Source of the DNA: an uncultured Eubacteriales bacterium
GTDB lineage: Bacteria; Bacillota; Clostridia; Christensenellales; Aristaeellaceae
Reading direction: 5' to 3'
Assembly: GCA_902765735.1 (NCBI GenBank)
Contig: CACXBB010000008.1
Coordinates: 1 to 64,000 of the forward strand
Length of the DNA: 64,000 nucleotides
Of this stretch, positions 1 through 64,000 are shown one piece after another. Both the position numbers and the translations under genes were made by a program. Each line of letters starts with the position of its first letter. The stretch's first letter is position 1. The notes beneath the pieces are model-generated. The model worked only from the letters and a program-made list of their open reading frames with translations. It searched no databases and was not told the DNA's origin.

Positions 1-61
1 ATCGTTTTCAAGGTTCGCGCCGCCTTTGTGAGGCTCCCGCAGGGCGTCTCTCGCTGACAGC
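1..61 (-). ncRNA. Probable rRNA operon leader (boxA-like), partial
   Basis: The transcript from the preceding promoter would contain a GC-rich stretch and then, at the window edge, GAACCTTGAAAACG. This resembles the boxA-type element (TTTGAAAACT) found ahead of 16S genes in Firmicutes. No rRNA sequence is inside the window, so the assignment rests on promoter strength and this motif. A tRNA or other structured-RNA operon is the alternative. Confidence 0.45.
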
Positions 62-96
62 TTGATCAGTATATCAAACCGCTTTTTATTTGTCAA
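61..96 (-). promoter_or_regulatory. Strong sigma-A type promoter reading out of the left edge
   Basis: On the minus strand there is a perfect TTGACA (positions 91-96), a 17-base spacer and TATACT (68-73). Transcription would start near 61 and run leftward out of the window. It lies downstream of dpaB, so it does not serve any gene seen here. The near-consensus boxes and the leader that follows suggest a stable-RNA operon. Confidence 0.85.
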
Positions 97-128
97 TACT
101 CTTTTTTGCAAATTACCGTGAATTAACA

Positions 129-713
129 TCATTTGCCGATCATGGGCTGAATCTGCCGGCCTTCGAGGGCCAGCGCGAGGATCTCCGGCAGCATCTCGAA
201 GTCGGCCACGATGGAGCCGGGCTTCTCCCCGGGGTCGTCCTGCCGGAGGGGCGCGAAGAAGAAGTGCTTTGCCGCCATCAGCTGCCCGATATTGCGCGCG
301 TTCTGCCCCAACGCGTCGTTGCTGGACACCGCCAGCACCACGGGCCTGCCGTTGCGCAGATGGGACTTCGCCGCCAGCGTCACCGGCGTGTCTGCGACGC
401 CCGCCGCCAGCTTGGCCAGCGTGTTGCCGGTGCAGGGCATGATCGCCAGCACGTCCAGCAGCTTTTTCGGCCCGATGGGCTCGGCCTGTGCGATGGTCTG
501 AATCAGCGGCCTTTCGCAGATCTCCTCAAACGTGCGCCGCGCCGCCGCCGCCTCGAAGAAGCGCGTGTCGATGTTCGCCGCGTTGAAGGACATGATCGGC
601 GTCAGCTCGGCCCCCGCCTCCCTGAGCGCCCGCCACACCCGAAACGCCCGGGCGAAGGTGCAGAAGGACCCGGTCATGGCGCAGCCCACGCGGACGCCCC
701 GCAGATCAGTCAT
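129..713 (-). CDS. dpaB: Dipicolinate synthase subunit B
   Basis: Subunit B of the enzyme that makes dipicolinic acid, the calcium chelator of the spore core, in the mother cell late in sporulation. The 194-residue product is a flavoprotein-like fold protein with the family's early GCAMTGSFCTF segment, the central IMPCTGNTLAKLA and the C-terminal KHFFFAPLRQDDP block. The start is set at the ATG at 713, because a GGGGAGG ribosome site sits just upstream and the ATG overlaps the dpaA stop. An in-frame GTG at 722 is a weaker option. It is co-transcribed with dpaA. Length and motifs match SpoVFB, so the assignment is firm. Confidence 0.95.
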   Translation of the reverse strand: MTDLRGVRVGCAMTGSFCTFARAFRVWRALREAGAELTPIMSFNAANIDTRFFEAAAARRTFEEICERPLIQTIAQAEPIGPKKLLDVLAIMPCTGNTLAKLAAGVADTPVTLAAKSHLRNGRPVVLAVSSNDALGQNARNIGQLMAAKHFFFAPLRQDDPGEKPGSIVADFEMLPEILALALEGRQIQPMIGK

Positions 714-1470
714 GCTCCCCACCTCCCCGCAGCATCGCGCGGTACAGCGCCGCCGCCGCGCTGTCGGGACAGTACCGCCCGGGCAGGCCGGGCTCCCGCC
801 AGGCCCGCAGGCCCAGCGCCCACGCCGCGCGCAGATCGACGCCGTAGGGCAGGCTGGCCAGGTCGATGATCAGCGCCTCGCGGTTCACATGCCGAAGCGT
901 CTCCCCGTCCAGCACCATGGCCGGGGCGGTGTTGAAGATGATATCGATCCCCGGCAGCACCTCCGGCAGCCGTTCCGTCAAAATCGCCTCCGCGCCGCGC
1001 TCGATGGCACGATGCCGGTGCGCCCGCGTCCGGGAGACCACGATGACCTTCGCGCCCAGCGCCACCAGCATCTCGGTCAGCGCGCCGCCGATGCGTCCCC
1101 AGCCGATCACCAGCGTGCGCGCGTCGCGCAGGCACCTGTCCCCCGCCCGCATGGCGGCGCACAGCGCGCCCTCGGCGGTGAGCCAGGCGTTCTCCACCTG
1201 GAGCGCCTCGTCCCGCCACAGGTCGGTGATCCGCGCGTCCTCCCAATGGACCGGCCCGCACAGGAAGACCCGCGCCTCCGGCGCGGCCAGCGCCAGTATC
1301 TCCTCCATGGTGAAGTCGCACTTCGGCGGACAGTTGACCACGATGCCCCGCGCTCCCGCCAGGTCCTCCGCCGTTGGCTTCGCCGTGTGCCGCGCTGTGT
1401 ATCCGCCCTCCCGCAGCCGCTTCGCCAGGGCGGGCATCCGCGCGTCGCCGCCCAATACGATGTAATCCAA
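706..1470 (-). CDS. dpaA: Dipicolinate synthase subunit A
   Basis: Catalytic NAD(P)-binding subunit of dipicolinate synthase, acting on a lysine-pathway intermediate in the mother cell. The 254-residue product begins with a Rossmann-like YIVLGGDARMP and carries a second nucleotide-binding stretch, TLVIGWGRIGGALTEML, in the middle. I place the start at the TTG at 1470, because AAAGGGAGG lies 8 bases upstream. The longer frame from the ATG at 1497 has no ribosome site and that ATG lies inside a sigma-K-like -10 element. Its stop overlaps the dpaB start, so the two are translationally coupled. Confidence 0.93.
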   Translation of the reverse strand: MDYIVLGGDARMPALAKRLREGGYTARHTAKPTAEDLAGARGIVVNCPPKCDFTMEEILALAAPEARVFLCGPVHWEDARITDLWRDEALQVENAWLTAEGALCAAMRAGDRCLRDARTLVIGWGRIGGALTEMLVALGAKVIVVSRTRAHRHRAIERGAEAILTERLPEVLPGIDIIFNTAPAMVLDGETLRHVNREALIIDLASLPYGVDLRAAWALGLRAWREPGLPGRYCPDSAAAALYRAMLRGGGEHD

Positions 1471-1494
1471 TGAAACCGCCTCCCTTTCACGCGG

Positions 1495-1522
1495 CATACT
1501 ATGCGCCGCGCGAAAACGGAGT
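1495..1522 (-). promoter_or_regulatory. Candidate sigma-K promoter of dpaAB
   Basis: Read on the minus strand, AC (1521-1522) is followed by 17 bases and CATAGTATG (1495-1503). This is close to the sigma-K pattern AC-n16/17-CATAnnnTA. In Bacillus the homologous spoVF operon is sigma-K controlled. The element sits directly before the dpaA ribosome site. Confidence 0.5.
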
Positions 1523-1524
1523 GC

Positions 1525-1551
1525 AAAAAAGGCAGCCTCCCGAAAAGGCTG
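1525..1551 (-). terminator. Rho-independent terminator after the histidine kinase gene
   Basis: On the minus strand CAGCCT pairs with AGGCTG around a 7-base loop and is followed by a short spacer and six T residues. It begins directly at the stop codon of the kinase gene, separating it from dpaAB. Confidence 0.7.
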
Positions 1552-2184
1552 TCATGAGACCATCCGGCCGCGCACCGGCAGCCGCAGGGTGAAGGTACTG
1601 CCCGCCTCGGGGCGGGAGCGTGCCGAGAGACTGCCGCCCAGCCGCCGCGCGCCCTCCATGGCGGCGGGCAGGCCGTAGCCGTGGCCGTTGTCGGTCTCCC
1701 CGCGCAGAAAGATGTAGGGCAGGCGCTCGGGGGCGATGCCCGGGCCGTCGTCCGTCACGGCGATCTCCGCGAAGTCCCCCAGCGCCGTGCAGCGCACCGC
1801 CACCCTGCCGCCCGCAGGCGAGAACCGTATGGCGTTCATGAGGAGGTTCAGTATAACCCGCGCAAGCGCGTCGCCGTCGGCGGCCAGCGTCAGCGCGTCC
1901 ACATTGCCGGAAAGCGCCAGCGCGACCCCGCGGGCGTCGGCGTAGTCCCGGCAGCGCAGGCACAGCGCCCGCAGGCAGCCCATCAGCTCCACCGACTCGG
2001 GCGCGGGCGCCTCGTGCCGCTCAAGCGCGCCGTCCAGCAGCCGGCCCATCTGCGCCGCGCCCTCCGTGAGCGCGTCCAGATAGCCCCGGGTCGCCCCGTC
2101 ATCTCCTGACAATTGCAGCATCTGGGCGCTGGCCTGTATCAGTTGAAGCGAGAGCCGCAAATCGTGCAGCAGTTCCATATCCAT
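1552..2184 (-). CDS. Small soluble sensor-type histidine kinase
   Basis: A 210-residue protein made only of a dimerisation/phosphoacceptor helix and an HATPase domain. The H-box is ELLHDLRLSL near the N-terminus, the N-box is NLLMNAIRFSP, the G1 box DDGPGIAPERLPYIF and the G2 box GHGYGLPAA, so all ATP-binding motifs look intact. There is no signal, membrane or PAS region, so it acts in the cytoplasm. Start at the ATG at 2184 with AGAGGTG 7 bases upstream, rather than at 2214. No response regulator is adjacent. Its size recalls Spo0B, but the intact ATPase argues for an active kinase. A role in sporulation is only suggested by the neighbouring dpa genes. Confidence 0.8.
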   Translation of the reverse strand: MDMELLHDLRLSLQLIQASAQMLQLSGDDGATRGYLDALTEGAAQMGRLLDGALERHEAPAPESVELMGCLRALCLRCRDYADARGVALALSGNVDALTLAADGDALARVILNLLMNAIRFSPAGGRVAVRCTALGDFAEIAVTDDGPGIAPERLPYIFLRGETDNGHGYGLPAAMEGARRLGGSLSARSRPEAGSTFTLRLPVRGRMVS

Positions 2185-2247
2185 ATCCGTCACCTCTGTG
2201 ACAGGTATATGCACACGATGCCGCGGATATGACAGCTACCCGCACGA

Positions 2248-2838
2248 TCACCCCAGGCTCTTCAGTGCCAGGAAGATCATCTCGTCGGTCTTGTCGGTCT
2301 TTCCGGCCACCCTGGAGACGGCCTTGGCGGCCTCGGAGGCGCTGTACCCCAGGGCCACCAGCGCGGCGACGGCCTCGCCCTCGGGCCCGTCGGCCTGCTT
2401 CGGCGCGACGGAGGCCCCGCTGCCGGTGAGCTGGGCATCGTCCACCTTGTCCTTGAGCTCCAGCACCAGCCGCTGGGCGATCTTCTTGCCGATGCCGGGC
2501 ACCCGGGTCAGCGCGGCGGCGTCGCCGGACACCAGCGCGATGGACAGGTCCCGCACACTCATGGCGGACAGTATCTGCAGCGCGGTGCGGGAGCCCACGC
2601 CGTTGACGCCCCGGAGCCGCTCGTACATGGCCTTTTCCTCCCGGCTGTAAAAGCCGTAGAGCTCCATGGCGTCCTCCCGCACGTTCAGCATGCTGTATAC
2701 CTTGAAGCGCTGGCCCACCGCGGGGCACATCTGGAGGGTCGCGCCGCTGACGTAGAGCAGATAGCCCACGCCCCCCACGTCCAGCACGATGGAATCCGAT
2801 GCCTTCTCGGCCACGATGCCGTCAAAATGCGCAAACAT
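2248..2838 (-). CDS. ruvA: Holliday junction DNA helicase subunit RuvA
   Basis: RuvA tetramers bind four-way junctions and load the RuvB motor during recombination repair. The 196-residue product has the N-terminal OB-fold (MFAHFDGIVAEKASD), the tandem helix-hairpin-helix region (LRGVNGVGSRTALQIL and LTRVPGIGKKIAQRL) and the C-terminal three-helix domain ending VALGYSASEAAKAV, which contacts RuvB. AGGAGG lies upstream of the ATG. It follows ruvC by 12 bases in one operon. ruvB is not next to it in this window. Confidence 0.97.
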   Translation of the reverse strand: MFAHFDGIVAEKASDSIVLDVGGVGYLLYVSGATLQMCPAVGQRFKVYSMLNVREDAMELYGFYSREEKAMYERLRGVNGVGSRTALQILSAMSVRDLSIALVSGDAAALTRVPGIGKKIAQRLVLELKDKVDDAQLTGSGASVAPKQADGPEGEAVAALVALGYSASEAAKAVSRVAGKTDKTDEMIFLALKSLG

Positions 2839-2850
2839 GTGTGTATCCTC

Positions 2851-3345
2851 CTAATTGATCCTGAACATCTTCTTCATGTGCATGCTGTTGGCGTGGGTCA
2901 GCGCCACGGCCAGGGCGTCGGCGGCGTCATCGGGCCGTGCGATCTCCTTCATATTCAGGAGCATCTTCACCATCTGCTGCACCTGATGCTTGTCCGCGCC
3001 GCCGTAGCCGGTGACCGCCTGCTTGATCTGCATGGGGGTGTACTCGTAGAGGTTGTCCGTGCGCTGCACCACCGCCACCAGCGCCACCCCGCGCGCCGCC
3101 GACACCGCCATGCCCGTGGTGATGTTCTTGGAGAAGAACAGCTCCTCGAAGGCCACGTCGTCCGGCCGGTAGATGTCCATCAGCTGGTTCATGCCCTGGA
3201 AGATCGCCCGGAGCCTCTGGGGCATGGGCTCCCCCGCCGGGGTGGTCAGCGTGCCGAACTGTATAAGCCGCCGCTTGTCGTTCACCACCTCGATCACGCC
3301 GTAGCCCAGCGTCGCCAACCCCGGATCGATGCCCAGTATGATCAT
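2851..3345 (-). CDS. ruvC: Crossover junction endodeoxyribonuclease RuvC
   Basis: Resolves Holliday junctions by symmetrical nicking. The 164-residue product starts MIILGIDPGLATLGYG, containing the first catalytic Asp. FEELFF provides the Glu, and the C-terminal RPDDAADALAVAL provides the remaining acidic residues of the RNase H-like active site. The start at 3345 is preceded by GGGGGA. A longer frame to 3372 adds residues without homology. First gene of the ruvC-ruvA operon. Confidence 0.97.
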   Translation of the reverse strand: MIILGIDPGLATLGYGVIEVVNDKRRLIQFGTLTTPAGEPMPQRLRAIFQGMNQLMDIYRPDDVAFEELFFSKNITTGMAVSAARGVALVAVVQRTDNLYEYTPMQIKQAVTGYGGADKHQVQQMVKMLLNMKEIARPDDAADALAVALTHANSMHMKKMFRIN

Positions 3346-3375
3346 GTTCAATCCCCCGTTTCCCGTTTCCATTTA

Positions 3376-3405
3376 ATCATACCACATCCCCTGTTAATTT
3401 GTCGA
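3376..3405 (-). promoter_or_regulatory. Promoter of ruvC-ruvA
   Basis: Minus strand TCGACA (3400-3405), an 18-base spacer and TATGAT (3376-3381), giving a short leader before the ruvC ribosome site. A reasonable sigma-A match. Confidence 0.55.
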
Positions 3406-3530
3406 CCTGATGCTTTCCCGAACAATGTATATATTATATAGGAAGAAATCCCTCCATTTTCCGAACATTGTACGATTTGTTTCCGTCATCATTCGTCCCT
3501 TCCGCGTCGCCGCCCAATCCGCAGCCTCGC

Positions 3531-3762
3531 CGTAGGGACGCCATTCATGGCGTCCGGGGAACGACCTCTTTCGTCTTAATGCCTATCGGCATTAATCCAC
3601 CTTCCCCTGAAGGGGAAGGCTTGGGCGGGCGGCGCGTCGCCGCCCCTACAACGGGGTTCCGGGCGATGAGGGCATCGCCCCTACGACGGCCCCGGCCATT
3701 CCTGTTCCCTGTTCCCTCCCCGGCTATTCCTATTGCCTATTCCCTATTCCCTATTGCCTTTG
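3531..3762. repeat. Composite intergenic repeat island 1
   Basis: Holds four palindromes in a row: a GTAGGGACGCCA/TGGCGTCC hairpin (3532-3555), CCTTCCCCTGAAGGGGAAGG (3600-3619), a GGGCGGCG/CGCCGCCC hairpin ending CCCTAC (3623-3648) and a GGGCGATG/CATCGCCC hairpin (3661-3685). The right end is an array of degenerate 7-bp units (TTCCCTG, ATTCCCT; about 3697-3760). No left-hand array is seen. No coding potential was recognised. Confidence 0.85.
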
Positions 3763-3785
3763 CCCGGTTAATTTTTATGGCACGG

Positions 3786-3814
3786 TTGACAAACGCCGGG
3801 CGGTGTTCTACAAT
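3786..3814 (+). promoter_or_regulatory. Promoter of the M-box/mgtE transcript
   Basis: TTGACA (3786-3791), a 17-base spacer and TACAAT (3809-3814) lie just upstream of the riboswitch. A near-consensus sigma-A promoter. Confidence 0.85.
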
Positions 3815-3829
3815 AGAATTGTAATATCC

Positions 3830-3990
3830 GGTAAGTAAGGCTACCGCAGGGATATGGATTGCTGCCGCGAAGTGGTGGAGACACCATCAGATGGTTTGAA
3901 CAGGCGATATCGAAGCACAAGGTACCGTCTAACGCAATTTCACCGCCCTGCGATGCTGAAGCTCGAACGGTGCAGGTGATATCCATATGC
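3830..3990 (+). ncRNA. M-box (ykoK) magnesium riboswitch
   Basis: The segment carries the conserved M-box blocks: GGTAAGTAAGGCTACC near the 5' end, GGATATGGATTGCTGCCG, the AAGTGGTGGAGACACC arm, GATGGTTTGAACAGGCGATATC and the late CGATGCTGAAGCTCGAACGG. The closing P1 pairing uses GATATGGAT (about 3851) with ATATCCAT (about 3979). M-box RNAs bind Mg2+ and switch off magnesium transporters. Here it precedes an intrinsic terminator and mgtE, the classic arrangement. Confidence 0.93.
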
Positions 3991-3993
3991 TTT

Positions 3994-4024
3994 CATCCGC
4001 ATCCGTTTGGGGTGCGGATTTTGA
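3994..4024 (+). terminator. Riboswitch-controlled terminator ahead of mgtE
   Basis: ATCCGCATCC pairs with GGTGCGGAT (one bulge) and is followed by TTTTGATTT. It sits just after the M-box P1 strand, so Mg2+ binding would favour termination before mgtE. Confidence 0.8.
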
Positions 4025-4216
4025 TTTCAACGATGAGTGAGGTGAACAAAATGGACGCTGGCAGTAGATGCGACACAGGCGCGGGACCCTTGCGGTGCGT
4101 TACGGCGTTCATTTTGCGCCGGTAGCCCGCACCCATCTCCCGCAGTGTCACACTCCTGTCTTGACTGCGGTCGGGCGGTGCCCGTCCCAATTATCAACGA
4201 TTTGGAGGAGATACCC

Positions 4217-5575
4217 GTGAAGGAGAGAACCGAAATTCTCGAAGAGACCTTCCGCAAGCTGGTGGAAGAGAAGAAATTTTCATCGCTGCGCGATCTGATG
4301 GCCACCATGTACCCCGCGGACGTGGCCTCCATACTCTCCGACCTGCCCAAGGACATGCTTCCGGCGCTGTTCCGGCTTCTGCCCAAGGACCTGGCGGCGG
4401 ACACCTTTGTGGAGATGGACGGCGACATCAAGGAGGCACTGATCAAGAGCTTTTCCGACAACGAGCTGAAAAACGTGCTGGACGAGCTGTACATGGACGA
4501 CACGGTGGACCTGATCGAGGAGATGCCCGCGGGCCTCGTGCGCAGGCTGATGCAGCAGGCGGACGCCGACACCCGAAAGCGCATCAACGAGATCCTGAAG
4601 TACCCGGACGACTCCGCCGGCTCGGTCATGACCACGGAGTTCGTGTCACTGAGGCCCGAGATGACCGCCTCCGACGCCATCGCGCTCATCCGGGCCACGG
4701 GCGTGGACAAGGAGACCATCAACACCTGCTACGTCACCGACGACAAGTACCACCTGCTGGGCACGGTGACCATCCGACAATTGATACTGGCCAAACCCGA
4801 CGAGAAGTGCGAGAGCCTGATGTCCCCCAACGTCATCAGCGTCACCACCAAGGACGACCAGGAGAGCGCCGTGCAGACCATGTCGAAGTACGACTTCTCC
4901 TCGCTGCCCGTCGTGGACGGCGAGGGCCGCCTGGTGGGCATCATCACCGTCGACGACGCCATGGACATCATGGAGGAGGAGGCCAGCGAGGACATCGCGA
5001 AGATGGCCGCCATCACGCCGTCGGACAAGCCCTACCTCAAGACCAGCGTGCTCGAGATCTGGAAAAACCGCATCCCGTGGCTTCTGCTGCTGATGGTCTC
5101 GGCCACGTTCACCGGCATCGTCATCACCCGGTTCGAGGACGCCCTGGCCCTGTTCCCGATGCTCATCGCCTACATCCCCATGATGATGGACACCGGCGGC
5201 AACTCCGGCTCCCAGGCGTCGGTCACCGTCATCCGCGCGCTGTCGCTGGGCGAGGTGGAGTTCGCCGACCTGTTCCGGGTCGTATGGAAGGAGTTCCGGG
5301 TGGCCATCATGTGCGGCGTCACCCTGACGGCGGCCAACTTCGTGAAGCTGTTGCTGTTCGACAAGCTCACCGCGCCGGTGGCCCTGACCGTGTGCATCAC
5401 CATGCTGTGCACCATCATCATCGCCAAGATGGTGGGCTGCACCCTGCCGATGCTCGCCAAGCGGGCCGGCCTGGACCCCGCGGTGATGGCTTCGCCGTTC
5501 ATCACCACCATCGTGGACGTGCTGTCCCTGCTGATCTACTTCTCATTCGCCTCGATGATACTGCACATCGGATGA
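4217..5575 (+). CDS. mgtE: Magnesium transporter MgtE
   Basis: Mg2+-gated magnesium channel of the cell membrane, 452 residues, the usual family length. Domains in order: the superhelical N domain (roughly 1-125, with repeated LPxDxxAxLL-like helices), a CBS pair (about 130-250, including GSVMTTEFVSL and DFSSLPVVDGEGRLVGIITVDDAMD) and a five-helix membrane domain from about 280 with the pore segment YIPMMMDTGGNSGSQAS. The start is the GTG at 4217, with GGAGGAG 7 bases before it. The longer frame from 4145 would begin in the leader. It is controlled by the upstream M-box. Confidence 0.97.
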   Translation: MKERTEILEETFRKLVEEKKFSSLRDLMATMYPADVASILSDLPKDMLPALFRLLPKDLAADTFVEMDGDIKEALIKSFSDNELKNVLDELYMDDTVDLIEEMPAGLVRRLMQQADADTRKRINEILKYPDDSAGSVMTTEFVSLRPEMTASDAIALIRATGVDKETINTCYVTDDKYHLLGTVTIRQLILAKPDEKCESLMSPNVISVTTKDDQESAVQTMSKYDFSSLPVVDGEGRLVGIITVDDAMDIMEEEASEDIAKMAAITPSDKPYLKTSVLEIWKNRIPWLLLLMVSATFTGIVITRFEDALALFPMLIAYIPMMMDTGGNSGSQASVTVIRALSLGEVEFADLFRVVWKEFRVAIMCGVTLTAANFVKLLLFDKLTAPVALTVCITMLCTIIIAKMVGCTLPMLAKRAGLDPAVMASPFITTIVDVLSLLIYFSFASMILHIG

Positions 5576-5581
5576 TATTCC

Positions 5582-5611
5582 GCGCCCCCGCCCACGACCG
5601 GACGGGGGCGC
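5582..5611 (+). terminator. Hairpin after mgtE
   Basis: GCGCCCCCG and CGGGGGCGC form a perfect 9-bp stem immediately downstream of mgtE. The following bases are only moderately T-rich, so termination may be partial. Confidence 0.5.
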
Positions 5612-5687
5612 ATGCTATTATTCCCACTTTCCTTTTTCCCGGATATGCGCTATAATACCCGTGATAACACCCATAAAGGAGATCATC

Positions 5688-6515
5688 ATGGCGAACAGGT
5701 ATATCAACCGGTCGCAGCGCCGCCGGATACAGCAGCGCCGGAACCTACTGGCCATCGGCGCGATGGCGCTGATCGCGGTCATACTGATCGTCGCGGTCGT
5801 ACTGATACTGCGTCCCCACGGGGATGCCCCGGCGCCCGCCGCCGCGCCCACGGACACCCCTGCGCCCGCGCCCACGGCGCAGGCCACAGCCCTCCCCACG
5901 GCCACCGCCACCGCCGAACCCACGCCGGAGGTCACTTCGACGCCGACGCCCGCCCCGACCTTCGAGCCCGGCGAGATCCCCAACGCGCTGTCCTTCTACC
6001 GGCCCAAGGGCAAGAGCTACTCCCCCCGCGTCAAGCTGGGCGACGAGTACGCCGCGAAGTGGAAGAAGGGCGAGGACATCGGCAGCTTCGAGGTCATCGC
6101 CTCGGAGCAGGACGAGCTGCCCGGGGACTTCTTCGGGGACATCTTCGGCTCGGTGTGGAAGTCCTTCCCCAAGTCCGATCAGTGCAAGATCGGCTACACC
6201 CTGCGCTACACTCTAAAGGACGGCGGCGAGGTCAAGTATACCATGCTGTCCCCGAAGCACATCCAGCACACCGAGTACATCGAGTGCTGGCTGTACGACG
6301 ACTACCACCGCAAGCCCCACGAGAACTACTCCCACCTCAAGAGCGTGAAGAAGGACACCCTGATCACCTCCATCAAGCTCACCTGCGGCAGCAAGATCGC
6401 CGACGTGGACGAGATCTGGCTGACCGCCTTCGTCTGCGCCTCCCTCGACGACTTCGACGCCGAGCGCAACTACACCGGCGACACCTCGTGCACGCTGCAT
6501 ATTGTGAGGAAATAG
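5688..6515 (+). CDS. Membrane-anchored extracellular protein of unknown function
   Basis: A 275-residue protein not assigned to a family. Residues 1-20 are basic (MANRYINRSQRRRIQQRR), 21-42 form one transmembrane helix, and about 45-95 are a Pro/Ala/Thr-rich linker typical of exported anchored proteins. The rest is a globular domain rich in aromatic and charged residues, with the end TSCTLHIVRK. AAAGGAG precedes the ATG at 5688. The upstream nine codons in the same frame lack a ribosome site. A TATAAT at 5651-5656 may be its -10 but lacks a good -35. Orientation is inferred as N-in, domain outside. Confidence 0.8.
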   Translation: MANRYINRSQRRRIQQRRNLLAIGAMALIAVILIVAVVLILRPHGDAPAPAAAPTDTPAPAPTAQATALPTATATAEPTPEVTSTPTPAPTFEPGEIPNALSFYRPKGKSYSPRVKLGDEYAAKWKKGEDIGSFEVIASEQDELPGDFFGDIFGSVWKSFPKSDQCKIGYTLRYTLKDGGEVKYTMLSPKHIQHTEYIECWLYDDYHRKPHENYSHLKSVKKDTLITSIKLTCGSKIADVDEIWLTAFVCASLDDFDAERNYTGDTSCTLHIVRK

Positions 6516-6526
6516 GGACTTTTCCC

Positions 6527-6555
6527 TTGCATTTTCCCCCGGGGCGGTTTATAAT
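6527..6555 (+). promoter_or_regulatory. Promoter of mntP
   Basis: TTGCAT (6527-6532), 17 bases and TATAAT (6550-6555). The transcript leader contains a CCGCGGC/GCCGCGG hairpin (about 6576-6596) but is too short for a yybP-ykoY manganese riboswitch. Confidence 0.8.
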
Positions 6556-6617
6556 CTTTGGTATGTCATACCCTCCGCGGCGCATCCCGCCGCGGGGAAG
6601 GATCGGGGGAAAGACGC

Positions 6618-7211
6618 ATGGGCACGCTGGCGGCATTCATCATCAACAGCGTCCTGCTGGGCGTGGGCCTGGCGATGGACGCCTTCTCCGTATCGATGGC
6701 CAACGGGCTGAACGCCCCGTGGATGTCCCCGGGCCAGCGGCTGGCCATACCGCTGACGTTCGCGTTCTTCCAGTTTCTGATGCCCATGATCGGGTGGTTC
6801 TGCGTGCACGCCATCGCGGAGGCGTTCACGGCGTTCCAGCGGGCGATCCCGTGGATCGCGCTGGCGCTGCTGGCCTTCATCGGCGGCAAGATGCTGATCG
6901 AGGGCATCCGCGGCAGCGGCGACGCCTCGGAGGAGGACGTGACCCTGAGCCCCGGCGTGCTGATGATGCAGGGCGTGGCCACCTCCATCGACGCGCTGTC
7001 GGTGGGGTTCACCATCGCGGAGTACCACGTGGCCCAGGCCTTCTCCGCCAGCCTCATCATCGCGGGGGTGACCTTCGTCATCTGCGTAGCCGGCCTGCAC
7101 ATCGGCCAGCGCTTCGGCACGCGGCTCGCCGGCAGGGCCTCCATACTGGGCGGCGTGATACTGATCGCCATCGGCATCGAGATCTTCGTCAAGGGCATCT
7201 TCGGCGCGTGA
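6618..7211 (+). CDS. mntP: Manganese efflux pump MntP
   Basis: A 197-residue polytopic membrane protein of the MntP (YebN) family, which exports Mn2+. It has two homologous halves of three helices, each with the acidic signature: GVGLAMDAFSVSMANGL in the first half and QGVATSIDALSVGFT in the second. The Asp residues in these are needed for transport in characterised relatives. The start is the ATG at 6618 with GGGGGAAA upstream. The frame extends to 6558 but the extra residues are not family-like. It has its own promoter. Confidence 0.93.
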   Translation: MGTLAAFIINSVLLGVGLAMDAFSVSMANGLNAPWMSPGQRLAIPLTFAFFQFLMPMIGWFCVHAIAEAFTAFQRAIPWIALALLAFIGGKMLIEGIRGSGDASEEDVTLSPGVLMMQGVATSIDALSVGFTIAEYHVAQAFSASLIIAGVTFVICVAGLHIGQRFGTRLAGRASILGGVILIAIGIEIFVKGIFGA

Positions 7212-7285
7212 ACCCGTCCGCTTCACACGCCCGGAACTTTTTTCCATGCCGCGCGTCCAATAAAAAAAGAAAGGCGGGATTTCCC

Positions 7286-8134
7286 ATGAGGCAACTGTCA
7301 TTGATACTGGCCCTGCTGCTGATCCTGTGCGCGGGAGCGTCGGCAGAGGCGGCGCTGCCGGGCGGCGTGACGCTCGAAGAAGGTAAGGCGGCCTCCGTCG
7401 ATCTTGACGGCGACGGCGCGGCGGAGGAGGTCCGCTGGGTCATGACCCCCGGCGACGACGGCGTTATGGTGGTGGAGGTCACCGGCGCGGACGGCGCGAC
7501 GGTCCGCTTTGAGACCGACATCGCCTGGGGCGGCAACGGCTGGGTGGCGGACCTGGACGGCGACGGGCGGATGGAGATATTCGCCTGGGGCGACGTGATG
7601 TCCGACGACTACTACACCTGGTGCCTGCACTGGATGGGCGACCGGCTGGCCCCGGCGCTGTTTCGGGACATCGAGCGCGGCGAGAACGGCAACGGCTACT
7701 ACAAGTCCGGCTACGGCTACCTGACCGCCGCGGACCCCAAAGAGGGCACGGTGACGCTGTGCGGCAGCCAGGACGTGCTGGGCACCTACTTCGTCGGGCG
7801 CACGCTGAAGCTCTCCGAGGACGGGCTGTTCGAGATCGCCGACGACGGCTGGTGGACCCGCGAGGCGCCCGCCGACGGCGAGGCATGGGACGAGTACACC
7901 GGGCTGACCCTCAAGGCCGATGTGGACTGTGAACTCGACGGCAGTCCCGCCACGCTCAAGCCCGGCGACCGGATCTTCATCACCGGCTCGGACAAGCGGG
8001 AAAAGGCCGCCTTCGTCACCCCCGACGGCCACTCTGGCACGCTGGAGATCGACTGGAACTACGATGACTGGGGCTGGAAGGTCAACGACATCCCTGAGAG
8101 CGAACTGTTCGAGTTCGTACCGTATGCGGATTGA
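7286..8134 (+). CDS. Secreted protein with FG-GAP/EF-hand-like loops
   Basis: A 282-residue exported protein. Residues 1-22 are a Sec signal peptide (basic start, LILALLLILCAGASAEA, cleavable). Two DLDGDG loops (about residues 37-42 and 91-96) resemble the calcium-binding loops of FG-GAP/VCBS repeats. The C-terminal 70 residues, with LKPGDRIFITGSDKREKAAF, look like a small beta-barrel of the SH3 type. There is no lipobox and no cell-wall sorting motif, so it is probably released or loosely attached. The function is unknown. A strong terminator follows. Confidence 0.85.
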   Translation: MRQLSLILALLLILCAGASAEAALPGGVTLEEGKAASVDLDGDGAAEEVRWVMTPGDDGVMVVEVTGADGATVRFETDIAWGGNGWVADLDGDGRMEIFAWGDVMSDDYYTWCLHWMGDRLAPALFRDIERGENGNGYYKSGYGYLTAADPKEGTVTLCGSQDVLGTYFVGRTLKLSEDGLFEIADDGWWTREAPADGEAWDEYTGLTLKADVDCELDGSPATLKPGDRIFITGSDKREKAAFVTPDGHSGTLEIDWNYDDWGWKVNDIPESELFEFVPYAD

Positions 8135-8140
8135 ATGACG

Positions 8141-8180
8141 AAAACCGCCACACCCTTTGCCGGGGTGTGGCGGTTTTTTA
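8141..8180 (+). terminator. Rho-independent terminator
   Basis: AACCGCCACACC and GGTGTGGCGGTT form a long stem followed by six T residues, directly after the secreted-protein gene. Its preceding A-run could also let it work weakly on the other strand. Confidence 0.92.
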
Positions 8181-8325
8181 GAGGGAGTAGGGAGTAGGGG
8201 CTACGACCTCTTCCGTCAGCCCTTCGGGCTGCCACCTTCCCCTGAAGGGGAAGGCATCGGTTACGCTTCCAAAAGCCTTCCCCTTCAGGGGAAGGTGGCG
8301 CGAAGCGCCGGAAGAGGTCGTCCCC
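8181..8325. repeat. Composite intergenic repeat island 2
   Basis: Starts with GGGAGTA heptamers (8183-8199), then a large inverted repeat whose outer arms are CGACCTCTTCCG and CGGAAGAGGTCG and whose inner arms are CACCTTCCCC..GGGGAAGG and CCTTCCCC..GGGGAAGGTGG. It lies between two convergent genes. The right heptamer array is missing. Confidence 0.85.
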
Positions 8326-8334
8326 TGTGTTTGC

Positions 8335-10602
8335 TCACCTGTTCCGATAATAATTGATGAGGCACCCATCCGCGATGATCTGCCTTTCGGGCTCGGTCAG
8401 CGCGCCGGTAGACACCTCAAAGGCGGTCACGGCGCCGTCGGGCTTCACGGCGTAAGCGGTGATTGAGGCCCTGTTCTCCAGCACGGCTTCGCGAATGCCG
8501 GGCACGAACACGTAATCGCCCAGCTCAAAGACCTCGGGATGCTCCACCAAAAACGGCGTCATGCCCCAGTTGATGCAGTTGGAGCGATACCGCTTGGTGG
8601 CGTACTGTTTAGCGAAGTTGGCGCTGCCGCCCATCACGCGCTGGCAGGAGGCCGCCTGCTCGCGGGCGGAGCCGTCGCCGGGCATGTTGGCGAATATGGC
8701 GGAGCCGACGTCGGTATTGTCGGGGTCGTTGGCGATCCCGGCCTTTTCAAGCGCGGCGTACACGGCCCGCACCTCCTCCGGCAGGCCCTTCCCGGCGCGG
8801 CGGTCGCGCTCGATCTGCCGCATGGCCTTACTGCGGGGCACGTACTGCGGGTCGCGGCGGGACAGCGCGAACTCCGAAAGGCGCTCGGGGTTGGAGCGGT
8901 AGGCCGACGTCTCGCCGGAGGGGATCAGCTCGTCGGTGGTGGTCACCGGGTCGGTGATGTAGCTGCATATCCGCACCAGCAGGTCATCCGTCAGCGCGGG
9001 CATGTCGGGCCAGTCCTTGATGTTCGGGCCGAACTTCAGGGGGTGCTCGGGCTCGGGGCGGCCCCAGCCGTTGTACACGCGCTTTGCGTAGATGCCGGCG
9101 TCGTAGTGATACTCCGGGTCGGTGTATTCCACCTCGATGTCGGTGGCCGCGGTCAGCCTGCCGCCGTTTCGGGCGGTAGCCGCGATGGATCGCGCGTCCA
9201 TCAGCGCCACGGCGCTCATCTGCCCCTCGCCGGGCTTGGAGCCCTCGCGGTTGGGGAAGTTGCGGGTGGTGTGGCGGATGGAGAACTCGCCGTTGGCGGG
9301 GCAGTCGCCCGCGCCGAAGCACGGCCCGCAGAAGCACTCGCGCATGATGACCCCCGCCGCGATCAGGTCGGCGGCGCGGCCGTTGCGCATCAGCTCCGCC
9401 AGCGCGGGCATGGAGCCCGGGTACACGCTCAGCGAGAAGGCCCCGTTGCCGGTGCTCTGGCCTCGCAGGATGTCCGCTGCGGCGCAGATGTTCTCAAACG
9501 TGCCCCCGGCGCAGCCCGCGATCTCGCCCTGCTCCACCCAGATGCCGCCGTCATGGTACTTGGACGCGATGTCCATCCGCGCGCCCTTGATCTGCCGGTT
9601 GGCGGCGTCCTCCACCTCGTGGAGGATGTCGGCGGCGTTTTCGAGCAGCTCGTGGATGGTGAAGGTGTTCGACGGGTGCATGGGCATGGCGATGGTGCAC
9701 TCCACACGGGACAGGTCCACATGGATGCAGCCGTCGTAGTACGCCACGTCGGCGGGCGTGAGCGCTTTATAATCCTCCGGCCTGCCGTGCAGGGTCAGGT
9801 ATTGCTTCGTTTTATCGTCAGTGACCCAGATCGACGACCAGCAGGTGGTCTCGGTGGTCATCACGTCCACGGCGTTGCGGTACTCCATGGAGAGGCCGGC
9901 GACGCCGGGCCCCACGAACTCCATGACCCTGTTCTTGACATAGCCGTTTTTGTACACCGCACCCACGATGGACAGCGCCACGTCGTGGGGTCCCACGCCG
10001 GGCCGGGGCGACCCGGTCAGGTAAACGGCCACCACGCCGGGACGGGCGAAATCGTAGGTGCGGCCCACGAGCTGCTTGGCCAGCTCGCCGCCGCCCTCGC
10101 CCACGGCCATGGTGCCGATGGCGCCGTAGCGGGTGTGGGAGTCGGAGCCCAGGATCATCCTGCCGCAGCCGGCCATGGTCTCCCGGTTGTAGGAGTGGAT
10201 GTTGGCCAGGTTCGTGGGCACGTAGATGCCGCCGTACTTGTGCGCCGCGGACAGCGCGAACTTGTGGTCGTCCTCGTTGATGGTGCCCCCCACGGCGCAC
10301 AGGCTGTTGTGGCAGTTGGTCAGCGCGTAGGGCAGCGGGAAGGCCGTCATGCCGGAGGCGCGGGCGGTCTGTATGATGCCCACGTAGGTGATGTCGTGGG
10401 AGGTCATGGAGTCGAACCTCAGGCGCAGGTTGTCCATGTCGCCGGAGGTGTTGTGGGCCTTGAGGATGTCGTAGGCCATGGTGCCGCGGACCGCGGCGGC
10501 CCTGTCCACGGGACGGCCGGCTTTTTGTGCCGCCTCGGCGGGATCCGTGCATATCTCCGTGCCGTTGACCAGGTACACCCCGGCGTCGTACAGCTTGAAC
10601 AT
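8335..10602 (-). CDS. Aconitase-family hydratase (YbhJ-like)
   Basis: A 755-residue enzyme of the aconitase superfamily, closest in length and layout to the uncharacterised E. coli YbhJ. The cluster ligands are recognisable as TTETTCW in the middle and ECFCGPCFGAGDCP later (one Cys plus the C-x2-C pair), so a [4Fe-4S] cluster and a hydratase reaction are expected. The substrate-binding SDSHTRYGAIGTMA block is present, and the swivel domain contains GSANFAKQYATKRYRSN. The start is the ATG at 10602 with GAGGAG 8 bases upstream. It stands alone, without citrate synthase or leuCD partners, so the substrate is unknown. Confidence 0.85.
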   Translation of the reverse strand: MFKLYDAGVYLVNGTEICTDPAEAAQKAGRPVDRAAAVRGTMAYDILKAHNTSGDMDNLRLRFDSMTSHDITYVGIIQTARASGMTAFPLPYALTNCHNSLCAVGGTINEDDHKFALSAAHKYGGIYVPTNLANIHSYNRETMAGCGRMILGSDSHTRYGAIGTMAVGEGGGELAKQLVGRTYDFARPGVVAVYLTGSPRPGVGPHDVALSIVGAVYKNGYVKNRVMEFVGPGVAGLSMEYRNAVDVMTTETTCWSSIWVTDDKTKQYLTLHGRPEDYKALTPADVAYYDGCIHVDLSRVECTIAMPMHPSNTFTIHELLENAADILHEVEDAANRQIKGARMDIASKYHDGGIWVEQGEIAGCAGGTFENICAAADILRGQSTGNGAFSLSVYPGSMPALAELMRNGRAADLIAAGVIMRECFCGPCFGAGDCPANGEFSIRHTTRNFPNREGSKPGEGQMSAVALMDARSIAATARNGGRLTAATDIEVEYTDPEYHYDAGIYAKRVYNGWGRPEPEHPLKFGPNIKDWPDMPALTDDLLVRICSYITDPVTTTDELIPSGETSAYRSNPERLSEFALSRRDPQYVPRSKAMRQIERDRRAGKGLPEEVRAVYAALEKAGIANDPDNTDVGSAIFANMPGDGSAREQAASCQRVMGGSANFAKQYATKRYRSNCINWGMTPFLVEHPEVFELGDYVFVPGIREAVLENRASITAYAVKPDGAVTAFEVSTGALTEPERQIIADGCLINYYRNR

Positions 10603-10636
10603 TTGCTTCACTCCTCGATGATTTCACTTCGCCATA

Positions 10637-12013
10637 TTATTGTTCCCTGTTCTCCTCGTGCTCCTGATGATACGCCTTTTTCCGGGTGTACATCTTCTGG
10701 TCGGCCTCGTCGAGCAGCTTTTTGAAGGTGGTCGTGCCCACGTCCTGTGCGTAGGCGTAGCCCATGGAGATGCTGACGCCCTTTTCCCGCTGCATGTCCT
10801 CGAAGCGGCGGATCTTCCCGCGGATGGCCTGCTCGTCGCAGTTCTTGATGACGGCAGCGAACTCGTCCCCGCCGAAGCGGAAGCAGCTCTCGTCGGGACC
10901 GCTGCCGAAACAGGTGGAGATGCACTCCGCGGCGTCGCGGATGAGCCCGTCCCCGGCCAGGTGGCCCTGGGTATCGTTGGTCTGCTTGAGGTAGTTGATG
11001 TCGAATAGGAACACCGCCATCGAATAGCCGTGCTCTCCGGACTCCAGCAGGTACTGCTCGAAGCGGTAGCGGTTGGGCAGGTTGGTCAGCGCGTCGGTCT
11101 CGGCAGCGGAGCGCAGTATGGCGTCCAGCGCGTCGCGGCGCTTGAGCAGCGCGTTGTAGGCGGAGGCCAGCACCCGCACCTCCCGAAGGCCCTTGCCCTC
11201 GTCCAGCGAATCGTTGGAGGCGATCAGCCGGGAGCAGCTGTTGAGGGGGAACACCAGCTGCCGGTACAGCACCAGGAAGAAGCACGCCAGCAGCAGCACG
11301 ATGGTCCCGGTCACGATCCACAGTATCATGCGCAGCATGCCCAGCCGGCGGCCCATCACGGCGGCCTTGGCGTAGGCGGCGCTGCGAATCTCCGCCACGC
11401 AGGTGTTGACGCTCTCGGAGATGATCTGCTTGGACCGCGCGTAGTCCATGCTGATCATCATACCGGCCGCCAGCTCCAGTCGGGCCGCCTCGGGCATGGC
11501 CAGCTCCTCGTCGGTCAACTCTGCCTCGGGCAGCGGGGCGAACTGGGGCGTCTCCGGCAGCGGATAGACGGACCTTATCAGCGATATCGCGTGGATCTGG
11601 GTCTCGTACATGTGATCGGCAGTGGCGGCGGCCAGCTCCAGCGCCTCCCGGCCGGCGTCGCTGATCTCCCGGTTCTCGAACTTTCTGAGCACGTCGTCGC
11701 CCCGGCGGGGGACGCCCAGCTCGTTGATGTAGCTCATCAGCGGCCCGGTGTTCACCGTGCCGTCCTCCAGCGCCGGGGTCAGCACGAAGGCGGAGGAGGT
11801 CTCCGACATCACGCTCGAGCCCGCCTGCAGCGAGGTGGCGTCCTCAAGGTACATGGAGGTGTTCGACATGGTGGCTGAAATGTCGCCGCTGGCGTGGTTG
11901 ACCATCAGAATCGACACCACGATCAGCACGTGCAGCACCGCCAGCGTGATCGCCACCGGCACCGTGACCGCGTTGATCGGTATGCCCCGGGTCCTCGTTT
12001 TCTTGTTTTCCAT
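10637..12013 (-). CDS. Membrane-bound diguanylate cyclase (GGDEF)
   Basis: A 458-residue protein predicted to make cyclic di-GMP. One transmembrane helix at about 15-38, a helical extracytoplasmic sensor region to about 215, a second helix near 220-245, a HAMP-like linker, then the GGDEF domain from about residue 290. The active-site signature RFGGDEFAAV is intact, as are the NLPNR and FDINYLKQTND substrate and metal motifs. The inhibitory RxxD site normally five residues before GGDEF is absent, so product feedback at that site is unlikely. It has its own promoter and lies 34 bases upstream of the hydratase gene. Confidence 0.93.
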   Translation of the reverse strand: MENKKTRTRGIPINAVTVPVAITLAVLHVLIVVSILMVNHASGDISATMSNTSMYLEDATSLQAGSSVMSETSSAFVLTPALEDGTVNTGPLMSYINELGVPRRGDDVLRKFENREISDAGREALELAAATADHMYETQIHAISLIRSVYPLPETPQFAPLPEAELTDEELAMPEAARLELAAGMMISMDYARSKQIISESVNTCVAEIRSAAYAKAAVMGRRLGMLRMILWIVTGTIVLLLACFFLVLYRQLVFPLNSCSRLIASNDSLDEGKGLREVRVLASAYNALLKRRDALDAILRSAAETDALTNLPNRYRFEQYLLESGEHGYSMAVFLFDINYLKQTNDTQGHLAGDGLIRDAAECISTCFGSGPDESCFRFGGDEFAAVIKNCDEQAIRGKIRRFEDMQREKGVSISMGYAYAQDVGTTTFKKLLDEADQKMYTRKKAYHQEHEENREQ

Positions 12014-12080
12014 GGATATTGTATCCCTTCCGCTTCAAAAAGCCCATTATCCACCATATTATCATCACAGCTTACATGTA

Positions 12081-12109
12081 ATTATATCACAAAACCGCCC
12101 CCGTGTCAC
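12081..12109 (-). promoter_or_regulatory. Promoter of the GGDEF gene
   Basis: Minus strand GTGACA (12104-12109), 17 bases and TATAAT (12081-12086). Confidence 0.7.
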
Positions 12110-12134
12110 TATCTCCGTCATATAAAAATAGTGC

Positions 12135-12163
12135 TTGCCTTTTCCAACAATTTACGATACAAT
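12135..12163 (+). promoter_or_regulatory. Promoter of frr
   Basis: TTGCCT (12135-12140), 17 bases and TACAAT (12158-12163), back to back with the divergent GGDEF promoter. Confidence 0.75.
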
Positions 12164-12216
12164 ATTATTTAGAAATTTAACGCTGTGAGGCGCTCAACAG
12201 CAGTGGAGGTAGTGTT

Positions 12217-12774
12217 ATGTACAAGGAGACCATTAAAACCGCCGGCACCAAGATGGAAAAGACGATTGCCGTGGTCCAGAAGGACCTGAACACCCTGCGC
12301 GCGGGCCGCGCCAACCCCCAGATCCTGGACAAGATCACCGTGGACTATTACGGCACCCCCACGGCCTTGAACCAGGTGGGCAATATCTCCTCCCCCGAGC
12401 CGCGGCTGCTGGTCATCGCGCCCTGGGAGCCGAAGATGATCGGACCCATCGAAAAGGCCATCCAGAAGTCCGACATCGGCATCAATCCCTCCAACGACGG
12501 CAAGGTCATCCGCCTGTTGGTGCCCGAGCTCACCGGCGAGCGCCGCAAGGAGCTGTGCAAGCAGGTCAAGAAGATGATCGAGGAGGGCAAGGTGGCCATC
12601 CGCTCCATCCGCCGCGACGCCATGGAGCAGATCAAGAAGATGAAGAAGGACTCCGCCATCACCGAGGACGACCAGAAGGTCGCCGAGAAGGAGCTCCAGA
12701 AGGTCACTGACCAGCGCATCGAGGAGATCGAGAAGGTCGGTGCGGACAAGGAAAAGGAGATCATGTCCGTCTGA
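12217..12774 (+). CDS. frr: Ribosome recycling factor
   Basis: Splits post-termination ribosomes together with EF-G. The 185-residue product has the two-domain RRF layout: the first helix with KTIAVVQKDLNTLRAGRANP, the beta domain with YYGTPTALNQVGNIS, and the paired helices with RRDAMEQIKKMKKD ending KEKEIMSV. GGAGG precedes the ATG. pyrH, its frequent neighbour, is not upstream here. A terminator separates it from uppS. Confidence 0.98.
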   Translation: MYKETIKTAGTKMEKTIAVVQKDLNTLRAGRANPQILDKITVDYYGTPTALNQVGNISSPEPRLLVIAPWEPKMIGPIEKAIQKSDIGINPSNDGKVIRLLVPELTGERRKELCKQVKKMIEEGKVAIRSIRRDAMEQIKKMKKDSAITEDDQKVAEKELQKVTDQRIEEIEKVGADKEKEIMSV

Positions 12775-12798
12775 TCTCCCCTCCCCCGCCAAACGATA

Positions 12799-12829
12799 AC
12801 GGGCAGCCGGAACAGCTGCCCCGTTTTTT
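12799..12829 (+). terminator. Terminator between frr and uppS
   Basis: ACGGGCAGC and GCTGCCCCGT pair (one bulge) and are followed by six T residues. Confidence 0.85.
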
Positions 12830-12869
12830 CAGAGTGCAGAGTATCGTCAGGGAAAGCAGGTGACGCCGC

Positions 12870-13718
12870 GTGTTTTTTGAAAAGCTGTCCAAGCTTCTGA
12901 ACAGCGCCTTTCACAGGACGCCGCAGTACATCACGGTCTCCGTGGCGGAGGCGCAATCGGTCTCCCAGCCCGCCGCGGCGCTGCCGCCCAGCAGGCTGCC
13001 CCGGCACGTCGCCATCATCATGGACGGCAACGGCCGCTGGGCCAACGCCCGGGGCCTGCCCCGCTCCGCGGGCCACGCCGCCGGCACCGAGGCCCTGCGC
13101 GACATCATCCGCGCCAGCGACGACTGGGGCATCGAGGCGCTGAGCCTCTACGCCTTCTCCACGGAGAACTGGGCCCGGTCGAAGGAGGAGGTCAGCGCGC
13201 TGATGTCACTGCTGCTCAAGTACTTCAACTCCGAGATCGACGAGCTGGACGAAAAGAACGTCCACATCACCATACTGGGCGACGTGGACGGCCTGCCGGA
13301 GCCCCAGCGCGAGGCGGTCGTAAACGCCATGGCGCGCACGAAGGACAACACCGGCCTGAAGCTCAACATCGCTTTAAACTACGGGGGCCGCGCAGAGCTG
13401 GTGCGGGCCGCGCAGAGGCTGGCGGAGCAGGTGAAGTCCGGGCAGATCGACCCGGAGGACATCGACGACATGCTGTTCGAGCAGCAGCTCTACACCCGGG
13501 AGTCCCCGGACGTGGACCTGCTCATCCGCACCAGCGGCGAGCAGCGGCTCTCCAACTTCCTGCCCTGGCAGACCACCTACGCCGAGTTCATATTCGACCC
13601 CATCAACTGGCCGGAATTCAACCGGGCGCGCTACATGAAGTGCCTCCGGGAGTACGCGGACCGCGACCGGCGCTTCGGCGGGGTCAAGACGGACGCCAGC
13701 GGGGAGGTGTCGCCTTGA
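12870..13718 (+). CDS. uppS: Undecaprenyl diphosphate synthase
   Basis: Cis-prenyltransferase that makes the C55 lipid carrier for peptidoglycan and other wall polymers. The catalytic IIMDGNGRWANARG has its Asp at residue 52, and the C-terminal RTSGEQRLSNFLPWQTTYAEFIF supplies the pyrophosphate-binding Arg/Ser region. Starting at the GTG at 12870, the protein has 282 residues and an N-terminal extension of about 26 residues relative to E. coli UppS. A later start is possible, but no in-frame start with a better ribosome site was seen. Overlaps cdsA, so the two are coupled. Confidence 0.94.
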   Translation: MFFEKLSKLLNSAFHRTPQYITVSVAEAQSVSQPAAALPPSRLPRHVAIIMDGNGRWANARGLPRSAGHAAGTEALRDIIRASDDWGIEALSLYAFSTENWARSKEEVSALMSLLLKYFNSEIDELDEKNVHITILGDVDGLPEPQREAVVNAMARTKDNTGLKLNIALNYGGRAELVRAAQRLAEQVKSGQIDPEDIDDMLFEQQLYTRESPDVDLLIRTSGEQRLSNFLPWQTTYAEFIFDPINWPEFNRARYMKCLREYADRDRRFGGVKTDASGEVSP

Positions 13719-14587
13719 TCAAGCGCATCATAACCGCCATCGCGCTGATACTGGTGATGGCGGCGGGCATATGGCTTCAGGGCTGGTTCCTACGGGCGCT
13801 GCTGCTGGCCGGCATGCTGATGAGTCTAAGCGAGATGTACCGCGCCTTTCGCAGGATCGGCTACGACCCGGTGCGCTGGGCGGGCTACGTCTACTGCGTG
13901 CTGGCGGTGCTGGCCCAGGCGTTCTACGCCAACCTGACCGAGCGCAGGCTGTTCAGCTCCATAAGCCCCGCCATGTTCGCGCTGGTGGTGGGGCTTTTGC
14001 TGGGCATGACCAACATCATCTTGAAGGGCAAGGTGGCCTTTGACAGCATGATGTCCACGGTGTTCCCCATGCTCTACCCCGGGCTGTTCTTCTCGCTGAT
14101 CATACCGCTTCAGGACCTGAACACCCGCCTGGCCTCCACCCTGGCGCTGATACTGACATTCTTCATCGCCTCCGTCAACGACACCTTCGCGCTGTTCATC
14201 GGCTTGAAGTACGGCAAGCACCGGCTGTCCCCGGAGATCAGCCCCAAGAAGAGCGTCGAGGGCGCCGTGGCGGGGCTCGTGTCCAGCACGATATTCGCCA
14301 TGCTGGTGCCCTGGGTGGCCTTCCGGCTGGCCCCCACGTCGCCCGCCATCGCCGCCGACCTGGCCGTCTCCCACTATCCCCCCCTATGGACGTTCGCCCT
14401 GCTGGGCCTGGTGGCCGGGGCGCTCTCCCAGATCGGCGACCTGGTGGCCTCCCTGGTCAAGCGCCACTGCGGCATCAAGGACTTCGGCACCATCTTTCCC
14501 GGCCACGGCGGCATGCTGGACCGCATGGACGGCATACTTTTCTGCGGCGTGGCATGCTATGTGTTCTTCAAAATCGCCGGCCTGTGA
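13715..14587 (+). CDS. cdsA: Phosphatidate cytidylyltransferase
   Basis: Makes CDP-diacylglycerol from phosphatidic acid and CTP at the membrane. The 290-residue product has about eight transmembrane helices and ends with the family signature SLVKRHCGIKDFGTIFPGHG followed by GMLDRMDG. I use the TTG at 13715, which overlaps the uppS stop and has GGGGAGG seven bases upstream. An upstream start in the same frame would lie inside uppS. Operon with uppS, as in many Firmicutes. dxr and rseP-type genes, often next in line, are absent. Confidence 0.95.
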   Translation: MIKRIITAIALILVMAAGIWLQGWFLRALLLAGMLMSLSEMYRAFRRIGYDPVRWAGYVYCVLAVLAQAFYANLTERRLFSSISPAMFALVVGLLLGMTNIILKGKVAFDSMMSTVFPMLYPGLFFSLIIPLQDLNTRLASTLALILTFFIASVNDTFALFIGLKYGKHRLSPEISPKKSVEGAVAGLVSSTIFAMLVPWVAFRLAPTSPAIAADLAVSHYPPLWTFALLGLVAGALSQIGDLVASLVKRHCGIKDFGTIFPGHGGMLDRMDGILFCGVACYVFFKIAGL

Positions 14588-14628
14588 CCGGAAACCAGGT
14601 CAGGCCTGATATGGTCAGGTCTCACGGG

Positions 14629-14861
14629 GACGACCTCTTCCGTCTGGCCTGCGGCCAGCCACCTTCCCCTGAAGGGGAAGGCATAGGTTGCGCCTCCAAA
14701 AGCCTTCCCCTTCAGGGGGCGCGAACGCCCGGAAAACAGCACAGTGCGCTGTTTTCAGTGAGCGCGGGCCAGCAGGCCCCCGGAACGGTGGCACGCGAAG
14801 CGTGACGGAAGAGGTCGTAACCCCTACTCCCTACTCCCTACTCCCTACTGCCTACTCCCTG
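14629..14861. repeat. Composite intergenic repeat island 3
   Basis: Outer inverted arms GACGACCTCTTCCGTC (left) and GACGGAAGAGGTCGT (right), inner CCTTCCCCTGAAGGGGAAGG and a second CCTTCCCC block, then a right-end array of CTACTCC heptamers (14824-14859). Lies between cdsA and the downstream secreted-protein gene. No gene is seen in it. Confidence 0.85.
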
Positions 14862-14880
14862 ACCCAAAGGAGGTCCCGTC

Positions 14881-15714
14881 ATGAAGCGCGCAATTGCCCT
14901 GTTCCTGTCCCTGCTGCTGTTGCTGTCGGCGACGGCGCTGGCGGACGACATGATCATCGTGAACTGCAACGAGTGGGTGTCCCTGCGCAAGGCGCCCAGC
15001 ACGTCGTCGGAGCGGCTGAAAAAGGTGCCGCTGTACGAAATCGTCACCGACTGCCAGTGGGAGGACGACGACTTCATGCGCTGCACCTACGAGGGCGTCA
15101 CCGGCTACATACAGAACAAGTACCTGGAGCCCGTGGAGGCCAACGAGCCGGAGACCGTGCTGGATGTCCAACTGCCCGAATACAGCATGGACGTCATGGC
15201 GATGCGGCAGTACGACGGCAGCGAGAAGCTGACGGTCGTGGGCTACGACGCCTCCGGCGCGGAGAAGTGGCGCTACGTCACCGACGGCGGCGAGCCCACC
15301 GAGCTGAGCATGACCGACGCCTTTGTCGGCGGCACGTCGGACGACCCCCGGGTGCTGGTGTTCAACGCCCGGGAGGGGCTGTACAGCCTGAACCTCTACA
15401 CCGGCGAGGCGGTCTGGCTGCTCAGCGACAGCGAGGTCAACCTGGGCGCGAGCATCTCCCACGCGGTTGACGCCGACGGCAACCTGTACATCAGCGGCTA
15501 CTACGGGCCCGACCCGGTGTGCATCGGCCACGACGGTAAGGTGCGCTGGCAGTCCGCATCCGGCAGCGACGACATCTACTGGCCCTACCGGATCACCGTG
15601 GAGGACCGGGGCATCGTGACTCAGTACGCCATGATGGACCGTGACGAGCACGAGGGCCGGGTGATCTACGACAGGGACGACGGCCACGTCGTCGATATCG
15701 AATACGACCGGTAA
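14881..15714 (+). CDS. Secreted SH3b and beta-propeller-like protein
   Basis: A 277-residue exported protein of unknown function. Residues 1-21 are a Sec signal ending ATALA. Residues about 25-80 form a bacterial SH3 domain (EWVSLRKAPSTSSERLKKVP, then GVTGYIQNKYLEPV), usually a wall- or peptide-binding module. The remainder has repeated beta strands with GYDASGAEKWRY, NAREGLYSLNLYTGEAVW and DADGNLYISGYYG, resembling PQQ-type propeller blades. AAAGGAGGT precedes the ATG. There is no sorting signal or lipobox. Probably a wall-associated protein. Confidence 0.85.
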   Translation: MKRAIALFLSLLLLLSATALADDMIIVNCNEWVSLRKAPSTSSERLKKVPLYEIVTDCQWEDDDFMRCTYEGVTGYIQNKYLEPVEANEPETVLDVQLPEYSMDVMAMRQYDGSEKLTVVGYDASGAEKWRYVTDGGEPTELSMTDAFVGGTSDDPRVLVFNAREGLYSLNLYTGEAVWLLSDSEVNLGASISHAVDADGNLYISGYYGPDPVCIGHDGKVRWQSASGSDDIYWPYRITVEDRGIVTQYAMMDRDEHEGRVIYDRDDGHVVDIEYDR

Positions 15715-15721
15715 ACATTTC

Positions 15722-15746
15722 GGGCCGCTCCGACCGGAGCGGCCCG
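15722..15746. terminator. Bidirectional hairpin between convergent genes
   Basis: GGGCCGCTCC and GGAGCGGCCC form a perfect 10-bp stem with a 4-base loop. It sits between the convergent SH3b gene and metallophosphoesterase gene. T-runs are weak on both sides. Confidence 0.6.
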
Positions 15747-15750
15747 TGAA

Positions 15751-16344
15751 TCATATTTCAATCACATAGCGCTTGTAGGCGTTGATCACCTGCGTCTCGC
15801 CGTACTGCCTGACCCGCTTGAAGTCCAGGGCGGCGTACTGCGGGTGGACGTGGCCGTGGACCATGTAGCGCGGGTGGTAGCGGTCCATCAGGCGGTTGAA
15901 GGTCTCAAAGCCCCGGTGGGGCAGGTTGTCCTGATCCCCCACGCCCCGGGCGGGCGCGTGGGTCAGCAGGATGTCGAAGCCCCCGCTGCGCCGGAGCTTC
16001 CACCACAGCCTGCGCGCCCGGGCGGCCATCTGGCGCTCCGTGAACATGTTGGGCGCGGGGCGGTACTTCATGCTGCCGCCCAGCCCCAGCACCCGCACGC
16101 CCTCCACGGTGCAGATCGTGTCCTCCACGCAGACGCACCCTTCCGGGGGCTTTTTTTCGTATCCGGAATCGTGGTTGCCGCGGACATAGAGTATCGGCGC
16201 GTGGGTAAAGCAGGTCAGAAAGGACAGGTATTCCGCCGGCAGGTCGCCGCAGGAGAGCACCAGACCGATGTCCTCCAGCAGCGAGCGGTCCAGATAGTCC
16301 CACAGCGCCTTGTCCGCGATGTCCGACAGCAACAGTATCTTCAC
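15751..16344 (-). CDS. Calcineurin-like metallophosphoesterase
   Basis: A 197-residue dinuclear-metal phosphoesterase. Motifs in order: LLLSDIAD (the usual DxH appears as D-I-A), LSCGDLP, VRGNHDSGY, THAP and MVHGHVHP. The core GD, GNHD and GHxH motifs are intact, while the first His is missing, which may alter the metal site. The start is a GTG at 16344 with GAAGGG upstream, 21 bases after the ParB/BMP gene stop, so the two are probably co-transcribed. The substrate is unknown. Confidence 0.87.
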   Translation of the reverse strand: MKILLLSDIADKALWDYLDRSLLEDIGLVLSCGDLPAEYLSFLTCFTHAPILYVRGNHDSGYEKKPPEGCVCVEDTICTVEGVRVLGLGGSMKYRPAPNMFTERQMAARARRLWWKLRRSGGFDILLTHAPARGVGDQDNLPHRGFETFNRLMDRYHPRYMVHGHVHPQYAALDFKRVRQYGETQVINAYKRYVIEI

Positions 16345-16365
16345 ATGAACAGAACCCTTCGTAGA

Positions 16366-18321
16366 TCAATTCTTCTCCGATTCTTCTTCCTTCCAGCTGA
16401 ACTGCGAGGCGTCGGGCAGATCGACCTCGCGGATGCCCTGCAGCTCCACCAGCGCGCGGGCCTCGCTCTTGAGGGCGCTGGTCTCGGGGAAGCCGCCCAC
16501 CACGTTGTCGGTCAGCCAGTTCATGGCGATGACGTCCGCGGGGCTGAGCCGGCCGTCCGCGGGGCAGCGGGCGACGCCGGCCTGATCGCGCATCAGTCCC
16601 TCGAAGGGCCAGAACACGCCCTCGCGGATGTGGGCCTTGACCAGCTCCACCAGGCGGCGCAGGCCGCTGCCCACGTCCTCGGACATGACGATGTCGATGG
16701 CGTCGGAGGACAGCCCCCACCAGTAGTTGACCGCCTTGGAGGGCTCGGCGCCTACGTCCTTCCAGTTGCCCATCAGCACGCTGCGAGCCAGCGATTCATA
16801 GATCCTGCCCCAGTCGAACACCGGGATCGCCAGGCTGCGCTTTTCCCCGTTTCGGACGGAGTACAGGCCGTACTCCACGTCCTGATGCCGCGGGGCGGAC
16901 ACGTCCAGGCTGGAGATCACGTCGATCTTTGGATCGGCGAAGGGCTGCTCGGGGTCGAATTCCCGCCGGGTGGACCACTCCAGGATCACCTTGGCCCGGG
17001 GGTTCACCATCCGCGCGCCCATGGCGAAGGCGTTGATGCTGGAGGCCATGCCGAATATGGGATAGTCCGCCAGGTAGCCGATGTGCCCGGTCTCGGTCAT
17101 GGCCCCGGCGATCATGCCCACCAGGAACTTGGCCTCGTAGATGCGCAGGTAGTAGGAGCGCACCCGCTGCCAGGAGGCCAGCAGCGAGCAGTTGAGTATC
17201 CGCGCCGAGGGATGCCGGACCGACGCCTTCATCGACGCCTCCAGCATCACCGGGGAGGTGGTGAAGATCAGCGCGTTGTCCTCGGCGATCAGGCGCTCGA
17301 TCTCGGCTTCGTACTGCCCCGGGTCCTTGCACACCACGGCGGTGGTGACCACCTGGTTGCCCAGCTCGTTTTCAAGGTTGATGCGGCCCAGGTCGTGCCA
17401 GTAGATCCAGCCGGAGTCCGAGGGCTCCCGGCTGTACAGGAACGCCACCTTCACGAAGGTCGGCCCGAACAGCGTGTTCAGCAGGCTCTTGCCCTGCTTG
17501 AGCTCCCCGGGCTGCATGATCAGCGCCACGTTCTCCGGCTGCTTGTCCTTCTCGAACTCGCCCCACAGGGCCGCGACCTCGTCCCGGATCACCCGGTCCA
17601 GCTTCTTCGGCGCGTCGGCGTAGCCGCAGGCCTTCAGGTAGATCAGGAAGGCGTCGCCGGTGGTGATGGGCAGGTTCCGCCCGGCCTCTTTGGCCTTGTA
17701 AGCCGCGCGGAAGCGCATGTACGCCGCCTGGAAGTCCGTCAGCGCCTCGCCGGACCACTTCTCGCCCGGGGTGTGGCCGGTGAGCTCGCACAGCCTGAGA
17801 AAGCTGCCGGGCTTGGTGAACCACAGGTAGTTGATCTTCGTGTCGGCGTAGAAGGGCAGAAACTCGAAGTACATCTGGTTCTCGGGGTCGTCCGTGCGGG
17901 CGGGGAGCACCCGGGTGACCTCCGCCTCGATGGACACGGCGTCCAGGTACTTCATGACGCTGACCCGCTTGTTGCCCTCCACCAGGTAGTACTTGTTCAG
18001 ATACTCGTAGGCCTTCACCGGCTGGCGCAGGCCGTCCTCCACCACGCTGTTGTAGAGCGTGTTCCACTTGGCGCTGAACTCGCTGCCCTGGTCCAGCAGC
18101 GGCATGAAGTTGGCCGCGAAGGCGTTGGTGCGGCCCTTGGAGGCCGTGCCCACCACCTTGGACAGGGGCACCTGTATGAGCCCCAGCGACACGCGGCTCA
18201 ATGCGTTGAGCGATTCGTCGATCTCCGCCAGCACCGGCAGAAACGGGTTCTCGTGCCGCTGCATGCGGGCGTGATATTCCTTTAAGGCGAGCTTTCTCGC
18301 GCGACTGTATCCGTCTTCCAT
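16366..18321 (-). CDS. Cytoplasmic ParB-like / BMP-family fusion protein
   Basis: A 651-residue protein joining an N-terminal ParB/Srx-like domain (residues about 45-135, with YYLVEGNKRVSVMKYLDA) to a large C-terminal region resembling BMP-family nucleoside-binding proteins (about 285-560, with VKVAFLYSREPSDSGW, LIAEDNALIFTTSP and TETGHIGYLADYPIFG). BMP proteins are normally exported lipoproteins feeding nucleoside ABC importers. Here there is no signal peptide or lipobox and no transporter nearby, so it should be cytoplasmic. The start is the ATG at 18321 with GGGAGA upstream, under its own promoter. A role as a nucleoside-responsive regulator is only a guess. Confidence 0.8.
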   Translation of the reverse strand: MEDGYSRARKLALKEYHARMQRHENPFLPVLAEIDESLNALSRVSLGLIQVPLSKVVGTASKGRTNAFAANFMPLLDQGSEFSAKWNTLYNSVVEDGLRQPVKAYEYLNKYYLVEGNKRVSVMKYLDAVSIEAEVTRVLPARTDDPENQMYFEFLPFYADTKINYLWFTKPGSFLRLCELTGHTPGEKWSGEALTDFQAAYMRFRAAYKAKEAGRNLPITTGDAFLIYLKACGYADAPKKLDRVIRDEVAALWGEFEKDKQPENVALIMQPGELKQGKSLLNTLFGPTFVKVAFLYSREPSDSGWIYWHDLGRINLENELGNQVVTTAVVCKDPGQYEAEIERLIAEDNALIFTTSPVMLEASMKASVRHPSARILNCSLLASWQRVRSYYLRIYEAKFLVGMIAGAMTETGHIGYLADYPIFGMASSINAFAMGARMVNPRAKVILEWSTRREFDPEQPFADPKIDVISSLDVSAPRHQDVEYGLYSVRNGEKRSLAIPVFDWGRIYESLARSVLMGNWKDVGAEPSKAVNYWWGLSSDAIDIVMSEDVGSGLRRLVELVKAHIREGVFWPFEGLMRDQAGVARCPADGRLSPADVIAMNWLTDNVVGGFPETSALKSEARALVELQGIREVDLPDASQFSWKEEESEKN

Positions 18322-18370
18322 ATGTCTGTCTCCCGATATCGGCTCAAGTGAGCCTCTTTGATCGGACAAG

Positions 18371-18399
18371 AGTGTAGCGGCTCCTTGTAAAATCGGCAA
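18371..18399 (-). promoter_or_regulatory. Promoter of the ParB/BMP gene
   Basis: Minus strand TTGCCG (18394-18399), 17 bases and TACACT (18371-18376). Confidence 0.7.
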
Positions 18400-18438
18400 G
18401 GGGGGTTGTGTTGCGGTTGGGAGTATGAATCATGAAAC

Positions 18439-18563
18439 GGGCAACCCCTCCGGCCCTGCGGGCCACCTCCCCTTACACAGGGGAGGCATGCTGCCGCGTT
18501 TGAGCCCAAGCCTCCCCTGTGTAAGGGGAGGTGCCGAGCGAAGCGAGGCGGAGGGGTTGCCCT
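18439..18563. repeat. Long inverted repeat (island 4)
   Basis: Left arm GGGCAACCCCTCCG..CCACCTCCCCTTACACAGGGGAGGC and right arm with the matching GCCTCCCCTGTG..GGGGAGGTG..CGGAGGGGTTGCCC run in opposite directions around a spacer containing GCTGCCGCG. There are no heptamer arrays here. This is a separate subtype from the CCTTCCCC islands but has the same nested-palindrome layout. Confidence 0.8.
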
Positions 18564-18574
18564 GCCTCCATCCC

Positions 18575-19075
18575 TCACAGAAAGTCATGCACCTCGACGA
18601 ACACCGGCTTTACACCGACGGCGGGCAGGAACACGTCAAAGAAATCGCTGCCCGCGACGGCCACGGTGCGGGTGTTGTCGCAGGGGTGAAAGCCCAGCGC
18701 GGGCTGATCGCGCAGGGCGCTGTCCACCAGGAGCGTCACATCGTTTGCAAACATCAGCCCCAGCGGGCTGGCGGAGCCCCCGTGGCAGCGCAGGTTCTCG
18801 TAGAGCTTCTCCTCCGGGGCGAAGCTCAGCCGCGAAAACCCGGCCTGCTTCGAGATGTCCGCGGTGCGGAACCGGGCGTCCGGGCGGGTGAGGCACAGGC
18901 AGAAGCGTTTACCGTTCTTGGTGGTCAGGAAGATGTTCTTCGGCGTCAGCGTATGCATCCGCCGGTCCACTTCGGCGCAGGCCTCCATGGTGTCGGCAGG
19001 GGGATGCTCCGCCACCCGATACGGTATGCCCAGCGCGTCCAGCCGTTGAAGCACCTCGTCTACGGTATCCCTCAC
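18575..19075 (-). CDS. YbaK/ProX-type aminoacyl-tRNA deacylase
   Basis: A 166-residue trans-editing domain protein of the YbaK/ProX family, which hydrolyses mischarged tRNAs such as Ala- or Cys-tRNA(Pro). Seen in the sequence are VAEHPPADTMEACAEV near the start, KNIFLTTKNGKRFCLCL with the family's buried Lys, and GGSASPLGLMFANDVTLLVD near the C-terminus, typical of the ProX (PrdX) branch. The start is a GTG at 19075 overlapping the dnaI stop (GTGA) with GAGG upstream. Third gene of the dnaD-dnaI operon, an unexpected partner. Confidence 0.88.
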   Translation of the reverse strand: MRDTVDEVLQRLDALGIPYRVAEHPPADTMEACAEVDRRMHTLTPKNIFLTTKNGKRFCLCLTRPDARFRTADISKQAGFSRLSFAPEEKLYENLRCHGGSASPLGLMFANDVTLLVDSALRDQPALGFHPCDNTRTVAVAGSDFFDVFLPAVGVKPVFVEVHDFL

Positions 19076-20046
19076 CGCTGCCTCAGATCCTTTCCCTTGA
19101 ACTGCACCGCCGCGGTGGCGGTCCTGTCCAGCAGCCGCGAGGCCACCCGCTCGCCGTAGCGCTCCTTGAGCTGCGTCGGGGTGAGGTTCGTCGCCACCAC
19201 GGTGTGGCGCTTGGCGGCGGCGCGCTCGTTCAACAGCGTGAACAGATACTCCACGGTGATGTTGCGCATCATGGGCTCGGTGCCCAGATCGTCGATCAGC
19301 AGCATCGGCGCCTCGATCAGCGCGGAGAAGCCTTCGAACTTCTCGCCGGAGTTGAAGTGCTGCTGTCGTATGGCTTCGAACATCCGAAACGCGGTGATCC
19401 TGACGGCCGAAAAGCCCCGGGAGGTCACGCGCTCGAAGATGCAGTTGAGCAGGAAGGTCTTGCCCAGGCCTCCCTCGCCGCACAGCAGCAGGTTCCTGAG
19501 CCTGTTTTTCGGGAAGGCGTCGGCGTACTCCTCGCACAGCTTTTTCACGGCGACGGTGTTGGCACGCTGGCCGTCCGCCTCCGGGATGACGGAGGGGTCA
19601 AATTTATCGAAGTTCTGCTCGTCCACGCCGGCCATGCTGCCGTCCTCGTACTGCCGAAGCCGCAGCCGGGCCTCGAAGCAGTCGCAGAAGCGCGCCGGGG
19701 CCTCCCCCACATAGCCGGTGTCCCGGCAGACCGGGCAGCGGTAGCGCATGTCGAGATGATCCTCCGGCAGGCCCGCGGCCTTCAGCAGGGCGCGGATCTC
19801 CGCGTTGATGGCCTGCCCCCGGGCCTTCATGTCCCGGGCGATGGCGGCGCGCTGCTCCGGGGTGGACTCATCCAGTATCGAGCGCATGGCGTTTAAGGCC
19901 AGCGCGGCGCTCTCCTGCCGCAGCGCCCCAATGCGCGGCGCTTTTGCGCAGGCCTCCCCAAGCCGCCTGTCCTGATCCAGCTCGTCCGTCGCCCTCTGGC
20001 GGGCGTAGTCCTCCAGCAGGGCCTGTATGTGCTCGGTGCGGGTCAT
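19072..20046 (-). CDS. dnaI: DnaI/DnaC-type helicase loader ATPase
   Basis: AAA+ ATPase that loads the replicative helicase. In this 324-residue protein, residues 1-95 are helical. A zinc-binding knuckle at about 100-120 (YRCPVCRDTGYVG..FCDC) is followed by the AAA+ core with Walker A GEGGLGKT, Walker B MLLIDDLG, sensor VVATNLTP and the arginine-finger region RVASRLLDR. The ATG at 20046 overlaps the dnaD stop. Pairing with DnaD is typical of Firmicutes primosome operons. Confidence 0.92.
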   Translation of the reverse strand: MTRTEHIQALLEDYARQRATDELDQDRRLGEACAKAPRIGALRQESAALALNAMRSILDESTPEQRAAIARDMKARGQAINAEIRALLKAAGLPEDHLDMRYRCPVCRDTGYVGEAPARFCDCFEARLRLRQYEDGSMAGVDEQNFDKFDPSVIPEADGQRANTVAVKKLCEEYADAFPKNRLRNLLLCGEGGLGKTFLLNCIFERVTSRGFSAVRITAFRMFEAIRQQHFNSGEKFEGFSALIEAPMLLIDDLGTEPMMRNITVEYLFTLLNERAAAKRHTVVATNLTPTQLKERYGERVASRLLDRTATAAVQFKGKDLRQR

Positions 20047-21497
20047 TGGGCGTCCTCCTTGTACTTGCTCATGTCCATGAAGAAATCATCGCCAAAGTCC
20101 TCGTCCCTGTACTCCCGCTGGGCGTAGTCCAGCGCGGGGTTGCCGGGCCTGTCCGGCGAGGCGGCGGCGTTCGCCTGCCAGGCCGCGCGCTGGGCCCGGG
20201 CGGCCTCCACGGTGGTCGCGCCCGCCTCCGCCCAGGCTCTGAGCAGCTTGTCCATGTAGGCCATGGAGCCGCCGGCGCCCCTGGAGCACTCCGCCGCGTA
20301 CTCGATCAGCGCCTCCGGGTAGCTGTCCCGCCAGGCCCGGTAGGCGGCGATGTCGCCGTAGCCGGGACGCCTGTCGTCCATCCCCGCCCGGCGGAACACC
20401 CGGCGCAACTGGCCCGACAGCGCCGACATCTCCTTCATCCAGGCCTCGGCGGCCTCCGGGGTGTCGATGCCCGCCTCGCGCCACACGTTGAGCCGCCACT
20501 CCAGATCGTCGAAGCGGTATTTGTTGGCCCGGTGGCACTGTATCGCGGCCTGCCGGATCATCTCCGGGGAGACGCCCCGCTTCTTCAGCGCGTCGTAGCG
20601 CGCAAGCTGGTCCGGCGTAGGCCGGGCACTTTGGGGATTGAGCTCCTTCAAGATGTCCTGAAGCTCCCGGAAGTCCTCCGGCGCGTCCCCGCGGCGGCTT
20701 TCCAGTATGGAATCCAGGTATTTGACGGTGGGATTGCGGGCGGAGACGGTGTCGTCGCAGGCGGCGAGTATCTCCTCCCGAGAAAGCCCCCATTCCTTGA
20801 GCCACTTGGTCACGGTGGCGAGCTCCGGGTCGGAGGGCTGGCGGGCGATGCCCAGCTTCTTCAAAACCTCCCGGGCCGTCGTCATCGCGCCGGATTCCTC
20901 CGCGATGGCCCGCTCCACGTCCTCCAGGGTGCGGATGCCCCGCGCCGACCACGCCTCGGCCAGCTTGTCCATGCGCTTGAACACCGAGGGGGGCTTGGGG
21001 TCCTTGCTGCGGGAGGTCTGTATGCCGTATTCGACCAGGCGAAGCGCCGCGGCGGGCTCGTACTTCAATATGCCCAGCCAGTCGCCCGCCTTGCGAAGCT
21101 CGTGGTCGCCGATGAACTTGTCCCCGAACAGCTTGCGCAGGCGGTTGTTGAAGTCCCGATTGGCGTACATCTCCCGGTCGAGCGCCAGCGTCCCGCCGTC
21201 CTGGGTGCGCACGGGCAGGAAGGCGTAGGTCGCGGGATGATCGCTCATCCGGGTCACCAGCCCCCTGCGCTCCCAGTAATCAAAGGCCTCTCCGACCTCC
21301 TTCTCCTCCATGCGCAGGGCCAGGGCCATGTCCGCCATGCTGCCGCCCAGCTCCGGGTGCAGCGCCAGCATGCGGGCGTACAGGTAGACCCTGAGCGCCG
21401 GGGCGGGGGCGTCGTACAGGTACTCCATCAGAAACATGTTCTCGATCGGCGTGACGTCGAACATCGCCGCGCCGTCGGCAAAGCTGCAAAATGACAT
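20043..21497 (-). CDS. DnaD-domain replication initiation protein
   Basis: A 484-residue protein with an N-terminal winged-helix DnaD-like domain (residues about 10-100), followed by helical modules of the DnaB_2/DnaD C-terminal type. Two are visible (around KWLKEWGLSREEILAACD..NPTVKYLDSIL and the later AYRAWRDSYPEALIEYAAE..GGSMAYMDKLLRAW), each ending in the YxxxIL-like signature. This resembles Bacillus DnaB more than the short DnaD. The ATG at 21497 has GGAGAG upstream. First gene of the operon with dnaI and the YbaK-type gene. Confidence 0.88.
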   Translation of the reverse strand: MSFCSFADGAAMFDVTPIENMFLMEYLYDAPAPALRVYLYARMLALHPELGGSMADMALALRMEEKEVGEAFDYWERRGLVTRMSDHPATYAFLPVRTQDGGTLALDREMYANRDFNNRLRKLFGDKFIGDHELRKAGDWLGILKYEPAAALRLVEYGIQTSRSKDPKPPSVFKRMDKLAEAWSARGIRTLEDVERAIAEESGAMTTAREVLKKLGIARQPSDPELATVTKWLKEWGLSREEILAACDDTVSARNPTVKYLDSILESRRGDAPEDFRELQDILKELNPQSARPTPDQLARYDALKKRGVSPEMIRQAAIQCHRANKYRFDDLEWRLNVWREAGIDTPEAAEAWMKEMSALSGQLRRVFRRAGMDDRRPGYGDIAAYRAWRDSYPEALIEYAAECSRGAGGSMAYMDKLLRAWAEAGATTVEAARAQRAAWQANAAASPDRPGNPALDYAQREYRDEDFGDDFFMDMSKYKEDAQ

Positions 21498-21547
21498 TGC
21501 TCTCTCCATAACACTGTGCCGTATGATCCTATGTAGGTGTTTTCCTA

Positions 21548-21576
21548 ATTATACTGTAATTCGCGCCCCCGGTCAA
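21548..21576 (-). promoter_or_regulatory. Promoter of the dnaD-dnaI-ybaK operon
   Basis: Minus strand TTGACC (21571-21576), 17 bases and TATAAT (21548-21553). Confidence 0.85.
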
Positions 21577-21595
21577 TCGCGTTTGCGAAAATGCC

Positions 21596-21625
21596 TTGCA
21601 ATTTGGGAGGCGTCAGCGCTATAAT
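21596..21625 (+). promoter_or_regulatory. Upstream promoter toward the amylase gene
   Basis: TTGCAA (21596-21601), 18 bases and TATAAT (21620-21625). It would give a leader of about 250 bases, in which I recognise no known RNA. Confidence 0.6.
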
Positions 21626-21766
21626 AAAAGCGCGAAAGAAATCCCAGTGAGCTCACCTGTATGGCAGCGAAGCGCCCGTCTGCCTCGTTTTGCCAACAAT
21701 TAACCCAAATTTAATCGAAATACGTCGAATCTCAACCCAATGGGCACATCCCGGGGCGAAACAGCC

Positions 21767-21794
21767 TTGAAATGTCACAAAATATGAGTATAAT
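21767..21794 (+). promoter_or_regulatory. Proximal promoter of the amylase gene
   Basis: TTGAAA (21767-21772), 16 bases and TATAAT (21789-21794). The transcript would begin almost on a perfect hairpin, TCGGAGGC-TT-GCCTCCGA (21804-21821), followed by AGTTTT. The hairpin could stabilise the 5' end or attenuate transcription. Confidence 0.7.
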
Positions 21795-21884
21795 ATATGA
21801 AATTCGGAGGCTTGCCTCCGAGTTTTACTATAAATGCGTCTTTCGCACCCGCGACTGCGCGGGCTGAACAGGAAGTGAATATAG

Positions 21885-23351
21885 ATGTGTACCAATCAAA
21901 CCATGATGCAGTACTTTGAATGGTATCTGCCCAACGACGGCCTCTGGTGGAAGCGCTGCGCGGCGAAGGCCGTGAACCTGCGCGACCTGGGCATCACCCA
22001 GGTGTGGCTGCCCCCGGCCTACAAGGGCACCTGCCAGGAGGACGTGGGCTACGGCGTCTACGACATGTATGACCTGGGCGAATTCTACCAGAAGGGCACC
22101 GTGCGCACCAAGTACGGCTTTAAGGAGGAATACCTGGGAGCGATCAACGCCTTCCACAAGGCGGGCATCAAGGTGTTCGCCGACATCGTGCTCAACCACC
22201 GCATGGGCGGCGACGCCACCGAGGACGTCATCGCCGTGAGCGACTCCCCGGAGAACCGCAACGAGCAGATCGACGAGGAAAAGCGGGTGAAGGTCTGGTC
22301 GAAATTCGACTTCCCCGGCAGAAACGGCAAGTACAGCAATTTCAAGTGGAACCACACCCACTTCACCGGCACCGACTGGGACGAGAACACCCAGACCATG
22401 GACCGCATCTACCGCTTCATGGGCAAGAAGTGGGACCCCAACGTGGACCCGGAGTGGGGCAACTTCGACTACCTGATGGGCATGAACGTGGACATGGACA
22501 ACCCCGTGGTGGTCAGGGAGACCGAGAAGTGGCTGGAGTGGTACATCCACGAAACCCACATCGACGGCCTGCGGCTGGACGCGGTGAAGCACATCAGCTT
22601 CCCCTTCTACGGAAAGCTGCTGGGCCACATCCGCGAGACCACCGGCATGGAGATGCCCGCCGTGGGCGAATACTGGTCCGGCGAGCTGGACCGGCTCTTG
22701 CACTACCTGGACATGGTGGACAACCGCATGTCGCTGTTCGACGTGGCGCTGCACTACAACTTCTTCGACGCCTCCCAGGGCCGCCGGGCGCTTAAGCACA
22801 TCTTCGACGACTCGCTGGTCAAAGTGCGCCCCGGCCACGCCGTGACCTTCGTGGACAACCACGACACCCAGTACGGCCAGAGCCTGCAATCCTTCGTCGA
22901 GGACTGGTTCAAGCCCCTGGCCTACGCGCTGATCCTGCTCAGGCAGGACGGCGTGCCCTGCGTGTTCTACTCCGACTACTACGGAAACCCCGTGCAGAAC
23001 CGCCCCATGGTGCCCAACCTGGGCAAGCTCATCAAGGCCCGCCGCTGGTACGCCTACGGCGAACAGCAGGATTACTTCGACGACGACCACATCGTCGGCT
23101 GGGTGCGCCGCGGCGACATCGAGCACGAAAACTCCGGCATGGCCGTGGTCATGAGCGACGATGCGGGCGGCAGCGTCCGCATGGACATGGGCCCGGAGTG
23201 CGCCGGCGCGCGGTTCTACGACGTGCTGGGCGTGTGTACCCAGCCCGTGACCCTCGATAAAAACGGCGTCGGTGAGTTTTTCACCGACGGCCGCAGCGTG
23301 TCCGTATGGGTGCGCCGAAGCGCGTTTGAGGATCTGATCATCAACGAATGA
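21885..23351 (+). CDS. Cytoplasmic alpha-amylase (GH13)
   Basis: A 488-residue alpha-1,4-glucan hydrolase. Family signatures: the early MMQYFEWYLPNDG, ADIVLNHRMG (region I), GLRLDAVKH with the nucleophile Asp, GEYWSGE with the acid/base Glu, and FVDNHDTQ with the third catalytic Asp. There is no signal peptide, so it acts inside the cell like E. coli AmyA, probably on imported maltodextrins or storage glycogen. The catalytic set is complete. AGGAAGTG lies before the ATG. It is monocistronic, with a repeat island downstream. Confidence 0.95.
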   Translation: MCTNQTMMQYFEWYLPNDGLWWKRCAAKAVNLRDLGITQVWLPPAYKGTCQEDVGYGVYDMYDLGEFYQKGTVRTKYGFKEEYLGAINAFHKAGIKVFADIVLNHRMGGDATEDVIAVSDSPENRNEQIDEEKRVKVWSKFDFPGRNGKYSNFKWNHTHFTGTDWDENTQTMDRIYRFMGKKWDPNVDPEWGNFDYLMGMNVDMDNPVVVRETEKWLEWYIHETHIDGLRLDAVKHISFPFYGKLLGHIRETTGMEMPAVGEYWSGELDRLLHYLDMVDNRMSLFDVALHYNFFDASQGRRALKHIFDDSLVKVRPGHAVTFVDNHDTQYGQSLQSFVEDWFKPLAYALILLRQDGVPCVFYSDYYGNPVQNRPMVPNLGKLIKARRWYAYGEQQDYFDDDHIVGWVRRGDIEHENSGMAVVMSDDAGGSVRMDMGPECAGARFYDVLGVCTQPVTLDKNGVGEFFTDGRSVSVWVRRSAFEDLIINE

Positions 23352-23363
23352 TTGCGATGATGG

Positions 23364-23634
23364 AGGAAGTAGGCAGTAGGGAGTAGCCGCCCGCGGACGG
23401 AGTGCGCGTGCGCAGGGGCGCTTCCGCGTTTGCGCCTGCCCTCATCGCCCGGAACCACGTCGTAGGGGCGGCGATGCGCCGCCCGCCGGGTCAGAGCCGA
23501 ACGATATGTTGAGGGCGGGCGCCGCGTCGGTGCCCCTACGATAGGCATGTACAAGCCTTCCCCTTCAGGGGAAGGTGGCACGCGAAGCGTGACGAAAGAG
23601 GTCGTAGCCCCTACTCCCTACTCCCTACTCCCTG
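23364..23634. repeat. Composite intergenic repeat island 5
   Basis: Left array of GTAGGGA/GCAGTAG heptamers (23366-23386) and right array of CTACTCC heptamers (23611-23634) are inverted copies. Between them are the GGGGCGGCG/CGCCGCCC hairpin, CCTTCCCC..GGGGAAGG and a single GACGAAAGAGGTCG arm. It lies between the convergent amylase and rubrerythrin genes. Confidence 0.85.
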
Positions 23635-23637
23635 ACC

Positions 23638-24177
23638 TCAATAATTCTCCTCGCTGATCTCGAAGTACGCCTGGGGATGGGCGCAGACGGGACAGACCTC
23701 GGGGGCCTGGGTGCCGACCACGATGTGGCCGCAGTTGCGGCACTCCCACACCTTAACCTCGCTCTTTTTGAAGACCTCCTGCATCTCCACGTTCTTCAAA
23801 AGCGCGCGGTAGCGCTCCTCGTGGTGCTTTTCGATGGCGGCGACGCCGCGGAACTTCGCGGCCAGCTCGTTGAAGCCCTCCGCCTCGGCGGTCTTGGCGA
23901 AGCCCTCGTACATGTCCGTCCACTCGTAGTTTTCGCCCTCGGCGGCGGCCAGCAGGTTCTGGGCGGTGGTCCCGATGCCGTCCAGCTCCTTGAACCACAT
24001 CTTGGCGTGCTCCTTCTCGTTGTCCGCCGTCTTTAAAAACAGCGCCGCGATCTGCTCAAAGCCCTCCTTCTTGGCCTTGGAGGCGTAGTAGGTGTACTTG
24101 TTGCGCGCCTGGCTCTCGCCCGCAAACGCCGCCTGTAAATTCTTTTCCGTCTGGGTTCCCGCGTACTTGTTGGACAT
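23638..24177 (-). CDS. rbr: Rubrerythrin
   Basis: Anaerobe peroxide-scavenging protein, 179 residues. The N-terminal four-helix ferritin-like domain carries the diiron ligands in [18 protein letters not shown] and [13 protein letters not shown]. The C-terminal rubredoxin-like domain has CRNCGH and [11 protein letters not shown] for one mononuclear Fe. AAGGAGG precedes the ATG. It protects a strict anaerobe against H2O2. Length and layout are standard. Confidence 0.97.
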
Positions 24178-24198
24178 TTGGATAACCTCCTTATTTTT

Positions 24199-24316
24199 GA
24201 ATTAGGAATTGGGAATGAGGAATTAGGAATTATAGAATGCCGGAAACCTGACGCAGGATATGCCGCGCGGCAGCGGGTAACTCAACTCCTAACTCCTAAT
24301 TCCTAATTCCTCATTT
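24199..24316. repeat. Composite intergenic repeat island 6 (AATTCCT type)
   Basis: Left array of AGGAATT-type heptamers (24201-24231) and right array of CCTAATT heptamers (24283-24315), inverted to each other. The core is short, with a CCGCGCGGCAGCGGG segment. It lies upstream of rubrerythrin and abuts the galT stop codon. Confidence 0.85.
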
Positions 24317-24317
24317 A

Positions 24318-25853
24318 CTATCTCTCTACGTATCCCAACGTATTCAAGAACCTCATAACCCCTGCATCTCCCGCCGCCGTCTGCTTATACACGCCGGCGT
24401 CGGAGAGCACGCGGGCGCACTTGGCGCCCAGCTCGCGGCGGAGAGCGGCGTCGGCCCCGGCGTCGGTGAGCGACGTCCCGACGCGGGAGGCGATGTCCTT
24501 GACCCATTCGTAGTGCTTCTCCAGCGGGTCGCCCGGCGCGGGAGCGTCGTCGATGGGCCGCCGTCCGGTCAGGTAGTCCCTCAATCCCTCGAACTCCGCA
24601 AGCAGCCGCCCCGGCAGTATGAACAGGCCCATGACCTCGATTAAGCCGATGTTCTCCTTCTTGATGTGGTGCAGGTCCGCGTGGGGGTGGAAGATGCCCA
24701 GCGGGTGTTCGTCGGAGGTACGGTTGTTCCTGAGCACCAGCGACAGCCGGTAGCCGCCGTCGGTCTTGCGGGCGATGGGGGTGATGGTGTTGTGGGGCGT
24801 GCCTTGGGTCTCGGCGAAGATGTCGCAGGCGGGGTCGGACCAGCCGCGCCAGGCCTTGAGCATATCATCCGCCATCTCAACGAGGGCCGCGCGGTCCGCG
24901 CCCTCCAGCACCACGCAGGTCATGGGCCAGTCCGCCACATGCGCTGAGACGCCCTCGACGGGGCTCTTCAGGGCGATGCGCACGCCCGCCGCGTCCATGG
25001 GGAAGGCATGGTTGCCGCCCTGGAAGTGGTCGTGGGACAGTATGGAGCCGCCCACGATGGGCAGATCGGCGTTGGAGCCCAGGAAGTAGTGCGGGAACAG
25101 CTCCACGAAGTCGAACAGGCGCTCGAAGGTGCCCCGGTCGATCTTCATGGGGATGTGCTCGTGGTTGAACACGATGCAGTGCTCGTTGTAGTAGAGGTAC
25201 GGCGAATACTGCATGTACCAGGGCTTGTTTTGCAGCGACAGCGGGATCACCCGGTGGTTCTGCCGCGCCGGGAAGCCGATGCGCCCCGCGTAGCCGGGGT
25301 TCTCGATGCACAGCATGCACTTGGGGTAGGCGGTCTGCTTCATGTTGCGCTGGGCGGCGATGTCCCGGGGGTCCTTCTCGGGCTTGGACAGGTTGATGGT
25401 GATCTCCAGCCGCCCCGCCGGGGTGTCCTCGAAGAACCGGGCGTTCTTGGCGATGCGGTCCACCTTGATGTAGTCCACATCCCGGCACATCTGGTAGAAC
25501 CACGCCGTGGCCTTCTGCGGGCCCAGGGACCCGTTCAGCAGCGCGAACTTCTCCCGCACCATGGACGGGTGGGGCGTCAGCGCGCCCATGAGCTTCCCGC
25601 AGAACAGGTCCCGGCGCTCGCCGCTGTCCTGCAGGATCCCGGCCTCCACGGCCCGGTCGCACAGGGCCTCCAGATAAGCCGTCGCGGTCTCGGGCGCCGC
25701 TTCGGAGGCGTAGTCGATATCCTCCGGCGCGTCCAGCTGCATGATCTCCATGAGCCGGTTCACGGTGTAGCTTCTGTCGATGGGCGCGATCAGACCCTTC
25801 GCCACGGCGAAATCCGCCAGGCGGTAGATGCTCTCGGTTGCGGTGGGCTTCAT
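24318..25853 (-). CDS. galT: Galactose-1-phosphate uridylyltransferase, class II
   Basis: Leloir-pathway enzyme exchanging galactose-1-phosphate and UDP-glucose. The 511-residue product is the large Firmicutes class (GalT_2), not the short E. coli form. Motifs include YPKCMLCIENPGYAGR, the His-rich GGSILSHDHFQGGNHAFPM active-site region and LGIFHPHADLHHIKKENIGLIEVMG. The start is the ATG at 25853 with AGAGGTG upstream. Frames extending to 26024 run into the repeat island. Divergent from galK. galE is not in the window. Confidence 0.95.
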   Translation of the reverse strand: MKPTATESIYRLADFAVAKGLIAPIDRSYTVNRLMEIMQLDAPEDIDYASEAAPETATAYLEALCDRAVEAGILQDSGERRDLFCGKLMGALTPHPSMVREKFALLNGSLGPQKATAWFYQMCRDVDYIKVDRIAKNARFFEDTPAGRLEITINLSKPEKDPRDIAAQRNMKQTAYPKCMLCIENPGYAGRIGFPARQNHRVIPLSLQNKPWYMQYSPYLYYNEHCIVFNHEHIPMKIDRGTFERLFDFVELFPHYFLGSNADLPIVGGSILSHDHFQGGNHAFPMDAAGVRIALKSPVEGVSAHVADWPMTCVVLEGADRAALVEMADDMLKAWRGWSDPACDIFAETQGTPHNTITPIARKTDGGYRLSLVLRNNRTSDEHPLGIFHPHADLHHIKKENIGLIEVMGLFILPGRLLAEFEGLRDYLTGRRPIDDAPAPGDPLEKHYEWVKDIASRVGTSLTDAGADAALRRELGAKCARVLSDAGVYKQTAAGDAGVMRFLNTLGYVER

Positions 25854-25914
25854 GGGCAAACACCTCTTACTTATGAAATAACTATGGTACACCGGGCAGT
25901 CCTTTGGTTGGATG

Positions 25915-26093
25915 AGAGTGGAGAGTGCAGAGTGCAGAGTGCAGAGTGCAGTTTTGGTAGAAATCCTTCGGATTTCTTTGATAATAAGGCTGCGACATAA
26001 CGAACAATCATTGTAATTATCCATTGATTCAGAACAAATCCCGAAGGGATTTGCACCGCAACTGTACTCTGAACTCTGTACTCTGAACTCTTT
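25915..26093. repeat. Composite intergenic repeat island 7 (GCAGAGT type)
   Basis: Left array of four or more GCAGAGT heptamers (25917-25950) and right array of CTCTGAA/CTCTGTA heptamers (26064-26091), inverted to each other. Each is flanked inside by a palindrome: AAATCC-TTC-GGATTT on the left and AAATCCC-GAA-GGGATTT on the right. It lies between the divergent galT and galK. Confidence 0.85.
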
Positions 26094-26169
26094 TCTATTA
26101 TTATCCTCAAAACTATACTGCGTGTCAATGGATTAATGCCAATTTCACCCGTCAAATTTGCGGGTCGTC

Positions 26170-26198
26170 TTGCCAACGGCGCGAAAATGGTATAAAAT
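26170..26198 (+). promoter_or_regulatory. Promoter of galK
   Basis: TTGCCA (26170-26175), 17 bases and TAAAAT (26193-26198). Confidence 0.65.
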
Positions 26199-26236
26199 AG
26201 ATGATAGATTAATATGCCTGTGGGGAGGTTATCAAT

Positions 26237-27484
26237 ATGGATGTCAGAAAGCTGCTTGAGAAGAACGCCGAACGCATGCGCGCGCTGTATGCGGGCGCGG
26301 ACCAGACCGAGCGCTATGAGGCGCTGGCGGAGGCCTTCCGGGCCCAGTTTGGCCGGGAGCCGGAGCTGTTCGTCTCCGCGCCGGGGCGCACCGAGGTGGT
26401 GGGCAACCACACCGACCACCAGAACGGTCGGGTGCTGGCCGCGTCGGTGAACCTGGACACCGTGGCCGCCGTCGCGCCCAGGAGCGACACGATCGTGAAG
26501 CTGTACTCGGCGGGCTACGACAAACCCTTCGAGGTGGACATCGCCGACGACGCCGTGCGCGAGGACGAAAAGGAGACCACCTTCGCGCTCATCCGCGGCG
26601 TGGCGTCGAGGCTTCGCCAGCTCGGCTACAAGGTGGGCGGCTTTGACGCCAGCGCCACCTCCACCGTGTTCAAGGGCAGCGGGCTGTCCTCGTCGGCGGC
26701 GTTCGAGGTCATGCTGGTGGCGGCCTTCGACGCGCTGTACAACGGCTGGGTCGTGGACCCCAAGGAGAACGCCCGCATCTCCCAGTACGCCGAGAACGTG
26801 TACTTCGGCAAGCCCAGCGGACTGCTGGACCAGTCGGCCAGCGCCGTGGGCGGGCTGGTGACCATGGACTTCGCCGTCTCCCCCGCCGGGGTGGAATCCA
26901 TCGCCTACGACTTCGGCAAAAAGGGCTACGCGGTGTGCGTGGTGTCCGCCGGCGGCGATCACGGCAACCTGACCGCCGACTACGCCGCCATCCCCGCCGA
27001 GATGAAGGCCGTGGCGAAGGCCCTGGGGCGCGAGCTGCTGTGCGACGTGACCCCCGAGGCGCTGATGGCCGCGCTGCCGAAGCTCAAGAACCATGTGCCC
27101 GACCGGGCGATACTGCGCGCCTTCCACTACGTGGATGAGACCCGGCGCGTGGTGGCGGCGGTCGACGCCCTGCGCAAGGACGACCTGAAGGGCTTTTTCG
27201 ACACCGTGATCGGCTCCGGCGAGAGCAGCTGGAAGCTCCTGCAAAACCTCTATGTGCCCGGCAGCGACAATCAGGAGATGCCCCTGGCGCTGGAGATGAG
27301 CCGCCGGATGCTTGCCGGCCGCGGCGCGTGGCGCATCCACGGCGGCGGCTTCGCCGGCACCATACTGGCCTTCGTGCCCTTCGACCTGCTGGATACCTAC
27401 CGCGCCGCCATGGACGGCGTGTTCGGCCAGAACGCCACCACCGTGCTGGCGATCCGGCCGGAGGGAGTCGTGAGGATCAATTGA
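26237..27484 (+). CDS. galK: Galactokinase (clostridial variant)
   Basis: GHMP-family kinase phosphorylating galactose at C1. The 415-residue product has the ATP loop GSGLSSSAAFEV and the C-terminal HGGGFAGTILAFV. The galactokinase signature near residue 50 reads GRTEVVGNHTDHQNG, with E and N replacing the usual N and E of GRxNxIGEHxDY, a variant I know from clostridial homologues. The sugar-binding pocket may therefore differ slightly. GGGGAGG upstream of the ATG. The stop codon falls inside the first heptamer of the downstream repeat island. Confidence 0.93.
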   Translation: MDVRKLLEKNAERMRALYAGADQTERYEALAEAFRAQFGREPELFVSAPGRTEVVGNHTDHQNGRVLAASVNLDTVAAVAPRSDTIVKLYSAGYDKPFEVDIADDAVREDEKETTFALIRGVASRLRQLGYKVGGFDASATSTVFKGSGLSSSAAFEVMLVAAFDALYNGWVVDPKENARISQYAENVYFGKPSGLLDQSASAVGGLVTMDFAVSPAGVESIAYDFGKKGYAVCVVSAGGDHGNLTADYAAIPAEMKAVAKALGRELLCDVTPEALMAALPKLKNHVPDRAILRAFHYVDETRRVVAAVDALRKDDLKGFFDTVIGSGESSWKLLQNLYVPGSDNQEMPLALEMSRRMLAGRGAWRIHGGGFAGTILAFVPFDLLDTYRAAMDGVFGQNATTVLAIRPEGVVRIN

Positions 27485-27631
27485 GAATTGAAAATTGAGA
27501 ATTGAAAATGGCCGATCAAATCCTGACGGATTTGTGTGACCATACTGTTTCGCACAGTCCGCGTCTATGATTCAATCAAAAGAAATCCGTCAGGATTTCC
27601 ACAACAATTCTCCATTCTCAATTCTCAATTA
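27482..27631. repeat. Composite intergenic repeat island 8 (GAATTGA type)
   Basis: Left array GAATTGA/AAATTGA (27482-27508) and right array of TCAATTC-type heptamers (27606-27630), inverted. Inside are the two palindromic signals AAATCCTGACGGATTT and AAATCCGTCAGGATTT. It lies between galK and tsaE on the same strand. Confidence 0.85.
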
Positions 27632-27644
27632 AAGAGGATCAGAC

Positions 27645-28115
27645 ATGTATTATAAAACACACTCGGAATCCGACACTATGGACTTCGCGCGGAAGCTGTC
27701 GCCGATGCTTGCGCCCGGGGACACGGTACTGCTCTTCGGCGAGCTGGGCGCGGGCAAATCGGTGATGGCGCGGGGCATCGCCCGGGGGATGGGCATCGAG
27801 GGCCCCATGCCCAGCCCCACCTTCACGCTGCTGGCGCCCTACGTGGGCGCCGACGGGCGGAAGCTGTATCACTTCGACCTGTACCGGCTCAACAGCCCGG
27901 AGGAATACTACGCCGCGGGGCTGGACGAATTCGTGGGCGGCGACGGCATCGCCGTGGTGGAGTGGCCCCAGATGGCGGAGATCCAGCCCACCCCGGCGCT
28001 GGAGATCGACCTCTTCCGGTGCGCGGACGAGCAGACCCGCCTGATCGAGATCCAAAACTACGACGTGGCGGGCTTCGACCCCGACGCGCTGTCGGAATGG
28101 AGGACGGAGGCATGA
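27645..28115 (+). CDS. tsaE: tRNA t6A biosynthesis ATPase TsaE
   Basis: P-loop ATPase that cycles the TsaB-TsaD complex in making threonylcarbamoyladenosine-37 of ANN-decoding tRNAs. The 156-residue product has Walker A FGELGAGKSVMARG and the family's PSPTFTLLAPY and YHFDLYRLNSPEEYY segments, with the acidic VVEWPQ near the end of the core. AAAGAGG precedes the ATG. Its stop overlaps the tsaB start (ATGA). First of a three-gene coupled operon. Confidence 0.96.
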   Translation: MYYKTHSESDTMDFARKLSPMLAPGDTVLLFGELGAGKSVMARGIARGMGIEGPMPSPTFTLLAPYVGADGRKLYHFDLYRLNSPEEYYAAGLDEFVGGDGIAVVEWPQMAEIQPTPALEIDLFRCADEQTRLIEIQNYDVAGFDPDALSEWRTEA

Positions 28116-28846
28116 ACATACTCGCGATCGACACCTCCGGACCGGTGGCGGGCTGCGCGGTGATGATGGACGGCAGGGTGACGTACCAGGTCGTCATGAA
28201 CCGGGGGCTGACCCACTCCGAGACCATCATGCCCGCGGTGGACCAGGCGCTGACGGCCTCCGGGCTTCACTGCGGCGATATCGACGTGTTCGCGGCGGTG
28301 GCGGGCCCCGGGTCCTTCACCGGCGTGCGCATCGGCGTGTGCGCGGTGAAGGGGCTGGCCCACGCCGTCGGCAAGCCCTGCGCCCGCGTCCACGCGCTGG
28401 AGGCGCTTTCGATGAACTTCTTCGGCTTCGACGGCCTGTGCTGTCCGATACTGGACGCCCGCCGGGGCCAGGTGTACTGCGCCGCCTACGACATGAAGGA
28501 CGGCCTGCCGGCCGGGGCCGTCGCGCCCGACGCCGTGCAGCTTGCGGACTTCATCGCTGCCCTGCCGACCGACCGGCGGCTGGCGTTCGTCGGCGACGGC
28601 GTGCCCGCCTATGGTGACAAAATCAGGGAGATGCTGGGCAGCCGCGCTCTCATCGCCCCGGAGCACCTCAGAAACCTGCGCCCCGACGCCGCCTGCGTGC
28701 TGGCGGCAGCCCGCCCCGATCAGTGGATGGAGGCCCGATACCTGACCCCCATCTACCTGCGCGCCCCCCAGGCCGAGCGGGAGCGCGCCGCGGGCCGGGA
28801 CCACACCAAGCCTCTCCGCAGACAGCGGGAGGAGGAAGCAAAATGA
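28112..28846 (+). CDS. tsaB: tRNA t6A biosynthesis protein TsaB
   Basis: Scaffold partner of TsaD in t6A synthesis, with an ASKHA fold but no metal site. The 244-residue product begins MNILAIDTSGPVAGCAVM and has LTHSETIMPAVDQAL and AVAGPGSFTGVRIGV, all typical. The basic tail (LRRQREEEAK) is an extension. Overlaps tsaE and rimI by ATGA junctions. tsaD is elsewhere. Confidence 0.96.
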   Translation: MNILAIDTSGPVAGCAVMMDGRVTYQVVMNRGLTHSETIMPAVDQALTASGLHCGDIDVFAAVAGPGSFTGVRIGVCAVKGLAHAVGKPCARVHALEALSMNFFGFDGLCCPILDARRGQVYCAAYDMKDGLPAGAVAPDAVQLADFIAALPTDRRLAFVGDGVPAYGDKIREMLGSRALIAPEHLRNLRPDAACVLAAARPDQWMEARYLTPIYLRAPQAERERAAGRDHTKPLRRQREEEAK

Positions 28847-29337
28847 GTTCTATTACCATGGGTCTGATGACCGTGGAGGACGTGGACGCCGTGCACGCCA
28901 TCGAGACGGCCTGCTTCAAGACCCCCTGGTCGAAGAAGTCCTTCTACGACGAGGTGACCCAGAACGCCTGCGCCCGCTACATGGTGGTGCGCGAGGACGG
29001 CGAGGCCATCGCCTACGCCGGGGTGTGGTTCGTGCTGGACGAGGGCCACATCACCAACATCGCCGTGCGCCCCGACCGCCGGGGCATGGGCTACGGGGAG
29101 ATGGTCACCCGGGGCATGATCCAGCTGGCCGCCGATTCCGGCATGAACTGGATGACCCTCGAGGTGCGCCGCTCCAATGTCGCCGCTCAGAACCTCTACC
29201 ACAAGCTGGGGTTCATCGACGTGGGCTACCGCAAGCGCTACTATGAAAACTCCGAGGACGCCCTCATCATGGCCCTCGAGCATCTGCCGGAGGGACATCC
29301 GGAGAATGATCCGTTCCTCGTGACGGAGGACGATTGA
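28843..29337 (+). CDS. rimI: Ribosomal protein S18 N-acetyltransferase RimI
   Basis: GNAT acetyltransferase of 164 residues, the usual third member of the tsaE-tsaB-rimI operon. The acetyl-CoA loop is VRPDRRGMGYGEMV, the N-terminal ETACFKTPWSKKSFYDEV is the RimI substrate region, and LEVRRSNVAAQNLYHKLGF is the last conserved block. The ATG overlaps the tsaB stop. The protein target is inferred from the family. Confidence 0.93.
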   Translation: MSSITMGLMTVEDVDAVHAIETACFKTPWSKKSFYDEVTQNACARYMVVREDGEAIAYAGVWFVLDEGHITNIAVRPDRRGMGYGEMVTRGMIQLAADSGMNWMTLEVRRSNVAAQNLYHKLGFIDVGYRKRYYENSEDALIMALEHLPEGHPENDPFLVTEDD

Positions 29338-29353
29338 ACCAACTGGAGGACAT

Positions 29354-30952
29354 ATGCTTTTCAATCTCGTGGAGATCCTGATCGTGACGCTGATGTGCTG
29401 CGTCGGGTCGGTCCACTATGTCCATGTATTGCAGATGGGGCGCTACCAATTGCCGGCATACCGGCAGTGGATGTCCCGCAACCGGGACAGGCTTTTGAAG
29501 GAAAACGTGCTGCTGGCCTTTGTGGCGGCGCTGCTGAGCCTGTATCTGCCGGTGTTTCTGTCGATGTTCATCAAGGTGGAGACCATCCGGCGGACCGTGT
29601 CGGGCTGGCTGGCGCTTGCGCTGTTCGCGGGCGCGGCGGGCTTCATCGCCTGGCGGGACTACAACCTCCCCGCGAAGAAGCCCTTCGTGATGACCCGCCG
29701 CGTGCGGCGCTTCACGGCGGTGATGGCGGTATTGTGCCTGCTGTCGGCGTCGATCTTCCGGGCGGTGACCATTCCGCCCTACTTCCTGTTCGCCGCCATG
29801 CCCTACATGGTGGAGCTGACGGCGCTCATCATCAACCCCTACGAGGCCAAGGTGAACGCCGGGTTCTTCAAATCCGCCCGGCAGAAGATCCGCAGCCATC
29901 CGAACCTCATCACCATCGGCATCACCGGCAGCTTCGGCAAGACCAACGTGAAATTCATGCTCCGGGACATGCTCTCCCGGAAATACAGTGTGCTGGCCAC
30001 CCCTGCCAGCTTCAACACCGCCATGGGCATCTCCCGGGTGGTCAACGACGATCTGACCGACGATCACCAGGTGTTCATCGCGGAGATGGGCGCGACCCAC
30101 GTGGGCGACATCAAGGAGCTTACGGAGCTGGTGCGCCCGAAATACGGCATACTCACCTCCATCGGCAAGCGTCACCTGGACACCTTCGGCTCCCTGGAGA
30201 ACATCGCCTCCACCAAGTACGAGCTCATACAGGGCCTGCCGAAGGACGGCTTTGCGGTGTTCGGCTCCGGCGACGACTACATCAACCGGCTCTACGCCAT
30301 GTGCAAAAAGGAGAAGTGCCGGGTGAGCCTGGACCCGCAGGAGGAAGCCGACGTGCGCGCCGAGGGCATATCGTACAGCGAGCGGGGCACGTCGTTCAAG
30401 CTGGTGTTCGGCGACGCCGAGCGCTACCCCTGCTTAACGCCGCTGCTGGGCAGCTACAACGTGAAGAACATACTGCTGGCCGCGGCGCTCGCCCGCAGGC
30501 TGGAGGTGAGCGCGGAGGACATCGTGAAGGCCATCGCCGAATTAAAGCCCATCGAGCACCGGCTTCAATTGACCGCGGAGGAGCTCAACGTGGTGGACGA
30601 CACCCTGAACGAGGACCCGGACGGCGCCTTCGAGGCCCTGCGGGTGCTCGCCCAGATGCCCGGCCAGCGGGTGGTGGTCACCCCCGGCATGGGCGAATTG
30701 GGGCCGCAGGAGACCGACATCAACTACGCCCTGGGCACCGTGATGGCCGACTGCGCCGACGCCGTGATCCTGGTGGGCTCCCGAAACAGCCAGCGCGGCC
30801 TGCGCCGGGGGCTGTTGCAGTCCGGCTTCCCGCGCTCCATGCTCCACACCGTGGAGGACATGGACGACGCCTCCGAGCTGCTCGAGGAGATCTCCGAGCC
30901 CGGCGACACCGTGCTGTTTGAAAGCCACATCCCGGACTACGAGGAGGAATAA
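29354..30952 (+). CDS. Membrane-fused MurF-like Mur ligase
   Basis: A 532-residue protein whose first about 155 residues hold four probable transmembrane helices (around 4-22, 50-73, 83-100 and 120-150), followed by a Mur ligase. P-loop GITGSFGKTNVK (residues 190-200), the central HLDTFGSLENIASTKYEL and the late KPIEHRLQL and NEDPDGAFEALRVL match the MurF/Mur ligase core. Normal MurF is soluble, with an N-terminal UDP-binding domain that appears to be replaced here by the membrane region. It probably amidates or extends a lipid-linked wall precursor, though the substrate is unknown. Follows rimI by 16 bases. Confidence 0.85.
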   Translation: MLFNLVEILIVTLMCCVGSVHYVHVLQMGRYQLPAYRQWMSRNRDRLLKENVLLAFVAALLSLYLPVFLSMFIKVETIRRTVSGWLALALFAGAAGFIAWRDYNLPAKKPFVMTRRVRRFTAVMAVLCLLSASIFRAVTIPPYFLFAAMPYMVELTALIINPYEAKVNAGFFKSARQKIRSHPNLITIGITGSFGKTNVKFMLRDMLSRKYSVLATPASFNTAMGISRVVNDDLTDDHQVFIAEMGATHVGDIKELTELVRPKYGILTSIGKRHLDTFGSLENIASTKYELIQGLPKDGFAVFGSGDDYINRLYAMCKKEKCRVSLDPQEEADVRAEGISYSERGTSFKLVFGDAERYPCLTPLLGSYNVKNILLAAALARRLEVSAEDIVKAIAELKPIEHRLQLTAEELNVVDDTLNEDPDGAFEALRVLAQMPGQRVVVTPGMGELGPQETDINYALGTVMADCADAVILVGSRNSQRGLRRGLLQSGFPRSMLHTVEDMDDASELLEEISEPGDTVLFESHIPDYEEE

Positions 30953-30979
30953 CCTTCCCGCAAAAATGTAAATATCATG

Positions 30980-31008
30980 TTGACTTCAATGTGCTTTGAT
31001 GCTATAAT
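30980..31008 (+). promoter_or_regulatory. Promoter of the sugar-binding protein gene
   Basis: TTGACT (30980-30985), 17 bases and TATAAT (31003-31008), near consensus, fitting a highly expressed binding protein. Confidence 0.88.
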
Positions 31009-31050
31009 AATCATGGTGCGTTTGGATAGATTGACGCCTTTGTGATGTTA

Positions 31051-31066
31051 TACCGCGTACGCGGTA
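31051..31066. promoter_or_regulatory. Candidate operator palindrome
   Basis: TACCGCGTACGCGGTA is a perfect 16-bp palindrome lying between the transcription start (about 31015) and the ribosome site of the binding-protein gene. Its size suits a dimeric repressor; it could also fold as an RNA hairpin. Confidence 0.5.
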
Positions 31067-31097
31067 AACATAGAAACATTTTTTAGGAGGTATCCCC

Positions 31098-32144
31098 ATG
31101 AAGAAAGTTTTGGCCATCGTTCTTGCAATGATGCTGGTTCTGAGCGCCAGCGCCGCGTTCGCCGCGGAGTACGAGATCGTGTCCAAGGGCTTCCAGCATC
31201 AGTACTGGCAGGCCGTGCTGAAGGGCGCTGAGAAGAAGGCCGAGGAGCTGGGCGTTGAGATCAACTTCGTCGGCCCCGCCAACGAGTCCGCCTACGACGA
31301 GCAGCTGTCCCAGCTGAACTCCGCCATCGCCGCCAGCCCCAAGGCCATCGGCCTGGCCGCGCTGTCCACCGAGACCTGCCTGGACGCCATCAAGACCGCC
31401 CAGGATGCCGGCATCCCGATCATCGGCTTTGACTCCGGCGTGCCCGGCGCTCCCGAAGGCGCCATCCTGGCCAACTGCGCCACCAACAACTACAACGCCG
31501 GCGCTCTGGCGGGCGAGATGATCTGGGAAGCCATCAAGGATCGCGTGGCTGCCGCCGAGGGCTCCGTGCGCATCGGCATCTCCGCTCAGGACGCCGTTTC
31601 CGAGTCCGTCACCCAGCGTGGCCTGGGCTTCATCGACAAGATCGGTGAGCTGGCCGCCGCCGAGGGCTATGGTGTGAAGCTGGAAGGCAACGAGAAGTAC
31701 GTCAACGAAGCCAAGGTCGAGCAGTCCGACGATGCCAAGATCATCATCGAGACCCTCGTGCCCGCTCAGGTTACCGCCGAGCTGTCCGCCACCGACTGCG
31801 CCGCCCTGCTGAACAAGGACGACATCGTGGCCCTGTACGGCTCCAACCAGCACTCCGCTGAGGCCATGGTCACCGCCAACGAGAACCTGCAGCGTCTGGG
31901 CACCGGCGAAGGCGACGTCATCGGCGCTGGCTTCGACTCCGGCGCGGTCATCAAGGCCGCCGTCGCCGACGGCACCTTCCTGGGCGCCATCACCCAGGCT
32001 CCGTTCGCCATGGGCGAAGCGCTGGTTGACACCATGGTCAAGGCCGCCAATGGCGAGGCCGTCGAGGACATCGACACCGGCTGCCAGTGGTACACCGCCG
32101 AGAACATGGAGGATCCCGACATCGCCATCAACCTGTACGACTAA
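31098..32144 (+). CDS. Sugar ABC transporter substrate-binding protein (RbsB-like)
   Basis: A 348-residue periplasmic-binding-protein type 1 family receptor for a sugar importer. Residues 1-22 are a signal peptide ending SAAFA-AE, with no lipobox Cys, so it is not a lipoprotein. The fold motifs AAEYEIVSKGFQHQYWQAVLKGAE, PIIGFDSGVPG and GAGFDSGAVIKAAV fit ribose/galactose-type receptors. AGGAGG precedes the ATG. The matching permeases and ATPase are encoded 5 kb downstream on the other strand. The ligand is unknown. Its codon usage looks more biased than its neighbours', consistent with high expression. Confidence 0.92.
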   Translation: MKKVLAIVLAMMLVLSASAAFAAEYEIVSKGFQHQYWQAVLKGAEKKAEELGVEINFVGPANESAYDEQLSQLNSAIAASPKAIGLAALSTETCLDAIKTAQDAGIPIIGFDSGVPGAPEGAILANCATNNYNAGALAGEMIWEAIKDRVAAAEGSVRIGISAQDAVSESVTQRGLGFIDKIGELAAAEGYGVKLEGNEKYVNEAKVEQSDDAKIIIETLVPAQVTAELSATDCAALLNKDDIVALYGSNQHSAEAMVTANENLQRLGTGEGDVIGAGFDSGAVIKAAVADGTFLGAITQAPFAMGEALVDTMVKAANGEAVEDIDTGCQWYTAENMEDPDIAINLYD

Positions 32145-32165
32145 TTCCTGACTGAGGATTGTCGC

Positions 32166-32204
32166 CGCCCCCGCCCAGGTCTCCCGGGCGGGGGCGATGT
32201 TTTG
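32166..32204 (+). terminator. Terminator between binding protein and activase genes
   Basis: CGCCCCCGCCC and GGGCGGGGGCG form a perfect 11-bp stem followed after four bases by TTTT. The weak T-run suggests partial readthrough. The right arm also provides the only purine-rich ribosome-site-like stretch before the activase gene. Confidence 0.8.
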
Positions 32205-32213
32205 ACTGACTGT

Positions 32214-33080
32214 ATGAAGATACGCTGTTTTCAAAAGGGCTTCAACTACTCCCAGGACGGCCGGGGCAACCGGCTGGTGCTGCATCTGCAGGGCTGCAAC
32301 CTGCGCTGCCCCTGGTGCGCAAACCCGGAGGGGATCTCCCCCGCCGGCGCATTGATGGTGGACTTCGACTGGCTGACGGCGACCTGCTGTCCCCGCGGCG
32401 CGGTGCGGGACGGCGCGCTGGACCGGGCGATGTGCCGATCCTGCCCGGACAGGCCCTGCACGGCCCTGCGACAGAAGGGCATCCGCCTGTCCTGCACCGA
32501 GATCGAGGTGGACGACCTGCTGGCGGAGTGCGTCGGCGCGTCGCCCATGTTCTTCGACGGCGGCGGCGTGACCCTCACCGGCGGGGAGGTCTGCATGCAG
32601 CTCGACGCCGCGAAGGCACTGCTTAATGGCCTGGGCGCGCGGGGCATCCACCGCGCCATCGAGACCAACGCCACCCTCCCCGGCGCCGCGGACCTGATCC
32701 CGCTGGTGGACGAGTGGATCATGGACGTGAAGCACTGGGACGATCAAAAGCACCGTCAGTGGCTGGGTGCGGGCAACGCGAATGTGCTGGACATGCTCAA
32801 CAAGGTGTGTGCCACCCACCCGGACGCGCTGGTGCGCATCCCGCTGATGCCGGGCTTCAACGATTCCCCCGCCGACGCCGACGCCTTCGCCGCGCTGCTC
32901 GGACCCGTCGCCGCCAGCGACAACGTGCGCGCAGAGGTGCTGGTCTACCACGAGTTCGGCAAGGCCAAGTGGACCCAATGCGGCATGGAGTACACCATGT
33001 CCGGCCGCGTCGCCCCGGAGGCCCGCGGGCGGCTGGAGGCGGCGCTTAAGGCTGCGGGGCTTCACGTCGTGCGGACGTAG
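32214..33080 (+). CDS. Glycyl radical enzyme activating enzyme (radical SAM)
   Basis: A 288-residue radical SAM protein of the PFL-activase type, which abstracts a hydrogen from the glycine of a partner enzyme. The radical SAM Cys triad is CNLRCPWC (Cys28, Cys32, Cys35). TLTGGEVCMQ is the SAM-binding GGE motif, and WIMDVKHWD is also conserved. A short insert with Cys58/59, Cys74, Cys77 and Cys82 could hold one extra [4Fe-4S] cluster. The likely partner is the glycyl radical enzyme at 42507-44888. The start is uncertain: the ATG at 32214 lacks a close ribosome site, while an in-frame TTG at 32202 lies 7 bases after GGGGG in the terminator stem. Confidence 0.9.
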   Translation: MKIRCFQKGFNYSQDGRGNRLVLHLQGCNLRCPWCANPEGISPAGALMVDFDWLTATCCPRGAVRDGALDRAMCRSCPDRPCTALRQKGIRLSCTEIEVDDLLAECVGASPMFFDGGGVTLTGGEVCMQLDAAKALLNGLGARGIHRAIETNATLPGAADLIPLVDEWIMDVKHWDDQKHRQWLGAGNANVLDMLNKVCATHPDALVRIPLMPGFNDSPADADAFAALLGPVAASDNVRAEVLVYHEFGKAKWTQCGMEYTMSGRVAPEARGRLEAALKAAGLHVVRT

Positions 33081-33157
33081 GGGCGCCCATCTTGATAAAT
33101 CCCGCCCGTCATGCTATACTTATGAGGTGCATAAAACGGGTACAAACGGAGGACGTT

Positions 33158-34033
33158 ATGGAAAACGCGACCCTGCTGGAGCTGTTGGAATCGGACCGGG
33201 AGATGATCCTGGCGTCGCTTAACCGGGACAGGAGCCCTGCATCGGCGCAGGCGGCGCTGGAGAAGGCGCTGGACCGGGTGGCGCTTCGGTACGCGGAGCA
33301 GTGTCCCGACGCCGCCTCGCGGGACGCGGCGCAGTCGATCCTGCGGGCCCTGCGCAGCGCGCTGCCGCTGGTGGACTCGGTGGGCGAGGTGCGCCGCTGG
33401 CAGAAGACCGCGCCGACCCCCGCCGCCCGCCGGATGAAGCCTGCCGCGCTGGGGCTCATGGCGCTGGGCGTCGTTATGGAGCTGGCGGTGATGCTGGGGC
33501 TACTGATCACCGGCGGGCGGCTGACGGGGGCGGTGGCGTTCATCGAGGCGCTGCTCCCCGCGGCGCTGGGCATGGCGGCGCTGTACTGGGCGGGCCTTAA
33601 GCAGGGCAGGCCGGATAAGCAGAAGGACGCAGCCCCCGACCTGCGGGACGAATTCCTGATCGATGCGGACAGGGTGTGGCACCACCTGCGGGGCATGATA
33701 TTGCTGGCCGACAGCGCCGTGGAGAGCGCCCGCAGCCGGGCCGCCGTCGATCAGCAGAAGCAGGCCGCCGCCGGGCAGGGTCCGCTGGACCGGACGCAGG
33801 CGGAGCTGTTCGCCGGGCTTCTGGAAAACTGCTACGCCCAGGACAGCGCCGATGGCCGGGAGATGGCCGAGGGCATACGCTTCTACCTGCACGGCCTGGG
33901 CGTGGAGGCGGCGGACTACGTCAAGGGCCGCGAGGCCTGGTTCGAGTTCCTGCCGGCGCAGCAATCCGGCACCATCCGCCCGGCGCTGCTCATCGACGAC
34001 AAGCTGATCAAGAAGGGCCTTGCCTCGAATTAA
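33158..34033 (+). CDS. Membrane protein with GrpE-like C-terminus, partner of Hsp70-like gene
   Basis: A 291-residue protein of unrecognised family. Residues 1-90 are helical and charged. Two transmembrane helices follow at about 98-120 and 126-150 (with GLMALGVVMELAVMLGLLI). Then comes a cytoplasmic helical domain from about 160 (DEFLIDADRVWHHLRGMILL). The end, GTIRPALLIDDKLIKKGLAS, resembles the beta domain of GrpE, the Hsp70 nucleotide exchange factor. That similarity is weak and inferred by eye. GGAGG precedes the ATG at 33158. It lies 13 bases before an Hsp70-like gene, so a functional pair is likely. Confidence 0.75.
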   Translation: MENATLLELLESDREMILASLNRDRSPASAQAALEKALDRVALRYAEQCPDAASRDAAQSILRALRSALPLVDSVGEVRRWQKTAPTPAARRMKPAALGLMALGVVMELAVMLGLLITGGRLTGAVAFIEALLPAALGMAALYWAGLKQGRPDKQKDAAPDLRDEFLIDADRVWHHLRGMILLADSAVESARSRAAVDQQKQAAAGQGPLDRTQAELFAGLLENCYAQDSADGREMAEGIRFYLHGLGVEAADYVKGREAWFEFLPAQQSGTIRPALLIDDKLIKKGLASN

Positions 34034-34046
34034 CAGGAGATACGCT

Positions 34047-35954
34047 ATGGAAAAATACTACGGCTTCGACCTGGGCGATGCCGAGAGCGCCGTCTCCCGG
34101 CTGGGGCGCGGGGACGAGGGCGAGCCCGTCATACTGCCGGTGCGGGAGGCGGGCAGCTTCATCACGGCCTACGCCCAGCTGGACAGCGGCGAGCTGCTCA
34201 TCGGCGAGAGCGCCTGCTACGACACCCACGCCGTCAAGCGCGCCCTGCGGTTCAAGAGCAACTTTCTCACGGACCCGCAGGCGGAGAAGGACGTGCGCGC
34301 CTTCGCCACCGGCGTGCTGGGAGAGCTGTACGCCGACGGGAACCTGGTCAAGAACGACGACAGCTGCTTCTACATCGGCTGCCCCGCGGGCTGGGACCGC
34401 GCGGCCCGGGAGCGCTACCGCGCCATCTTTGAGGACGTGGGCTATCCCCCGAGCCGCATCGTGTCGGAATCCCGGGCGGCGCTGATCAGCGCGTGCCAGT
34501 CGAAGCACTTCCAGGTGGGCTACGACATCATGACCCGGCCCGTGCTGGTGGTGGACATCGGCTCCTCGACCACCGACTTCGCCTTCATACTGGGGCGCAA
34601 GGAGGTGGAGCTGCAGACTGCGGGCGAGGTGCGCCTGGGCGGCGGCATCATGGACGAGCTGGTGCTGGAGGAGTCCATCCGGCTGTCCCCCGATGCCGAC
34701 CGCGTGCGCCGCGCGCTTACGCAGAGTCCGCCGTGGAAGAGCTACTGCGAGTTCGCCGCCCGCCGTCTGAAGGAGCAGTACTTCGCCGACGAGGATTTCT
34801 GGGCCGACCGGGAGTGCGTCAAAACCGTGCGCATCCTCTCGGAGCGCGACGTAAAGCTGACCCTGCGGCTGGACCAGAGCATCGCGGACCGCGTGCTGAA
34901 CAGGGGCGCAAACCAGTTAAACGGCCGATCGTTCAGCCAGGCGTTCATCGACAGCCTCCGGGCTGTGCGGCAGAAGATCGGCGACACCATGCCGGAGCTG
35001 CTGTTTTTGACCGGCGGCGTGTCGAAGCTTAAACCGGTGCGGGACTGGTGCCAGTCGGTGTTCCCGGAGGCGGTGGTCATCACCGGCGCGGAGCCGGAGT
35101 TCTCCGTGAGCCGGGGGCTTTCGTACTCCGGCAGGATCGACGCGCAGATGCGGGAATTCCGCCGGGAGGTGGACGACCTGATCGACTCCAGCATCGTGGA
35201 GCGCATCGTGGAGAACCGCATCGACGACCTCTACCGCCGGGTGGTGGACGCCCTGGTGGAGCCGATACTGCGCAGGGTGGCCGTGCCGGTGTTCGACCGC
35301 TGGCGCGACGGCGACATCCGCACCCTCGCGGACATCGACGGCGTGATGCAGAAGGAGATCGAGGCGTGGCTCCACTCCGACGACGCCCAAGCCCTGCTGG
35401 TCAAGCCCATCGCGGACTGGCTCAAGCCCGTGGCCTACGACGTGGAGGAGAAGACCATGCCCATCTGCGTTAAGCACAACATCCCCTACCGGGCGCTGAG
35501 CCTCAACTCCTACTTCGCGCTGTCCGATATCGACATCCACATCGACGCCCGGGAGGTGTTCGCCGTGGAGGAGCTCACCTGGCTCATCAACGGCATCATC
35601 TCCGTCATCGTGGGGCTGATCTGCGGCGGCTCCGGGCTGGCCATCGTGTCCAGCGGCATCTCCGGCATCGTAGTGGGGGCCATCGGCTCGCTGTTGATAC
35701 TGTTCCTCGGCAAGGACAAGATGCAGGAGATGTTCATGCACGCGGACATACTGCGGCCTGTTCGGAAGCTGGTGCCCCGGGCCCACTTTGAGCAGCGCGT
35801 GGAGCGGCTCACCGAGGAGGTCAAGGCCAGCTTCCAGAGCAAGCTGGAGCGCGAGAAGAACGCCGAGATCACCGCGCGCATGGCCGCCGAGATCTCCCAG
35901 CAGATCGAACAGTGCCTCTCCCGCATGGCCGAGGTGGTGGAGATCCCGCTGTGA
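34047..35954 (+). CDS. Hsp70-like ATPase with membrane-hairpin tail
   Basis: A 635-residue protein of the actin/Hsp70 ATPase superfamily. Phosphate-1 motif YYGFDLGDAES (residues 4-14), phosphate-2 VVDIGSSTTDFAF (168-180) and adenosine motif FLTGGVSKL (320-328) are all present. The usual peptide-binding beta-sandwich and lid are missing. Instead, residues 360-500 are helical, 510-555 form a hydrophobic hairpin (with WLINGIISVIVGLICGG), and 560-635 are a long amphipathic helical tail. This recalls dynamin-like membrane tails but is not a GTPase. AGGAGA before the ATG at 34047. Coupled to the next gene by GTGA. The function is unknown. Confidence 0.82.
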   Translation: MEKYYGFDLGDAESAVSRLGRGDEGEPVILPVREAGSFITAYAQLDSGELLIGESACYDTHAVKRALRFKSNFLTDPQAEKDVRAFATGVLGELYADGNLVKNDDSCFYIGCPAGWDRAARERYRAIFEDVGYPPSRIVSESRAALISACQSKHFQVGYDIMTRPVLVVDIGSSTTDFAFILGRKEVELQTAGEVRLGGGIMDELVLEESIRLSPDADRVRRALTQSPPWKSYCEFAARRLKEQYFADEDFWADRECVKTVRILSERDVKLTLRLDQSIADRVLNRGANQLNGRSFSQAFIDSLRAVRQKIGDTMPELLFLTGGVSKLKPVRDWCQSVFPEAVVITGAEPEFSVSRGLSYSGRIDAQMREFRREVDDLIDSSIVERIVENRIDDLYRRVVDALVEPILRRVAVPVFDRWRDGDIRTLADIDGVMQKEIEAWLHSDDAQALLVKPIADWLKPVAYDVEEKTMPICVKHNIPYRALSLNSYFALSDIDIHIDAREVFAVEELTWLINGIISVIVGLICGGSGLAIVSSGISGIVVGAIGSLLILFLGKDKMQEMFMHADILRPVRKLVPRAHFEQRVERLTEEVKASFQSKLEREKNAEITARMAAEISQQIEQCLSRMAEVVEIPL

Positions 35955-36622
35955 GCGCGCTGAAAATCGCCCTCCCGGTCAGGCCGGGAGCGAATGTGCA
36001 AAACTACCTGGACGCCCTTGCAAGCCTGGGGGCGCGGGGCGTGCTGGTCCACGCGCCCTGCGATCCCGGGGCGTTCGGCGGCCTGCTGCTGCCCGGCGGC
36101 TGGGACGCCGACCCGGCGCTGTACGGCCAGGCAAACACCGCCAGCCTCCACGTGGACCGGGCGCTGGACGATTTGCAGCTTCAGACCATGGACGCCTTCG
36201 TGAAGGCCGGCAGGCCGGTGCTGGGCATCTGCCGGGGGCACCAGATGATCAATGTCTGCTTCGGCGGCACGCTGATCCAGCACCTGCCCGAGAGCCCCGC
36301 CCACAGCCGGGACGAGGGCGCGTCCGACGACAAGGTGCACCCGACCCATACGAAGGAAAACTCGTTCCTGTACAATTTGTATGGCCTGCGCTTTGCCACC
36401 AACAGCGCCCATCACCAGGCGGTGGACCGTCCCGGCGTGGGGCTTCAGGCGGTGCAGTGGTCCGAGGACGGCGTCGTGGAGGGCATCGCCCACCGCGCCC
36501 TGCCGGTCTGGGGCGTTCAGTGGCACCCCGAGCGCATGTGCTTTGCCCACGCCCGGTCGGACACCGTGGACGGGGCGAAGGTCATCGAGATGTTTTTGAA
36601 CGAATGCAGAGGGAGGGATTGA
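35951..36622 (+). CDS. Class I glutamine amidotransferase-like hydrolase (peptidase C26, PuuD-like)
   Basis: A 223-residue protein of the gamma-glutamyl-GABA hydrolase type. The nucleophile elbow GICRGHQMINV holds the catalytic Cys, and GVQWHPERM supplies the His-x-Glu pair, so the triad is complete. LLPGGWDADPALYG matches the oxyanion-hole loop. The start is the GTG at 35951, overlapping the Hsp70-like stop, with GGAG upstream. The natural substrate (gamma-glutamyl amide or peptide) is unknown. No putrescine-pathway genes are nearby. Confidence 0.9.
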   Translation: MSALKIALPVRPGANVQNYLDALASLGARGVLVHAPCDPGAFGGLLLPGGWDADPALYGQANTASLHVDRALDDLQLQTMDAFVKAGRPVLGICRGHQMINVCFGGTLIQHLPESPAHSRDEGASDDKVHPTHTKENSFLYNLYGLRFATNSAHHQAVDRPGVGLQAVQWSEDGVVEGIAHRALPVWGVQWHPERMCFAHARSDTVDGAKVIEMFLNECRGRD

Positions 36623-36624
36623 TC

Positions 36625-36804
36625 ATGGCGGGATTGCCCAGGGACCCGATGATACTATACAGCGTGCTGAACACCAAGCTGCGGGACTTCTACCCGTCGC
36701 TGGACGCGCTGTGCGACGACCTTGACGAGGACAAACAGGCCCTGCTGGACGCCCTCGCCGCCGTGGGGTTCAGATACGACCCGGAGCGGAATCAGTTCGT
36801 CTGA
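36625..36804 (+). CDS. DUF4250 small protein
   Basis: A 59-residue protein matching the DUF4250 pattern: LPRDPMILYSVLNTKLRDF, LDALCDDLD, then FRYDPERNQFV. The family is common in anaerobic Firmicutes and has no known function. GGGAGGG lies before the ATG, two bases after the C26 hydrolase stop, so it is the last gene of the run. Confidence 0.9.
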   Translation: MAGLPRDPMILYSVLNTKLRDFYPSLDALCDDLDEDKQALLDALAAVGFRYDPERNQFV

Positions 36805-36810
36805 CGCTTT

Positions 36811-36834
36811 GTAGGGACGCCATTCATGGCGTCC
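36811..36834. repeat. Single GTAGGGACGCCA hairpin repeat
   Basis: One copy of the GTAGGGACGCCA/TGGCGTCC palindrome, identical in its arms to those in islands 1 and 11, without heptamer arrays. Confidence 0.8.
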
Positions 36835-36844
36835 GCCCGTCACC

Positions 36845-36892
36845 CCAAAAACACGGGAAACGCCCCATAGCGGGGCGTTTCCCGTGTTTTTG
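36845..36892. terminator. Long bidirectional terminator
   Basis: CCAAAAACACGGGAAACGCC and its exact complement form a stem of over 20 bp with a short loop, A-rich on one side and T-rich on the other. It serves both the DUF4250 operon (+) and the convergent sugar operon (-). Confidence 0.93.
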
Positions 36893-36899
36893 GTCGCGT

Positions 36900-37922
36900 T
36901 TACGCCGTCTTCTTGTTCTTCAACACGTCGATATAGATGGCGCCGATCAGCACCAGCGCGGTGATGATCTGCTGCCAGTTGGCCTGCAAACCGATGTAGG
37001 GCAAGCCGGTCTTCAACAGCGACATGACGAACACGCCCAGCAGCGTGCCAATGACGCTGCCCTGGCCGCCGGTCATGGAGGTGCCGCCGATGATGGCGCC
37101 GCCGATGGCGTCCAGCTCCAGGCCGGGGCCGGTGCCGGGGGCCACGGAGGAGGAGAAGGTGGCGGCGTAGGCGATGCCCGCCAGGCCCGCGAAGAAGCCG
37201 GAGATGATGTAGGCCATCATCTGGTACTTCACCACGTTCACGCCGGAGAGGCGCGCGGCCTCCTTGTTGGAGCCGATGGCGATGATGTAGCGGCCCACCT
37301 TGGTCTTGTTGAGCACGACGGTCATCACGATGATGGACAAGAGCACCAGCACGAAGCCTATGGGGATGATGGTGCCCTTGGGAATGCCGTTGCCGGTGCC
37401 GATGATCTTGAAGATCGAGCGGAACCAGCCGCCCACGCCCTTGCGGGAGGGCCAGGACACGGCCATGCCGCCGGTGAGTATGGAGCCCAGGCCGCGGGTG
37501 ATGAGCATGGTGCACAGCGTGGCGATGAAGGGGGGCAGGTTCATGATGGCCACCATGGTGCCGTTCAAAACGCCGAAGCACAGGCCCATGGCGATGGTCA
37601 CCAGCATGCCGGCCCACACCGGCCAGCCCACCTGCTGCACCAGGTAGCCGCCCGCCAGCGCGTAGCAGATCATGCCCGCGCCCACCGACAGGTCGTTGCC
37701 GCCGGAGATCAGGCAGAAGGTGACGCCGATGGCCATGAAGGTGATGTAGTAGGAGTAGTCCAGTATGCTGACCACGGTGGCGTACTGCCGGAAGGAGGCG
37801 CTCATGACGCTGAAGAATATCGCCTCGAGGATGACCGCCAGCACGACCACGATGCGCTGAAGCCCGATGGCCTTGACGATCGGGTTGTTGGTAAAGGCGT
37901 TCCCTTTTTTACTCGTCTGCAT
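36900..37922 (-). CDS. Sugar ABC transporter permease (RbsC-like), second
   Basis: A 340-residue inner-membrane permease of the ribose/galactose/AI-2 class with about ten helices. Conserved stretches are AIGVTFCLISGGNDLSVGA, NLPPFIATLCTMLITRGLG, AIGSNKEAARLSGVNV (contact with the ATPase) and AIGGAIIGGTSMTGGQGSVIGTL. AGGAGG before the ATG. Last gene of the minus-strand sugar operon. It is similar in layout to the preceding permease and probably pairs with it as a heterodimer, since only one ATPase gene is present. Confidence 0.94.
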   Translation of the reverse strand: MQTSKKGNAFTNNPIVKAIGLQRIVVVLAVILEAIFFSVMSASFRQYATVVSILDYSYYITFMAIGVTFCLISGGNDLSVGAGMICYALAGGYLVQQVGWPVWAGMLVTIAMGLCFGVLNGTMVAIMNLPPFIATLCTMLITRGLGSILTGGMAVSWPSRKGVGGWFRSIFKIIGTGNGIPKGTIIPIGFVLVLLSIIVMTVVLNKTKVGRYIIAIGSNKEAARLSGVNVVKYQMMAYIISGFFAGLAGIAYAATFSSSVAPGTGPGLELDAIGGAIIGGTSMTGGQGSVIGTLLGVFVMSLLKTGLPYIGLQANWQQIITALVLIGAIYIDVLKNKKTA

Positions 37923-37934
37923 GATACGTCCTCC

Positions 37935-38906
37935 TTACTTTTTGCGGGCGCTGGAGCGGATGTCGGCGAACACCGCCAGCGCCACGATGATGCCGGTGAT
38001 GATGTACTGGTAGTCCGGGCGGAAGCCCATGGCCTGTATGCCGACGCGCAGCAGGGAGATGATCAGCACGCCGATGAACGTGCCGCCGATGGAGGCCACG
38101 CCGCCGGCCATCGAGGTGCCGCCCATCACGCAGCTTGCGATGGCGTTGTTGTTGAACTCATCGCCGAGGCCGGGCTGCACCTGGGTGATGACGCCCACGT
38201 AGGTGATGGCCGCGATGCCCGCCAGCGTGCCGCAGATCACATAGGCCAGCGCCTCCCACTTGCGGGTGTCCACGCCGGACAGCCGGACCGCCTCGCGGTT
38301 GGAGCCGATGCAGAGGATGTAGCGGCCGATCAGGGTCTTGTTGAGCAGTATCGAGCAGATGATGGTCACCACCAGCAAAAAGATCAGGCCTGTGGGGATG
38401 CCGTTATAGGAGACGAAGTACTTGTAGCCGCTGTTGGGCGCGCCGGAGGCGGGCCAGTTGGAGTTCTGAACGTGGGTGAACACTGAGCCCACGCCCTTGG
38501 CCAGCATCATCGACGCCATGGAGGAGATGAAGGAGGGCAGCCCCATGAAGGCCACCAGTATGCCGTTGAACACGCCGAAGATCATGCCCACGACCACGCA
38601 CATGATCAGCGCCAGCCACAGCGGCCAGCCGAAGGTAACCAGCAGGCGGCCCGCGATCAGGCCCGAGCACACCATCACCGGGCCGATGGAAAAGTCGATG
38701 CCGCCGGTGGCGATGACGAAGGTGACGCCCAGGGCCAGGAAGCCCAGGTAGTCCACCATGTTCAGCGCGTTCATCAGGTCGCTCTGGCCCAGCATGCGCC
38801 CGCTGCCCAGGGAGAAGATGAAATACATCGCGATGAGCACCAGCACCAGTATGATGCGGTTGAAGCCCAGCTTTTTAACGATAGGCAGATTCTTGAAGTT
38901 CTCCAT
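37935..38906 (-). CDS. Sugar ABC transporter permease (RbsC-like), first
   Basis: A 323-residue permease of the same class. Marks are GVTFVIATGGIDFSIGPVMV, FMGLPSFISSMASMMLAKG, CIGSNREAVRLSGVDTRKW and ASCVMGGTSMAGGVASIGGT. The start at 38906 has AGGAGGG upstream. Frames reaching further back overlap the ATPase gene. It follows the ATPase gene by 14 bases and precedes the second permease by 12. Confidence 0.94.
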   Translation of the reverse strand: MENFKNLPIVKKLGFNRIILVLVLIAMYFIFSLGSGRMLGQSDLMNALNMVDYLGFLALGVTFVIATGGIDFSIGPVMVCSGLIAGRLLVTFGWPLWLALIMCVVVGMIFGVFNGILVAFMGLPSFISSMASMMLAKGVGSVFTHVQNSNWPASGAPNSGYKYFVSYNGIPTGLIFLLVVTIICSILLNKTLIGRYILCIGSNREAVRLSGVDTRKWEALAYVICGTLAGIAAITYVGVITQVQPGLGDEFNNNAIASCVMGGTSMAGGVASIGGTFIGVLIISLLRVGIQAMGFRPDYQYIITGIIVALAVFADIRSSARKK

Positions 38907-38920
38907 GTCCTTCCCTCCTG

Positions 38921-40411
38921 TCAGCGCAGCGTCGCGGCGTGCATGATGTTCTCCTGCGTCGCCTCTGCGATGTCGATCTCGGCGGTCTTGCGGCCCTCGC
39001 ACATCACCACGATGCGGTCGGACATGCGCAGGATCTCCGTCATTTCAGAGGAGATCATGATGATGGACTTGCCCGCGGCGGCCAGCTCGTTCATCAGGTG
39101 ATAGATTTCGGACTTCGCGCCGACGTCGATGCCGCGGGTCGGCTCGTCGAAGATCAGTATGTCGCAGTTCTTCACCAGCCACTTGGCCAGGACCACCTTC
39201 TGCTGGTTGCCGCCGGAGAGGTTGATGACCAGCTGGTCCACGCTGGGGGTCTTGGTCTTGAGCTTGTCGATGTACTCGTTGGTGACCTGGTTTTCCTTCC
39301 TCTTGTCGATGAACAGGCCCTTCACGAAGTCCCTGAGGTTGGCCATGGTGGAGTTTTCCGCCACGGTCTTGCCCACCACGATGCCGTAGCGCTTGCGGTC
39401 CTCGGACAGGTAGCCGATGCCGTTCTTGACGGCGTCCTCGGGGCTCTTGATGTCCACCTTTTTGCCGTTGACGTAGATGTCGCCGGACTCCTTGGGGTCC
39501 GCGCCGAACAGCGCCCGGGCGGTCTCGGTGCGGCCGGCGCCCATCAGGCCGGAGAAGCCCAGGATCTCGCCCTTATGAAGCTCGAAGGACACGTCCTGCA
39601 CCATCTTGCCGGCGTTTAAGTGCTCCACCTTCAGCACCACCGGCGCGTCCGGCGGCACCATGGACTGGGTCTTGGGCTCCTCGTAGATCACGCGGCCCAC
39701 CATCATGTTGATGATGTCGTCCTTGGTGCACTGCTCGGTGATCAGCGTGCCCACATAGCCGCCGTCGCGCATGACGGTGACCCGGTCGGTGATGACCTTG
39801 ATCTCGTCCATGCGGTGGGAGATGTACACGATGCCCAGCTGCTTTTCGCGCAGGTCGCGGATGATCTTGAACAGTTCCTCGATCTCCGCCTCGGTCAGGG
39901 CGGCGGAGGGCTCGTCGAATATGATGACCTTGGCCTCGTGGCTGATGGCCTTGGCGATCTCGCACATCTGCTGCTTGCCGACGGTCAGGTTGCCCATCTT
40001 CTCGGCGGGGTTGATGTCGATGCCCAGCTGCGTGAACAGCTTCTTCGCCTCGGCGTTCATCCGGACGTCGTCGATCAGCTTGCCCTTCATGAACTCGCGC
40101 CCGATGAAGATGTTCTGCGCCACCGTCAGGTGGTTCATCATGTTGAGCTCCTGGTGCACGATCACGATGCCGGCCTCCTGGGCCTCGCGGGGGTTGTGGA
40201 ACTCCACCTCGCGGCCCTCATAGGTGATGGTGCCGGAATCCTTGGTGTAGATGCCCGTGAGCACCTTCATCAGCGTGGATTTGCCCGCGCCGTTCTCGCC
40301 CATCAGCGCGTGCACCTCGCCCTTGCGCACCTCCAAATCGACGTGATCCAGCGCGTGCACGCCGGGGAACGATTTGTCGATGCCCTTCATTGTCAAGATA
40401 ACCTCTCCCAC
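38921..40411 (-). CDS. Sugar ABC transporter ATP-binding protein (RbsA/MglA-like)
   Basis: A 496-residue tandem ABC ATPase for a sugar importer. The first domain has Walker A GENGAGKST, signature LTVGKQQMCEIAKA (degenerate, as usual) and Walker B VIIFDEPSAAL. The second has GLMGAGRTE in place of a full Walker A, signature NLSGGNQQKVVLAKWL and ILIFDEPTRGIDVGAK. This asymmetry is normal for the family. The start is the GTG at 40411, seven bases after GGAGG. An ATG at 40429 would include the ribosome site in the coding region. Confidence 0.94.
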   Translation of the reverse strand: MGEVILTMKGIDKSFPGVHALDHVDLEVRKGEVHALMGENGAGKSTLMKVLTGIYTKDSGTITYEGREVEFHNPREAQEAGIVIVHQELNMMNHLTVAQNIFIGREFMKGKLIDDVRMNAEAKKLFTQLGIDINPAEKMGNLTVGKQQMCEIAKAISHEAKVIIFDEPSAALTEAEIEELFKIIRDLREKQLGIVYISHRMDEIKVITDRVTVMRDGGYVGTLITEQCTKDDIINMMVGRVIYEEPKTQSMVPPDAPVVLKVEHLNAGKMVQDVSFELHKGEILGFSGLMGAGRTETARALFGADPKESGDIYVNGKKVDIKSPEDAVKNGIGYLSEDRKRYGIVVGKTVAENSTMANLRDFVKGLFIDKRKENQVTNEYIDKLKTKTPSVDQLVINLSGGNQQKVVLAKWLVKNCDILIFDEPTRGIDVGAKSEIYHLMNELAAAGKSIIMISSEMTEILRMSDRIVVMCEGRKTAEIDIAEATQENIMHAATLR

Positions 40412-40448
40412 GACACTTCCTCCATTCATGATTAATTCTTCTGAAAAT

Positions 40449-41051
40449 TCATGATTGATTCTTCTCGCAATACTCTTCAAAACGCCTCTGCGCGCCGGGA
40501 TCGGACATGAAATAGGCGTCCTGCACGGCGCGGTTCCACAATCGAAGCTGCCCGCGCAGATCGAGCCGTTCGGCCAGCCCCTCGGACATGCGCCACACGT
40601 CCCGGCACACCCGCTCGGCGCGGCTCTCGTCGCCGGAGGCGATCATGCCGAACAGCGACCGGTTGTAGCCCGAGCTCTCGCAGGTCTTGAGGTAGCGGGC
40701 GGCGGCGTTGCGGATCTCCCAGTAGAAGGCCCGCTCCCCCGCCTCGCCGTACTCCCCGGCGCGGCCCGCGAGCATGGCGTCCAGCGTCTGAAGCGTCTCC
40801 CTGCGGGCGTACTTCCTGAACCACTTGGCCGAGGACCAGATCTGCGCGAAGTTCAGGCAGTTGAACAGGAACCGGTCCACCACCCGCCCGGGCTGCTTCT
40901 CGTCCACGTGCCGGGCGCGAAACAGCATGCGGCGGTAGTCGTTGGCCCCGTCGTCGGGCTCGGTCATGCACAATTGGTCCAATAGCTCCCTGCGCCGGGC
41001 GGGCTCCAGCTCCCGGTAGTATTCGTTCCACCGCGCGGATTGTTCGAACAT
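40449..41051 (-). CDS. Unknown helical protein of the sugar operon
   Basis: A 200-residue soluble, mostly helical protein that I do not assign to a family. It begins MFEQSARWNEYYRELEPARR, has no membrane or signal segment, and is rich in Arg, Trp and Tyr (FLFNCLNFAQIWSSAKWFRKY). GGAGG lies before the ATG, which is only 3 bases past the kinase stop, so it belongs to the sugar operon. Possible roles include a regulator or scaffold for the kinase or radical enzyme, but nothing in the sequence decides this. Confidence 0.8.
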   Translation of the reverse strand: MFEQSARWNEYYRELEPARRRELLDQLCMTEPDDGANDYRRMLFRARHVDEKQPGRVVDRFLFNCLNFAQIWSSAKWFRKYARRETLQTLDAMLAGRAGEYGEAGERAFYWEIRNAAARYLKTCESSGYNRSLFGMIASGDESRAERVCRDVWRMSEGLAERLDLRGQLRLWNRAVQDAYFMSDPGAQRRFEEYCEKNQS

Positions 41052-41054
41052 GGG

Positions 41055-42389
41055 CTATCCTCCGATATACCGTATCATACTCTGGGCGTCCCTTAAAGAC
41101 TTCACCCGGCCCGACGCCCACAGCGCGCACAGCGCCGCGCCGTAGGCGGCCTCCTCCATGTGATCGGGGATCCGAAGCGGCAGGCCGAACATGTCCCCGG
41201 CCAGCCGCCGCATCAGCGGGTTGCGCCGGAGGCCGTTGCCCGAGCCCACCAGCGCCGCGGGGCGCGCGCCGGTCAGCGCGGTCATCTCCCGGCAGAAGCC
41301 GTGCAGCTCCGAGAGTATGCCCGCCACCAGCCCCGCCGTCAGCGCGCCGGGGCGGAAGTTCTCGACGCCGATGCCCTCGATGCTCCCCCGCTCGCCGGGG
41401 TTTGAGCGCGTGCCGGAGAAGGTCGTGCGCACCCGCCAGGCGGCGTCCATGCCGTAGCGCTCGACGAATGCCTCCGCCTGTTCGAGCATCCGGTCGTAGC
41501 AGGGCGCGTCCGTCCCCGCCGCCTCCCGGTAGAACTGCTCCAGCATGGCGTAGGCCCGGCCGCCGCACAGCCCCGAGCCCGCGAGGATGTAGCCGTCCCC
41601 GCCGCAGGGCCGAAGCTCGATGGCCCCGCCGCATTCGATGTAGCGGTCCGTGCCCAGCGAGACCTGGCTGCCGGTGCCGATGTTGATGAGCACCGTGTCG
41701 CGAAGGTCCCTCACCGAGCCGATCACGCTGGCCTGATTGTCCCCGGCGGACACCGTCACCGGCACGCCCTCCGGGGTCTCCCCGACGATCTCATAGCCCC
41801 CGACCACCTTCGGCAGCAGGGGGTCCTCGACGCGAAAGACCTTCCTCTCGAGGTCGAAGCAGCCCCAGCTGGCGGCCATGTCCGCGCTCAGCACGGGCGT
41901 CCTGTTGCCGGTCAGCTTCATGGCCAGGTAGTCGCTTATGGTGGTTATGGACGCGGCGCCCTCCGGCACCAGGCCGTTTTTCACCATGTAGAAGTGGGTG
42001 GTCAGCCCGTAGCCCGCCGCCGCGGCGCCGTAGCGCCTGAGGGCCTGGGCGTAGGTCTGGCCGTCCGCCATGGGCAGGTTGCCCCGGCCGTCCTGCCAGG
42101 TGTAGAGGGGGCTTACCGCCTCGCCGTCCTCATCCACGTACAGCATGCCGTGCATCTGGCCCGTCAGGCCGATGCAGCAGGGCCTGCCGTGGGTCGCGAC
42201 GAGTGCGTCGTACTTCTTAAGCGCGATGGCGACGATCCTGCCCGCGTCCTGGACCTTGCCCACGGGACAGCCGTCGTCGATGAAGGCGGCGTGGTTCACC
42301 GTCTCCCGCGCGACCACCGCCCCCGTGTCCTCATCCAGCAGCACCATGCTGATCGACGTGGTGCCGATATCGATACCGAGCGAACGCAT
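41055..42389 (-). CDS. FGGY-family carbohydrate kinase, sedoheptulokinase-like
   Basis: A 444-residue sugar kinase. The ATP site parts are LGIDIGTTSISMVLLDE at the N-terminus and INIGTGSQVSLG and ALVGSGNGLRRNPLMRRL later. The substrate-side motif CIGLTGQMHGMLYVDEDG is close to sedoheptulokinases and xylulokinases, as is YTWQDGRG. FGGY kinases phosphorylate ketoses or polyols, and a seven-carbon ketose is the best guess but unproven. AGGAGGG before the ATG. It lies directly downstream of the glycyl radical enzyme and upstream of the importer genes. Confidence 0.85.
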   Translation of the reverse strand: MRSLGIDIGTTSISMVLLDEDTGAVVARETVNHAAFIDDGCPVGKVQDAGRIVAIALKKYDALVATHGRPCCIGLTGQMHGMLYVDEDGEAVSPLYTWQDGRGNLPMADGQTYAQALRRYGAAAAGYGLTTHFYMVKNGLVPEGAASITTISDYLAMKLTGNRTPVLSADMAASWGCFDLERKVFRVEDPLLPKVVGGYEIVGETPEGVPVTVSAGDNQASVIGSVRDLRDTVLINIGTGSQVSLGTDRYIECGGAIELRPCGGDGYILAGSGLCGGRAYAMLEQFYREAAGTDAPCYDRMLEQAEAFVERYGMDAAWRVRTTFSGTRSNPGERGSIEGIGVENFRPGALTAGLVAGILSELHGFCREMTALTGARPAALVGSGNGLRRNPLMRRLAGDMFGLPLRIPDHMEEAAYGAALCALWASGRVKSLRDAQSMIRYIGG

Positions 42390-42414
42390 ATACCCTCCTG
42401 ATGATGAAATGCCT

Positions 42415-42500
42415 CGGACGCCATAAATGGCGTCCCTACGGTGATGTTGAAATCAACGCGGCAGCAGCTATTCCTGTTCCCTGTTACCTGTTCCCTGCGC
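42415..42500. repeat. Composite intergenic repeat island 10
   Basis: A GGACGCCA/TGGCGTCCCTAC hairpin (42416-42439), a CAACGCGGCAGC segment, and a right array of CTGTTCC heptamers (42471-42498). The left array is absent. Located between the kinase and the radical enzyme genes. Confidence 0.8.
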
Positions 42501-42506
42501 GAAGCG

Positions 42507-44888
42507 CTAAAGCGCTGTCGACGCCGGGTCGAGGCGCGCGATGATGTCCTCCTGGATCTCCGGCGACAGGTCGAGGAAGTTGACGAAGGTGCCGTGGATG
42601 CGCACGATGTATACCCCGCTGGGGGCATACTTTTCGGGGTTGGCCAGCACCTTGCGCAGCATCTCCGGGGTGGTGACGTTGACGTAGAGGTAGAAGGGGT
42701 TCACGTCGTCCCCCGCCGCGTTGAAGAACAGCGGGTTGAAGATCTTCTGCTTGAACTCCAGGCCCCTGTCCTCCAGGGTCTCGCCCCGGAAGTAGCCGGG
42801 ATTGATGCCGAAGTGGCTCGCGCAGCCGCCGCACATGCGGTCAAAGGGCAGCCTGCGGTTGCTGAGCATGCGCATGCCCAGCCCGCCGGAGGCCTCGCCG
42901 TAGAGGGGGTCCACGCCGTAGTTGAGCATCTCCCGGGCCCGGCGGCCGTCGGGGGTCGCGCCCACCCAGTAGCCGTACATCAGGTGGGTGGAGGGGGTGG
43001 CGAAGTCCGGCCGGAAGGGGTTGCCCAGGTAGTTCTTCCGCGCCGCCACCATCTGCGACGCGCGGCTGACCACCTCGGCGGCCTCCAGGTCCACGGCTTC
43101 GATGTTGTTGCCGAACTTGTCGCAGGATAAAAGGAACTGCCGCATCTCGCCGTCATTTTTGAAGTCGTCCCGCAGCGCGGCAAGCAGGCGCTCCGCGTCC
43201 TGCGGGCGCTCCTTTAAGAGCGTGTCGATGGCGATGAAGCTGTCCGCCACCACGGAGGAGCCGTGGATGAGGCAGCCCGAGCCGTTGTAGCGGGTGCCCT
43301 GGCGGTGGCAGTCGCGCATGTCCACGCCGGTCTCGATGCCGCCCATCATGGTGGACAGAAACGGCACCTGGTAGAGCGACAGCGCCCGGCTGGCGGCATT
43401 GGCGGCGTCGGTCATCTTTTCGATGTAAGCGTCCAGCTCGCGATAGAACAGCGGGCGGATGTTCCTCAGAAGATCGACGGCGTCACTAACCCCCAGCGCC
43501 TCATAGGTTTTGCCCAGCTGCGCGCCTGTGATCTCGGAGACGCCCCCTTGCAGCACCAGCTCCAGCACCTTGGGCATGTTGAGCCACGAGTTGGTGGTGT
43601 TTCCGTTGTCCTTGCCCATGATCAGGGGCTCCTGACAGCCCGCCACCGCGTAGTCCGGCAGGTCCTCCTCCCGGATGCCGCTTTTTCTGAGCATGCCAAA
43701 GAGCATGTCGTCGTTGAACAGCGACGGCGTCAGCACCCCGGGGGTGAAGAAGAACTTGCCCATCTCCCTGTACAGTCCGTCCGGGGTGTTCGCGTGCAGC
43801 TTCACGGACAGTATCGGCTGGGGCAGGTTCATGTCGAAGTAGGCGTCGAACAGGGCAAAGCTGGTGGGGTTGGTGAGGTCGTTGCCGGCCACATCGCGCC
43901 CGCCGATGATCAGGTTCTGGGAGATGGCCCAGCTTCGGTCGGCCACGTTGAAGAACACCAGCAGGTGCTTCAAAAGCGCGGCGGTCATGTCGCGGCCGGT
44001 GTCCTCCATAGCCCGGTAGGGCTCGAAGATGCGGTCCGCGTTGCCCACCGAGAAGGCGAAGGGGTTCGGGGTCTGCTCCAGCGTCATGAGCTGCCAGATC
44101 AGTATGAACGCCTGTATGGCCTCGTAGAGGTTTTCAGCGCCCTGCTCGGGCACTCGCTGAAGCGTCCGCGCCATTAGCTCGAAGCGCGCCTTCGCGTCGC
44201 CCTCGGACTTGGACGCCCTCTCAAGCGCCATCTCCCGGTAGCGCCCGGCCAGGATCAACAGCGCGTCCACGCTCAGCAGCATGGCCTCGTAATAATCCCG
44301 CCTGTCCGGGTCGGCCTCGGCGTCGCGCTTTTCGGTCAGCCGCGCCCGGATGCCCGCCGCGCCGACGCGCAGGTACTCCCGCACGTCCGGCACCACGTGG
44401 CCCGTGACCTGCTCCAAAAAGAACACCGCCTCGCCGGTCAGCTTTTCCACCGGCGCATAGGCCGCGGTCAGCGCCCGGGCGAAGTCGTTCTTGGAATAGT
44501 AGTCCTTCACCCGCGCAATGCGCTCGGCGGTGATGTCCCCGATGGGCTCGATGTCGCCGAACACCGCCACCGGGTCGCAGTAGCCCGCGAAGGACTTCAC
44601 CGTGAATGCCGGGTTGATCAGCGCGTAGGACCGGGCGAAGGCGTCGTCCTGCGTGCCCGCGAACACGTGGTAATCCCCCAGCGTCAGCGGGATGCGGGAG
44701 ACGACCTCCTTAAGCGTCCTGGCGATGCGGATGCAAGGCACGTCGTCCCGGAAGGTCTGATCGCATTCCATGGCGATCTCACGGGCCAGAAACCAGCCCT
44801 CCAGGTGATTCAGCGCGCGCTCCTCCCGGAAGCGGGCCTTCGCCAGCGCCGTCAGCGCCTGCGGCGTGTAGATGCGTTCGATGGTCAT
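42507..44888 (-). CDS. Glycyl radical enzyme of unknown substrate
   Basis: A 793-residue member of the pyruvate formate-lyase/dehydratase superfamily. The active-site loop is YAVAGCQEPLIMG, giving a single Cys418 with Glu420 two residues on. That is the Cys-x-Glu pattern of dehydratases, lyases and decarboxylases, not the Cys-Cys of true PFL. The C-terminal radical site reads VRIHGTFVNFLDL with Gly766. The small residue and Tyr normally flanking this Gly are His and Thr here. It sits in a sugar operon and probably cleaves, dehydrates or rearranges a polyol or sugar. The activase at 32214 is the likely partner. Confidence 0.9.
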   Translation of the reverse strand: MTIERIYTPQALTALAKARFREERALNHLEGWFLAREIAMECDQTFRDDVPCIRIARTLKEVVSRIPLTLGDYHVFAGTQDDAFARSYALINPAFTVKSFAGYCDPVAVFGDIEPIGDITAERIARVKDYYSKNDFARALTAAYAPVEKLTGEAVFFLEQVTGHVVPDVREYLRVGAAGIRARLTEKRDAEADPDRRDYYEAMLLSVDALLILAGRYREMALERASKSEGDAKARFELMARTLQRVPEQGAENLYEAIQAFILIWQLMTLEQTPNPFAFSVGNADRIFEPYRAMEDTGRDMTAALLKHLLVFFNVADRSWAISQNLIIGGRDVAGNDLTNPTSFALFDAYFDMNLPQPILSVKLHANTPDGLYREMGKFFFTPGVLTPSLFNDDMLFGMLRKSGIREEDLPDYAVAGCQEPLIMGKDNGNTTNSWLNMPKVLELVLQGGVSEITGAQLGKTYEALGVSDAVDLLRNIRPLFYRELDAYIEKMTDAANAASRALSLYQVPFLSTMMGGIETGVDMRDCHRQGTRYNGSGCLIHGSSVVADSFIAIDTLLKERPQDAERLLAALRDDFKNDGEMRQFLLSCDKFGNNIEAVDLEAAEVVSRASQMVAARKNYLGNPFRPDFATPSTHLMYGYWVGATPDGRRAREMLNYGVDPLYGEASGGLGMRMLSNRRLPFDRMCGGCASHFGINPGYFRGETLEDRGLEFKQKIFNPLFFNAAGDDVNPFYLYVNVTTPEMLRKVLANPEKYAPSGVYIVRIHGTFVNFLDLSPEIQEDIIARLDPASTAL

Positions 44889-44906
44889 GGCGGTACCTCC
44901 GGGGGG

Positions 44907-45130
44907 ATTAGGAATTGGGAATGGGGAATGGGGAATTGGGAATTAGGAGTTAGGAATGAGGAGTTAGGAATTAGGAATGGAGGCGGCAGTTGTCGCCTTT
45001 TGCGGAAAACGACCGAACACCCATGTAGGGACGCCATTTATGGCGTCCGGGCCTGTTTGCGGACGCCATGAATGGCGTCCCTACGAGGGGTTTGATATCA
45101 CTCTAATTCCTCATTCCTCATTCCTCATTA
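44907..45130. repeat. Composite intergenic repeat island 11 (GGAATT type)
   Basis: Left array of GGAATTA/GGAATGG heptamers (44907-44979), the longest in the window, and right array of TTCCTCA heptamers (45103-45127), inverted. The core holds two GGACGCCAT hairpins in opposite orientation (45024-45049 and 45060-45084), together forming one larger inverted repeat. It interrupts the sugar operon between the reductase and the radical enzyme genes. Confidence 0.88.
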
Positions 45131-45134
45131 TCCC

Positions 45135-46139
45135 TTAACAATCTGTACAGTCCACGATCACGCCGTCCTCGTCCCACAGGTCGTGCCAGTCGTTGGCGCC
45201 GGGCCACAGGAACACCTGGCCCTTGACGAGGCGGTTGTTGCGCTCGAGGGTGGCGATGGTGGCCATCTCCTCGTCGGTGAGCTTCTCGGTGACGGCGGCT
45301 TCGAGGTTGGCCTCGTAGTTGTGCACGGAGAAGGGGATCGGCAGCTGGCCGCGCTGCAGCGCCCACTTGAGGCAGATGATGGCCGGGTGGCAGTTGTGGG
45401 CCTTGGCTATGGCCACAAGCTCGGGCATCTGCATGTCGGCCAGGTCCTCGGGCAGTATGTCGCGCTCGGGGCGGCGGGGGGAGCCCAGGGGCATGTAGCC
45501 GATGGGGAGGATGTCGTGGGCCACCAGGTAGTCGAACAGCGCCTGCTGCTGGAAGCAGGGGTGCAGCTCGGATTCACAGGCCGCGGGCTTGATGCGCAGC
45601 TTGGGCAGCACCGCCTCCAGCTTCGGGATGGTGAGGTTGGAGATGCCGATGTGCTTCACCAGCCCCTGGTCCACCAGGTCCTCGATCTGCCGGTAGGTGT
45701 CCACGAACTCCGCCACGGAGAAGGGCTTGGAGTCGGGGTTGCGGGAGTCCACGTCGCAGAAGGGGGCATGGTAGTTCGGGAAGGGCCAGTGGATGAACAG
45801 CATGTCCAGGTAGTCGCACTGCAGGTCGGCGATGGTCTTCTTGCAGGACTCCGCCACCCGCCGGTGCATGTCGTTCCACACCTTGGACATGATGAACAGG
45901 TCCTTGCGCTCGACGACGCCCTCGTCAAAGGCCGCCTTGAACACCTGGCCGATCTGGGCCTCGTTGCCGTAGCAGGCGGCGCAGTCGAACAGCCGGTAGC
46001 CCGCGCGGATGCCGCCGGCCACGGCGCCGGCCACCTCGTCGGGGGTCACGCGGTCGGAGCCGAAGGTGCCCATGCCCACGCAGGGGATGGTGGAGCCGTC
46101 GTTGAGCTTGAAGGACGGTACGGTCCTGGGATCAATCAT
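45135..46139 (-). CDS. Aldo/keto reductase
   Basis: A 334-residue NAD(P)H-dependent oxidoreductase with a TIM barrel. The catalytic tetrad is visible: Asp and Tyr in FDCAACYGNE, Lys in FIMSKVWND and His in FIHWPFP. HIGISNLTIPKLE is the second family block. It probably reduces an aldose or ketose to a polyol, or the reverse, in the sugar pathway. The start is the ATG at 46139 with AAAGGAG upstream and a strong promoter. It ends just before the repeat island. Confidence 0.92.
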   Translation of the reverse strand: MIDPRTVPSFKLNDGSTIPCVGMGTFGSDRVTPDEVAGAVAGGIRAGYRLFDCAACYGNEAQIGQVFKAAFDEGVVERKDLFIMSKVWNDMHRRVAESCKKTIADLQCDYLDMLFIHWPFPNYHAPFCDVDSRNPDSKPFSVAEFVDTYRQIEDLVDQGLVKHIGISNLTIPKLEAVLPKLRIKPAACESELHPCFQQQALFDYLVAHDILPIGYMPLGSPRRPERDILPEDLADMQMPELVAIAKAHNCHPAIICLKWALQRGQLPIPFSVHNYEANLEAAVTEKLTDEEMATIATLERNNRLVKGQVFLWPGANDWHDLWDEDGVIVDCTDC

Positions 46140-46185
46140 ATGAAACGCTCCTTTCGAAACAGTGCATTCTGTGTCATTTGTTATC

Positions 46186-46214
46186 ATTATATACGATAAT
46201 CAGTTAAAATTCAA
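46186..46214 (-). promoter_or_regulatory. Promoter of the aldo/keto reductase and downstream sugar operon
   Basis: Minus strand TTGAAT (46209-46214), 17 bases and TATAAT (46186-46191). Confidence 0.8.
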
Positions 46215-46249
46215 CGCATTTTAACATTTATATAAGATTTGCGTATAAA

Positions 46250-46279
46250 CACAGGCCCGGCAGTTCACCGGGCCTGTGC
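46250..46279 (-). terminator. Hairpin after the zinc alcohol dehydrogenase gene
   Basis: CACAGGCCCGG and CCGGGCCTGTG pair perfectly, with GTTTAT downstream on the minus strand. It separates the dehydrogenase gene from the aldo/keto reductase promoter. Confidence 0.75.
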
Positions 46280-46292
46280 GGATGTATGAAGA

Positions 46293-47354
46293 TCAGTCGG
46301 GATAGACCACCGCGACCTTGCCGCAGCGGCCGGAGGCCATGAGCGCGTAGGCCTTGTCCACGTCCTTGAGCTCGAAGCGATGGGTGATGAGCTTGTCGGG
46401 ATGGATGCCCCAGCGCACCAGGTGCTCCACCAGCTCCTCCATGCGCCACAGCGAGGTGACCCAGGAGCCGTAGATGCTCTTCTGGCCGTGCATGATGTCG
46501 GGGGAGGGATTGAAGGTCACGTCGTTGCCCTCGCCGACCATGGCCATCTTGCCCCACTCCCGGGTGCAGCGGATCGCCATGGCGCGCGCGCCGTTGTTGG
46601 CGGAGCAGTCGATGGCGCGCTCGCAGCCGTAGCCCTGGGTGACCTCCATGATCTTCTCCTGGCAGGCCATGGGGTCGGAGGAATTGAACACGTAGTCGGC
46701 CAGACCCAGGTCCTTGGCAAGCTGCATGCGCTCCTCGTTGACGTCGGTGCCGATGGTCATGTCGCAGCCCATGGCCTTCGCCAGCATCAGGGTGGCCAGA
46801 CCCACCGGGCCCAGGCCGGTGACCAGCACGCGGTCGTTGCCGGAGATGCCGATCTTCATCAGCGCCTCGTAGCAGGTGCCGAAGCCGCAGGCCACCTGCG
46901 CGCCGTCCTCGTAGGTCAGCTCGTCGGGCAGGGCGATCAGGTCCTTCTCGTCGCAGAGGATGTAGGGCGCCATGCCGCCGTTGCGCTGCCAGCCGTAGGC
47001 CGCGCGGAACTTGCTCTTGCAGGAGATGTAGTAGCCGCGCCGGCAGTCGTAGCACACGCCGCAGCCGGAGATGTGGTACACGATGACCCTGTCGCCCTTC
47101 TTGAAGCGCTTCAGGCCCTCGCCCTCGATCTCGATGATGCCGCAGGGCTCATGTCCCGCGATCATGCCGGGCTGGTAGCCCTCGGGGCCCTTGCCCACGT
47201 GCGCGCGGTAGATGCAGCGGATGTCGGAGCCGCAGATGGTCGAGGCCTTGGTCTTCACGACCACCTGGCCGTAGCCCGGCTTCGGCATGTCGAATTCCTT
47301 CAGCTCAACGGTGCTGTTGCCCGGCAGAATCGCGCCCAGAATCTTCTTATCCAT
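46293..47354 (-). CDS. Zinc-dependent alcohol/polyol dehydrogenase
   Basis: A 353-residue medium-chain dehydrogenase of the sorbitol/threonine dehydrogenase group. The catalytic zinc ligands are in STICGSDI and GHEPCG. The structural zinc Cys set lies in GCGVCYDCRRGYYISC, and the NAD(P) fold is VLVTGLGPVGLATL. It oxidises a secondary alcohol of a polyol or the reverse; the substrate is inferred only from the neighbouring sugar genes. AGGAGG before the ATG. Divergent from the AraC regulator. Confidence 0.93.
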   Translation of the reverse strand: MDKKILGAILPGNSTVELKEFDMPKPGYGQVVVKTKASTICGSDIRCIYRAHVGKGPEGYQPGMIAGHEPCGIIEIEGEGLKRFKKGDRVIVYHISGCGVCYDCRRGYYISCKSKFRAAYGWQRNGGMAPYILCDEKDLIALPDELTYEDGAQVACGFGTCYEALMKIGISGNDRVLVTGLGPVGLATLMLAKAMGCDMTIGTDVNEERMQLAKDLGLADYVFNSSDPMACQEKIMEVTQGYGCERAIDCSANNGARAMAIRCTREWGKMAMVGEGNDVTFNPSPDIMHGQKSIYGSWVTSLWRMEELVEHLVRWGIHPDKLITHRFELKDVDKAYALMASGRCGKVAVVYPD

Positions 47355-47512
47355 GTTTCATCTTCCTCCTGATTTTGTTGTGCGGTGTCACCGCCTGCTG
47401 TAACTAGTATAACAGTTTTTGCACCCGTTGATTAGAGATAATTCCGACCTCCTTTTGTTAAATATGTCGTTTTCACGCAAATTTATGTCCGATGGGGATA
47501 AGTTGTGGTAGA

Positions 47513-47811
47513 ATGAGGGAGAGTACAGAGTGCAGAGTAGGGGCGCTTCCGCGCTTGCGCCTGCCCTCATCGCCCGCATGGAACAATACCCCGTAGGGAC
47601 GCCATTCATGGCGTCCGAAATCACCGCACTCCCGTAGGGGCGGCGATGCGCCGCCCCTACGGAAATCCAACGCGGCAGCCTTGCCTCCCCTTCCAGGGGA
47701 GGTGCCCCAAGGCGACAACCCCAAAGGGGTTGTCGGTCTGCCCCTTCGGGTCAAAGATTTTGACGCCGCACCGCAGGGGCGGAGAGGTTCTCCCCTACTC
47801 CCTACTCCCCA
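47513..47811. repeat. Composite intergenic repeat island 12
   Basis: Left array GAGTACA/GAGTGCA (47519-47540) and right array CCCTACT (47792-47808) use different heptamers. The core includes the GGGACGCCA hairpin, GTAGGGGCGGCGATGCGCC and a CCTCCCCTTCCAGGGGAGG palindrome with a CAACCCCAAAGGGGTTG hairpin. It lies between the divergent dehydrogenase and AraC genes, so it may place both promoters apart. Confidence 0.85.
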
Positions 47812-47826
47812 ATCCGGAGGTCCACC

Positions 47827-48699
47827 ATGGAAACATATGAATTCTCAAGTGTATTCGAGCTCGGCACGCTGCAGGTCGCGCCGGTGCACGTGCGCATCGA
47901 GCAGCTGCGGCCGATCATCGCGGCGCACACCCATTCCAACACCAGCTACGAGATCCACTACACCCGGCAGGGGCGGGGCACGGTGACCATCGACGGGGTG
48001 AGCCGCCCGGTGGAGGCGGACACGCTCTACATCACCGGCCCCGGGGTGGTGCACGCCCAGACCTCGCAAAACGCCGAGCCCATCGTGGAGTACTGCCTGT
48101 ACCTGAACTGCCGCCGGGGGGCGTCGGCCCGCAGCGACCCGTTCTCGCTGTTCGCGGAGACCGCCTTCTGGATGGGCCGGGACGAGGGCCGCCTGCTGCC
48201 GCTGCTGGAGCAATTGATCCGGGAGAACCGGCAGATGCTGCCCGGGGCGGCGGAGATGTCCGAGACGATCCTCAAGCAGATCATCATACTGCTGACCCGC
48301 ATGTACCGCCAGGACGCCGCGCGGATGCCGGCGCCCTCCCCCGCCCCGCTGCTGACCCGGGCGGGCTTTCTGCCGATCATCGAGGACGCCTTCTTCTACC
48401 GCTACCGGACGCTGACGCTGACGGACCTCTCCCGGCTTCTGAACCTGAGCGCCCGGCAGACCCAGCGCCTGTTGCAGCAGAACTTCGGCAGGACCTTCTC
48501 GCAGAAGCTCACCGAGGCGCGGATGGCAGCGGCGTCCCAGTACCTGCTCAGCACGGCGCTGTCCGTCACCGAGATCAGCGAGCGCACCGGCTTCTCCTCC
48601 ATCGAGCACTTCTCCGCCGCCTTCCGCCGCTTCACCGGCCTGTCGCCGAGGGAGTATCGGAGGAGAGGGAGGGAACAGGGAACAGGGAACAGGGAGTAG
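47827..48699 (+). CDS. AraC-family transcriptional regulator
   Basis: A 290-residue regulator with an N-terminal cupin sensing domain (residues about 10-100: AAHTHSNTSYEIHYTRQGRG, then VEADTLYITGPGVVHAQ) and a C-terminal double helix-turn-helix (about 190-280: LSRLLNLSARQTQRLLQQ and VTEISERTGFSSIEHFSAAF). It probably senses a sugar and controls the adjacent dehydrogenase and sugar operon. The last residues, GREQGTGNRE, are encoded by the GGGAACA heptamers of the following repeat island, so the tail length is set by the repeat. Confidence 0.92.
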   Translation: METYEFSSVFELGTLQVAPVHVRIEQLRPIIAAHTHSNTSYEIHYTRQGRGTVTIDGVSRPVEADTLYITGPGVVHAQTSQNAEPIVEYCLYLNCRRGASARSDPFSLFAETAFWMGRDEGRLLPLLEQLIRENRQMLPGAAEMSETILKQIIILLTRMYRQDAARMPAPSPAPLLTRAGFLPIIEDAFFYRYRTLTLTDLSRLLNLSARQTQRLLQQNFGRTFSQKLTEARMAAASQYLLSTALSVTEISERTGFSSIEHFSAAFRRFTGLSPREYRRRGREQGTGNRE

Positions 48700-48945
48700 G
48701 GAGTAGGGTAGAACCTCTCCGCCCCTGCGGTGCGGCGTCAAAATCTTTGATTTTGCCGTCGCAGTCTGCCCCGAAGGGGCAGACCGACAACCCCTTTGGG
48801 GTTGTCGCCTTGGGGCACCTCCCCTGGAAGGGGAGGCAAGGCTGCCGCGTTGGATTTCCGTGGGGAAGGTGGATTGCGCGAAGCGCAAGACGGAAGAGGT
48901 CGTAACCCCTACTCCCTACTCCCTACTCCCTACTCCCTACTCCCT
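48668..48945. repeat. Composite intergenic repeat island 13
   Basis: Left array GGGAACA changing to GGGAGTA (48671-48708) and right array CTACTCC (48908-48944), inverted. Inner hairpins are ACAACCCC/GGGGTTGT and CCTCCCCTGGAAGGGGAGG, with a GACGGAAGAGGTCGT arm. Both neighbouring coding sequences run into the arrays: the AraC gene on the left and the ABC exporter gene on the right. Confidence 0.88.
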
Positions 48946-50686
48946 CGAACTGGCTTGTATACAGCTCATAATAAAACCCCTTGCGCGCCAGCAGGGATTC
49001 ATGGTTCCCCTGCTCGACGATATGCCCGTCGCGCATGACGAGTATCACGTCGGCCTCGCGGATGGTAGACAGCCGATGGGCGACGATGAAGGACGTACGG
49101 CCCTGCATCATCCGGGCGAAGGCGGACTGTATGCGAAGCTCGGTGCGGGTGTCGATGGAGGAGGTGGCCTCGTCCAGGATGAGCATCGGCGGCAGCAGCA
49201 GCATCACCCGGGTGATGCACAGAAGCTGCTTTTGCCCCTGGGACAGCATGCCGCCGTCCTCGCCGATGACGGTGTCGTAGCCCTCCGGCAGGCGCATGAT
49301 GAAGGAATGGGCGTGGGCGGCCTGCGCCGCGGCGACGATCTCCTCCTGTGTGGCGTCAGGCCGGCCCATGGCGATGTTCTCGCGGATGGTGCCGGGCTTG
49401 AGCCAGGTCTCCTGGAGCACCATGCCGTAAGCGTCTCGGAGGCTGTGCCGCTTGAGCGTCAGGGTGTCCCTGCCGTCCACGCGGATGACGCCCCGGTCGG
49501 GATCGTAGAAGCGCATCAGCAGGTTGATGAGCGTGGTCTTGCCGCAGCCCGTGGGCCCCACGATGGCCACGCGCTGGCCGGGATTCACCGACAGGTTGAA
49601 GTGCTCGATCAGCGGCCGGTCCTTGACATAGGAGAAGCACACGTCCTCCCAGTCCACGCCGCCCTTGACGTCGGTCAGTTCGCCGGGCGCGTCCGGGGTC
49701 TGGGCGGGGGCCTCGATCAGCTCAAACAGCCGGGCGGCGCAGGCGATGGCGTTCTGAAGCTCCGTCACCACGCCGGAGATCTCGTTGAAGGGCTTGGTGT
49801 ACTGGTTGGCGTAGGCCAGAAACGCCGTCAGCCCGCCCACGCTGATGTGCCCCGCCAGGGCGGACAGCGCCCCGGTCAGCGCCACCAGCGCGTACACCAC
49901 CGAGTTGACGAACCGCGTGGCGGGGTTGGTGATGGAGGAGAAGAACGTGGCCCGCATGGAGCAGGTTTTGAGCCGCGCGTTGATCTCGTCGAAGCGCTCG
50001 GTCTCGGCAGCCTCCCGCCCGTAGGCCTTGACCACCTTCAGGTTGCCGATCCGCTCGTCGATGAAGGCGGTCTGCTCGCCCCGCGTCTCGGACTGCTGCC
50101 GGAACATGGCGTAGGTGCGGGTGGCGATGAACCGCGCCACGAACAGCGAAAGCGGCGTCACCCCCACCACCACCAGGGCGATCAGCCAGCTTTTCATGAA
50201 CATGAAGCCCAGTGTGACCAGTATGGTCAAAACCCCGGTGAACAGCTGCGTGAAGCCCATCAGCAGGCCGTCGGCGAACTGGTCCGCATCCGCGATCACC
50301 CGGCTGACGGTCTCGCCGTGGGGATGACTGTCGATGTAGGAAAGCGGCAGGTTTTCGATGTGTTGAAGCGCCTCCTCGCGAAGGTCCCGCACCACGTCGA
50401 AGGTCACCCGGTTGTTGACGGCGTTCATCACCCACTGGCCCAGGCCGGTGAGCGCCACGCACAGCCCGATGCGGACCAGTATGGGGAAGATCCGGTCAAA
50501 GTCCACATGGCCCGCGTCCACGATGCCGTCGATGGCCCGGCCCACCAGTATGGGCACGTACAGCGTCAGAAGCACCGTGCCCGCCGCCAGGGCAAGCGAC
50601 ACGAGCACCAGCCACCTGTAGTGTCCGATGCGGTGAAGCACCTTTTTCAGCGTGCCCGCGGAGGACGGATTCAGCCCTTTTTTCAT
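48923..50686 (-). CDS. Heterodimeric ABC exporter subunit (active Walker B)
   Basis: A 587-residue half-transporter with six transmembrane helices (about 25-310) and an ABC ATPase. Walker A is VGPTGCGKTT, Walker B MLILDEATSSID with the catalytic Glu, and the signature is degenerate, MLSQGQKQL. This matches the TM288-like partner of heterodimeric multidrug exporters, in which one composite ATP site is crippled. Its start overlaps the partner's stop (ATGA). The C-terminal EGVGSRE is encoded by the CTACTCC repeat array of island 13. Confidence 0.93.
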   Translation of the reverse strand: MKKGLNPSSAGTLKKVLHRIGHYRWLVLVSLALAAGTVLLTLYVPILVGRAIDGIVDAGHVDFDRIFPILVRIGLCVALTGLGQWVMNAVNNRVTFDVVRDLREEALQHIENLPLSYIDSHPHGETVSRVIADADQFADGLLMGFTQLFTGVLTILVTLGFMFMKSWLIALVVVGVTPLSLFVARFIATRTYAMFRQQSETRGEQTAFIDERIGNLKVVKAYGREAAETERFDEINARLKTCSMRATFFSSITNPATRFVNSVVYALVALTGALSALAGHISVGGLTAFLAYANQYTKPFNEISGVVTELQNAIACAARLFELIEAPAQTPDAPGELTDVKGGVDWEDVCFSYVKDRPLIEHFNLSVNPGQRVAIVGPTGCGKTTLINLLMRFYDPDRGVIRVDGRDTLTLKRHSLRDAYGMVLQETWLKPGTIRENIAMGRPDATQEEIVAAAQAAHAHSFIMRLPEGYDTVIGEDGGMLSQGQKQLLCITRVMLLLPPMLILDEATSSIDTRTELRIQSAFARMMQGRTSFIVAHRLSTIREADVILVMRDGHIVEQGNHESLLARKGFYYELYTSQFEGVGSRE

Positions 50687-52401
50687 GCCGTCCGCACCTC
50701 CCCTCCGCCGAACTGGGAATCGTAGATTTCCTTGTAGACGGGGCAGCGCTCCATGAGCTCAGAGTGCGTGCCCTTCCCCACCAGCCTGCCGTCGTCCAGC
50801 ACCAGGATCTGGTCGGCCCCCATGATGGAGGCGGTGCGCTGGGAGATGATGAACACCGTGGGGTTGTAGTCGAGCCCCGCGATGGCCGCGCGGAGGCGGG
50901 CGTCGGTGACCATGTCAAGCGCGGAGGCGGAATCGTCCAGCACCAGTATCTCCGGCCTGCGCACCAGCGCCCGGGCAACGGTCAGCCGCTGGCGCTGCCC
51001 GCCGGACAGGTTCGCGCCGTTCTGCTCGATCATGCCGTCCAGACCGCCCTTGAACGCCACCACCTCGCCCGCTTGGGCGGTGTTCGCGGCGGCCATGAGG
51101 GCGTCGTCGTCGGCCTCGGGCAGGCCCCAGCGCAGGTTGTCACGGATAGAACCCTTGAAAAGCACCGTTTTCTGCATCACGAAGCCCACCCGCTGCCGAA
51201 GCGCCTGCTGATTGTAGCTTCGCACGTCCGCGCCGAACACCCTCACGCTGCCCTCGGTGACATCGTAGAACCGGGGGATCAGCGACGCCAGCGAGGTCTT
51301 GCCCGCGCCGGTGCCGCCGATGATGCCCACGGTCTGCCCCCGCAGGGCGGTGAAGCAGATGTCCATCAGGGACGGATTGCCCGCCCCGGGGTAGGTGAGG
51401 CTCACATGGTCGAATTCCACCGCGGGCGCGTCGGCGGCGGGCGCCGCGCCGGGGCCGTCCGCCATCGCCGGTTCCATGGCCAGCACGTCGGCCACCCGCT
51501 TCCAGCTCGCCCAGGCCTTGTTGATGGTGATGGTCAGCCCCGCGAACTTGATGAGTTCCACCAGTATCTGGCTCATGTAGTTGTAGAGCGCCACCACCTG
51601 GCCCCGTGTGAGGATGCCCGCGTCCACCCGGATCGCGCCCTGGCGGACCAGGGCGATCACGGCGATGTTGATGATGACGTAGGTCAGCGGATTCAGAAGC
51701 GCCGACACCCGCCCGGCCCGAAGCTGCAGCCGGGTCAGCGTGCGGTTGCGGCTCACGAACTCGGCGTACTCGGCGTCCTCCCGCCGGAAGGCGCGGATCA
51801 CCCGCGCGCCGGTCAGGTTTTCCCGGGTGGCCTCCAGCACCTTTTCGAGCTGGCGCTGCACGATACGCATCATGGGGATATTCAGCGCCATGATGGCGTA
51901 TGTGACGATCATCAGCGCGACGATGACGATGGCGAATATCCGGGCGATGCGCGCGTCGATGGTGAAGGCCATCACCATCGCGCCGAACACCACGAAGGGC
52001 GAGCGCAGCACCAGCCGCAGCACCATGTTCACGCCGGTCTGGGCCTGGTTGACGTCGCTGGTCATGCGGGTGATCATGGCCGAGGTGCCCAGCCGGTCCA
52101 CGTCCGAAAAGGACAGCCCCGCCAGCTTTTCAAACAGCGCGTGGCGCACGTCCGCCGCGAAGCCCGTGGCCGAGCGCGCCGCGAAATACTGGGCCGTGAT
52201 CGCCGCCGCCAGGCCCGCGATGCCGAGCAATACCAGCACGCCGCACATCCGCCAGATGTGGCCGGCGTTGCCCGCGCCGATGCCCCTGTCGATGATCGAC
52301 GCCATCACCAGCGGCACAAACAGCTCCAGCGTCGCCTCGAACATCTTGAACAGCGGCGCGCAGATACATTCCATGCGGTATTTTTTCAGATAGCGAAGCA
52401 T
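50683..52401 (-). CDS. Heterodimeric ABC exporter subunit (degenerate Walker B)
   Basis: A 572-residue half-transporter with six membrane helices and an ABC ATPase. Walker A is IGGTGAGKTS and the signature LSGGQRQRL is canonical. Walker B is ILVLDDSASALD, with Asp in place of the catalytic Glu. Together with the LSQGQ signature of the partner this gives one active and one degenerate site, as in TM287/288 and BmrCD. The substrate could be a drug or lipid-like molecule. GGAG before the ATG and a good promoter upstream. Confidence 0.93.
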   Translation of the reverse strand: MLRYLKKYRMECICAPLFKMFEATLELFVPLVMASIIDRGIGAGNAGHIWRMCGVLVLLGIAGLAAAITAQYFAARSATGFAADVRHALFEKLAGLSFSDVDRLGTSAMITRMTSDVNQAQTGVNMVLRLVLRSPFVVFGAMVMAFTIDARIARIFAIVIVALMIVTYAIMALNIPMMRIVQRQLEKVLEATRENLTGARVIRAFRREDAEYAEFVSRNRTLTRLQLRAGRVSALLNPLTYVIINIAVIALVRQGAIRVDAGILTRGQVVALYNYMSQILVELIKFAGLTITINKAWASWKRVADVLAMEPAMADGPGAAPAADAPAVEFDHVSLTYPGAGNPSLMDICFTALRGQTVGIIGGTGAGKTSLASLIPRFYDVTEGSVRVFGADVRSYNQQALRQRVGFVMQKTVLFKGSIRDNLRWGLPEADDDALMAAANTAQAGEVVAFKGGLDGMIEQNGANLSGGQRQRLTVARALVRRPEILVLDDSASALDMVTDARLRAAIAGLDYNPTVFIISQRTASIMGADQILVLDDGRLVGKGTHSELMERCPVYKEIYDSQFGGGEVRTA

Positions 52402-52435
52402 TTGTGATCACTCCACTTATTACGTCTTTGCATTC

Positions 52436-52464
52436 ATTATAAATGAAATACAGCCATAGCGCAA
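52436..52464 (-). promoter_or_regulatory. Promoter of the ABC exporter operon
   Basis: Minus strand TTGCGC (52459-52464), 17 bases and TATAAT (52436-52441). Confidence 0.8.
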
Positions 52465-52486
52465 CCGTCTATGGCAGGAATTACAT

Positions 52487-52516
52487 TTGCTTTTCATGCC
52501 TGTAATATGGGATAAT
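52487..52516 (+). promoter_or_regulatory. Promoter of the DUF3810-like gene
   Basis: TTGCTT (52487-52492), 18 bases and GATAAT (52511-52516). Confidence 0.55.
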
Positions 52517-52549
52517 TCCGGTATCACGGATACATGAGAGGCCAGTGTC

Positions 52550-53398
52550 ATGAAGCGGTCATTGATATGCGTTGCGATCCTCGCGCCGGCGATGGCGATA
52601 CTGCGGTTCTGGCCCGGGCTGGCCGGGCTATGGATGGAAAACGCCGCCCTGCCGCTTTTTGGCGCGCTGCACCGAACGAGCGCCGCGCTGCCCTTCCCGC
52701 TGCTCGAGCCGCTGGCGTTTCTGCTGCTCATGGGCCTGCTGCGCCGCCGTTCCCGGGCGCTGGCGCTGGCCTTCATCCTCGGGATGTACGGTCTTTTGTG
52801 GTATCCCGCCTACTTCGCCGCCCCCGCGCCGCAGTGCGATGCCCCCGCCGACCCGGAGCGGCTGTGCGTCCTGCTCACGGACGCGCTGAACGCCTCGGCG
52901 CTCGCCTTCGAGCCGCCCTTCGACGCGGCGGGGACCGTGGCCGGGCTGCCCGGGGCGCGGGTGAAGCCCGCGCGCTGGCCGGAGTGGATGCGCGCCATGG
53001 ACATCGAGGGGCTGTTCGCTCCCTGGACGGGGGAGGCGCTGGCGGACGCCGACGCGCCGCCGGGCAGCCTGCCCTTCACCTGCGTGCACGAGCTGATGCA
53101 CTTAAAGGGCATCGCCGACGAGGGGCAGGCCAACATCGCCGCGTACCGTCTCTGCCTCGAAGCGGGCGGCATGTTCGCCGACTCCGCCCGGCTGTGGGCG
53201 CTCAGGCGCGCGCTCTCACGGCTGGACGAGCCCGCCCGCGCGCGCGTCGCCCGCCGCGCCGACCGCCGCCTGCGCCCGCTGCTGATGATCTCGGACACCC
53301 GGGCACCCTCGCCGCTGTCCCGGCTTCTGGGCATCGCCCGACAGACCGCCGACTACGACGCCCTGCTGAGCTGGCTGTGCCGCCAGGCGCGCGTTTAA
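52550..53398 (+). CDS. DUF3810-like membrane zincin
   Basis: A 282-residue membrane protein with two or three N-terminal helices (about 5-22, 45-62 and 68-90) and a soluble domain containing HELMHLKGIADEGQAN. This is an HExxH zinc motif with a downstream Glu, typical of metallopeptidase-like DUF3810 proteins. It is shorter than many family members. The substrate is unknown. Divergent from the ABC exporter. Its TAA stop shares bases (TTAA) with the stop of the convergent glycosyltransferase gene. Confidence 0.82.
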   Translation: MKRSLICVAILAPAMAILRFWPGLAGLWMENAALPLFGALHRTSAALPFPLLEPLAFLLLMGLLRRRSRALALAFILGMYGLLWYPAYFAAPAPQCDAPADPERLCVLLTDALNASALAFEPPFDAAGTVAGLPGARVKPARWPEWMRAMDIEGLFAPWTGEALADADAPPGSLPFTCVHELMHLKGIADEGQANIAAYRLCLEAGGMFADSARLWALRRALSRLDEPARARVARRADRRLRPLLMISDTRAPSPLSRLLGIARQTADYDALLSWLCRQARV

Positions 53399-54555
53399 GC
53401 GCCCCCTGCGACCGCCAGTATCGCCTCCGCCGCGGCCTTCGGCCCGCCGCAGGCGCGGAAGCCCTGCCCGATCTTACCCGCGGCATCCCGATATCCGGGG
53501 TCAGTCAATACCGCGTCCACCGCGGCGCGTATGGCGTCGGGATCCGCCGAGTGCAGCCTCAGCCCCGCGCCCATCTCCTCCGCGCGGTTCGCCACGCCGC
53601 CCTCCTCCGGGGTCAGGGGGCGTGTGACCAGCGGCACGCCGAAGTACAGCGCCTCGCTGACGCTGTTCATGCCGCAGTGGGTGACGAAGGCGTCCGCCGC
53701 CTGCAGCACCGCGAGCTGGTCCACCCGCCGGTGCGCATGGACGTTCTCCGGCAGGTCCGAAGGCGCCCGGCTCTCCCCCACCGACAGGATCACCTCGTAC
53801 CGCCCGTCCCCCAGGGCTTGCACGCAGTTCCGGTAGAAGTCATCCTCCCCGTCCAGCACCGTGCCCATGGACACGTACACCAGCGGGCGTTCGGGCTTCT
53901 GCATCGGCGCCGTCACCGGGCGCAGGCAGGGCCCCACGAAGCGGTATTTGTCCGAAAACGTGTCCGCGCAGGGCTGAAACTCCCGCGAGGTGTACACCAC
54001 CGTGGGGGTGTTGTCGTCGTTCTGTACGATGTCCAGCACGCTCTTCACCGGATAGCCCGCGTCCCGCAGGGGCCTGAGCAGCCGCGCGGCCTTCGGCATT
54101 TTGATCAGCATCTGAACAAGGTCCCCCAGGCCCTGCTTCATGACCTTTGACGAGTGCCGGTTGAATGCGAAGGTGGTGGTGGAGCTGATGAAAGGGATGC
54201 CCAGCCGCAGGGCGAACAGCTTGCCCCAGAAGGCCACCGAGTCCGCCACAATCACGTCCGGCTTCAGCGCCTTCAGCGATTCAAGCGCCATGTCCTGCAA
54301 GGCCAGCGTGGTATCCACGATCAGCTTCGTGGACACCAGTATGTCACGGGCCACCGCGTTGCCGTCGGACGTCGCCACGGCGTTGCCCGCGCCGCAGTCC
54401 ACAAACCGCGCCCCGGCGGCCTCGATCTCCGATCGGAAGGGCTCGAAGCTGTAATAGGTCACCCGATGGCCCATGTCCGTCAGCACCCTCACCACCGGCA
54501 GGGTGGGGTTGGTGTGACCGTGGGCCGGTATGCAGAAAAACGCGATGTCAGCCAT
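53395..54555 (-). CDS. MGT-family glycosyltransferase (GT1)
   Basis: A 386-residue GT-B glycosyltransferase of the macrolide/UDP-glycosyltransferase type. The N-terminal IAFFCIPAHGHTNPTLPVV is the acceptor-domain signature. RPLVYVSMGTVLDG starts the donor domain, and VTHCGMNSVSEALYFGVPLV followed by PEEGGVANRAEEMG is the nucleotide-sugar site. There is no signal peptide. It could glycosylate a lipid, sterol-like compound or antibiotic. The start at 54555 with GGAGGG overlaps the AbrB-type gene by 8 bases, so the two are co-expressed. Confidence 0.92.
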   Translation of the reverse strand: MADIAFFCIPAHGHTNPTLPVVRVLTDMGHRVTYYSFEPFRSEIEAAGARFVDCGAGNAVATSDGNAVARDILVSTKLIVDTTLALQDMALESLKALKPDVIVADSVAFWGKLFALRLGIPFISSTTTFAFNRHSSKVMKQGLGDLVQMLIKMPKAARLLRPLRDAGYPVKSVLDIVQNDDNTPTVVYTSREFQPCADTFSDKYRFVGPCLRPVTAPMQKPERPLVYVSMGTVLDGEDDFYRNCVQALGDGRYEVILSVGESRAPSDLPENVHAHRRVDQLAVLQAADAFVTHCGMNSVSEALYFGVPLVTRPLTPEEGGVANRAEEMGAGLRLHSADPDAIRAAVDAVLTDPGYRDAAGKIGQGFRACGGPKAAAEAILAVAGGA

Positions 54556-54763
54556 TGTCCCGTCCCTCCCCGAATACCACCCTGAACACATCGTCAAACC
54601 GGTCCTTCGGCGGGATCGCGATGCCCTGCGCCGCGTCCCCCAGCAGCAAGAGCCTGTCCCCCGGGCGAATGTCGAATAAGTCCCGCATCTCCTTCGGAAT
54701 CACGATCTGCCCCTTGGCGCCCACCGTGACCGTGCAGGCGCAGCGCTGCGCTCTTTCGGTCAT
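54548..54763 (-). CDS. AbrB/MazE-type transcriptional regulator
   Basis: A 71-residue SpoVT/AbrB swapped-hairpin DNA-binding protein. CTVTVGAKGQIVIPKEMRDLF and IRPGDRLLLLGD are the family core. The C-terminal 25 residues are acidic and unassigned. The start is the ATG at 54763 with AGGAGGG upstream. No toxin gene is adjacent, so a regulator is more likely than an antitoxin. It probably controls its own operon through the large palindrome just upstream. Confidence 0.9.
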   Translation of the reverse strand: MTERAQRCACTVTVGAKGQIVIPKEMRDLFDIRPGDRLLLLGDAAQGIAIPPKDRFDDVFRVVFGEGRDNG

Positions 54764-54776
54764 AAACAATCCCTCC

Positions 54777-54809
54777 TGTGGTATGATTTGTTATACAAAT
54801 CATACCACA
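54777..54809. promoter_or_regulatory. Perfect 33-bp operator palindrome
   Basis: Arms TGTGGTATGATTTGT and ACAAATCATACCACA are exact complements around TAT. On the minus strand the right arm contains the -10 box of the AbrB-type gene and the left arm touches the ribosome site, so a bound protein would block transcription. Confidence 0.8.
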
Positions 54810-54827
54810 GAACAGAGGTTTGCGCAA
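54799..54827 (-). promoter_or_regulatory. Promoter of the AbrB-glycosyltransferase operon
   Basis: Minus strand TTGCGC (54822-54827), 17 bases and TATGAT (54799-54804), the latter inside the palindrome. Confidence 0.72.
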
Positions 54828-54843
54828 GGAGGAGTTTTGTTAT

Positions 54844-55090
54844 AATGGGAAATGGGAAATTGGGGTGACGACCTCTTCCGTCATTTGCTTTGCAAATGCC
54901 ACCTTCCCCTGAAGGGGAAGGCTTTTGGAAACGTAACCCTATGCCTTCCCCTTTAGGGGAAGGTGGCAGCCCGAAGGGCTGACGAAAGAGGTCGTCACCC
55001 ATTCCCTTCGGGCGATGAGGACATCGCCCCTACGAAACCACGCTCCTTCGCCCTCCATTTCCCATTTCCCATTTCCCATTCCCCATTTCT
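54844..55090. repeat. Composite intergenic repeat island 14 (GGGAAAT type)
   Basis: Left array GGGAAAT (54846-54863) and right array CCCATTT (55056-55088), inverted. The core has CGACCTCTTCCGTC and GACGAAAGAGGTCG arms around paired CCTTCCCC hairpins, and a GGGCGATGAGGACATCGCC hairpin ending CCCCTACG. It lies between divergent genes. Confidence 0.87.
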
Positions 55091-55139
55091 CTTCTCACCC
55101 CGCGCCTCCCGCCGTCATAGTACGAACGGGAGGTGCTCT

Positions 55140-55910
55140 ATGAACGAGGCGATTCAGGGGATCATGATCCCCTTTATAGGCACGTCGCTGGGAGCAGCGC
55201 TGGTATTCTTCATGCAGAGGGAGATTCCGGGGCTGCTGCGGCGGGCGCTGACGGGCTTCGCGGCGGGGGTGATGGTGGCGGCGTCGGTGTGGAGCCTGCT
55301 GCTCCCGGCCCTCGCGCAGTCGTCGGGGCTGGGCGCGTGGGCGTTCGTCCCGGCGGCGGGCGGTTTCTGGCTGGGGGTGCTGTTTTTGCTGCTGATGGAC
55401 AGAGCAACGCCCCGCCTGTGCCCGGATGCGGGCGGCGGGGCGGGGCGGCTGTCCCCGACGGCCATGCTTCTTCTGGCGGTGACGATCCACAACGTGCCGG
55501 AGGGCATGGCGGTGGGCGTGGTGTACGCGGGGCTCCTGACAGGGCGCGGCGGCGTGACGGCGCTGGGGGCCCTGTCGCTGGCGCTGGGCATCGCGATCCA
55601 GAACCTGCCGGAGGGCGCGATCATCTCCATGCCGCTGCGCGCGGCGGGCTTGTCGCGGCGGAGGGCATTCGCGGGCGGCGTGCTGTCCGGCGCGGTGGAG
55701 CCGCTGGGCGCGGCCCTGATGCTTCTGCTGGCGGACCGCCTCGCCCCGGCGATGCCCTGGTGCCTGAGCTTCGCCGCCGGGGCTATGCTGTACGTCGTGG
55801 TGGAGGAGCTGATTCCCGGTTTGTCCCGGGACCCCGCCTCAGGTGCGGGCGCCGCGTGGTTCGCCGCGGGGTTCACGGTCATGCTGGCGCTGGACGTGGC
55901 CCTCGGATAG
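55140..55910 (+). CDS. ZIP-family divalent metal transporter
   Basis: A 256-residue polytopic membrane protein of the ZIP family (ZupT/GufA-like), about eight helices. Helix 4 carries TIHNVPEGMAVG and helix 5 IQNLPEGAIIS, the metal-binding pair. VVEELIPG near the end is also conserved. It imports Zn2+ or related metals. GGGAGG lies before the ATG at 55140. Frames reaching back into the repeat island are not family-like. Confidence 0.93.
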   Translation: MNEAIQGIMIPFIGTSLGAALVFFMQREIPGLLRRALTGFAAGVMVAASVWSLLLPALAQSSGLGAWAFVPAAGGFWLGVLFLLLMDRATPRLCPDAGGGAGRLSPTAMLLLAVTIHNVPEGMAVGVVYAGLLTGRGGVTALGALSLALGIAIQNLPEGAIISMPLRAAGLSRRRAFAGGVLSGAVEPLGAALMLLLADRLAPAMPWCLSFAAGAMLYVVVEELIPGLSRDPASGAGAAWFAAGFTVMLALDVALG

Positions 55911-55912
55911 CC

Positions 55913-57268
55913 TTATTCACCCTTTCCGGCCACGGAAAGGGCAGAGATCAACAGGCACGGGCTGCCGAAGCAGCTGGTGCCGGGGGCGCGGAACTCGAGG
56001 TCTGAACCCACGGTCTCCACGTCCCTGAGCAGCTCGTAGAAATTCCCGGCAACGGTGATCTGGTTGACGGGGGACGCGACCCGCCCGCCCTCGATTTTAA
56101 ACCCCTTGGCGGCCAGGGAGAAGTCGCCGGTGACGGCGTTCGCCCCGGCGTGCATGCCCTGCAGCTCGGTGATCAGCAGGCCGTCGCCGACCCTCTCGAC
56201 CATGCCGTCGAAGCCGGTGTCCGACGGGGCGAAGAAGAAGTTCGTCGGCGCGACGCCCACCCCGGCGGCGTAGGAGGCCCGGGCGGCGTTGGCGGTGGTC
56301 TCGACGCCCTGCTTGTGGGCGGTTTTTAAATTGTGCAGTAAGGTGTTGAGCCGGCCGTTTTCCACCACAGCCTTGACCCGCGTGGCCACGCCCTCGCCGT
56401 CGAAGGGGGCGGAGGAGGCGCTGTCCGGGCGGTGGGGGTCGTCCGTCAGCGTGACGCACCCGGCGGCGACGATCTCCCCCTCCCGGCCCTTCAGCCGCGA
56501 CAGCCCGCGCTGGGCGTTGTCGGCGGAGAATATGCCGGCGAAGGTGGACAGCAGCGTGCCCGCCACGTCGTTTCTGAGCAGCACCCGGTACTTCCCGGAG
56601 GGCACCGGCGCGCCGTCCAGGCCGTCCAGGGCCTCCTTCGCGGCAGCCTTCGCCACGGCCTCCAGGTCCACCTCGTCGGGCTTCATGGTGAAGAACACCT
56701 TCATGCCGGTGTTGACCTTTTCGCCATCCCGGGCCACCACGCACACGTAGCCGCCCAGCAGCGCGGACTTCATGGACACCTGAAGCCCCAGCGTGTTGGT
56801 CAGCATGCGCTCCCCGGTGGAGGAGAACACGGCGCAGTCCTCCACCTGCGCGATCCGGGGGTCCTGATCAAGCGCCAGCTTTTCCAGCCGTTTGGCCATG
56901 TCGATCTTCACCGCGGCGTCCATCGCCCCGATTTCGGGGTTGCAGAGGTCCAGCTCGGGGTATTGTTCATCCCCGGCGTACATAAACTGCTCGTCCTTCG
57001 ACTCCACCAGATCGGCGTTCTCGATCGCGCCGTCCAGAAGCTGGGTCAGCGCGTCCTCGTCCAGGATCTGGGTGGAGGCCGTGCCGGTGTGGCCATCCTT
57101 CAGCACCCGGAAGCCCAGGCCCGCGCTGTCCGACACGCTGTACTGGTGGATCTCGCCGCCCTTGACGGACACCTCAAAGCTCTCGCCGCTCTCGTAACAG
57201 ATCTCCCCGGCCACGCCGCGCTCGGCGGCGGCGTCCAGCAGGCGGCGGATAAATGCGCTCCTGTCCAT
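55913..57268 (-). CDS. tldE: TldE/PmbA metalloprotease subunit
   Basis: The non-catalytic partner of the TldD/TldE protease, which degrades unfolded peptides and matures some modified peptides. The 451-residue product has VEDCAVFSSTGERMLTNTLGL, LLRNDVAGTLLSTFAGIFS in the region equivalent to the TldD metal motif, and the C-terminal GEFSLAAKGF-like block (here GDFSLAAKGFKIEGGR). I choose the ATG at 57268, nine bases past GGGAGG; the ATG at 57274 overlaps the tldD stop but is only three bases from it. Confidence 0.94.
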   Translation of the reverse strand: MDRSAFIRRLLDAAAERGVAGEICYESGESFEVSVKGGEIHQYSVSDSAGLGFRVLKDGHTGTASTQILDEDALTQLLDGAIENADLVESKDEQFMYAGDEQYPELDLCNPEIGAMDAAVKIDMAKRLEKLALDQDPRIAQVEDCAVFSSTGERMLTNTLGLQVSMKSALLGGYVCVVARDGEKVNTGMKVFFTMKPDEVDLEAVAKAAAKEALDGLDGAPVPSGKYRVLLRNDVAGTLLSTFAGIFSADNAQRGLSRLKGREGEIVAAGCVTLTDDPHRPDSASSAPFDGEGVATRVKAVVENGRLNTLLHNLKTAHKQGVETTANAARASYAAGVGVAPTNFFFAPSDTGFDGMVERVGDGLLITELQGMHAGANAVTGDFSLAAKGFKIEGGRVASPVNQITVAGNFYELLRDVETVGSDLEFRAPGTSCFGSPCLLISALSVAGKGE

Positions 57269-57270
57269 GC

Positions 57271-58653
57271 TCATCGACCTCCCACGGTAATATCGGTCAC
57301 GCGGATCATCGGCTGGCCCACGTTCACGGGCACGCTGCCGCTGGACGCGCCGCACATGCCCTGTGCCAGGCGAAGGTTTTTGCCCACGCGGTCGATCTTC
57401 ATGAGGATGTCGCCGCCCCGCCCGATCAGCGAGGCCCCGCGCACGGGCCGGTCGATCCTGCCGCCCCGGATCAGGTAGCCCTCGTCCACCGCGAAGTTGA
57501 ACTCGCCGGTCACCGGGTTTACGCTGCCGCCGCCCATCGACTTGGCGTACAGCCCGTCGGGGCAGGACGATATGATCTCCGCCTCGTCGTCGCTGCCCGC
57601 GGCGATGTAGGTGTTGCGCATGCGTGAGGTGGGGGCGAAGGTGTAGTCCTGCCGCCGTCCGCTGCCGGTGGGGGGCATGTTCATGCGGCGGGCGTTGAGC
57701 TTGTCGATCATGTAGTTTTTGAGGATGCCGTTCTCGATCAGCACCAGCCGGGTGGTGGGCATGCCCTCGTCGTCGATGTTGAGGGAGCCCCACTCGCTGG
57801 GCAGGGTGCCGTCGTCCACGGCGGTGACGACGGGCGAGGCGATGCGCTGTCCCAGCTTTCCGGCGAACTCGGAGTTGCCGAAGGCCACCGCGGCGGCCTC
57901 CAGCGAATGGCCGCAGGCCTCGTGGAAGATCACGCCGCCGAAGCCTCCGTCGATCACCACCGGCATCACCCCCGCCGGACAAGGCTCGGCGTGCAGCATC
58001 GTGACCGCGCGCTCGGCCGCCGCGCGAGCGGCGTCCGCCGCGTCCACACGGTCCGTGAACAGCTCGTAGCCCATCATCGCGCCCGGGGCCTCCCGGCCGG
58101 ACTGGCTGTCGCCGTCCCTCGACGCCACCGCGTAGACGTACAGCCGGGTGTACACCCGCGTGTCCCCGGTGAACAGGCCCTCGGAGTTGGCGATCAGTAT
58201 GTCGCTGTCCCAGTGGGTCAGGTTGGCCCGCACCTGGGTGATCTCGCCGGACACCGCCTTGGCTGCCAGGTCGCAGTCCCGAAGCAGCTTCGCCTTGCGG
58301 GTCCCGGCCACGTCCATGGGCATCTCCTTAATCAGGTGGAGGTTGCGCTGGAGGCTGCGGGTCAGGCGGATATCGCCCACGCGGGCGTCGCCGGACACCG
58401 CGTCCGCCGCCTTGCGCGCCGCGGCGACGAGGCCGGAGGCGCCGGTGTCGTTGGTGTGCACGTAGACGCTGTTCAGGCCCTTGAACACCCGGATGCCCGC
58501 CCCGTGGCGGCGCACCGTGGAGGCCGCCTCCACGTGGCCGTCCACCAGGCCCATCGCGCCGGAGCGCCGGTCTTCCCAGTAGATCTCGGCAAAGTCGCCG
58601 CCGGTCGCGAGCGCCGCGCGCAGCGTGTCGGAGGCTGTGGTTTTGGTTAGCAT
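57271..58653 (-). CDS. tldD: TldD metalloprotease subunit
   Basis: Zinc protease subunit of TldD/TldE. The 460-residue product has the metal motif FHEACGHSLEA (HExxxH) and the supporting GTLPSEWGSLNIDDEGMPT and GELNFAVDEGYL-like block (GEFNFAVDEGYLI). The start is the ATG at 58653 with AAGGAGA upstream; earlier in-frame codons lie in the repeat island. Operon with tldE. No microcin or radical-SAM-peptide gene is nearby, so general peptide turnover is the simplest role. Confidence 0.95.
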   Translation of the reverse strand: MLTKTTASDTLRAALATGGDFAEIYWEDRRSGAMGLVDGHVEAASTVRRHGAGIRVFKGLNSVYVHTNDTGASGLVAAARKAADAVSGDARVGDIRLTRSLQRNLHLIKEMPMDVAGTRKAKLLRDCDLAAKAVSGEITQVRANLTHWDSDILIANSEGLFTGDTRVYTRLYVYAVASRDGDSQSGREAPGAMMGYELFTDRVDAADAARAAAERAVTMLHAEPCPAGVMPVVIDGGFGGVIFHEACGHSLEAAAVAFGNSEFAGKLGQRIASPVVTAVDDGTLPSEWGSLNIDDEGMPTTRLVLIENGILKNYMIDKLNARRMNMPPTGSGRRQDYTFAPTSRMRNTYIAAGSDDEAEIISSCPDGLYAKSMGGGSVNPVTGEFNFAVDEGYLIRGGRIDRPVRGASLIGRGGDILMKIDRVGKNLRLAQGMCGASSGSVPVNVGQPMIRVTDITVGGR

Positions 58654-58679
58654 GATGAGATGGTCTCCTTGCTTTTTAT

Positions 58680-58834
58680 CAATTAGGAATTGGGAATTGG
58701 GGTTACGACCTCTTCCGGCGCTTCGCGCCACCTTCCCCTGAAGGGGAAGGCTTAGGTCACCGCGTCCATCAGTTCATGAAACGCGGCAGCGGCATTCTAT
58801 AATTCCCAATTCCCCATTCCCAATTCCCCATTAT
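58680..58834. repeat. Composite intergenic repeat island 15 (GGAATTG type)
   Basis: Left array GGAATTG (58683-58702) and right array CCCAATT/CCCCATT (58799-58832), inverted. The core contains GACCTCTTCCG, CCTTCCCCTGAAGGGGAAGG and an AAACGCGGCAGCGG segment. Located between the tldD start and the LytTR gene end. Confidence 0.85.
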
Positions 58835-59655
58835 TATCCAAACATCTTCTGCAGCGCCTCGAACCGCTCATGGGTGATCAGGGCGTCGTCCCTGAGGCCC
58901 TTGAGCTTGACCACGTAGGTCCAGCGGCCGTAGGGCTGTATGGATTCGATCAGGTTGAGGTTGACGATATAGCTCTTATGGGTGCGGAAGAACCGGTCGT
59001 CAGGCAGGCGCTCGTCCAGCTCGGCCATGCCGTCGGACATGGTATAGCGGGCGCCGTCCTTCATCAGCACGATGGTGGCGCGGTTTTCCCGCATGACCAT
59101 GGCGATGTCCGCCAGGTCCAGGAAGCTCACGCCCTCCCGGTGCTTGAGCATGATGCGCCCCGGGACGCTGACCGCCGCCGGGGCAGGCGAAACCGGTGCG
59201 ACCGGTGCGACCGGTGCGACCGGGGCGACCGGTGCGACCGGGGCGACCGGTGCGACCGGCTCGGTCACCGGCTCGACGACGCCCCCGCCCAGCCGGTCCC
59301 GTATGCGCGCGAGGGTCTCCAGCGCGCGCTCCACCCGGAAGGGCTTCACCAGATAGTCGAAGGCGTAGACCTCGAAGGCGCTCTTCATGTACTCCTCGTG
59401 GGCGGTGGCGAACACGATCACCGTCCGCGGGTCACGGTCCTGTATGGCCCGGGCGCACTCGATACCGGTCTTGCCGGGCATCTCCACGTCCATCAGCACC
59501 ACCTGGGGGTGGCCTTCGTCGTACAGCGCGATCAATTGGTCTCCGTCCTCCGCCTCCCCCGCGAGCCGGTAGCCCTCCGCGCGCTCCACCAGCTTGCGCA
59601 TCACCAGGCGCATGCCGGGCTCGTCGTCGGCGATGAGAATATTTAAATCATTCAT
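58834..59655 (-). CDS. LytTR-family response regulator with VAP-repeat linker
   Basis: A 273-residue response regulator. The receiver domain (1-120) has ADDEPG, phospho-acceptor Asp56 in VVLMDVEMPG and Lys104 in YLVKPF. The C-terminal LytTR DNA-binding domain (about 165-270) has FFRTHKSYIVNLNLIESIQ. Between them, residues about 128-160 form a linker of seven Val-Ala-Pro repeats, encoded by seven 9-bp DNA repeats (59192-59254). No histidine kinase is adjacent. The start overlaps the upstream gene's stop (ATGA). Last gene of the NfeD-FloA operon. Confidence 0.92.
   Translation of the reverse strand: MNDLNILIADDEPGMRLVMRKLVERAEGYRLAGEAEDGDQLIALYDEGHPQVVLMDVEMPGKTGIECARAIQDRDPRTVIVFATAHEEYMKSAFEVYAFDYLVKPFRVERALETLARIRDRLGGGVVEPVTEPVAPVAPVAPVAPVAPVAPVAPVSPAPAAVSVPGRIMLKHREGVSFLDLADIAMVMRENRATIVLMKDGARYTMSDGMAELDERLPDDRFFRTHKSYIVNLNLIESIQPYGRWTYVVKLKGLRDDALITHERFEALQKMFG
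59192..59254. repeat. 9-bp tandem repeat in the LytTR linker
   Basis: Seven consecutive copies of ACCGGTGCG/ACCGGGGCG inside the coding sequence, keeping the reading frame and encoding Val-Ala-Pro units. Confidence 0.95.
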
Positions 59656-60215
59656 GACGCCCTCCGCCTCAGTGCCTTGGGCCGGTCCAGGATCTCCGCG
59701 ACCACCACGGCGCGGCGCAGGCGGTGGATATTCATCTCGGAAAGCTCCAGCGCGGCCTGGGCGGCGAGGCTCTCGTCGGCCTCCCGGCGCATGGCGGCCT
59801 TCATGTGCCGGTCATGCTCCGCGCGGCTCTCGCCCTCCTCGTGGGTGTGCGCCATGGAGCCGCCCACGCAGCCCTCGTCATCCGCGTGGGTGGTCCCCTG
59901 AGGCTTCGCAGCCACGGTCGCCGCCGCGGTCCGGGCGGGCGGCTTCGCGGCACCGACCTCCTTCGGCACGGCCTGCGCCTTCGCGGCCGGCTTCGCTTCC
60001 TTCACCGCGTCGCCCGCGGACTCCGTGGCCATAACGCCCAGCGCCTTCAGGAAGTCCTCGCCGCTTTTGGCGTTCTCCAGCTTACGGTTAAGCGCCTCCC
60101 GGCTGCGGACCGCCTGCTGAGAGGTCTTCCCGGCGCTCTGGGCCTTTTTCTTCTTGCTGTTGCTGCTGCTGACCAGTATGAACACGATGATCAGTATATA
60201 CACTAGGACTCCCAT
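59652..60215 (-). CDS. Single-pass membrane protein of the flotillin operon
   Basis: A 187-residue protein not assigned to a family. One N-terminal transmembrane helix (MGVLVYILIIVFILV) is followed by a Lys-rich stretch, a helical segment, an Ala/Pro/Lys-rich linker (about 85-125) and a C-terminal helical part ending KALRRRAS. AAGGAGG before the ATG at 60215. Between floA and the LytTR gene, coupled to the latter. It could tether a partner near flotillin assemblies, but this is inference. Confidence 0.78.
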   Translation of the reverse strand: MGVLVYILIIVFILVSSSNSKKKKAQSAGKTSQQAVRSREALNRKLENAKSGEDFLKALGVMATESAGDAVKEAKPAAKAQAVPKEVGAAKPPARTAAATVAAKPQGTTHADDEGCVGGSMAHTHEEGESRAEHDRHMKAAMRREADESLAAQAALELSEMNIHRLRRAVVVAEILDRPKALRRRAS

Positions 60216-60245
60216 AGGGCTGCCCTCCTTGTGCGCCGACGGGGC

Positions 60246-60266
60246 GAGGGGCGTCGAGCGCCCCTC
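60246..60266 (-). terminator. Hairpin after floA
   Basis: GAGGGGCG and CGCCCCTC pair around a 5-base loop just after the floA stop. No T-run, so more likely an mRNA-stabilising or attenuating hairpin than a full terminator. Confidence 0.4.
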
Positions 60267-60278
60267 ACCCGTCAACCG

Positions 60279-61280
60279 TTACTTCTTTTCCTTCTCCTGC
60301 GCGGCGGGCGCGCCCTCCCCGGCGATCGCCTCGCGCATGCGGGTGTCGGACTTGATGTTCTGCATGTTGTAGTAATCCATCACGCCCAGCTTGCCCTCGC
60401 GCAGCGCGGCGGCCATGGCTTTCGGCACCTCGGCCTCGGCCTCGACGACCTTGGCGCGCATCTCCTGCACGCTGGCCTTCATCTCCTGCTCGTGGGCGAC
60501 GGCCATGGCGCGGCGCTCCTCGGCCTTGGCCTGGGCGATGCGGCGATCGGCCTCGGCCTGGTCCATCTGGAGCTGGGCGCCCACGTTGCGGCCCACGTCC
60601 ACGTCGGCGATGTCGATGGAGAGGATCTCAAACGCGGTGCCGGCGTCCAGGCCCTTGTTGAGCACGGTGCGGCTGATGAGGTCGGGGTTCTCCAGCACGT
60701 CCTTGTGGCTCTCGGAGGAGCCGACGGTGGTGACGATACCCTCGCCGACGCGGGCGATGATGGTCTCCTCGCCGGCGCCGCCCACCAGGCGGGAGATGTT
60801 GGCCCGCACGGTGACCCGGGCCTTGGCCCGCAGCTCGATGCCGTCCTTGGCGATGGCAGCGATGACGGGGGTCTCGATGACCTTCGGGTTGACGGACATC
60901 TTCACGGCCTCCAGCACGTTGCGGCCGGCCAGGTCGATGGCCTTGGACTGGTCAAAGCCCAGCTCGATCTGGGCCGACTGCGCCGCGATCAGCGCGTCCA
61001 CCACGCGGTCCACGTTGCCGCCCGCCATGTACAGGGTCTCCAGCTCGTTCATGGTGACGTTGATGCCGGCCTTGCGGGCCTTGATCATCGGCGGCACGAT
61101 GCGGCGCGGGCTGACCCGGCGGAACTTCATGCCCACCAGATTGAAGATGTTGATGTGTACGCCGCTCATCAGCGCCGAGAACCACAGCCCCAGCGGGAAC
61201 AGCGAGAACAGCGCGATGATGACGACGACGATGATGATCGGCAGCGCAAAGGCCGCAATGCTCGGACCGTAACGATACAT
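60279..61280 (-). CDS. floA: Flotillin-like protein FloA
   Basis: Membrane-associated scaffold of bacterial lipid microdomains, 333 residues, the same length as Bacillus FloA (YqfA). An N-terminal hydrophobic segment (about 10-45), an SPFH domain with [22 protein letters not shown], then [21 protein letters not shown], and a C-terminal coiled coil rich in EA repeats ([20 protein letters not shown]). Paired with the NfeD gene upstream, as in Bacillus (yqeZ-yqfA). Confidence 0.95.
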
Positions 61281-61303
61281 GATATTGACCTCCTTGATCT
61301 GTT

Positions 61304-61804
61304 CTATACGATTTCTTCAACAACGATTCGGTTTCCCGCAACCTTCTGCACCCTGATCGGCCTGCCCTGGGCGATGAACTCGCCGTCGGAAACCACGTTG
61401 AGCTTCACGCCGTCGAATTCGCCGATGCCCGCGGGGCGCAGGGCCGTGTGGGTGACGCCCTTTTTGCCGATGAAGTAGTTCAGGTCGTTGTTCTCGGCGG
61501 CGTCGGGGGAGATGGCCACGTCGTTGAGCGCCAGCTTCGACTTCTCAAGCCGTCCCTTGGACGCCGTGATCAGGCACACCGTCAGCGCGATGCACAGTAT
61601 CGCCGCCAGGATCACGAACAGCAACAGCCCCTGCTCCAGCGGCGGGCTGAGCAGCACAAACCCCAGCACCAGCGACCCGATGCCCAGCATCCCCGGCACG
61701 CCGAACCCCGGGATGTACATCTCGAACACCAGCAGGCCCACGCCCACCAGCAGCAGTATCATCTCCGGCAGGTTCGATGCCAACAGGCTCCATAAACCGC
61801 CCAT
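61304..61804 (-). CDS. NfeD-family membrane protein
   Basis: A 166-residue short NfeD protein. Four membrane helices (about 10-95, with [21 protein letters not shown]) are followed by a soluble OB-fold domain (about 110-166, with [20 protein letters not shown]). The N-terminal ClpP-like protease domain of long NfeD proteins is absent. Partner of FloA. GAGGTG before the ATG. A TATACT at about 61839 upstream may be its -10 box, but no good -35 is seen. Confidence 0.92.
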
Positions 61805-62003
61805 GCCAGCTTCACCTCGCTTTGTCTTTCGATGGTCTTAGTATACCATCTTTCCCGCCAAAAGAAAAGGGCGCGCGCACGAATGATACACTTTTCGCCC
61901 CGAAATGTCGCGGGGGTCCCGTCAAAAATGTGAAATATCTGTGCCGCCGCATGCCGTTGTCCCGTATTTCATATGAAATCACTGTCCGGAGAGGAGGGAG
62001 TAC

Positions 62004-62231
62004 ATGGGGCGATTGTGGAAGCTCACGGTGGTCATGACCGCGCTGACCGCCATACTTTTCTCGTCGGCGGCGGGCGTCACGCTGTGGCGGCTGTGGCGGC
62101 GTCCGCCCAGGCTGACGCTGGAGCAGACGCCGGAGGGCCTGAAATGGGAGGGCACTCAGTATTCCGCGCTGCTCAAGGTGCGCGACGCGCGGATGGACTG
62201 GCTGATGATCTGGCGAAAAAAGGATGATTAG
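62004..62231 (+). CDS. Small single-pass membrane protein
   Basis: A 75-residue protein of unknown function: a helix at residues 5-30 (LTVVMTALTAILFSSAAGV), then a basic region and a small soluble part ending MDWLMIWRKKDD. GGAGGG precedes the ATG. A perfect palindrome ATTTCATATGAAAT (61966-61979) lies 25 bases upstream and may be an operator. Confidence 0.72.
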   Translation: MGRLWKLTVVMTALTAILFSSAAGVTLWRLWRRPPRLTLEQTPEGLKWEGTQYSALLKVRDARMDWLMIWRKKDD

Positions 62232-62245
62232 TCCTGTAAAACCGC

Positions 62246-62274
62246 TTGAACGCGCCGGAAAAACGTGGTAGAAT
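62246..62274 (+). promoter_or_regulatory. Promoter of nagA
   Basis: TTGAAC (62246-62251), 17 bases and TAGAAT (62269-62274). Confidence 0.75.
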
Positions 62275-62300
62275 ATAGAAGATACAAAGGAGGCCTCGTC

Positions 62301-63446
62301 ATGAAGAGCATCGTCAACGGACGGATACTGATCCCTGACGGCGTTATCGACCAGAAGGTACTCACTTTTGACCAGCGCATCGCGGAGATCGCGTCGGAGC
62401 CCCCGGAGGAGGCGGAGATCATCGACGCCAAGGGCTGCTATGTGGCCCCGGGGCTGATCGACGTCCACTGTCACGGCTTTATGGGGTGGGACACCTCCCG
62501 CGCCAGCGTCTCCGACCTGAAATCCATGTGCGCCCACCTGGTCCGCAGCGGCGTGACCAGCTGGCTGCCCACCACGCTGACCCTGCCCTGGCCCGAGCTG
62601 GAAAAGTGCTTCGCGGCCATCCGCGAGGTCATGCGGGAGAGCGCCCTGCCGGAATGGTGCGGCGGCGCGCAGGTGCTGGGCTGCCACGCGGAGGGGCCGT
62701 TCATCAGCCCCAGGCGCAAGGGCGCCCAGTGCGAGGCGTACATACAGCGCCCGGAGGCTCGCAGGATCAAGCCCTGGGCGAGCGTCATCCGGCTGATCAC
62801 CGTCGCCCCCGAGGTGGACGGCGCGCTGGACTTCATCCGCGCGGCCAAGCGGCTGGGCATCGCGGTCTCCATGGGCCACAGCGACGCCACCGCCGAGCAG
62901 GCCTTCGCCGCCATCGAGGCCGGGGTCACCCATGTGACCCACACCTTCAACGCCATGGCCCCGCTGAACCACCACAGCCCCGGCCTGGTGGGCGCGGCGC
63001 TCAACGACGACCGGGTGTACTGCGAGCTCATCGCCGACGGCCTCCACGTCAGTCCCCTGCTGCTTCCCCTGCTGGCGCGGCTCAAGCTGCACCGGCTGGT
63101 GCTGATCACCGATTCCATACAGTCCGCGGGCCTGCCCGACGGCGTCTACGATCAGCTGGGCGTGCAGATCCGCATGGAGGGCGAGTGCTGCCGCCTGATG
63201 GACGGCACCATCGCCGGCAGCACCCTGACGATGGACAAGGCCGTGCGCAACTTCGTGCGCTACTCCGGCATCCCGGTGTGGCGCGCCGTCAACATGGCCT
63301 CCCTCTACCCCGCCCGCGCCATCGGCATGGACAGCCGAAAGGGCGCGCTGCAACGAGGCAAGGACGCCGATATCGTCATCGCCGACCGGCACTTCAACGT
63401 CCGCGCCACCTTCGTGGGCGGCGAGTGCGTTTACAGAGCACAGTAG
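62301..63446 (+). CDS. nagA: N-acetylglucosamine-6-phosphate deacetylase
   Basis: Amidohydrolase that removes the acetyl group from GlcNAc-6-phosphate, from wall recycling or chitin/mucin sugars. The 381-residue product has IDVHCHG, GCHAEGPFI with the metal Glu, SMGHSDAT and VTHTFNAMAPLNHH with metal His residues, and LITDSIQSAG with the catalytic Asp. AAAGGAGG precedes the ATG at 62301. nagB is not adjacent. The active site looks complete. Confidence 0.95.
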   Translation: MKSIVNGRILIPDGVIDQKVLTFDQRIAEIASEPPEEAEIIDAKGCYVAPGLIDVHCHGFMGWDTSRASVSDLKSMCAHLVRSGVTSWLPTTLTLPWPELEKCFAAIREVMRESALPEWCGGAQVLGCHAEGPFISPRRKGAQCEAYIQRPEARRIKPWASVIRLITVAPEVDGALDFIRAAKRLGIAVSMGHSDATAEQAFAAIEAGVTHVTHTFNAMAPLNHHSPGLVGAALNDDRVYCELIADGLHVSPLLLPLLARLKLHRLVLITDSIQSAGLPDGVYDQLGVQIRMEGECCRLMDGTIAGSTLTMDKAVRNFVRYSGIPVWRAVNMASLYPARAIGMDSRKGALQRGKDADIVIADRHFNVRATFVGGECVYRAQ

Positions 63447-63490
63447 CGGGAGAAATGTTGTTTTGTTGATTGTTGACCTGGATTCGGCTT

Positions 63491-63887
63491 GAGAGTGCAG
63501 AGTGCAGTTTTGGTTCAAATCCCTTCGAGATTTGTCCGATTGAAAGAGATTTCGCGTTGAAGGGATCAATCGTGCCACCGTAGGGGCGGCGATGCGCCGC
63601 CCGCCGGGTGGATGCGCAGCACCTCATCCGGCGCTACGCGCCACCTTCCCCTCAAGGGGAAGGCTTTTGGGCGGGCGCCGCGTCGGCGCCCCTACGAAGG
63701 CTCCCCTGCGTAGGGGGAGCTGTCAGCGCAGCTGACTGAGGGGGCGCGGGCTCCCCTGCGTAGGGGGAGCTGTCAGCGCAGCTGACTGAGGGGGCGCAAA
63801 TCCGGCGGACGCCATGAATGGCGTCCCTACAACGGGACATGTACCCTATCTGCACTCTCCACTCTCCACTCTTCATTCTCCACTCTG
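63491..63887. repeat. Composite intergenic repeat island 16
   Basis: Left array GAGTGCA (63491-63507) and right array of CACTCTC/CACTCTT heptamers (63853-63886), inverted. In the core are an AAATCCC..GATTT palindrome, GTAGGGGCGGCGATGCGCC, CCTTCCCCTCAAGGGGAAGG, GGGCGCCGCGTCGGCGCCC and a GGACGCCATGAATGGCGTCC hairpin. A direct repeat of two 50-bp units (63699-63797) is also inside. No gene is seen in the 460 bases after nagA. Confidence 0.87.
63699..63797. repeat. Two-copy 50-bp direct repeat
   Basis: Two essentially identical tandem units each beginning GGCTCCCCTGCGTAGGGGGA and containing CTGTCAGCGCAGCTGACTG, itself an imperfect palindrome. Confidence 0.93.
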
Positions 63888-63909
63888 AAAAAAGGTAAGG
63901 ACTTCATAG

Positions 63910-64000
63910 ATGCGCATCATCCAATTCTGCGACACCTTCCTGCCCATCATGGACGGGGTGGGGAACGTGGTGTATCAATACGCGCGGAACATGGGACTCA
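63910..64000 (+). CDS. Glycosyltransferase family 4, N-terminal fragment
   Basis: Only the first 30 codons are inside the window, starting at the ATG at 63910. The translation MRIIQFCDTFLPIMDGVGNV with a following VYQYARN matches the start of GT4-type GT-B glycosyltransferases, such as diacylglycerol glucosyltransferases (D-x-F-x-P-x-x-D-G-V). The ribosome site is weak (AAGGTAAGGA). The gene continues past the right edge. Confidence 0.75.
   Translation, partial: MRIIQFCDTFLPIMDGVGNVVYQYARNMGL

Follow-up and report, generated by a model that had tools for sequence, protein, structure and literature searches.

Why do intergenic islands in this genome start and end with tandem arrays of the same 7-bp unit in inverted orientation, and how do the two ends of an island come to match? 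In the window (the whole 64-kb stretch of DNA analyzed here), a period scan found 23 lag-7 segments and none at periods 8, 10, 11, or 13, and 20 dinucleotide shuffles of the window gave 0 to 2 period-7 segments (mean of 0.4). Nine islands have a purine array on the left and a matching complementary pyrimidine array on the right, with mean left/right unit matches of 5.88 to 6.87 of 7, and only the island at 25914 has a mean below 6. The first-pass annotation had described about 15 islands of one architecture; the heptamer islands are confirmed, with heptamers that differ between islands and inverted arrays matched within each, and the common architecture holds for these nine, five more places having one kind of array alone (as called by the array finder) or heptamers that are unlike between the arrays.

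The sites are given below with their state in other genomes of the genus, the relatives being uncultured gut and rumen Clostridia represented by samples rather than whole genomes (G000, own genome; G003 and G004, sister genomes).

3531-3690: REP-type hairpins, to the left of the next feature.
3690..3764 (array finder, 3701-3759), unstranded: pyrimidine arrays CCTGTTC and CCTATTG/CCTATTC with no purine partner.
8182..8199, unstranded: lone purine array AGGGAGT, followed by nested hairpins.
14822..14860, unstranded: lone pyrimidine array CCCTACT, from the array finder.
23364..23633, unstranded: island of the AGGGAGT class in both arms, with REP-type hairpins within; not in G003.
24199..24315, unstranded: island of the GGAAT class (AATTAGG) in both arms, with CGCGGCAGCGGG in the core; common to G003 and G004.
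25914..26091, unstranded: island of the AGAGTNN type-1 family, with a TTTTGG-AAATCC hairpin at either end; present in G004, absent from G003.
27479..27630, unstranded: island lying in the galK-tsaE gap, both of its arms being AATTGAG; at this site, both arms of the G003 island are AATTAGG.
42473..42497, unstranded: lone pyrimidine array CCTGTTC, adjoining a REP hairpin.
44907..45129, unstranded: island of the GGAAT class with a long left arm and an inverted REP pair, GTAGGGACGCC, within.
47520..47809, unstranded: arrays with unlike heptamers, AGAGTAC left and CCCTACT right.
48670..48945, unstranded: island with AGGGAAC/AGGGAGT left and CCCTACT right; in G003, a short inverted form alone, without a core.
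54844..55087, unstranded: island of the AAATGGG class in both arms; in G004, a short pyrimidine array alone.
58681..58832, unstranded: island with AATTGGG/AATTAGG in both arms; the G003 gap has an AGTGTGG type-1 element instead.
63492..63886, unstranded: island with AGAGTGC/AGAGTGG in both arms and multiple hairpins nested within; G004 has this island too, with different nested inserts.

As first described, the islands lie between convergent (23364 and 48670), divergent (25914), and codirectional (27479) genes alike and are therefore not simply terminators. The claims that the unit is always seven and that left and right arrays match both survive when checked in the window together with 395 kb of the own genome and in samples of relatives; across three genomes, left and right heptamers match in 24 of 27 islands (5 expected), 27 of 30 (8 expected), and 9 of 10 (1 expected).

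In the genus samples, 77 of 90 adjacent array pairs run purine then pyrimidine and one runs in the reverse order, and in each arm the purine strand, read 5' to 3', leads inward to the core. Four or five pentamers occur in 165 of 221 classified arms, with a modal array length of 30 to 33 bp; the typical arm has four units (~31 bp), each composed of five nearly invariant bases and two free ones. From the core outward, unit presence is 1.00, 1.00, 0.99, 0.89, and then 0.28 and 0.14 (186 arms with at least three exact units), and no decayed in-phase units were found beyond the called array (1.344 against 1.339 matches of 5). Polarity and near-fixed unit count are regularities stronger than those of the first-pass annotation, from which they were absent. 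The pentamers include AGAGT, AGGGA, GGAAT, and AATTG, and in the three large classes conservation is 0.86 to 1.00 at pentamer positions versus 0.47 to 0.65 at spacers; in one alignment (A1; 14 copies, 83% mean identity), the invariant columns are 32 of 40 pentamer columns and no spacer column. G3 tracts are found in AGGGA and GGGAA units and are lacking from AGAGTNN, most GGAATNN, and most AATTGNN units, and GG among AGAGTNN units occurs only in AGAGTGG (63 of 278 units). Some arrays are very long, and lone arrays are numerous, mainly AGGGAGT and AGGGAAC. G000, G001, G003, G004, G009, and G010 are array rich, and neither arrays nor the type-1 hairpin motif were found in the samples (80 to 133 kb) of G005, G006, and G008.

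Whole islands, arrays included, occur at many loci with unrelated flanks. Among 30 loci returned from G004, 12 (L216 to L227) align across arrays and core as an island of ~125 bp with largely conserved unit order; nine are complete, and L225, L226, and L227 have one arm cut by another repeat. Past a short outer module, the flanks of this AGGGATT family show no relatedness, and of the 10 copies whose left array is full, 8 carry an ACT type as the second left unit. From G000, 19 of 27 fetched loci of another family were aligned, and each of the 19 runs from one arm through the core to the other, with the outermost left unit missing in four; outside the arrays, the flanks are unrelated save for an outer hairpin common to L263 and L264. 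In a few copies, a conserved module is also shared outside the arrays, so that some families may have their true ends beyond them. One core type was found with several different heptamers. The L017 and L018 islands, considered as a new jump, share flanks on both sides and were treated as a segmental copy.

A site occupied in one species can be empty in another. Comparisons of sister species in both directions showed a target without an array in 14 of 45 cases, representing 10 distinct sites; at two of these the target has either a short form lacking the core or a gap that differs, and eight are plain absences.

From these sequence comparisons, we consider it likely that the matched islands are, or descend from, copies of a short, nonautonomous mobile element whose ends are four-heptamer inverted arrays. 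The element would be ~110 to 175 bp long, with four inverted heptamers (~31 bp) at each end, and inward of these a conserved subterminal motif and then a variable middle; two subterminal types are found, a TTTTGGTNNAAATCC-hairpin and GCNGCTGCCGCG. A pentamer with a two-base spacer is what would be expected if each end presented a recognition site to be read four times. Both ends would match because they are carried together, and such whole-element movement explains matched ends better than does the copying of one end into the other. Lineages with different pentamers may coexist and reuse the same intergenic gaps, arrays may lengthen or shorten by whole units after insertion, and REPs may later insert inside, giving composite islands. 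No adjacent repeats of 4 to 10 bp were found at any of 117 islands, array ends being possibly fuzzy. Insertion would thus appear to proceed without target duplication, which makes standard DDE transposition improbable; that is probably not the route, and our guess is a single-strand or replication-coupled one. Counting against the mobile-element reading are the lack of any target duplication, mobilizing gene, or autonomous copy in the samples, the single core type found with several heptamers, the AGAGT family spacers that do not follow core similarity, the numerous lone arrays, and the outer modules that some copies share.

The first-pass annotation had held that matched ends with differing sequences imply coevolution of the two arrays in place, an inference that is not needed because whole two-armed islands occur at many loci, and such copies account for the matching without conversion. 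Homogenization of the arms in place, in which gene conversion or pairing as a hairpin or cruciform would let one end be overwritten from the other, is in our judgment unlikely, and the evidence on it is divided. Left-right spacer sharing exceeds that in shuffles in five of seven tests (P = 0.001 to 0.033) and fails to do so in the other two (P = 0.88 and 1.0). Spacer types differ in both arms between two sister species at one orthologous island (L027:16609 and L155:4821), and the heptamers of sister species differ at L144, L147, and the galK-tsaE site while matching in both arms of each. In contrast, the orthologue of the 25914 island has two units changed in the left arm and an identical right arm, and unit order is not mirrored between arms, spacer identity being 17/70 (0.24) at the same position versus 0.35 at other positions. 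In the arm helix of 14 copies, paired cells (91.5% versus 88.3% shuffled; 0/500 as high), cells changed on both sides (13 versus 9.2; 36/500), and the covariation score (0.105 versus 0.070; 5/500) favor pairing, but the number of pairs altered on both sides is 5 versus 5.9 in shuffles, and in the consensus fold of the type-1 family (-56.3 kcal/mol) the arms pair with a one-unit shift in register. The evidence for compensatory change that keeps the arms paired is therefore weak and mixed. Some coordinated change is seen, as at L027:16609 and in the five spacer tests, but joint evolution of the arrays in place is not supported as the main process.

Plain slippage, by which 7-bp simple repeats grow at intergenic sites and REPs insert afterwards, would fit the lone arrays, the very long arrays, and the 47520 site, where short purine arrays alone in G003 and G004 and none in G005 resemble early stages. 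However, it predicts neither the 77-to-1 excess of purine-pyrimidine order nor the sharp four-unit mode, the invariant pentamer with a free spacer, or the presence of copies between unrelated flanks, and we judge it very improbable. Slightly less credible still is the formation of arms anew at insertion, in which a repeat-adding enzyme would add heptamers to the two 3' ends of a break and a core would link them. The polarity of the purine strand in both arms and the near-fixed unit number and pentamer agree with it, as do the AGAGT family spacers, which do not track core similarity (L-L spacer sharing of 0.22 at 80 to 90% core identity and 0.24 at 70 to 80%); against it, unit order in the AGGGATT family is largely inherited, and RVT_1 was not detected in G000 or G001.

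Least probable of all are host-beneficial RNA or DNA devices under selection (terminators, mRNA stabilizers, or G-quadruplexes), to which the start of islands 27479 and 48670 at a stop codon and the strong type-1 fold would be congenial, but presence varies between sister species, three relatives lack arrays in their samples, G3 tracts are missing from AGAGTNN arms, and no window island matched Rfam at gathering thresholds. The sole Rfam match in the window at those thresholds was an M-box at 3820 to 3981; terminators, riboswitches, and known RNAs were rejected as the identity of the islands, and a G-quadruplex reason for the number four was rejected for AGAGT arms.

The hairpins nested within the islands are ordinary REPs: the GTAGGGACGCC copies have a GTAG tag and a palindrome, and they flank a RAYT gene, lying on either side of the Y1_Tnp gene at L204:10277-10780, the only Y1 detected in G000. 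The heptamer arms are of another kind, ending in heptamer arrays without GTAG-tagged hairpins. A RAYT was rejected as the mobilizer of the arms, since REPs, not arrays, flank the single Y1 detected in G000, and no RAYT/Y1 gene was detected in three array-rich genomes, G001, G003 (76% complete), and G004. An element-borne reverse transcriptase was likewise rejected: RVT_1 is present in 4 of 14 genus genomes (G004, G007, G008, and G009), of which G008 is array free, and none was detected in the array-bearing genomes G000, G001, G003, G010, and G011. Two long purine-to-pyrimidine spans in the samples (L156 and L157), considered as an autonomous parent, both hold ordinary genes, and the samples searched yielded no mobilizing gene or autonomous copy.

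The surplus of heptamer repeats in bacteria is a long-standing puzzle. In these genomes, heptamers that lack G3 tracts still follow the four-unit rule and pair convergently, which, together with whole copies at many loci, points to mobile elements, and a class of such elements may explain why 7-letter repeats are common in some bacteria. We tentatively raise the possibility that one unrecognized class of tiny mobile elements has as its ends the heptamer arrays of Bacillota, Xanthomonas, and cyanobacteria, its mobilizer recognizing at each end four copies of a pentamer spaced seven bases apart; if so, one class would account for the unit of seven, the count of four, and the convergent pairs together. 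The puzzle is thereby made testable, as a factor reading AGAGTNN, AGGGANN, or GGAATNN four times can be sought, and the genus offers a natural comparison set of array-rich relatives and relatives that are array free in the samples. The islands also show REPs nested within what is apparently another mobile element.

Among known systems, the islands resemble MITEs in being short, noncoding, multicopy, and polymorphic between relatives and in having inverted ends, the arms (~31 bp) and copy numbers (12 and 19) agreeing with the inverted ends of 15 to 30 bp and many copies by which MITEs are recognized; unlike MITEs, they end in tandem heptamers, and no target-site duplication or parent IS was found. 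Cyanobacterial SDR elements form families of 21 to 27 nt with a shared RNA fold. The cyanobacterial STRR/SDR systems reportedly combine heptamer arrays with small embedded hairpin elements, and the STRR arrays are said to be direct, matched inverted arms of fixed count being no part of that description. A literature search, with most subscription journals outside its scope, found no recognized account of a mobile element with four-heptamer ends. In the portions of the REP/REPIN and RAYT account drawn on here (Di Nocera et al. 2013, PMC3733652), REPs are of the same kind as the nested hairpins, with the GTAG tag and inverted pairs, and differ from the heptamer arms in their tagged hairpin ends and in the RAYT association discussed above. 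The TAACTGA repeats of Beggiatoaceae, in the sections of PMC4679880 considered, are likewise intergenic, strain-specific heptamer arrays, mostly just upstream of start codons, but form 169 direct sets with one indirect repeat, in contrast to the inverted arms of the islands. The STRRs, proposed at first as the closest parallel, are a fair one, but the nearest published case is that of the Xanthomonas GGGAATC repeats, judged from the parts of Rehm et al. 2015 (PMC4692102) used here. There, the GGGAATC and GGGGA(C/T)T repeats of Xanthomonas and Nostoc are heptamers with conserved and variable positions, mostly intergenic and frequently near stop codons; in Xanthomonas, four units are commonest, and convergent inverted pairs number 70 (Xcc) and 75 (Xac). 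Those parts interpret the heptamers as G-quadruplex simple repeats, generally without mobile-element association, and offer polymerase slippage and G-quadruplexes as ideas for their excess. The islands share with these repeats the 7-nt unit, the four-unit mode, and the convergent pairs; unlike them as so described, several pentamer classes here, some without G3, keep four units, and whole arm-core-arm copies occur at many loci.

At period 7, the lag-7 scan returned 23 arrays in the window; periods 8, 10, 11, and 13 gave none, and 20 dinucleotide-shuffled versions of the window yielded 0 to 2 arrays each. A further 395 kb of the same genome (G000; 2.92 Mb in 73 contigs) held 45 arrays at period 7 and again none at the other four periods, which bears out the fixed unit length of seven proposed in the first-pass annotation. 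The first search covered 12 same-genus relatives; arrays were dense in samples of G000, G001, G003, G004, G009, and G010, sparse in those of G002 and G007, and absent from those of G005 (133 kb), G006 (83 kb), and G008 (80 kb). About 15 islands had been described as sharing one architecture. This applies to nine window islands, in which a purine array (R) on the left faces a pyrimidine array (Y) on the right and the units of the two match at a mean of 5.88 to 6.87 of 7 positions; the remaining listed islands have a single kind of array, except the island at 47520, with two arrays of unlike heptamers.

Several other features were also noted. An M-box (magnesium) riboswitch at 3820-3981, upstream of an MgtE transporter gene (4145-5575), stands to the right of the heptamer/REP island 3531-3764. 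Islands 47520-47809 and 48670-48945 share, as judged by eye, a core stretch that is inverted between them, with AGTAGGG arrays; the AraC-type gene in the middle (47827-48699) thus lies between long inverted repeats. A nine-base tandem repeat, ACCGGTGCG, occupies 59192-59259 with 7.6 copies in overlapping open frames. In two relatives, a heptamer array interrupts an ABC exporter gene within its ATP-binding part (L008:3005-3056 in G009 and the corresponding place in L009 of G007, where a hairpin cluster is also present), and homologous sequence picks up again past the interruption.

Among 90 pairs of neighboring arrays separated by under 500 bp, 77 were ordered R to Y and only 1 Y to R, with 3 RR pairs, 7 YY pairs, and 2 pairs involving arrays of mixed composition. 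The earlier claim that the two arrays of an island match more often than expected held in the samples of three genomes: left and right units agreed at ≥6 of 7 positions in 24 of 27 islands in G000 (expected, 5.1; 8 of the 27 are window islands), 27 of 30 in G004 (expected, 7.6), and 9 of 10 in G001 (expected, 1.3). None of 2,000 shuffles attained the observed mean match in G000 (z = 8.3) or G004 (z = 7.8), and the best of 2,000 exceeded it in G001 (z = 4.1). The small sets from G003 (4/4 matched) and G010 (3/4) were not significant, and G009 provided two array pairs. Pentamer class was identical in both arms of 91 of 102 classified islands, a set that includes fetched family copies and leaves out 23 of 125 islands in which an arm lacked a class.

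The heptamer consists of five near-invariant bases and two free spacer bases (AGAGT-NN, AGGGA-NN, GGAAT-NN, and AATTG-NN). This contrast is partly built in, because pentamers were picked by eye and an array was assigned to one only if half or more of its units matched; independently of the classifier, an alignment of 14 copies had 32 of 40 pentamer columns and no spacer columns invariant. Arms have about four units, with unit presence from the core outward of 1.00, 1.00, 0.99, 0.89, 0.28, and 0.14 (186 arms, each with three or more exact units). Four to five pentamers occur in 165 of 221 classified arms, a count that may include a partial fifth unit and excludes 29 of 250 arms without a class. 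Inward of the arrays there is often TTTTGGTNNAAATCC with a hairpin or a second motif, GCNGCTGCCGCG, each found with several heptamers; many array/core junctions match neither. Outside the left array, a module, ACGGGAAGTTGNYGG, begins at 25 to 26 bp in three loci with three different heptamers (L220, L233, and L017).

Searching with one G004 island recovered 12 close copies in G004, 3 of them broken by another repeat. The copies have the arrays and the core in common and, partly, a short module outside the arrays, past which the flanks are unrelated; of the 10 complete left arms, 8 have an ACT type as their second unit. A repeat beginning AGAGTGTGTTTCTAAA is inserted into AGGGATT-family arrays of this genome (e.g., L147:14518-14740). 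With one island of the own genome as the query, a second family was recovered; 19 of its 27 fetched loci were aligned, all covering arm, core, and arm (the outermost left unit is missing in four), and flanks were unrelated except for an outer hairpin common to two.

In 45 flank-matched comparisons with sister species, made in both directions, the target had at least two array calls in 31, although in one of these (54844 in G004) the calls were a short unpaired array plus a C-run. The other 14 had no array calls and represent 10 distinct sites; at one of these the target still carries a coreless, short inverted form, and at another the gap differs. The galK-tsaE gap has AATTGAG arms in the window and G004, AATTAGG arms in G003, and AGTGTGG arms in L058, and is short and array-free in many of 24 named relatives. 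Another gap is empty in G000 and a third has AATTGAG there; both have AGGGAAC in G003 and AGGGATT in G004. Such different heptamers in the same gap therefore indicate either gap re-use by different lineages or heptamer replacement, two readings that are not fully separable.

Matched arms might also arise by homogenization in place, with one end copied into the other, which we consider improbable. Spacers were shared between the arms of one island above shuffles in five of seven tests but not in the other two; against this reading, left and right unit order is not mirrored. Core similarity is not tracked by spacers among 21 AGAGT copies, which favors change in place. The arm helix of 14 copies exceeded nearly all shuffles in paired-cell share and covariation score, yet two-sided-change pairs were no more frequent than in shuffles, and in the consensus fold the two arms pair with an offset of one unit. 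Both arms changed in one orthologous island pair, whereas a single arm changed in another.

For the preferred reading, that matched islands are copies of short mobile elements carrying both arms, two candidate movers were considered. Direct repeats of 4 to 10 bp adjoin none of 117 islands. A Y1 transposase was detected once in the own genome, with GTAGGGACGCC hairpins on both sides and no flanking arrays:

L204:10277-10780 (G000 contig C8, 94277-94780), RAYT gene, flanked by its own REPs

A REP-like motif also lies within this coding sequence. No Y1 transposase was detected in G001, G003 (76% complete), or G004, and no reverse transcriptase was detected in G000 or G001; therefore, neither enzyme is a good candidate mover. 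The GTAG hairpins nested in the islands are REPs of the ordinary kind. Within the 63492-63886 island, a 50-bp hairpin unit is exactly duplicated in tandem (63699-63797).

The four-unit AGRGW-NN pattern matched 20 of 299 Bacillota genomes, including the own genome, although a backward-read control also matches several genomes and some matches are simple repeats. In G181, a distant family member, an R array is followed by a Y array in 6 of 7 fetched stretches. By the same rule, this order was seen in 1 of 13 further stretches from 10 genomes (L293, with unlike heptamers), the other 12 having lone or mixed-composition arrays. AGGTTTT arrays, which resemble a telomere repeat, occur with nearby complementary arrays in L076 (a named relative) and in two G009 loci (L188 and L189).

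The closest comparison is with the GGGAATC repeats of two Xanthomonas genomes, for which Rehm et al. (PMC4692102) describe four units as the commonest number, count 70 and 75 convergent pairs, tie the four units to G-quadruplexes, and report generally no association with mobile elements. The islands follow the same rule of four units and convergent pairs, but here it extends to heptamers without G3 tracts, and, unlike the Xanthomonas repeats as described, copies are present at many loci. For these two reasons, the mobile-element reading is the new part relative to known heptamer repeats.
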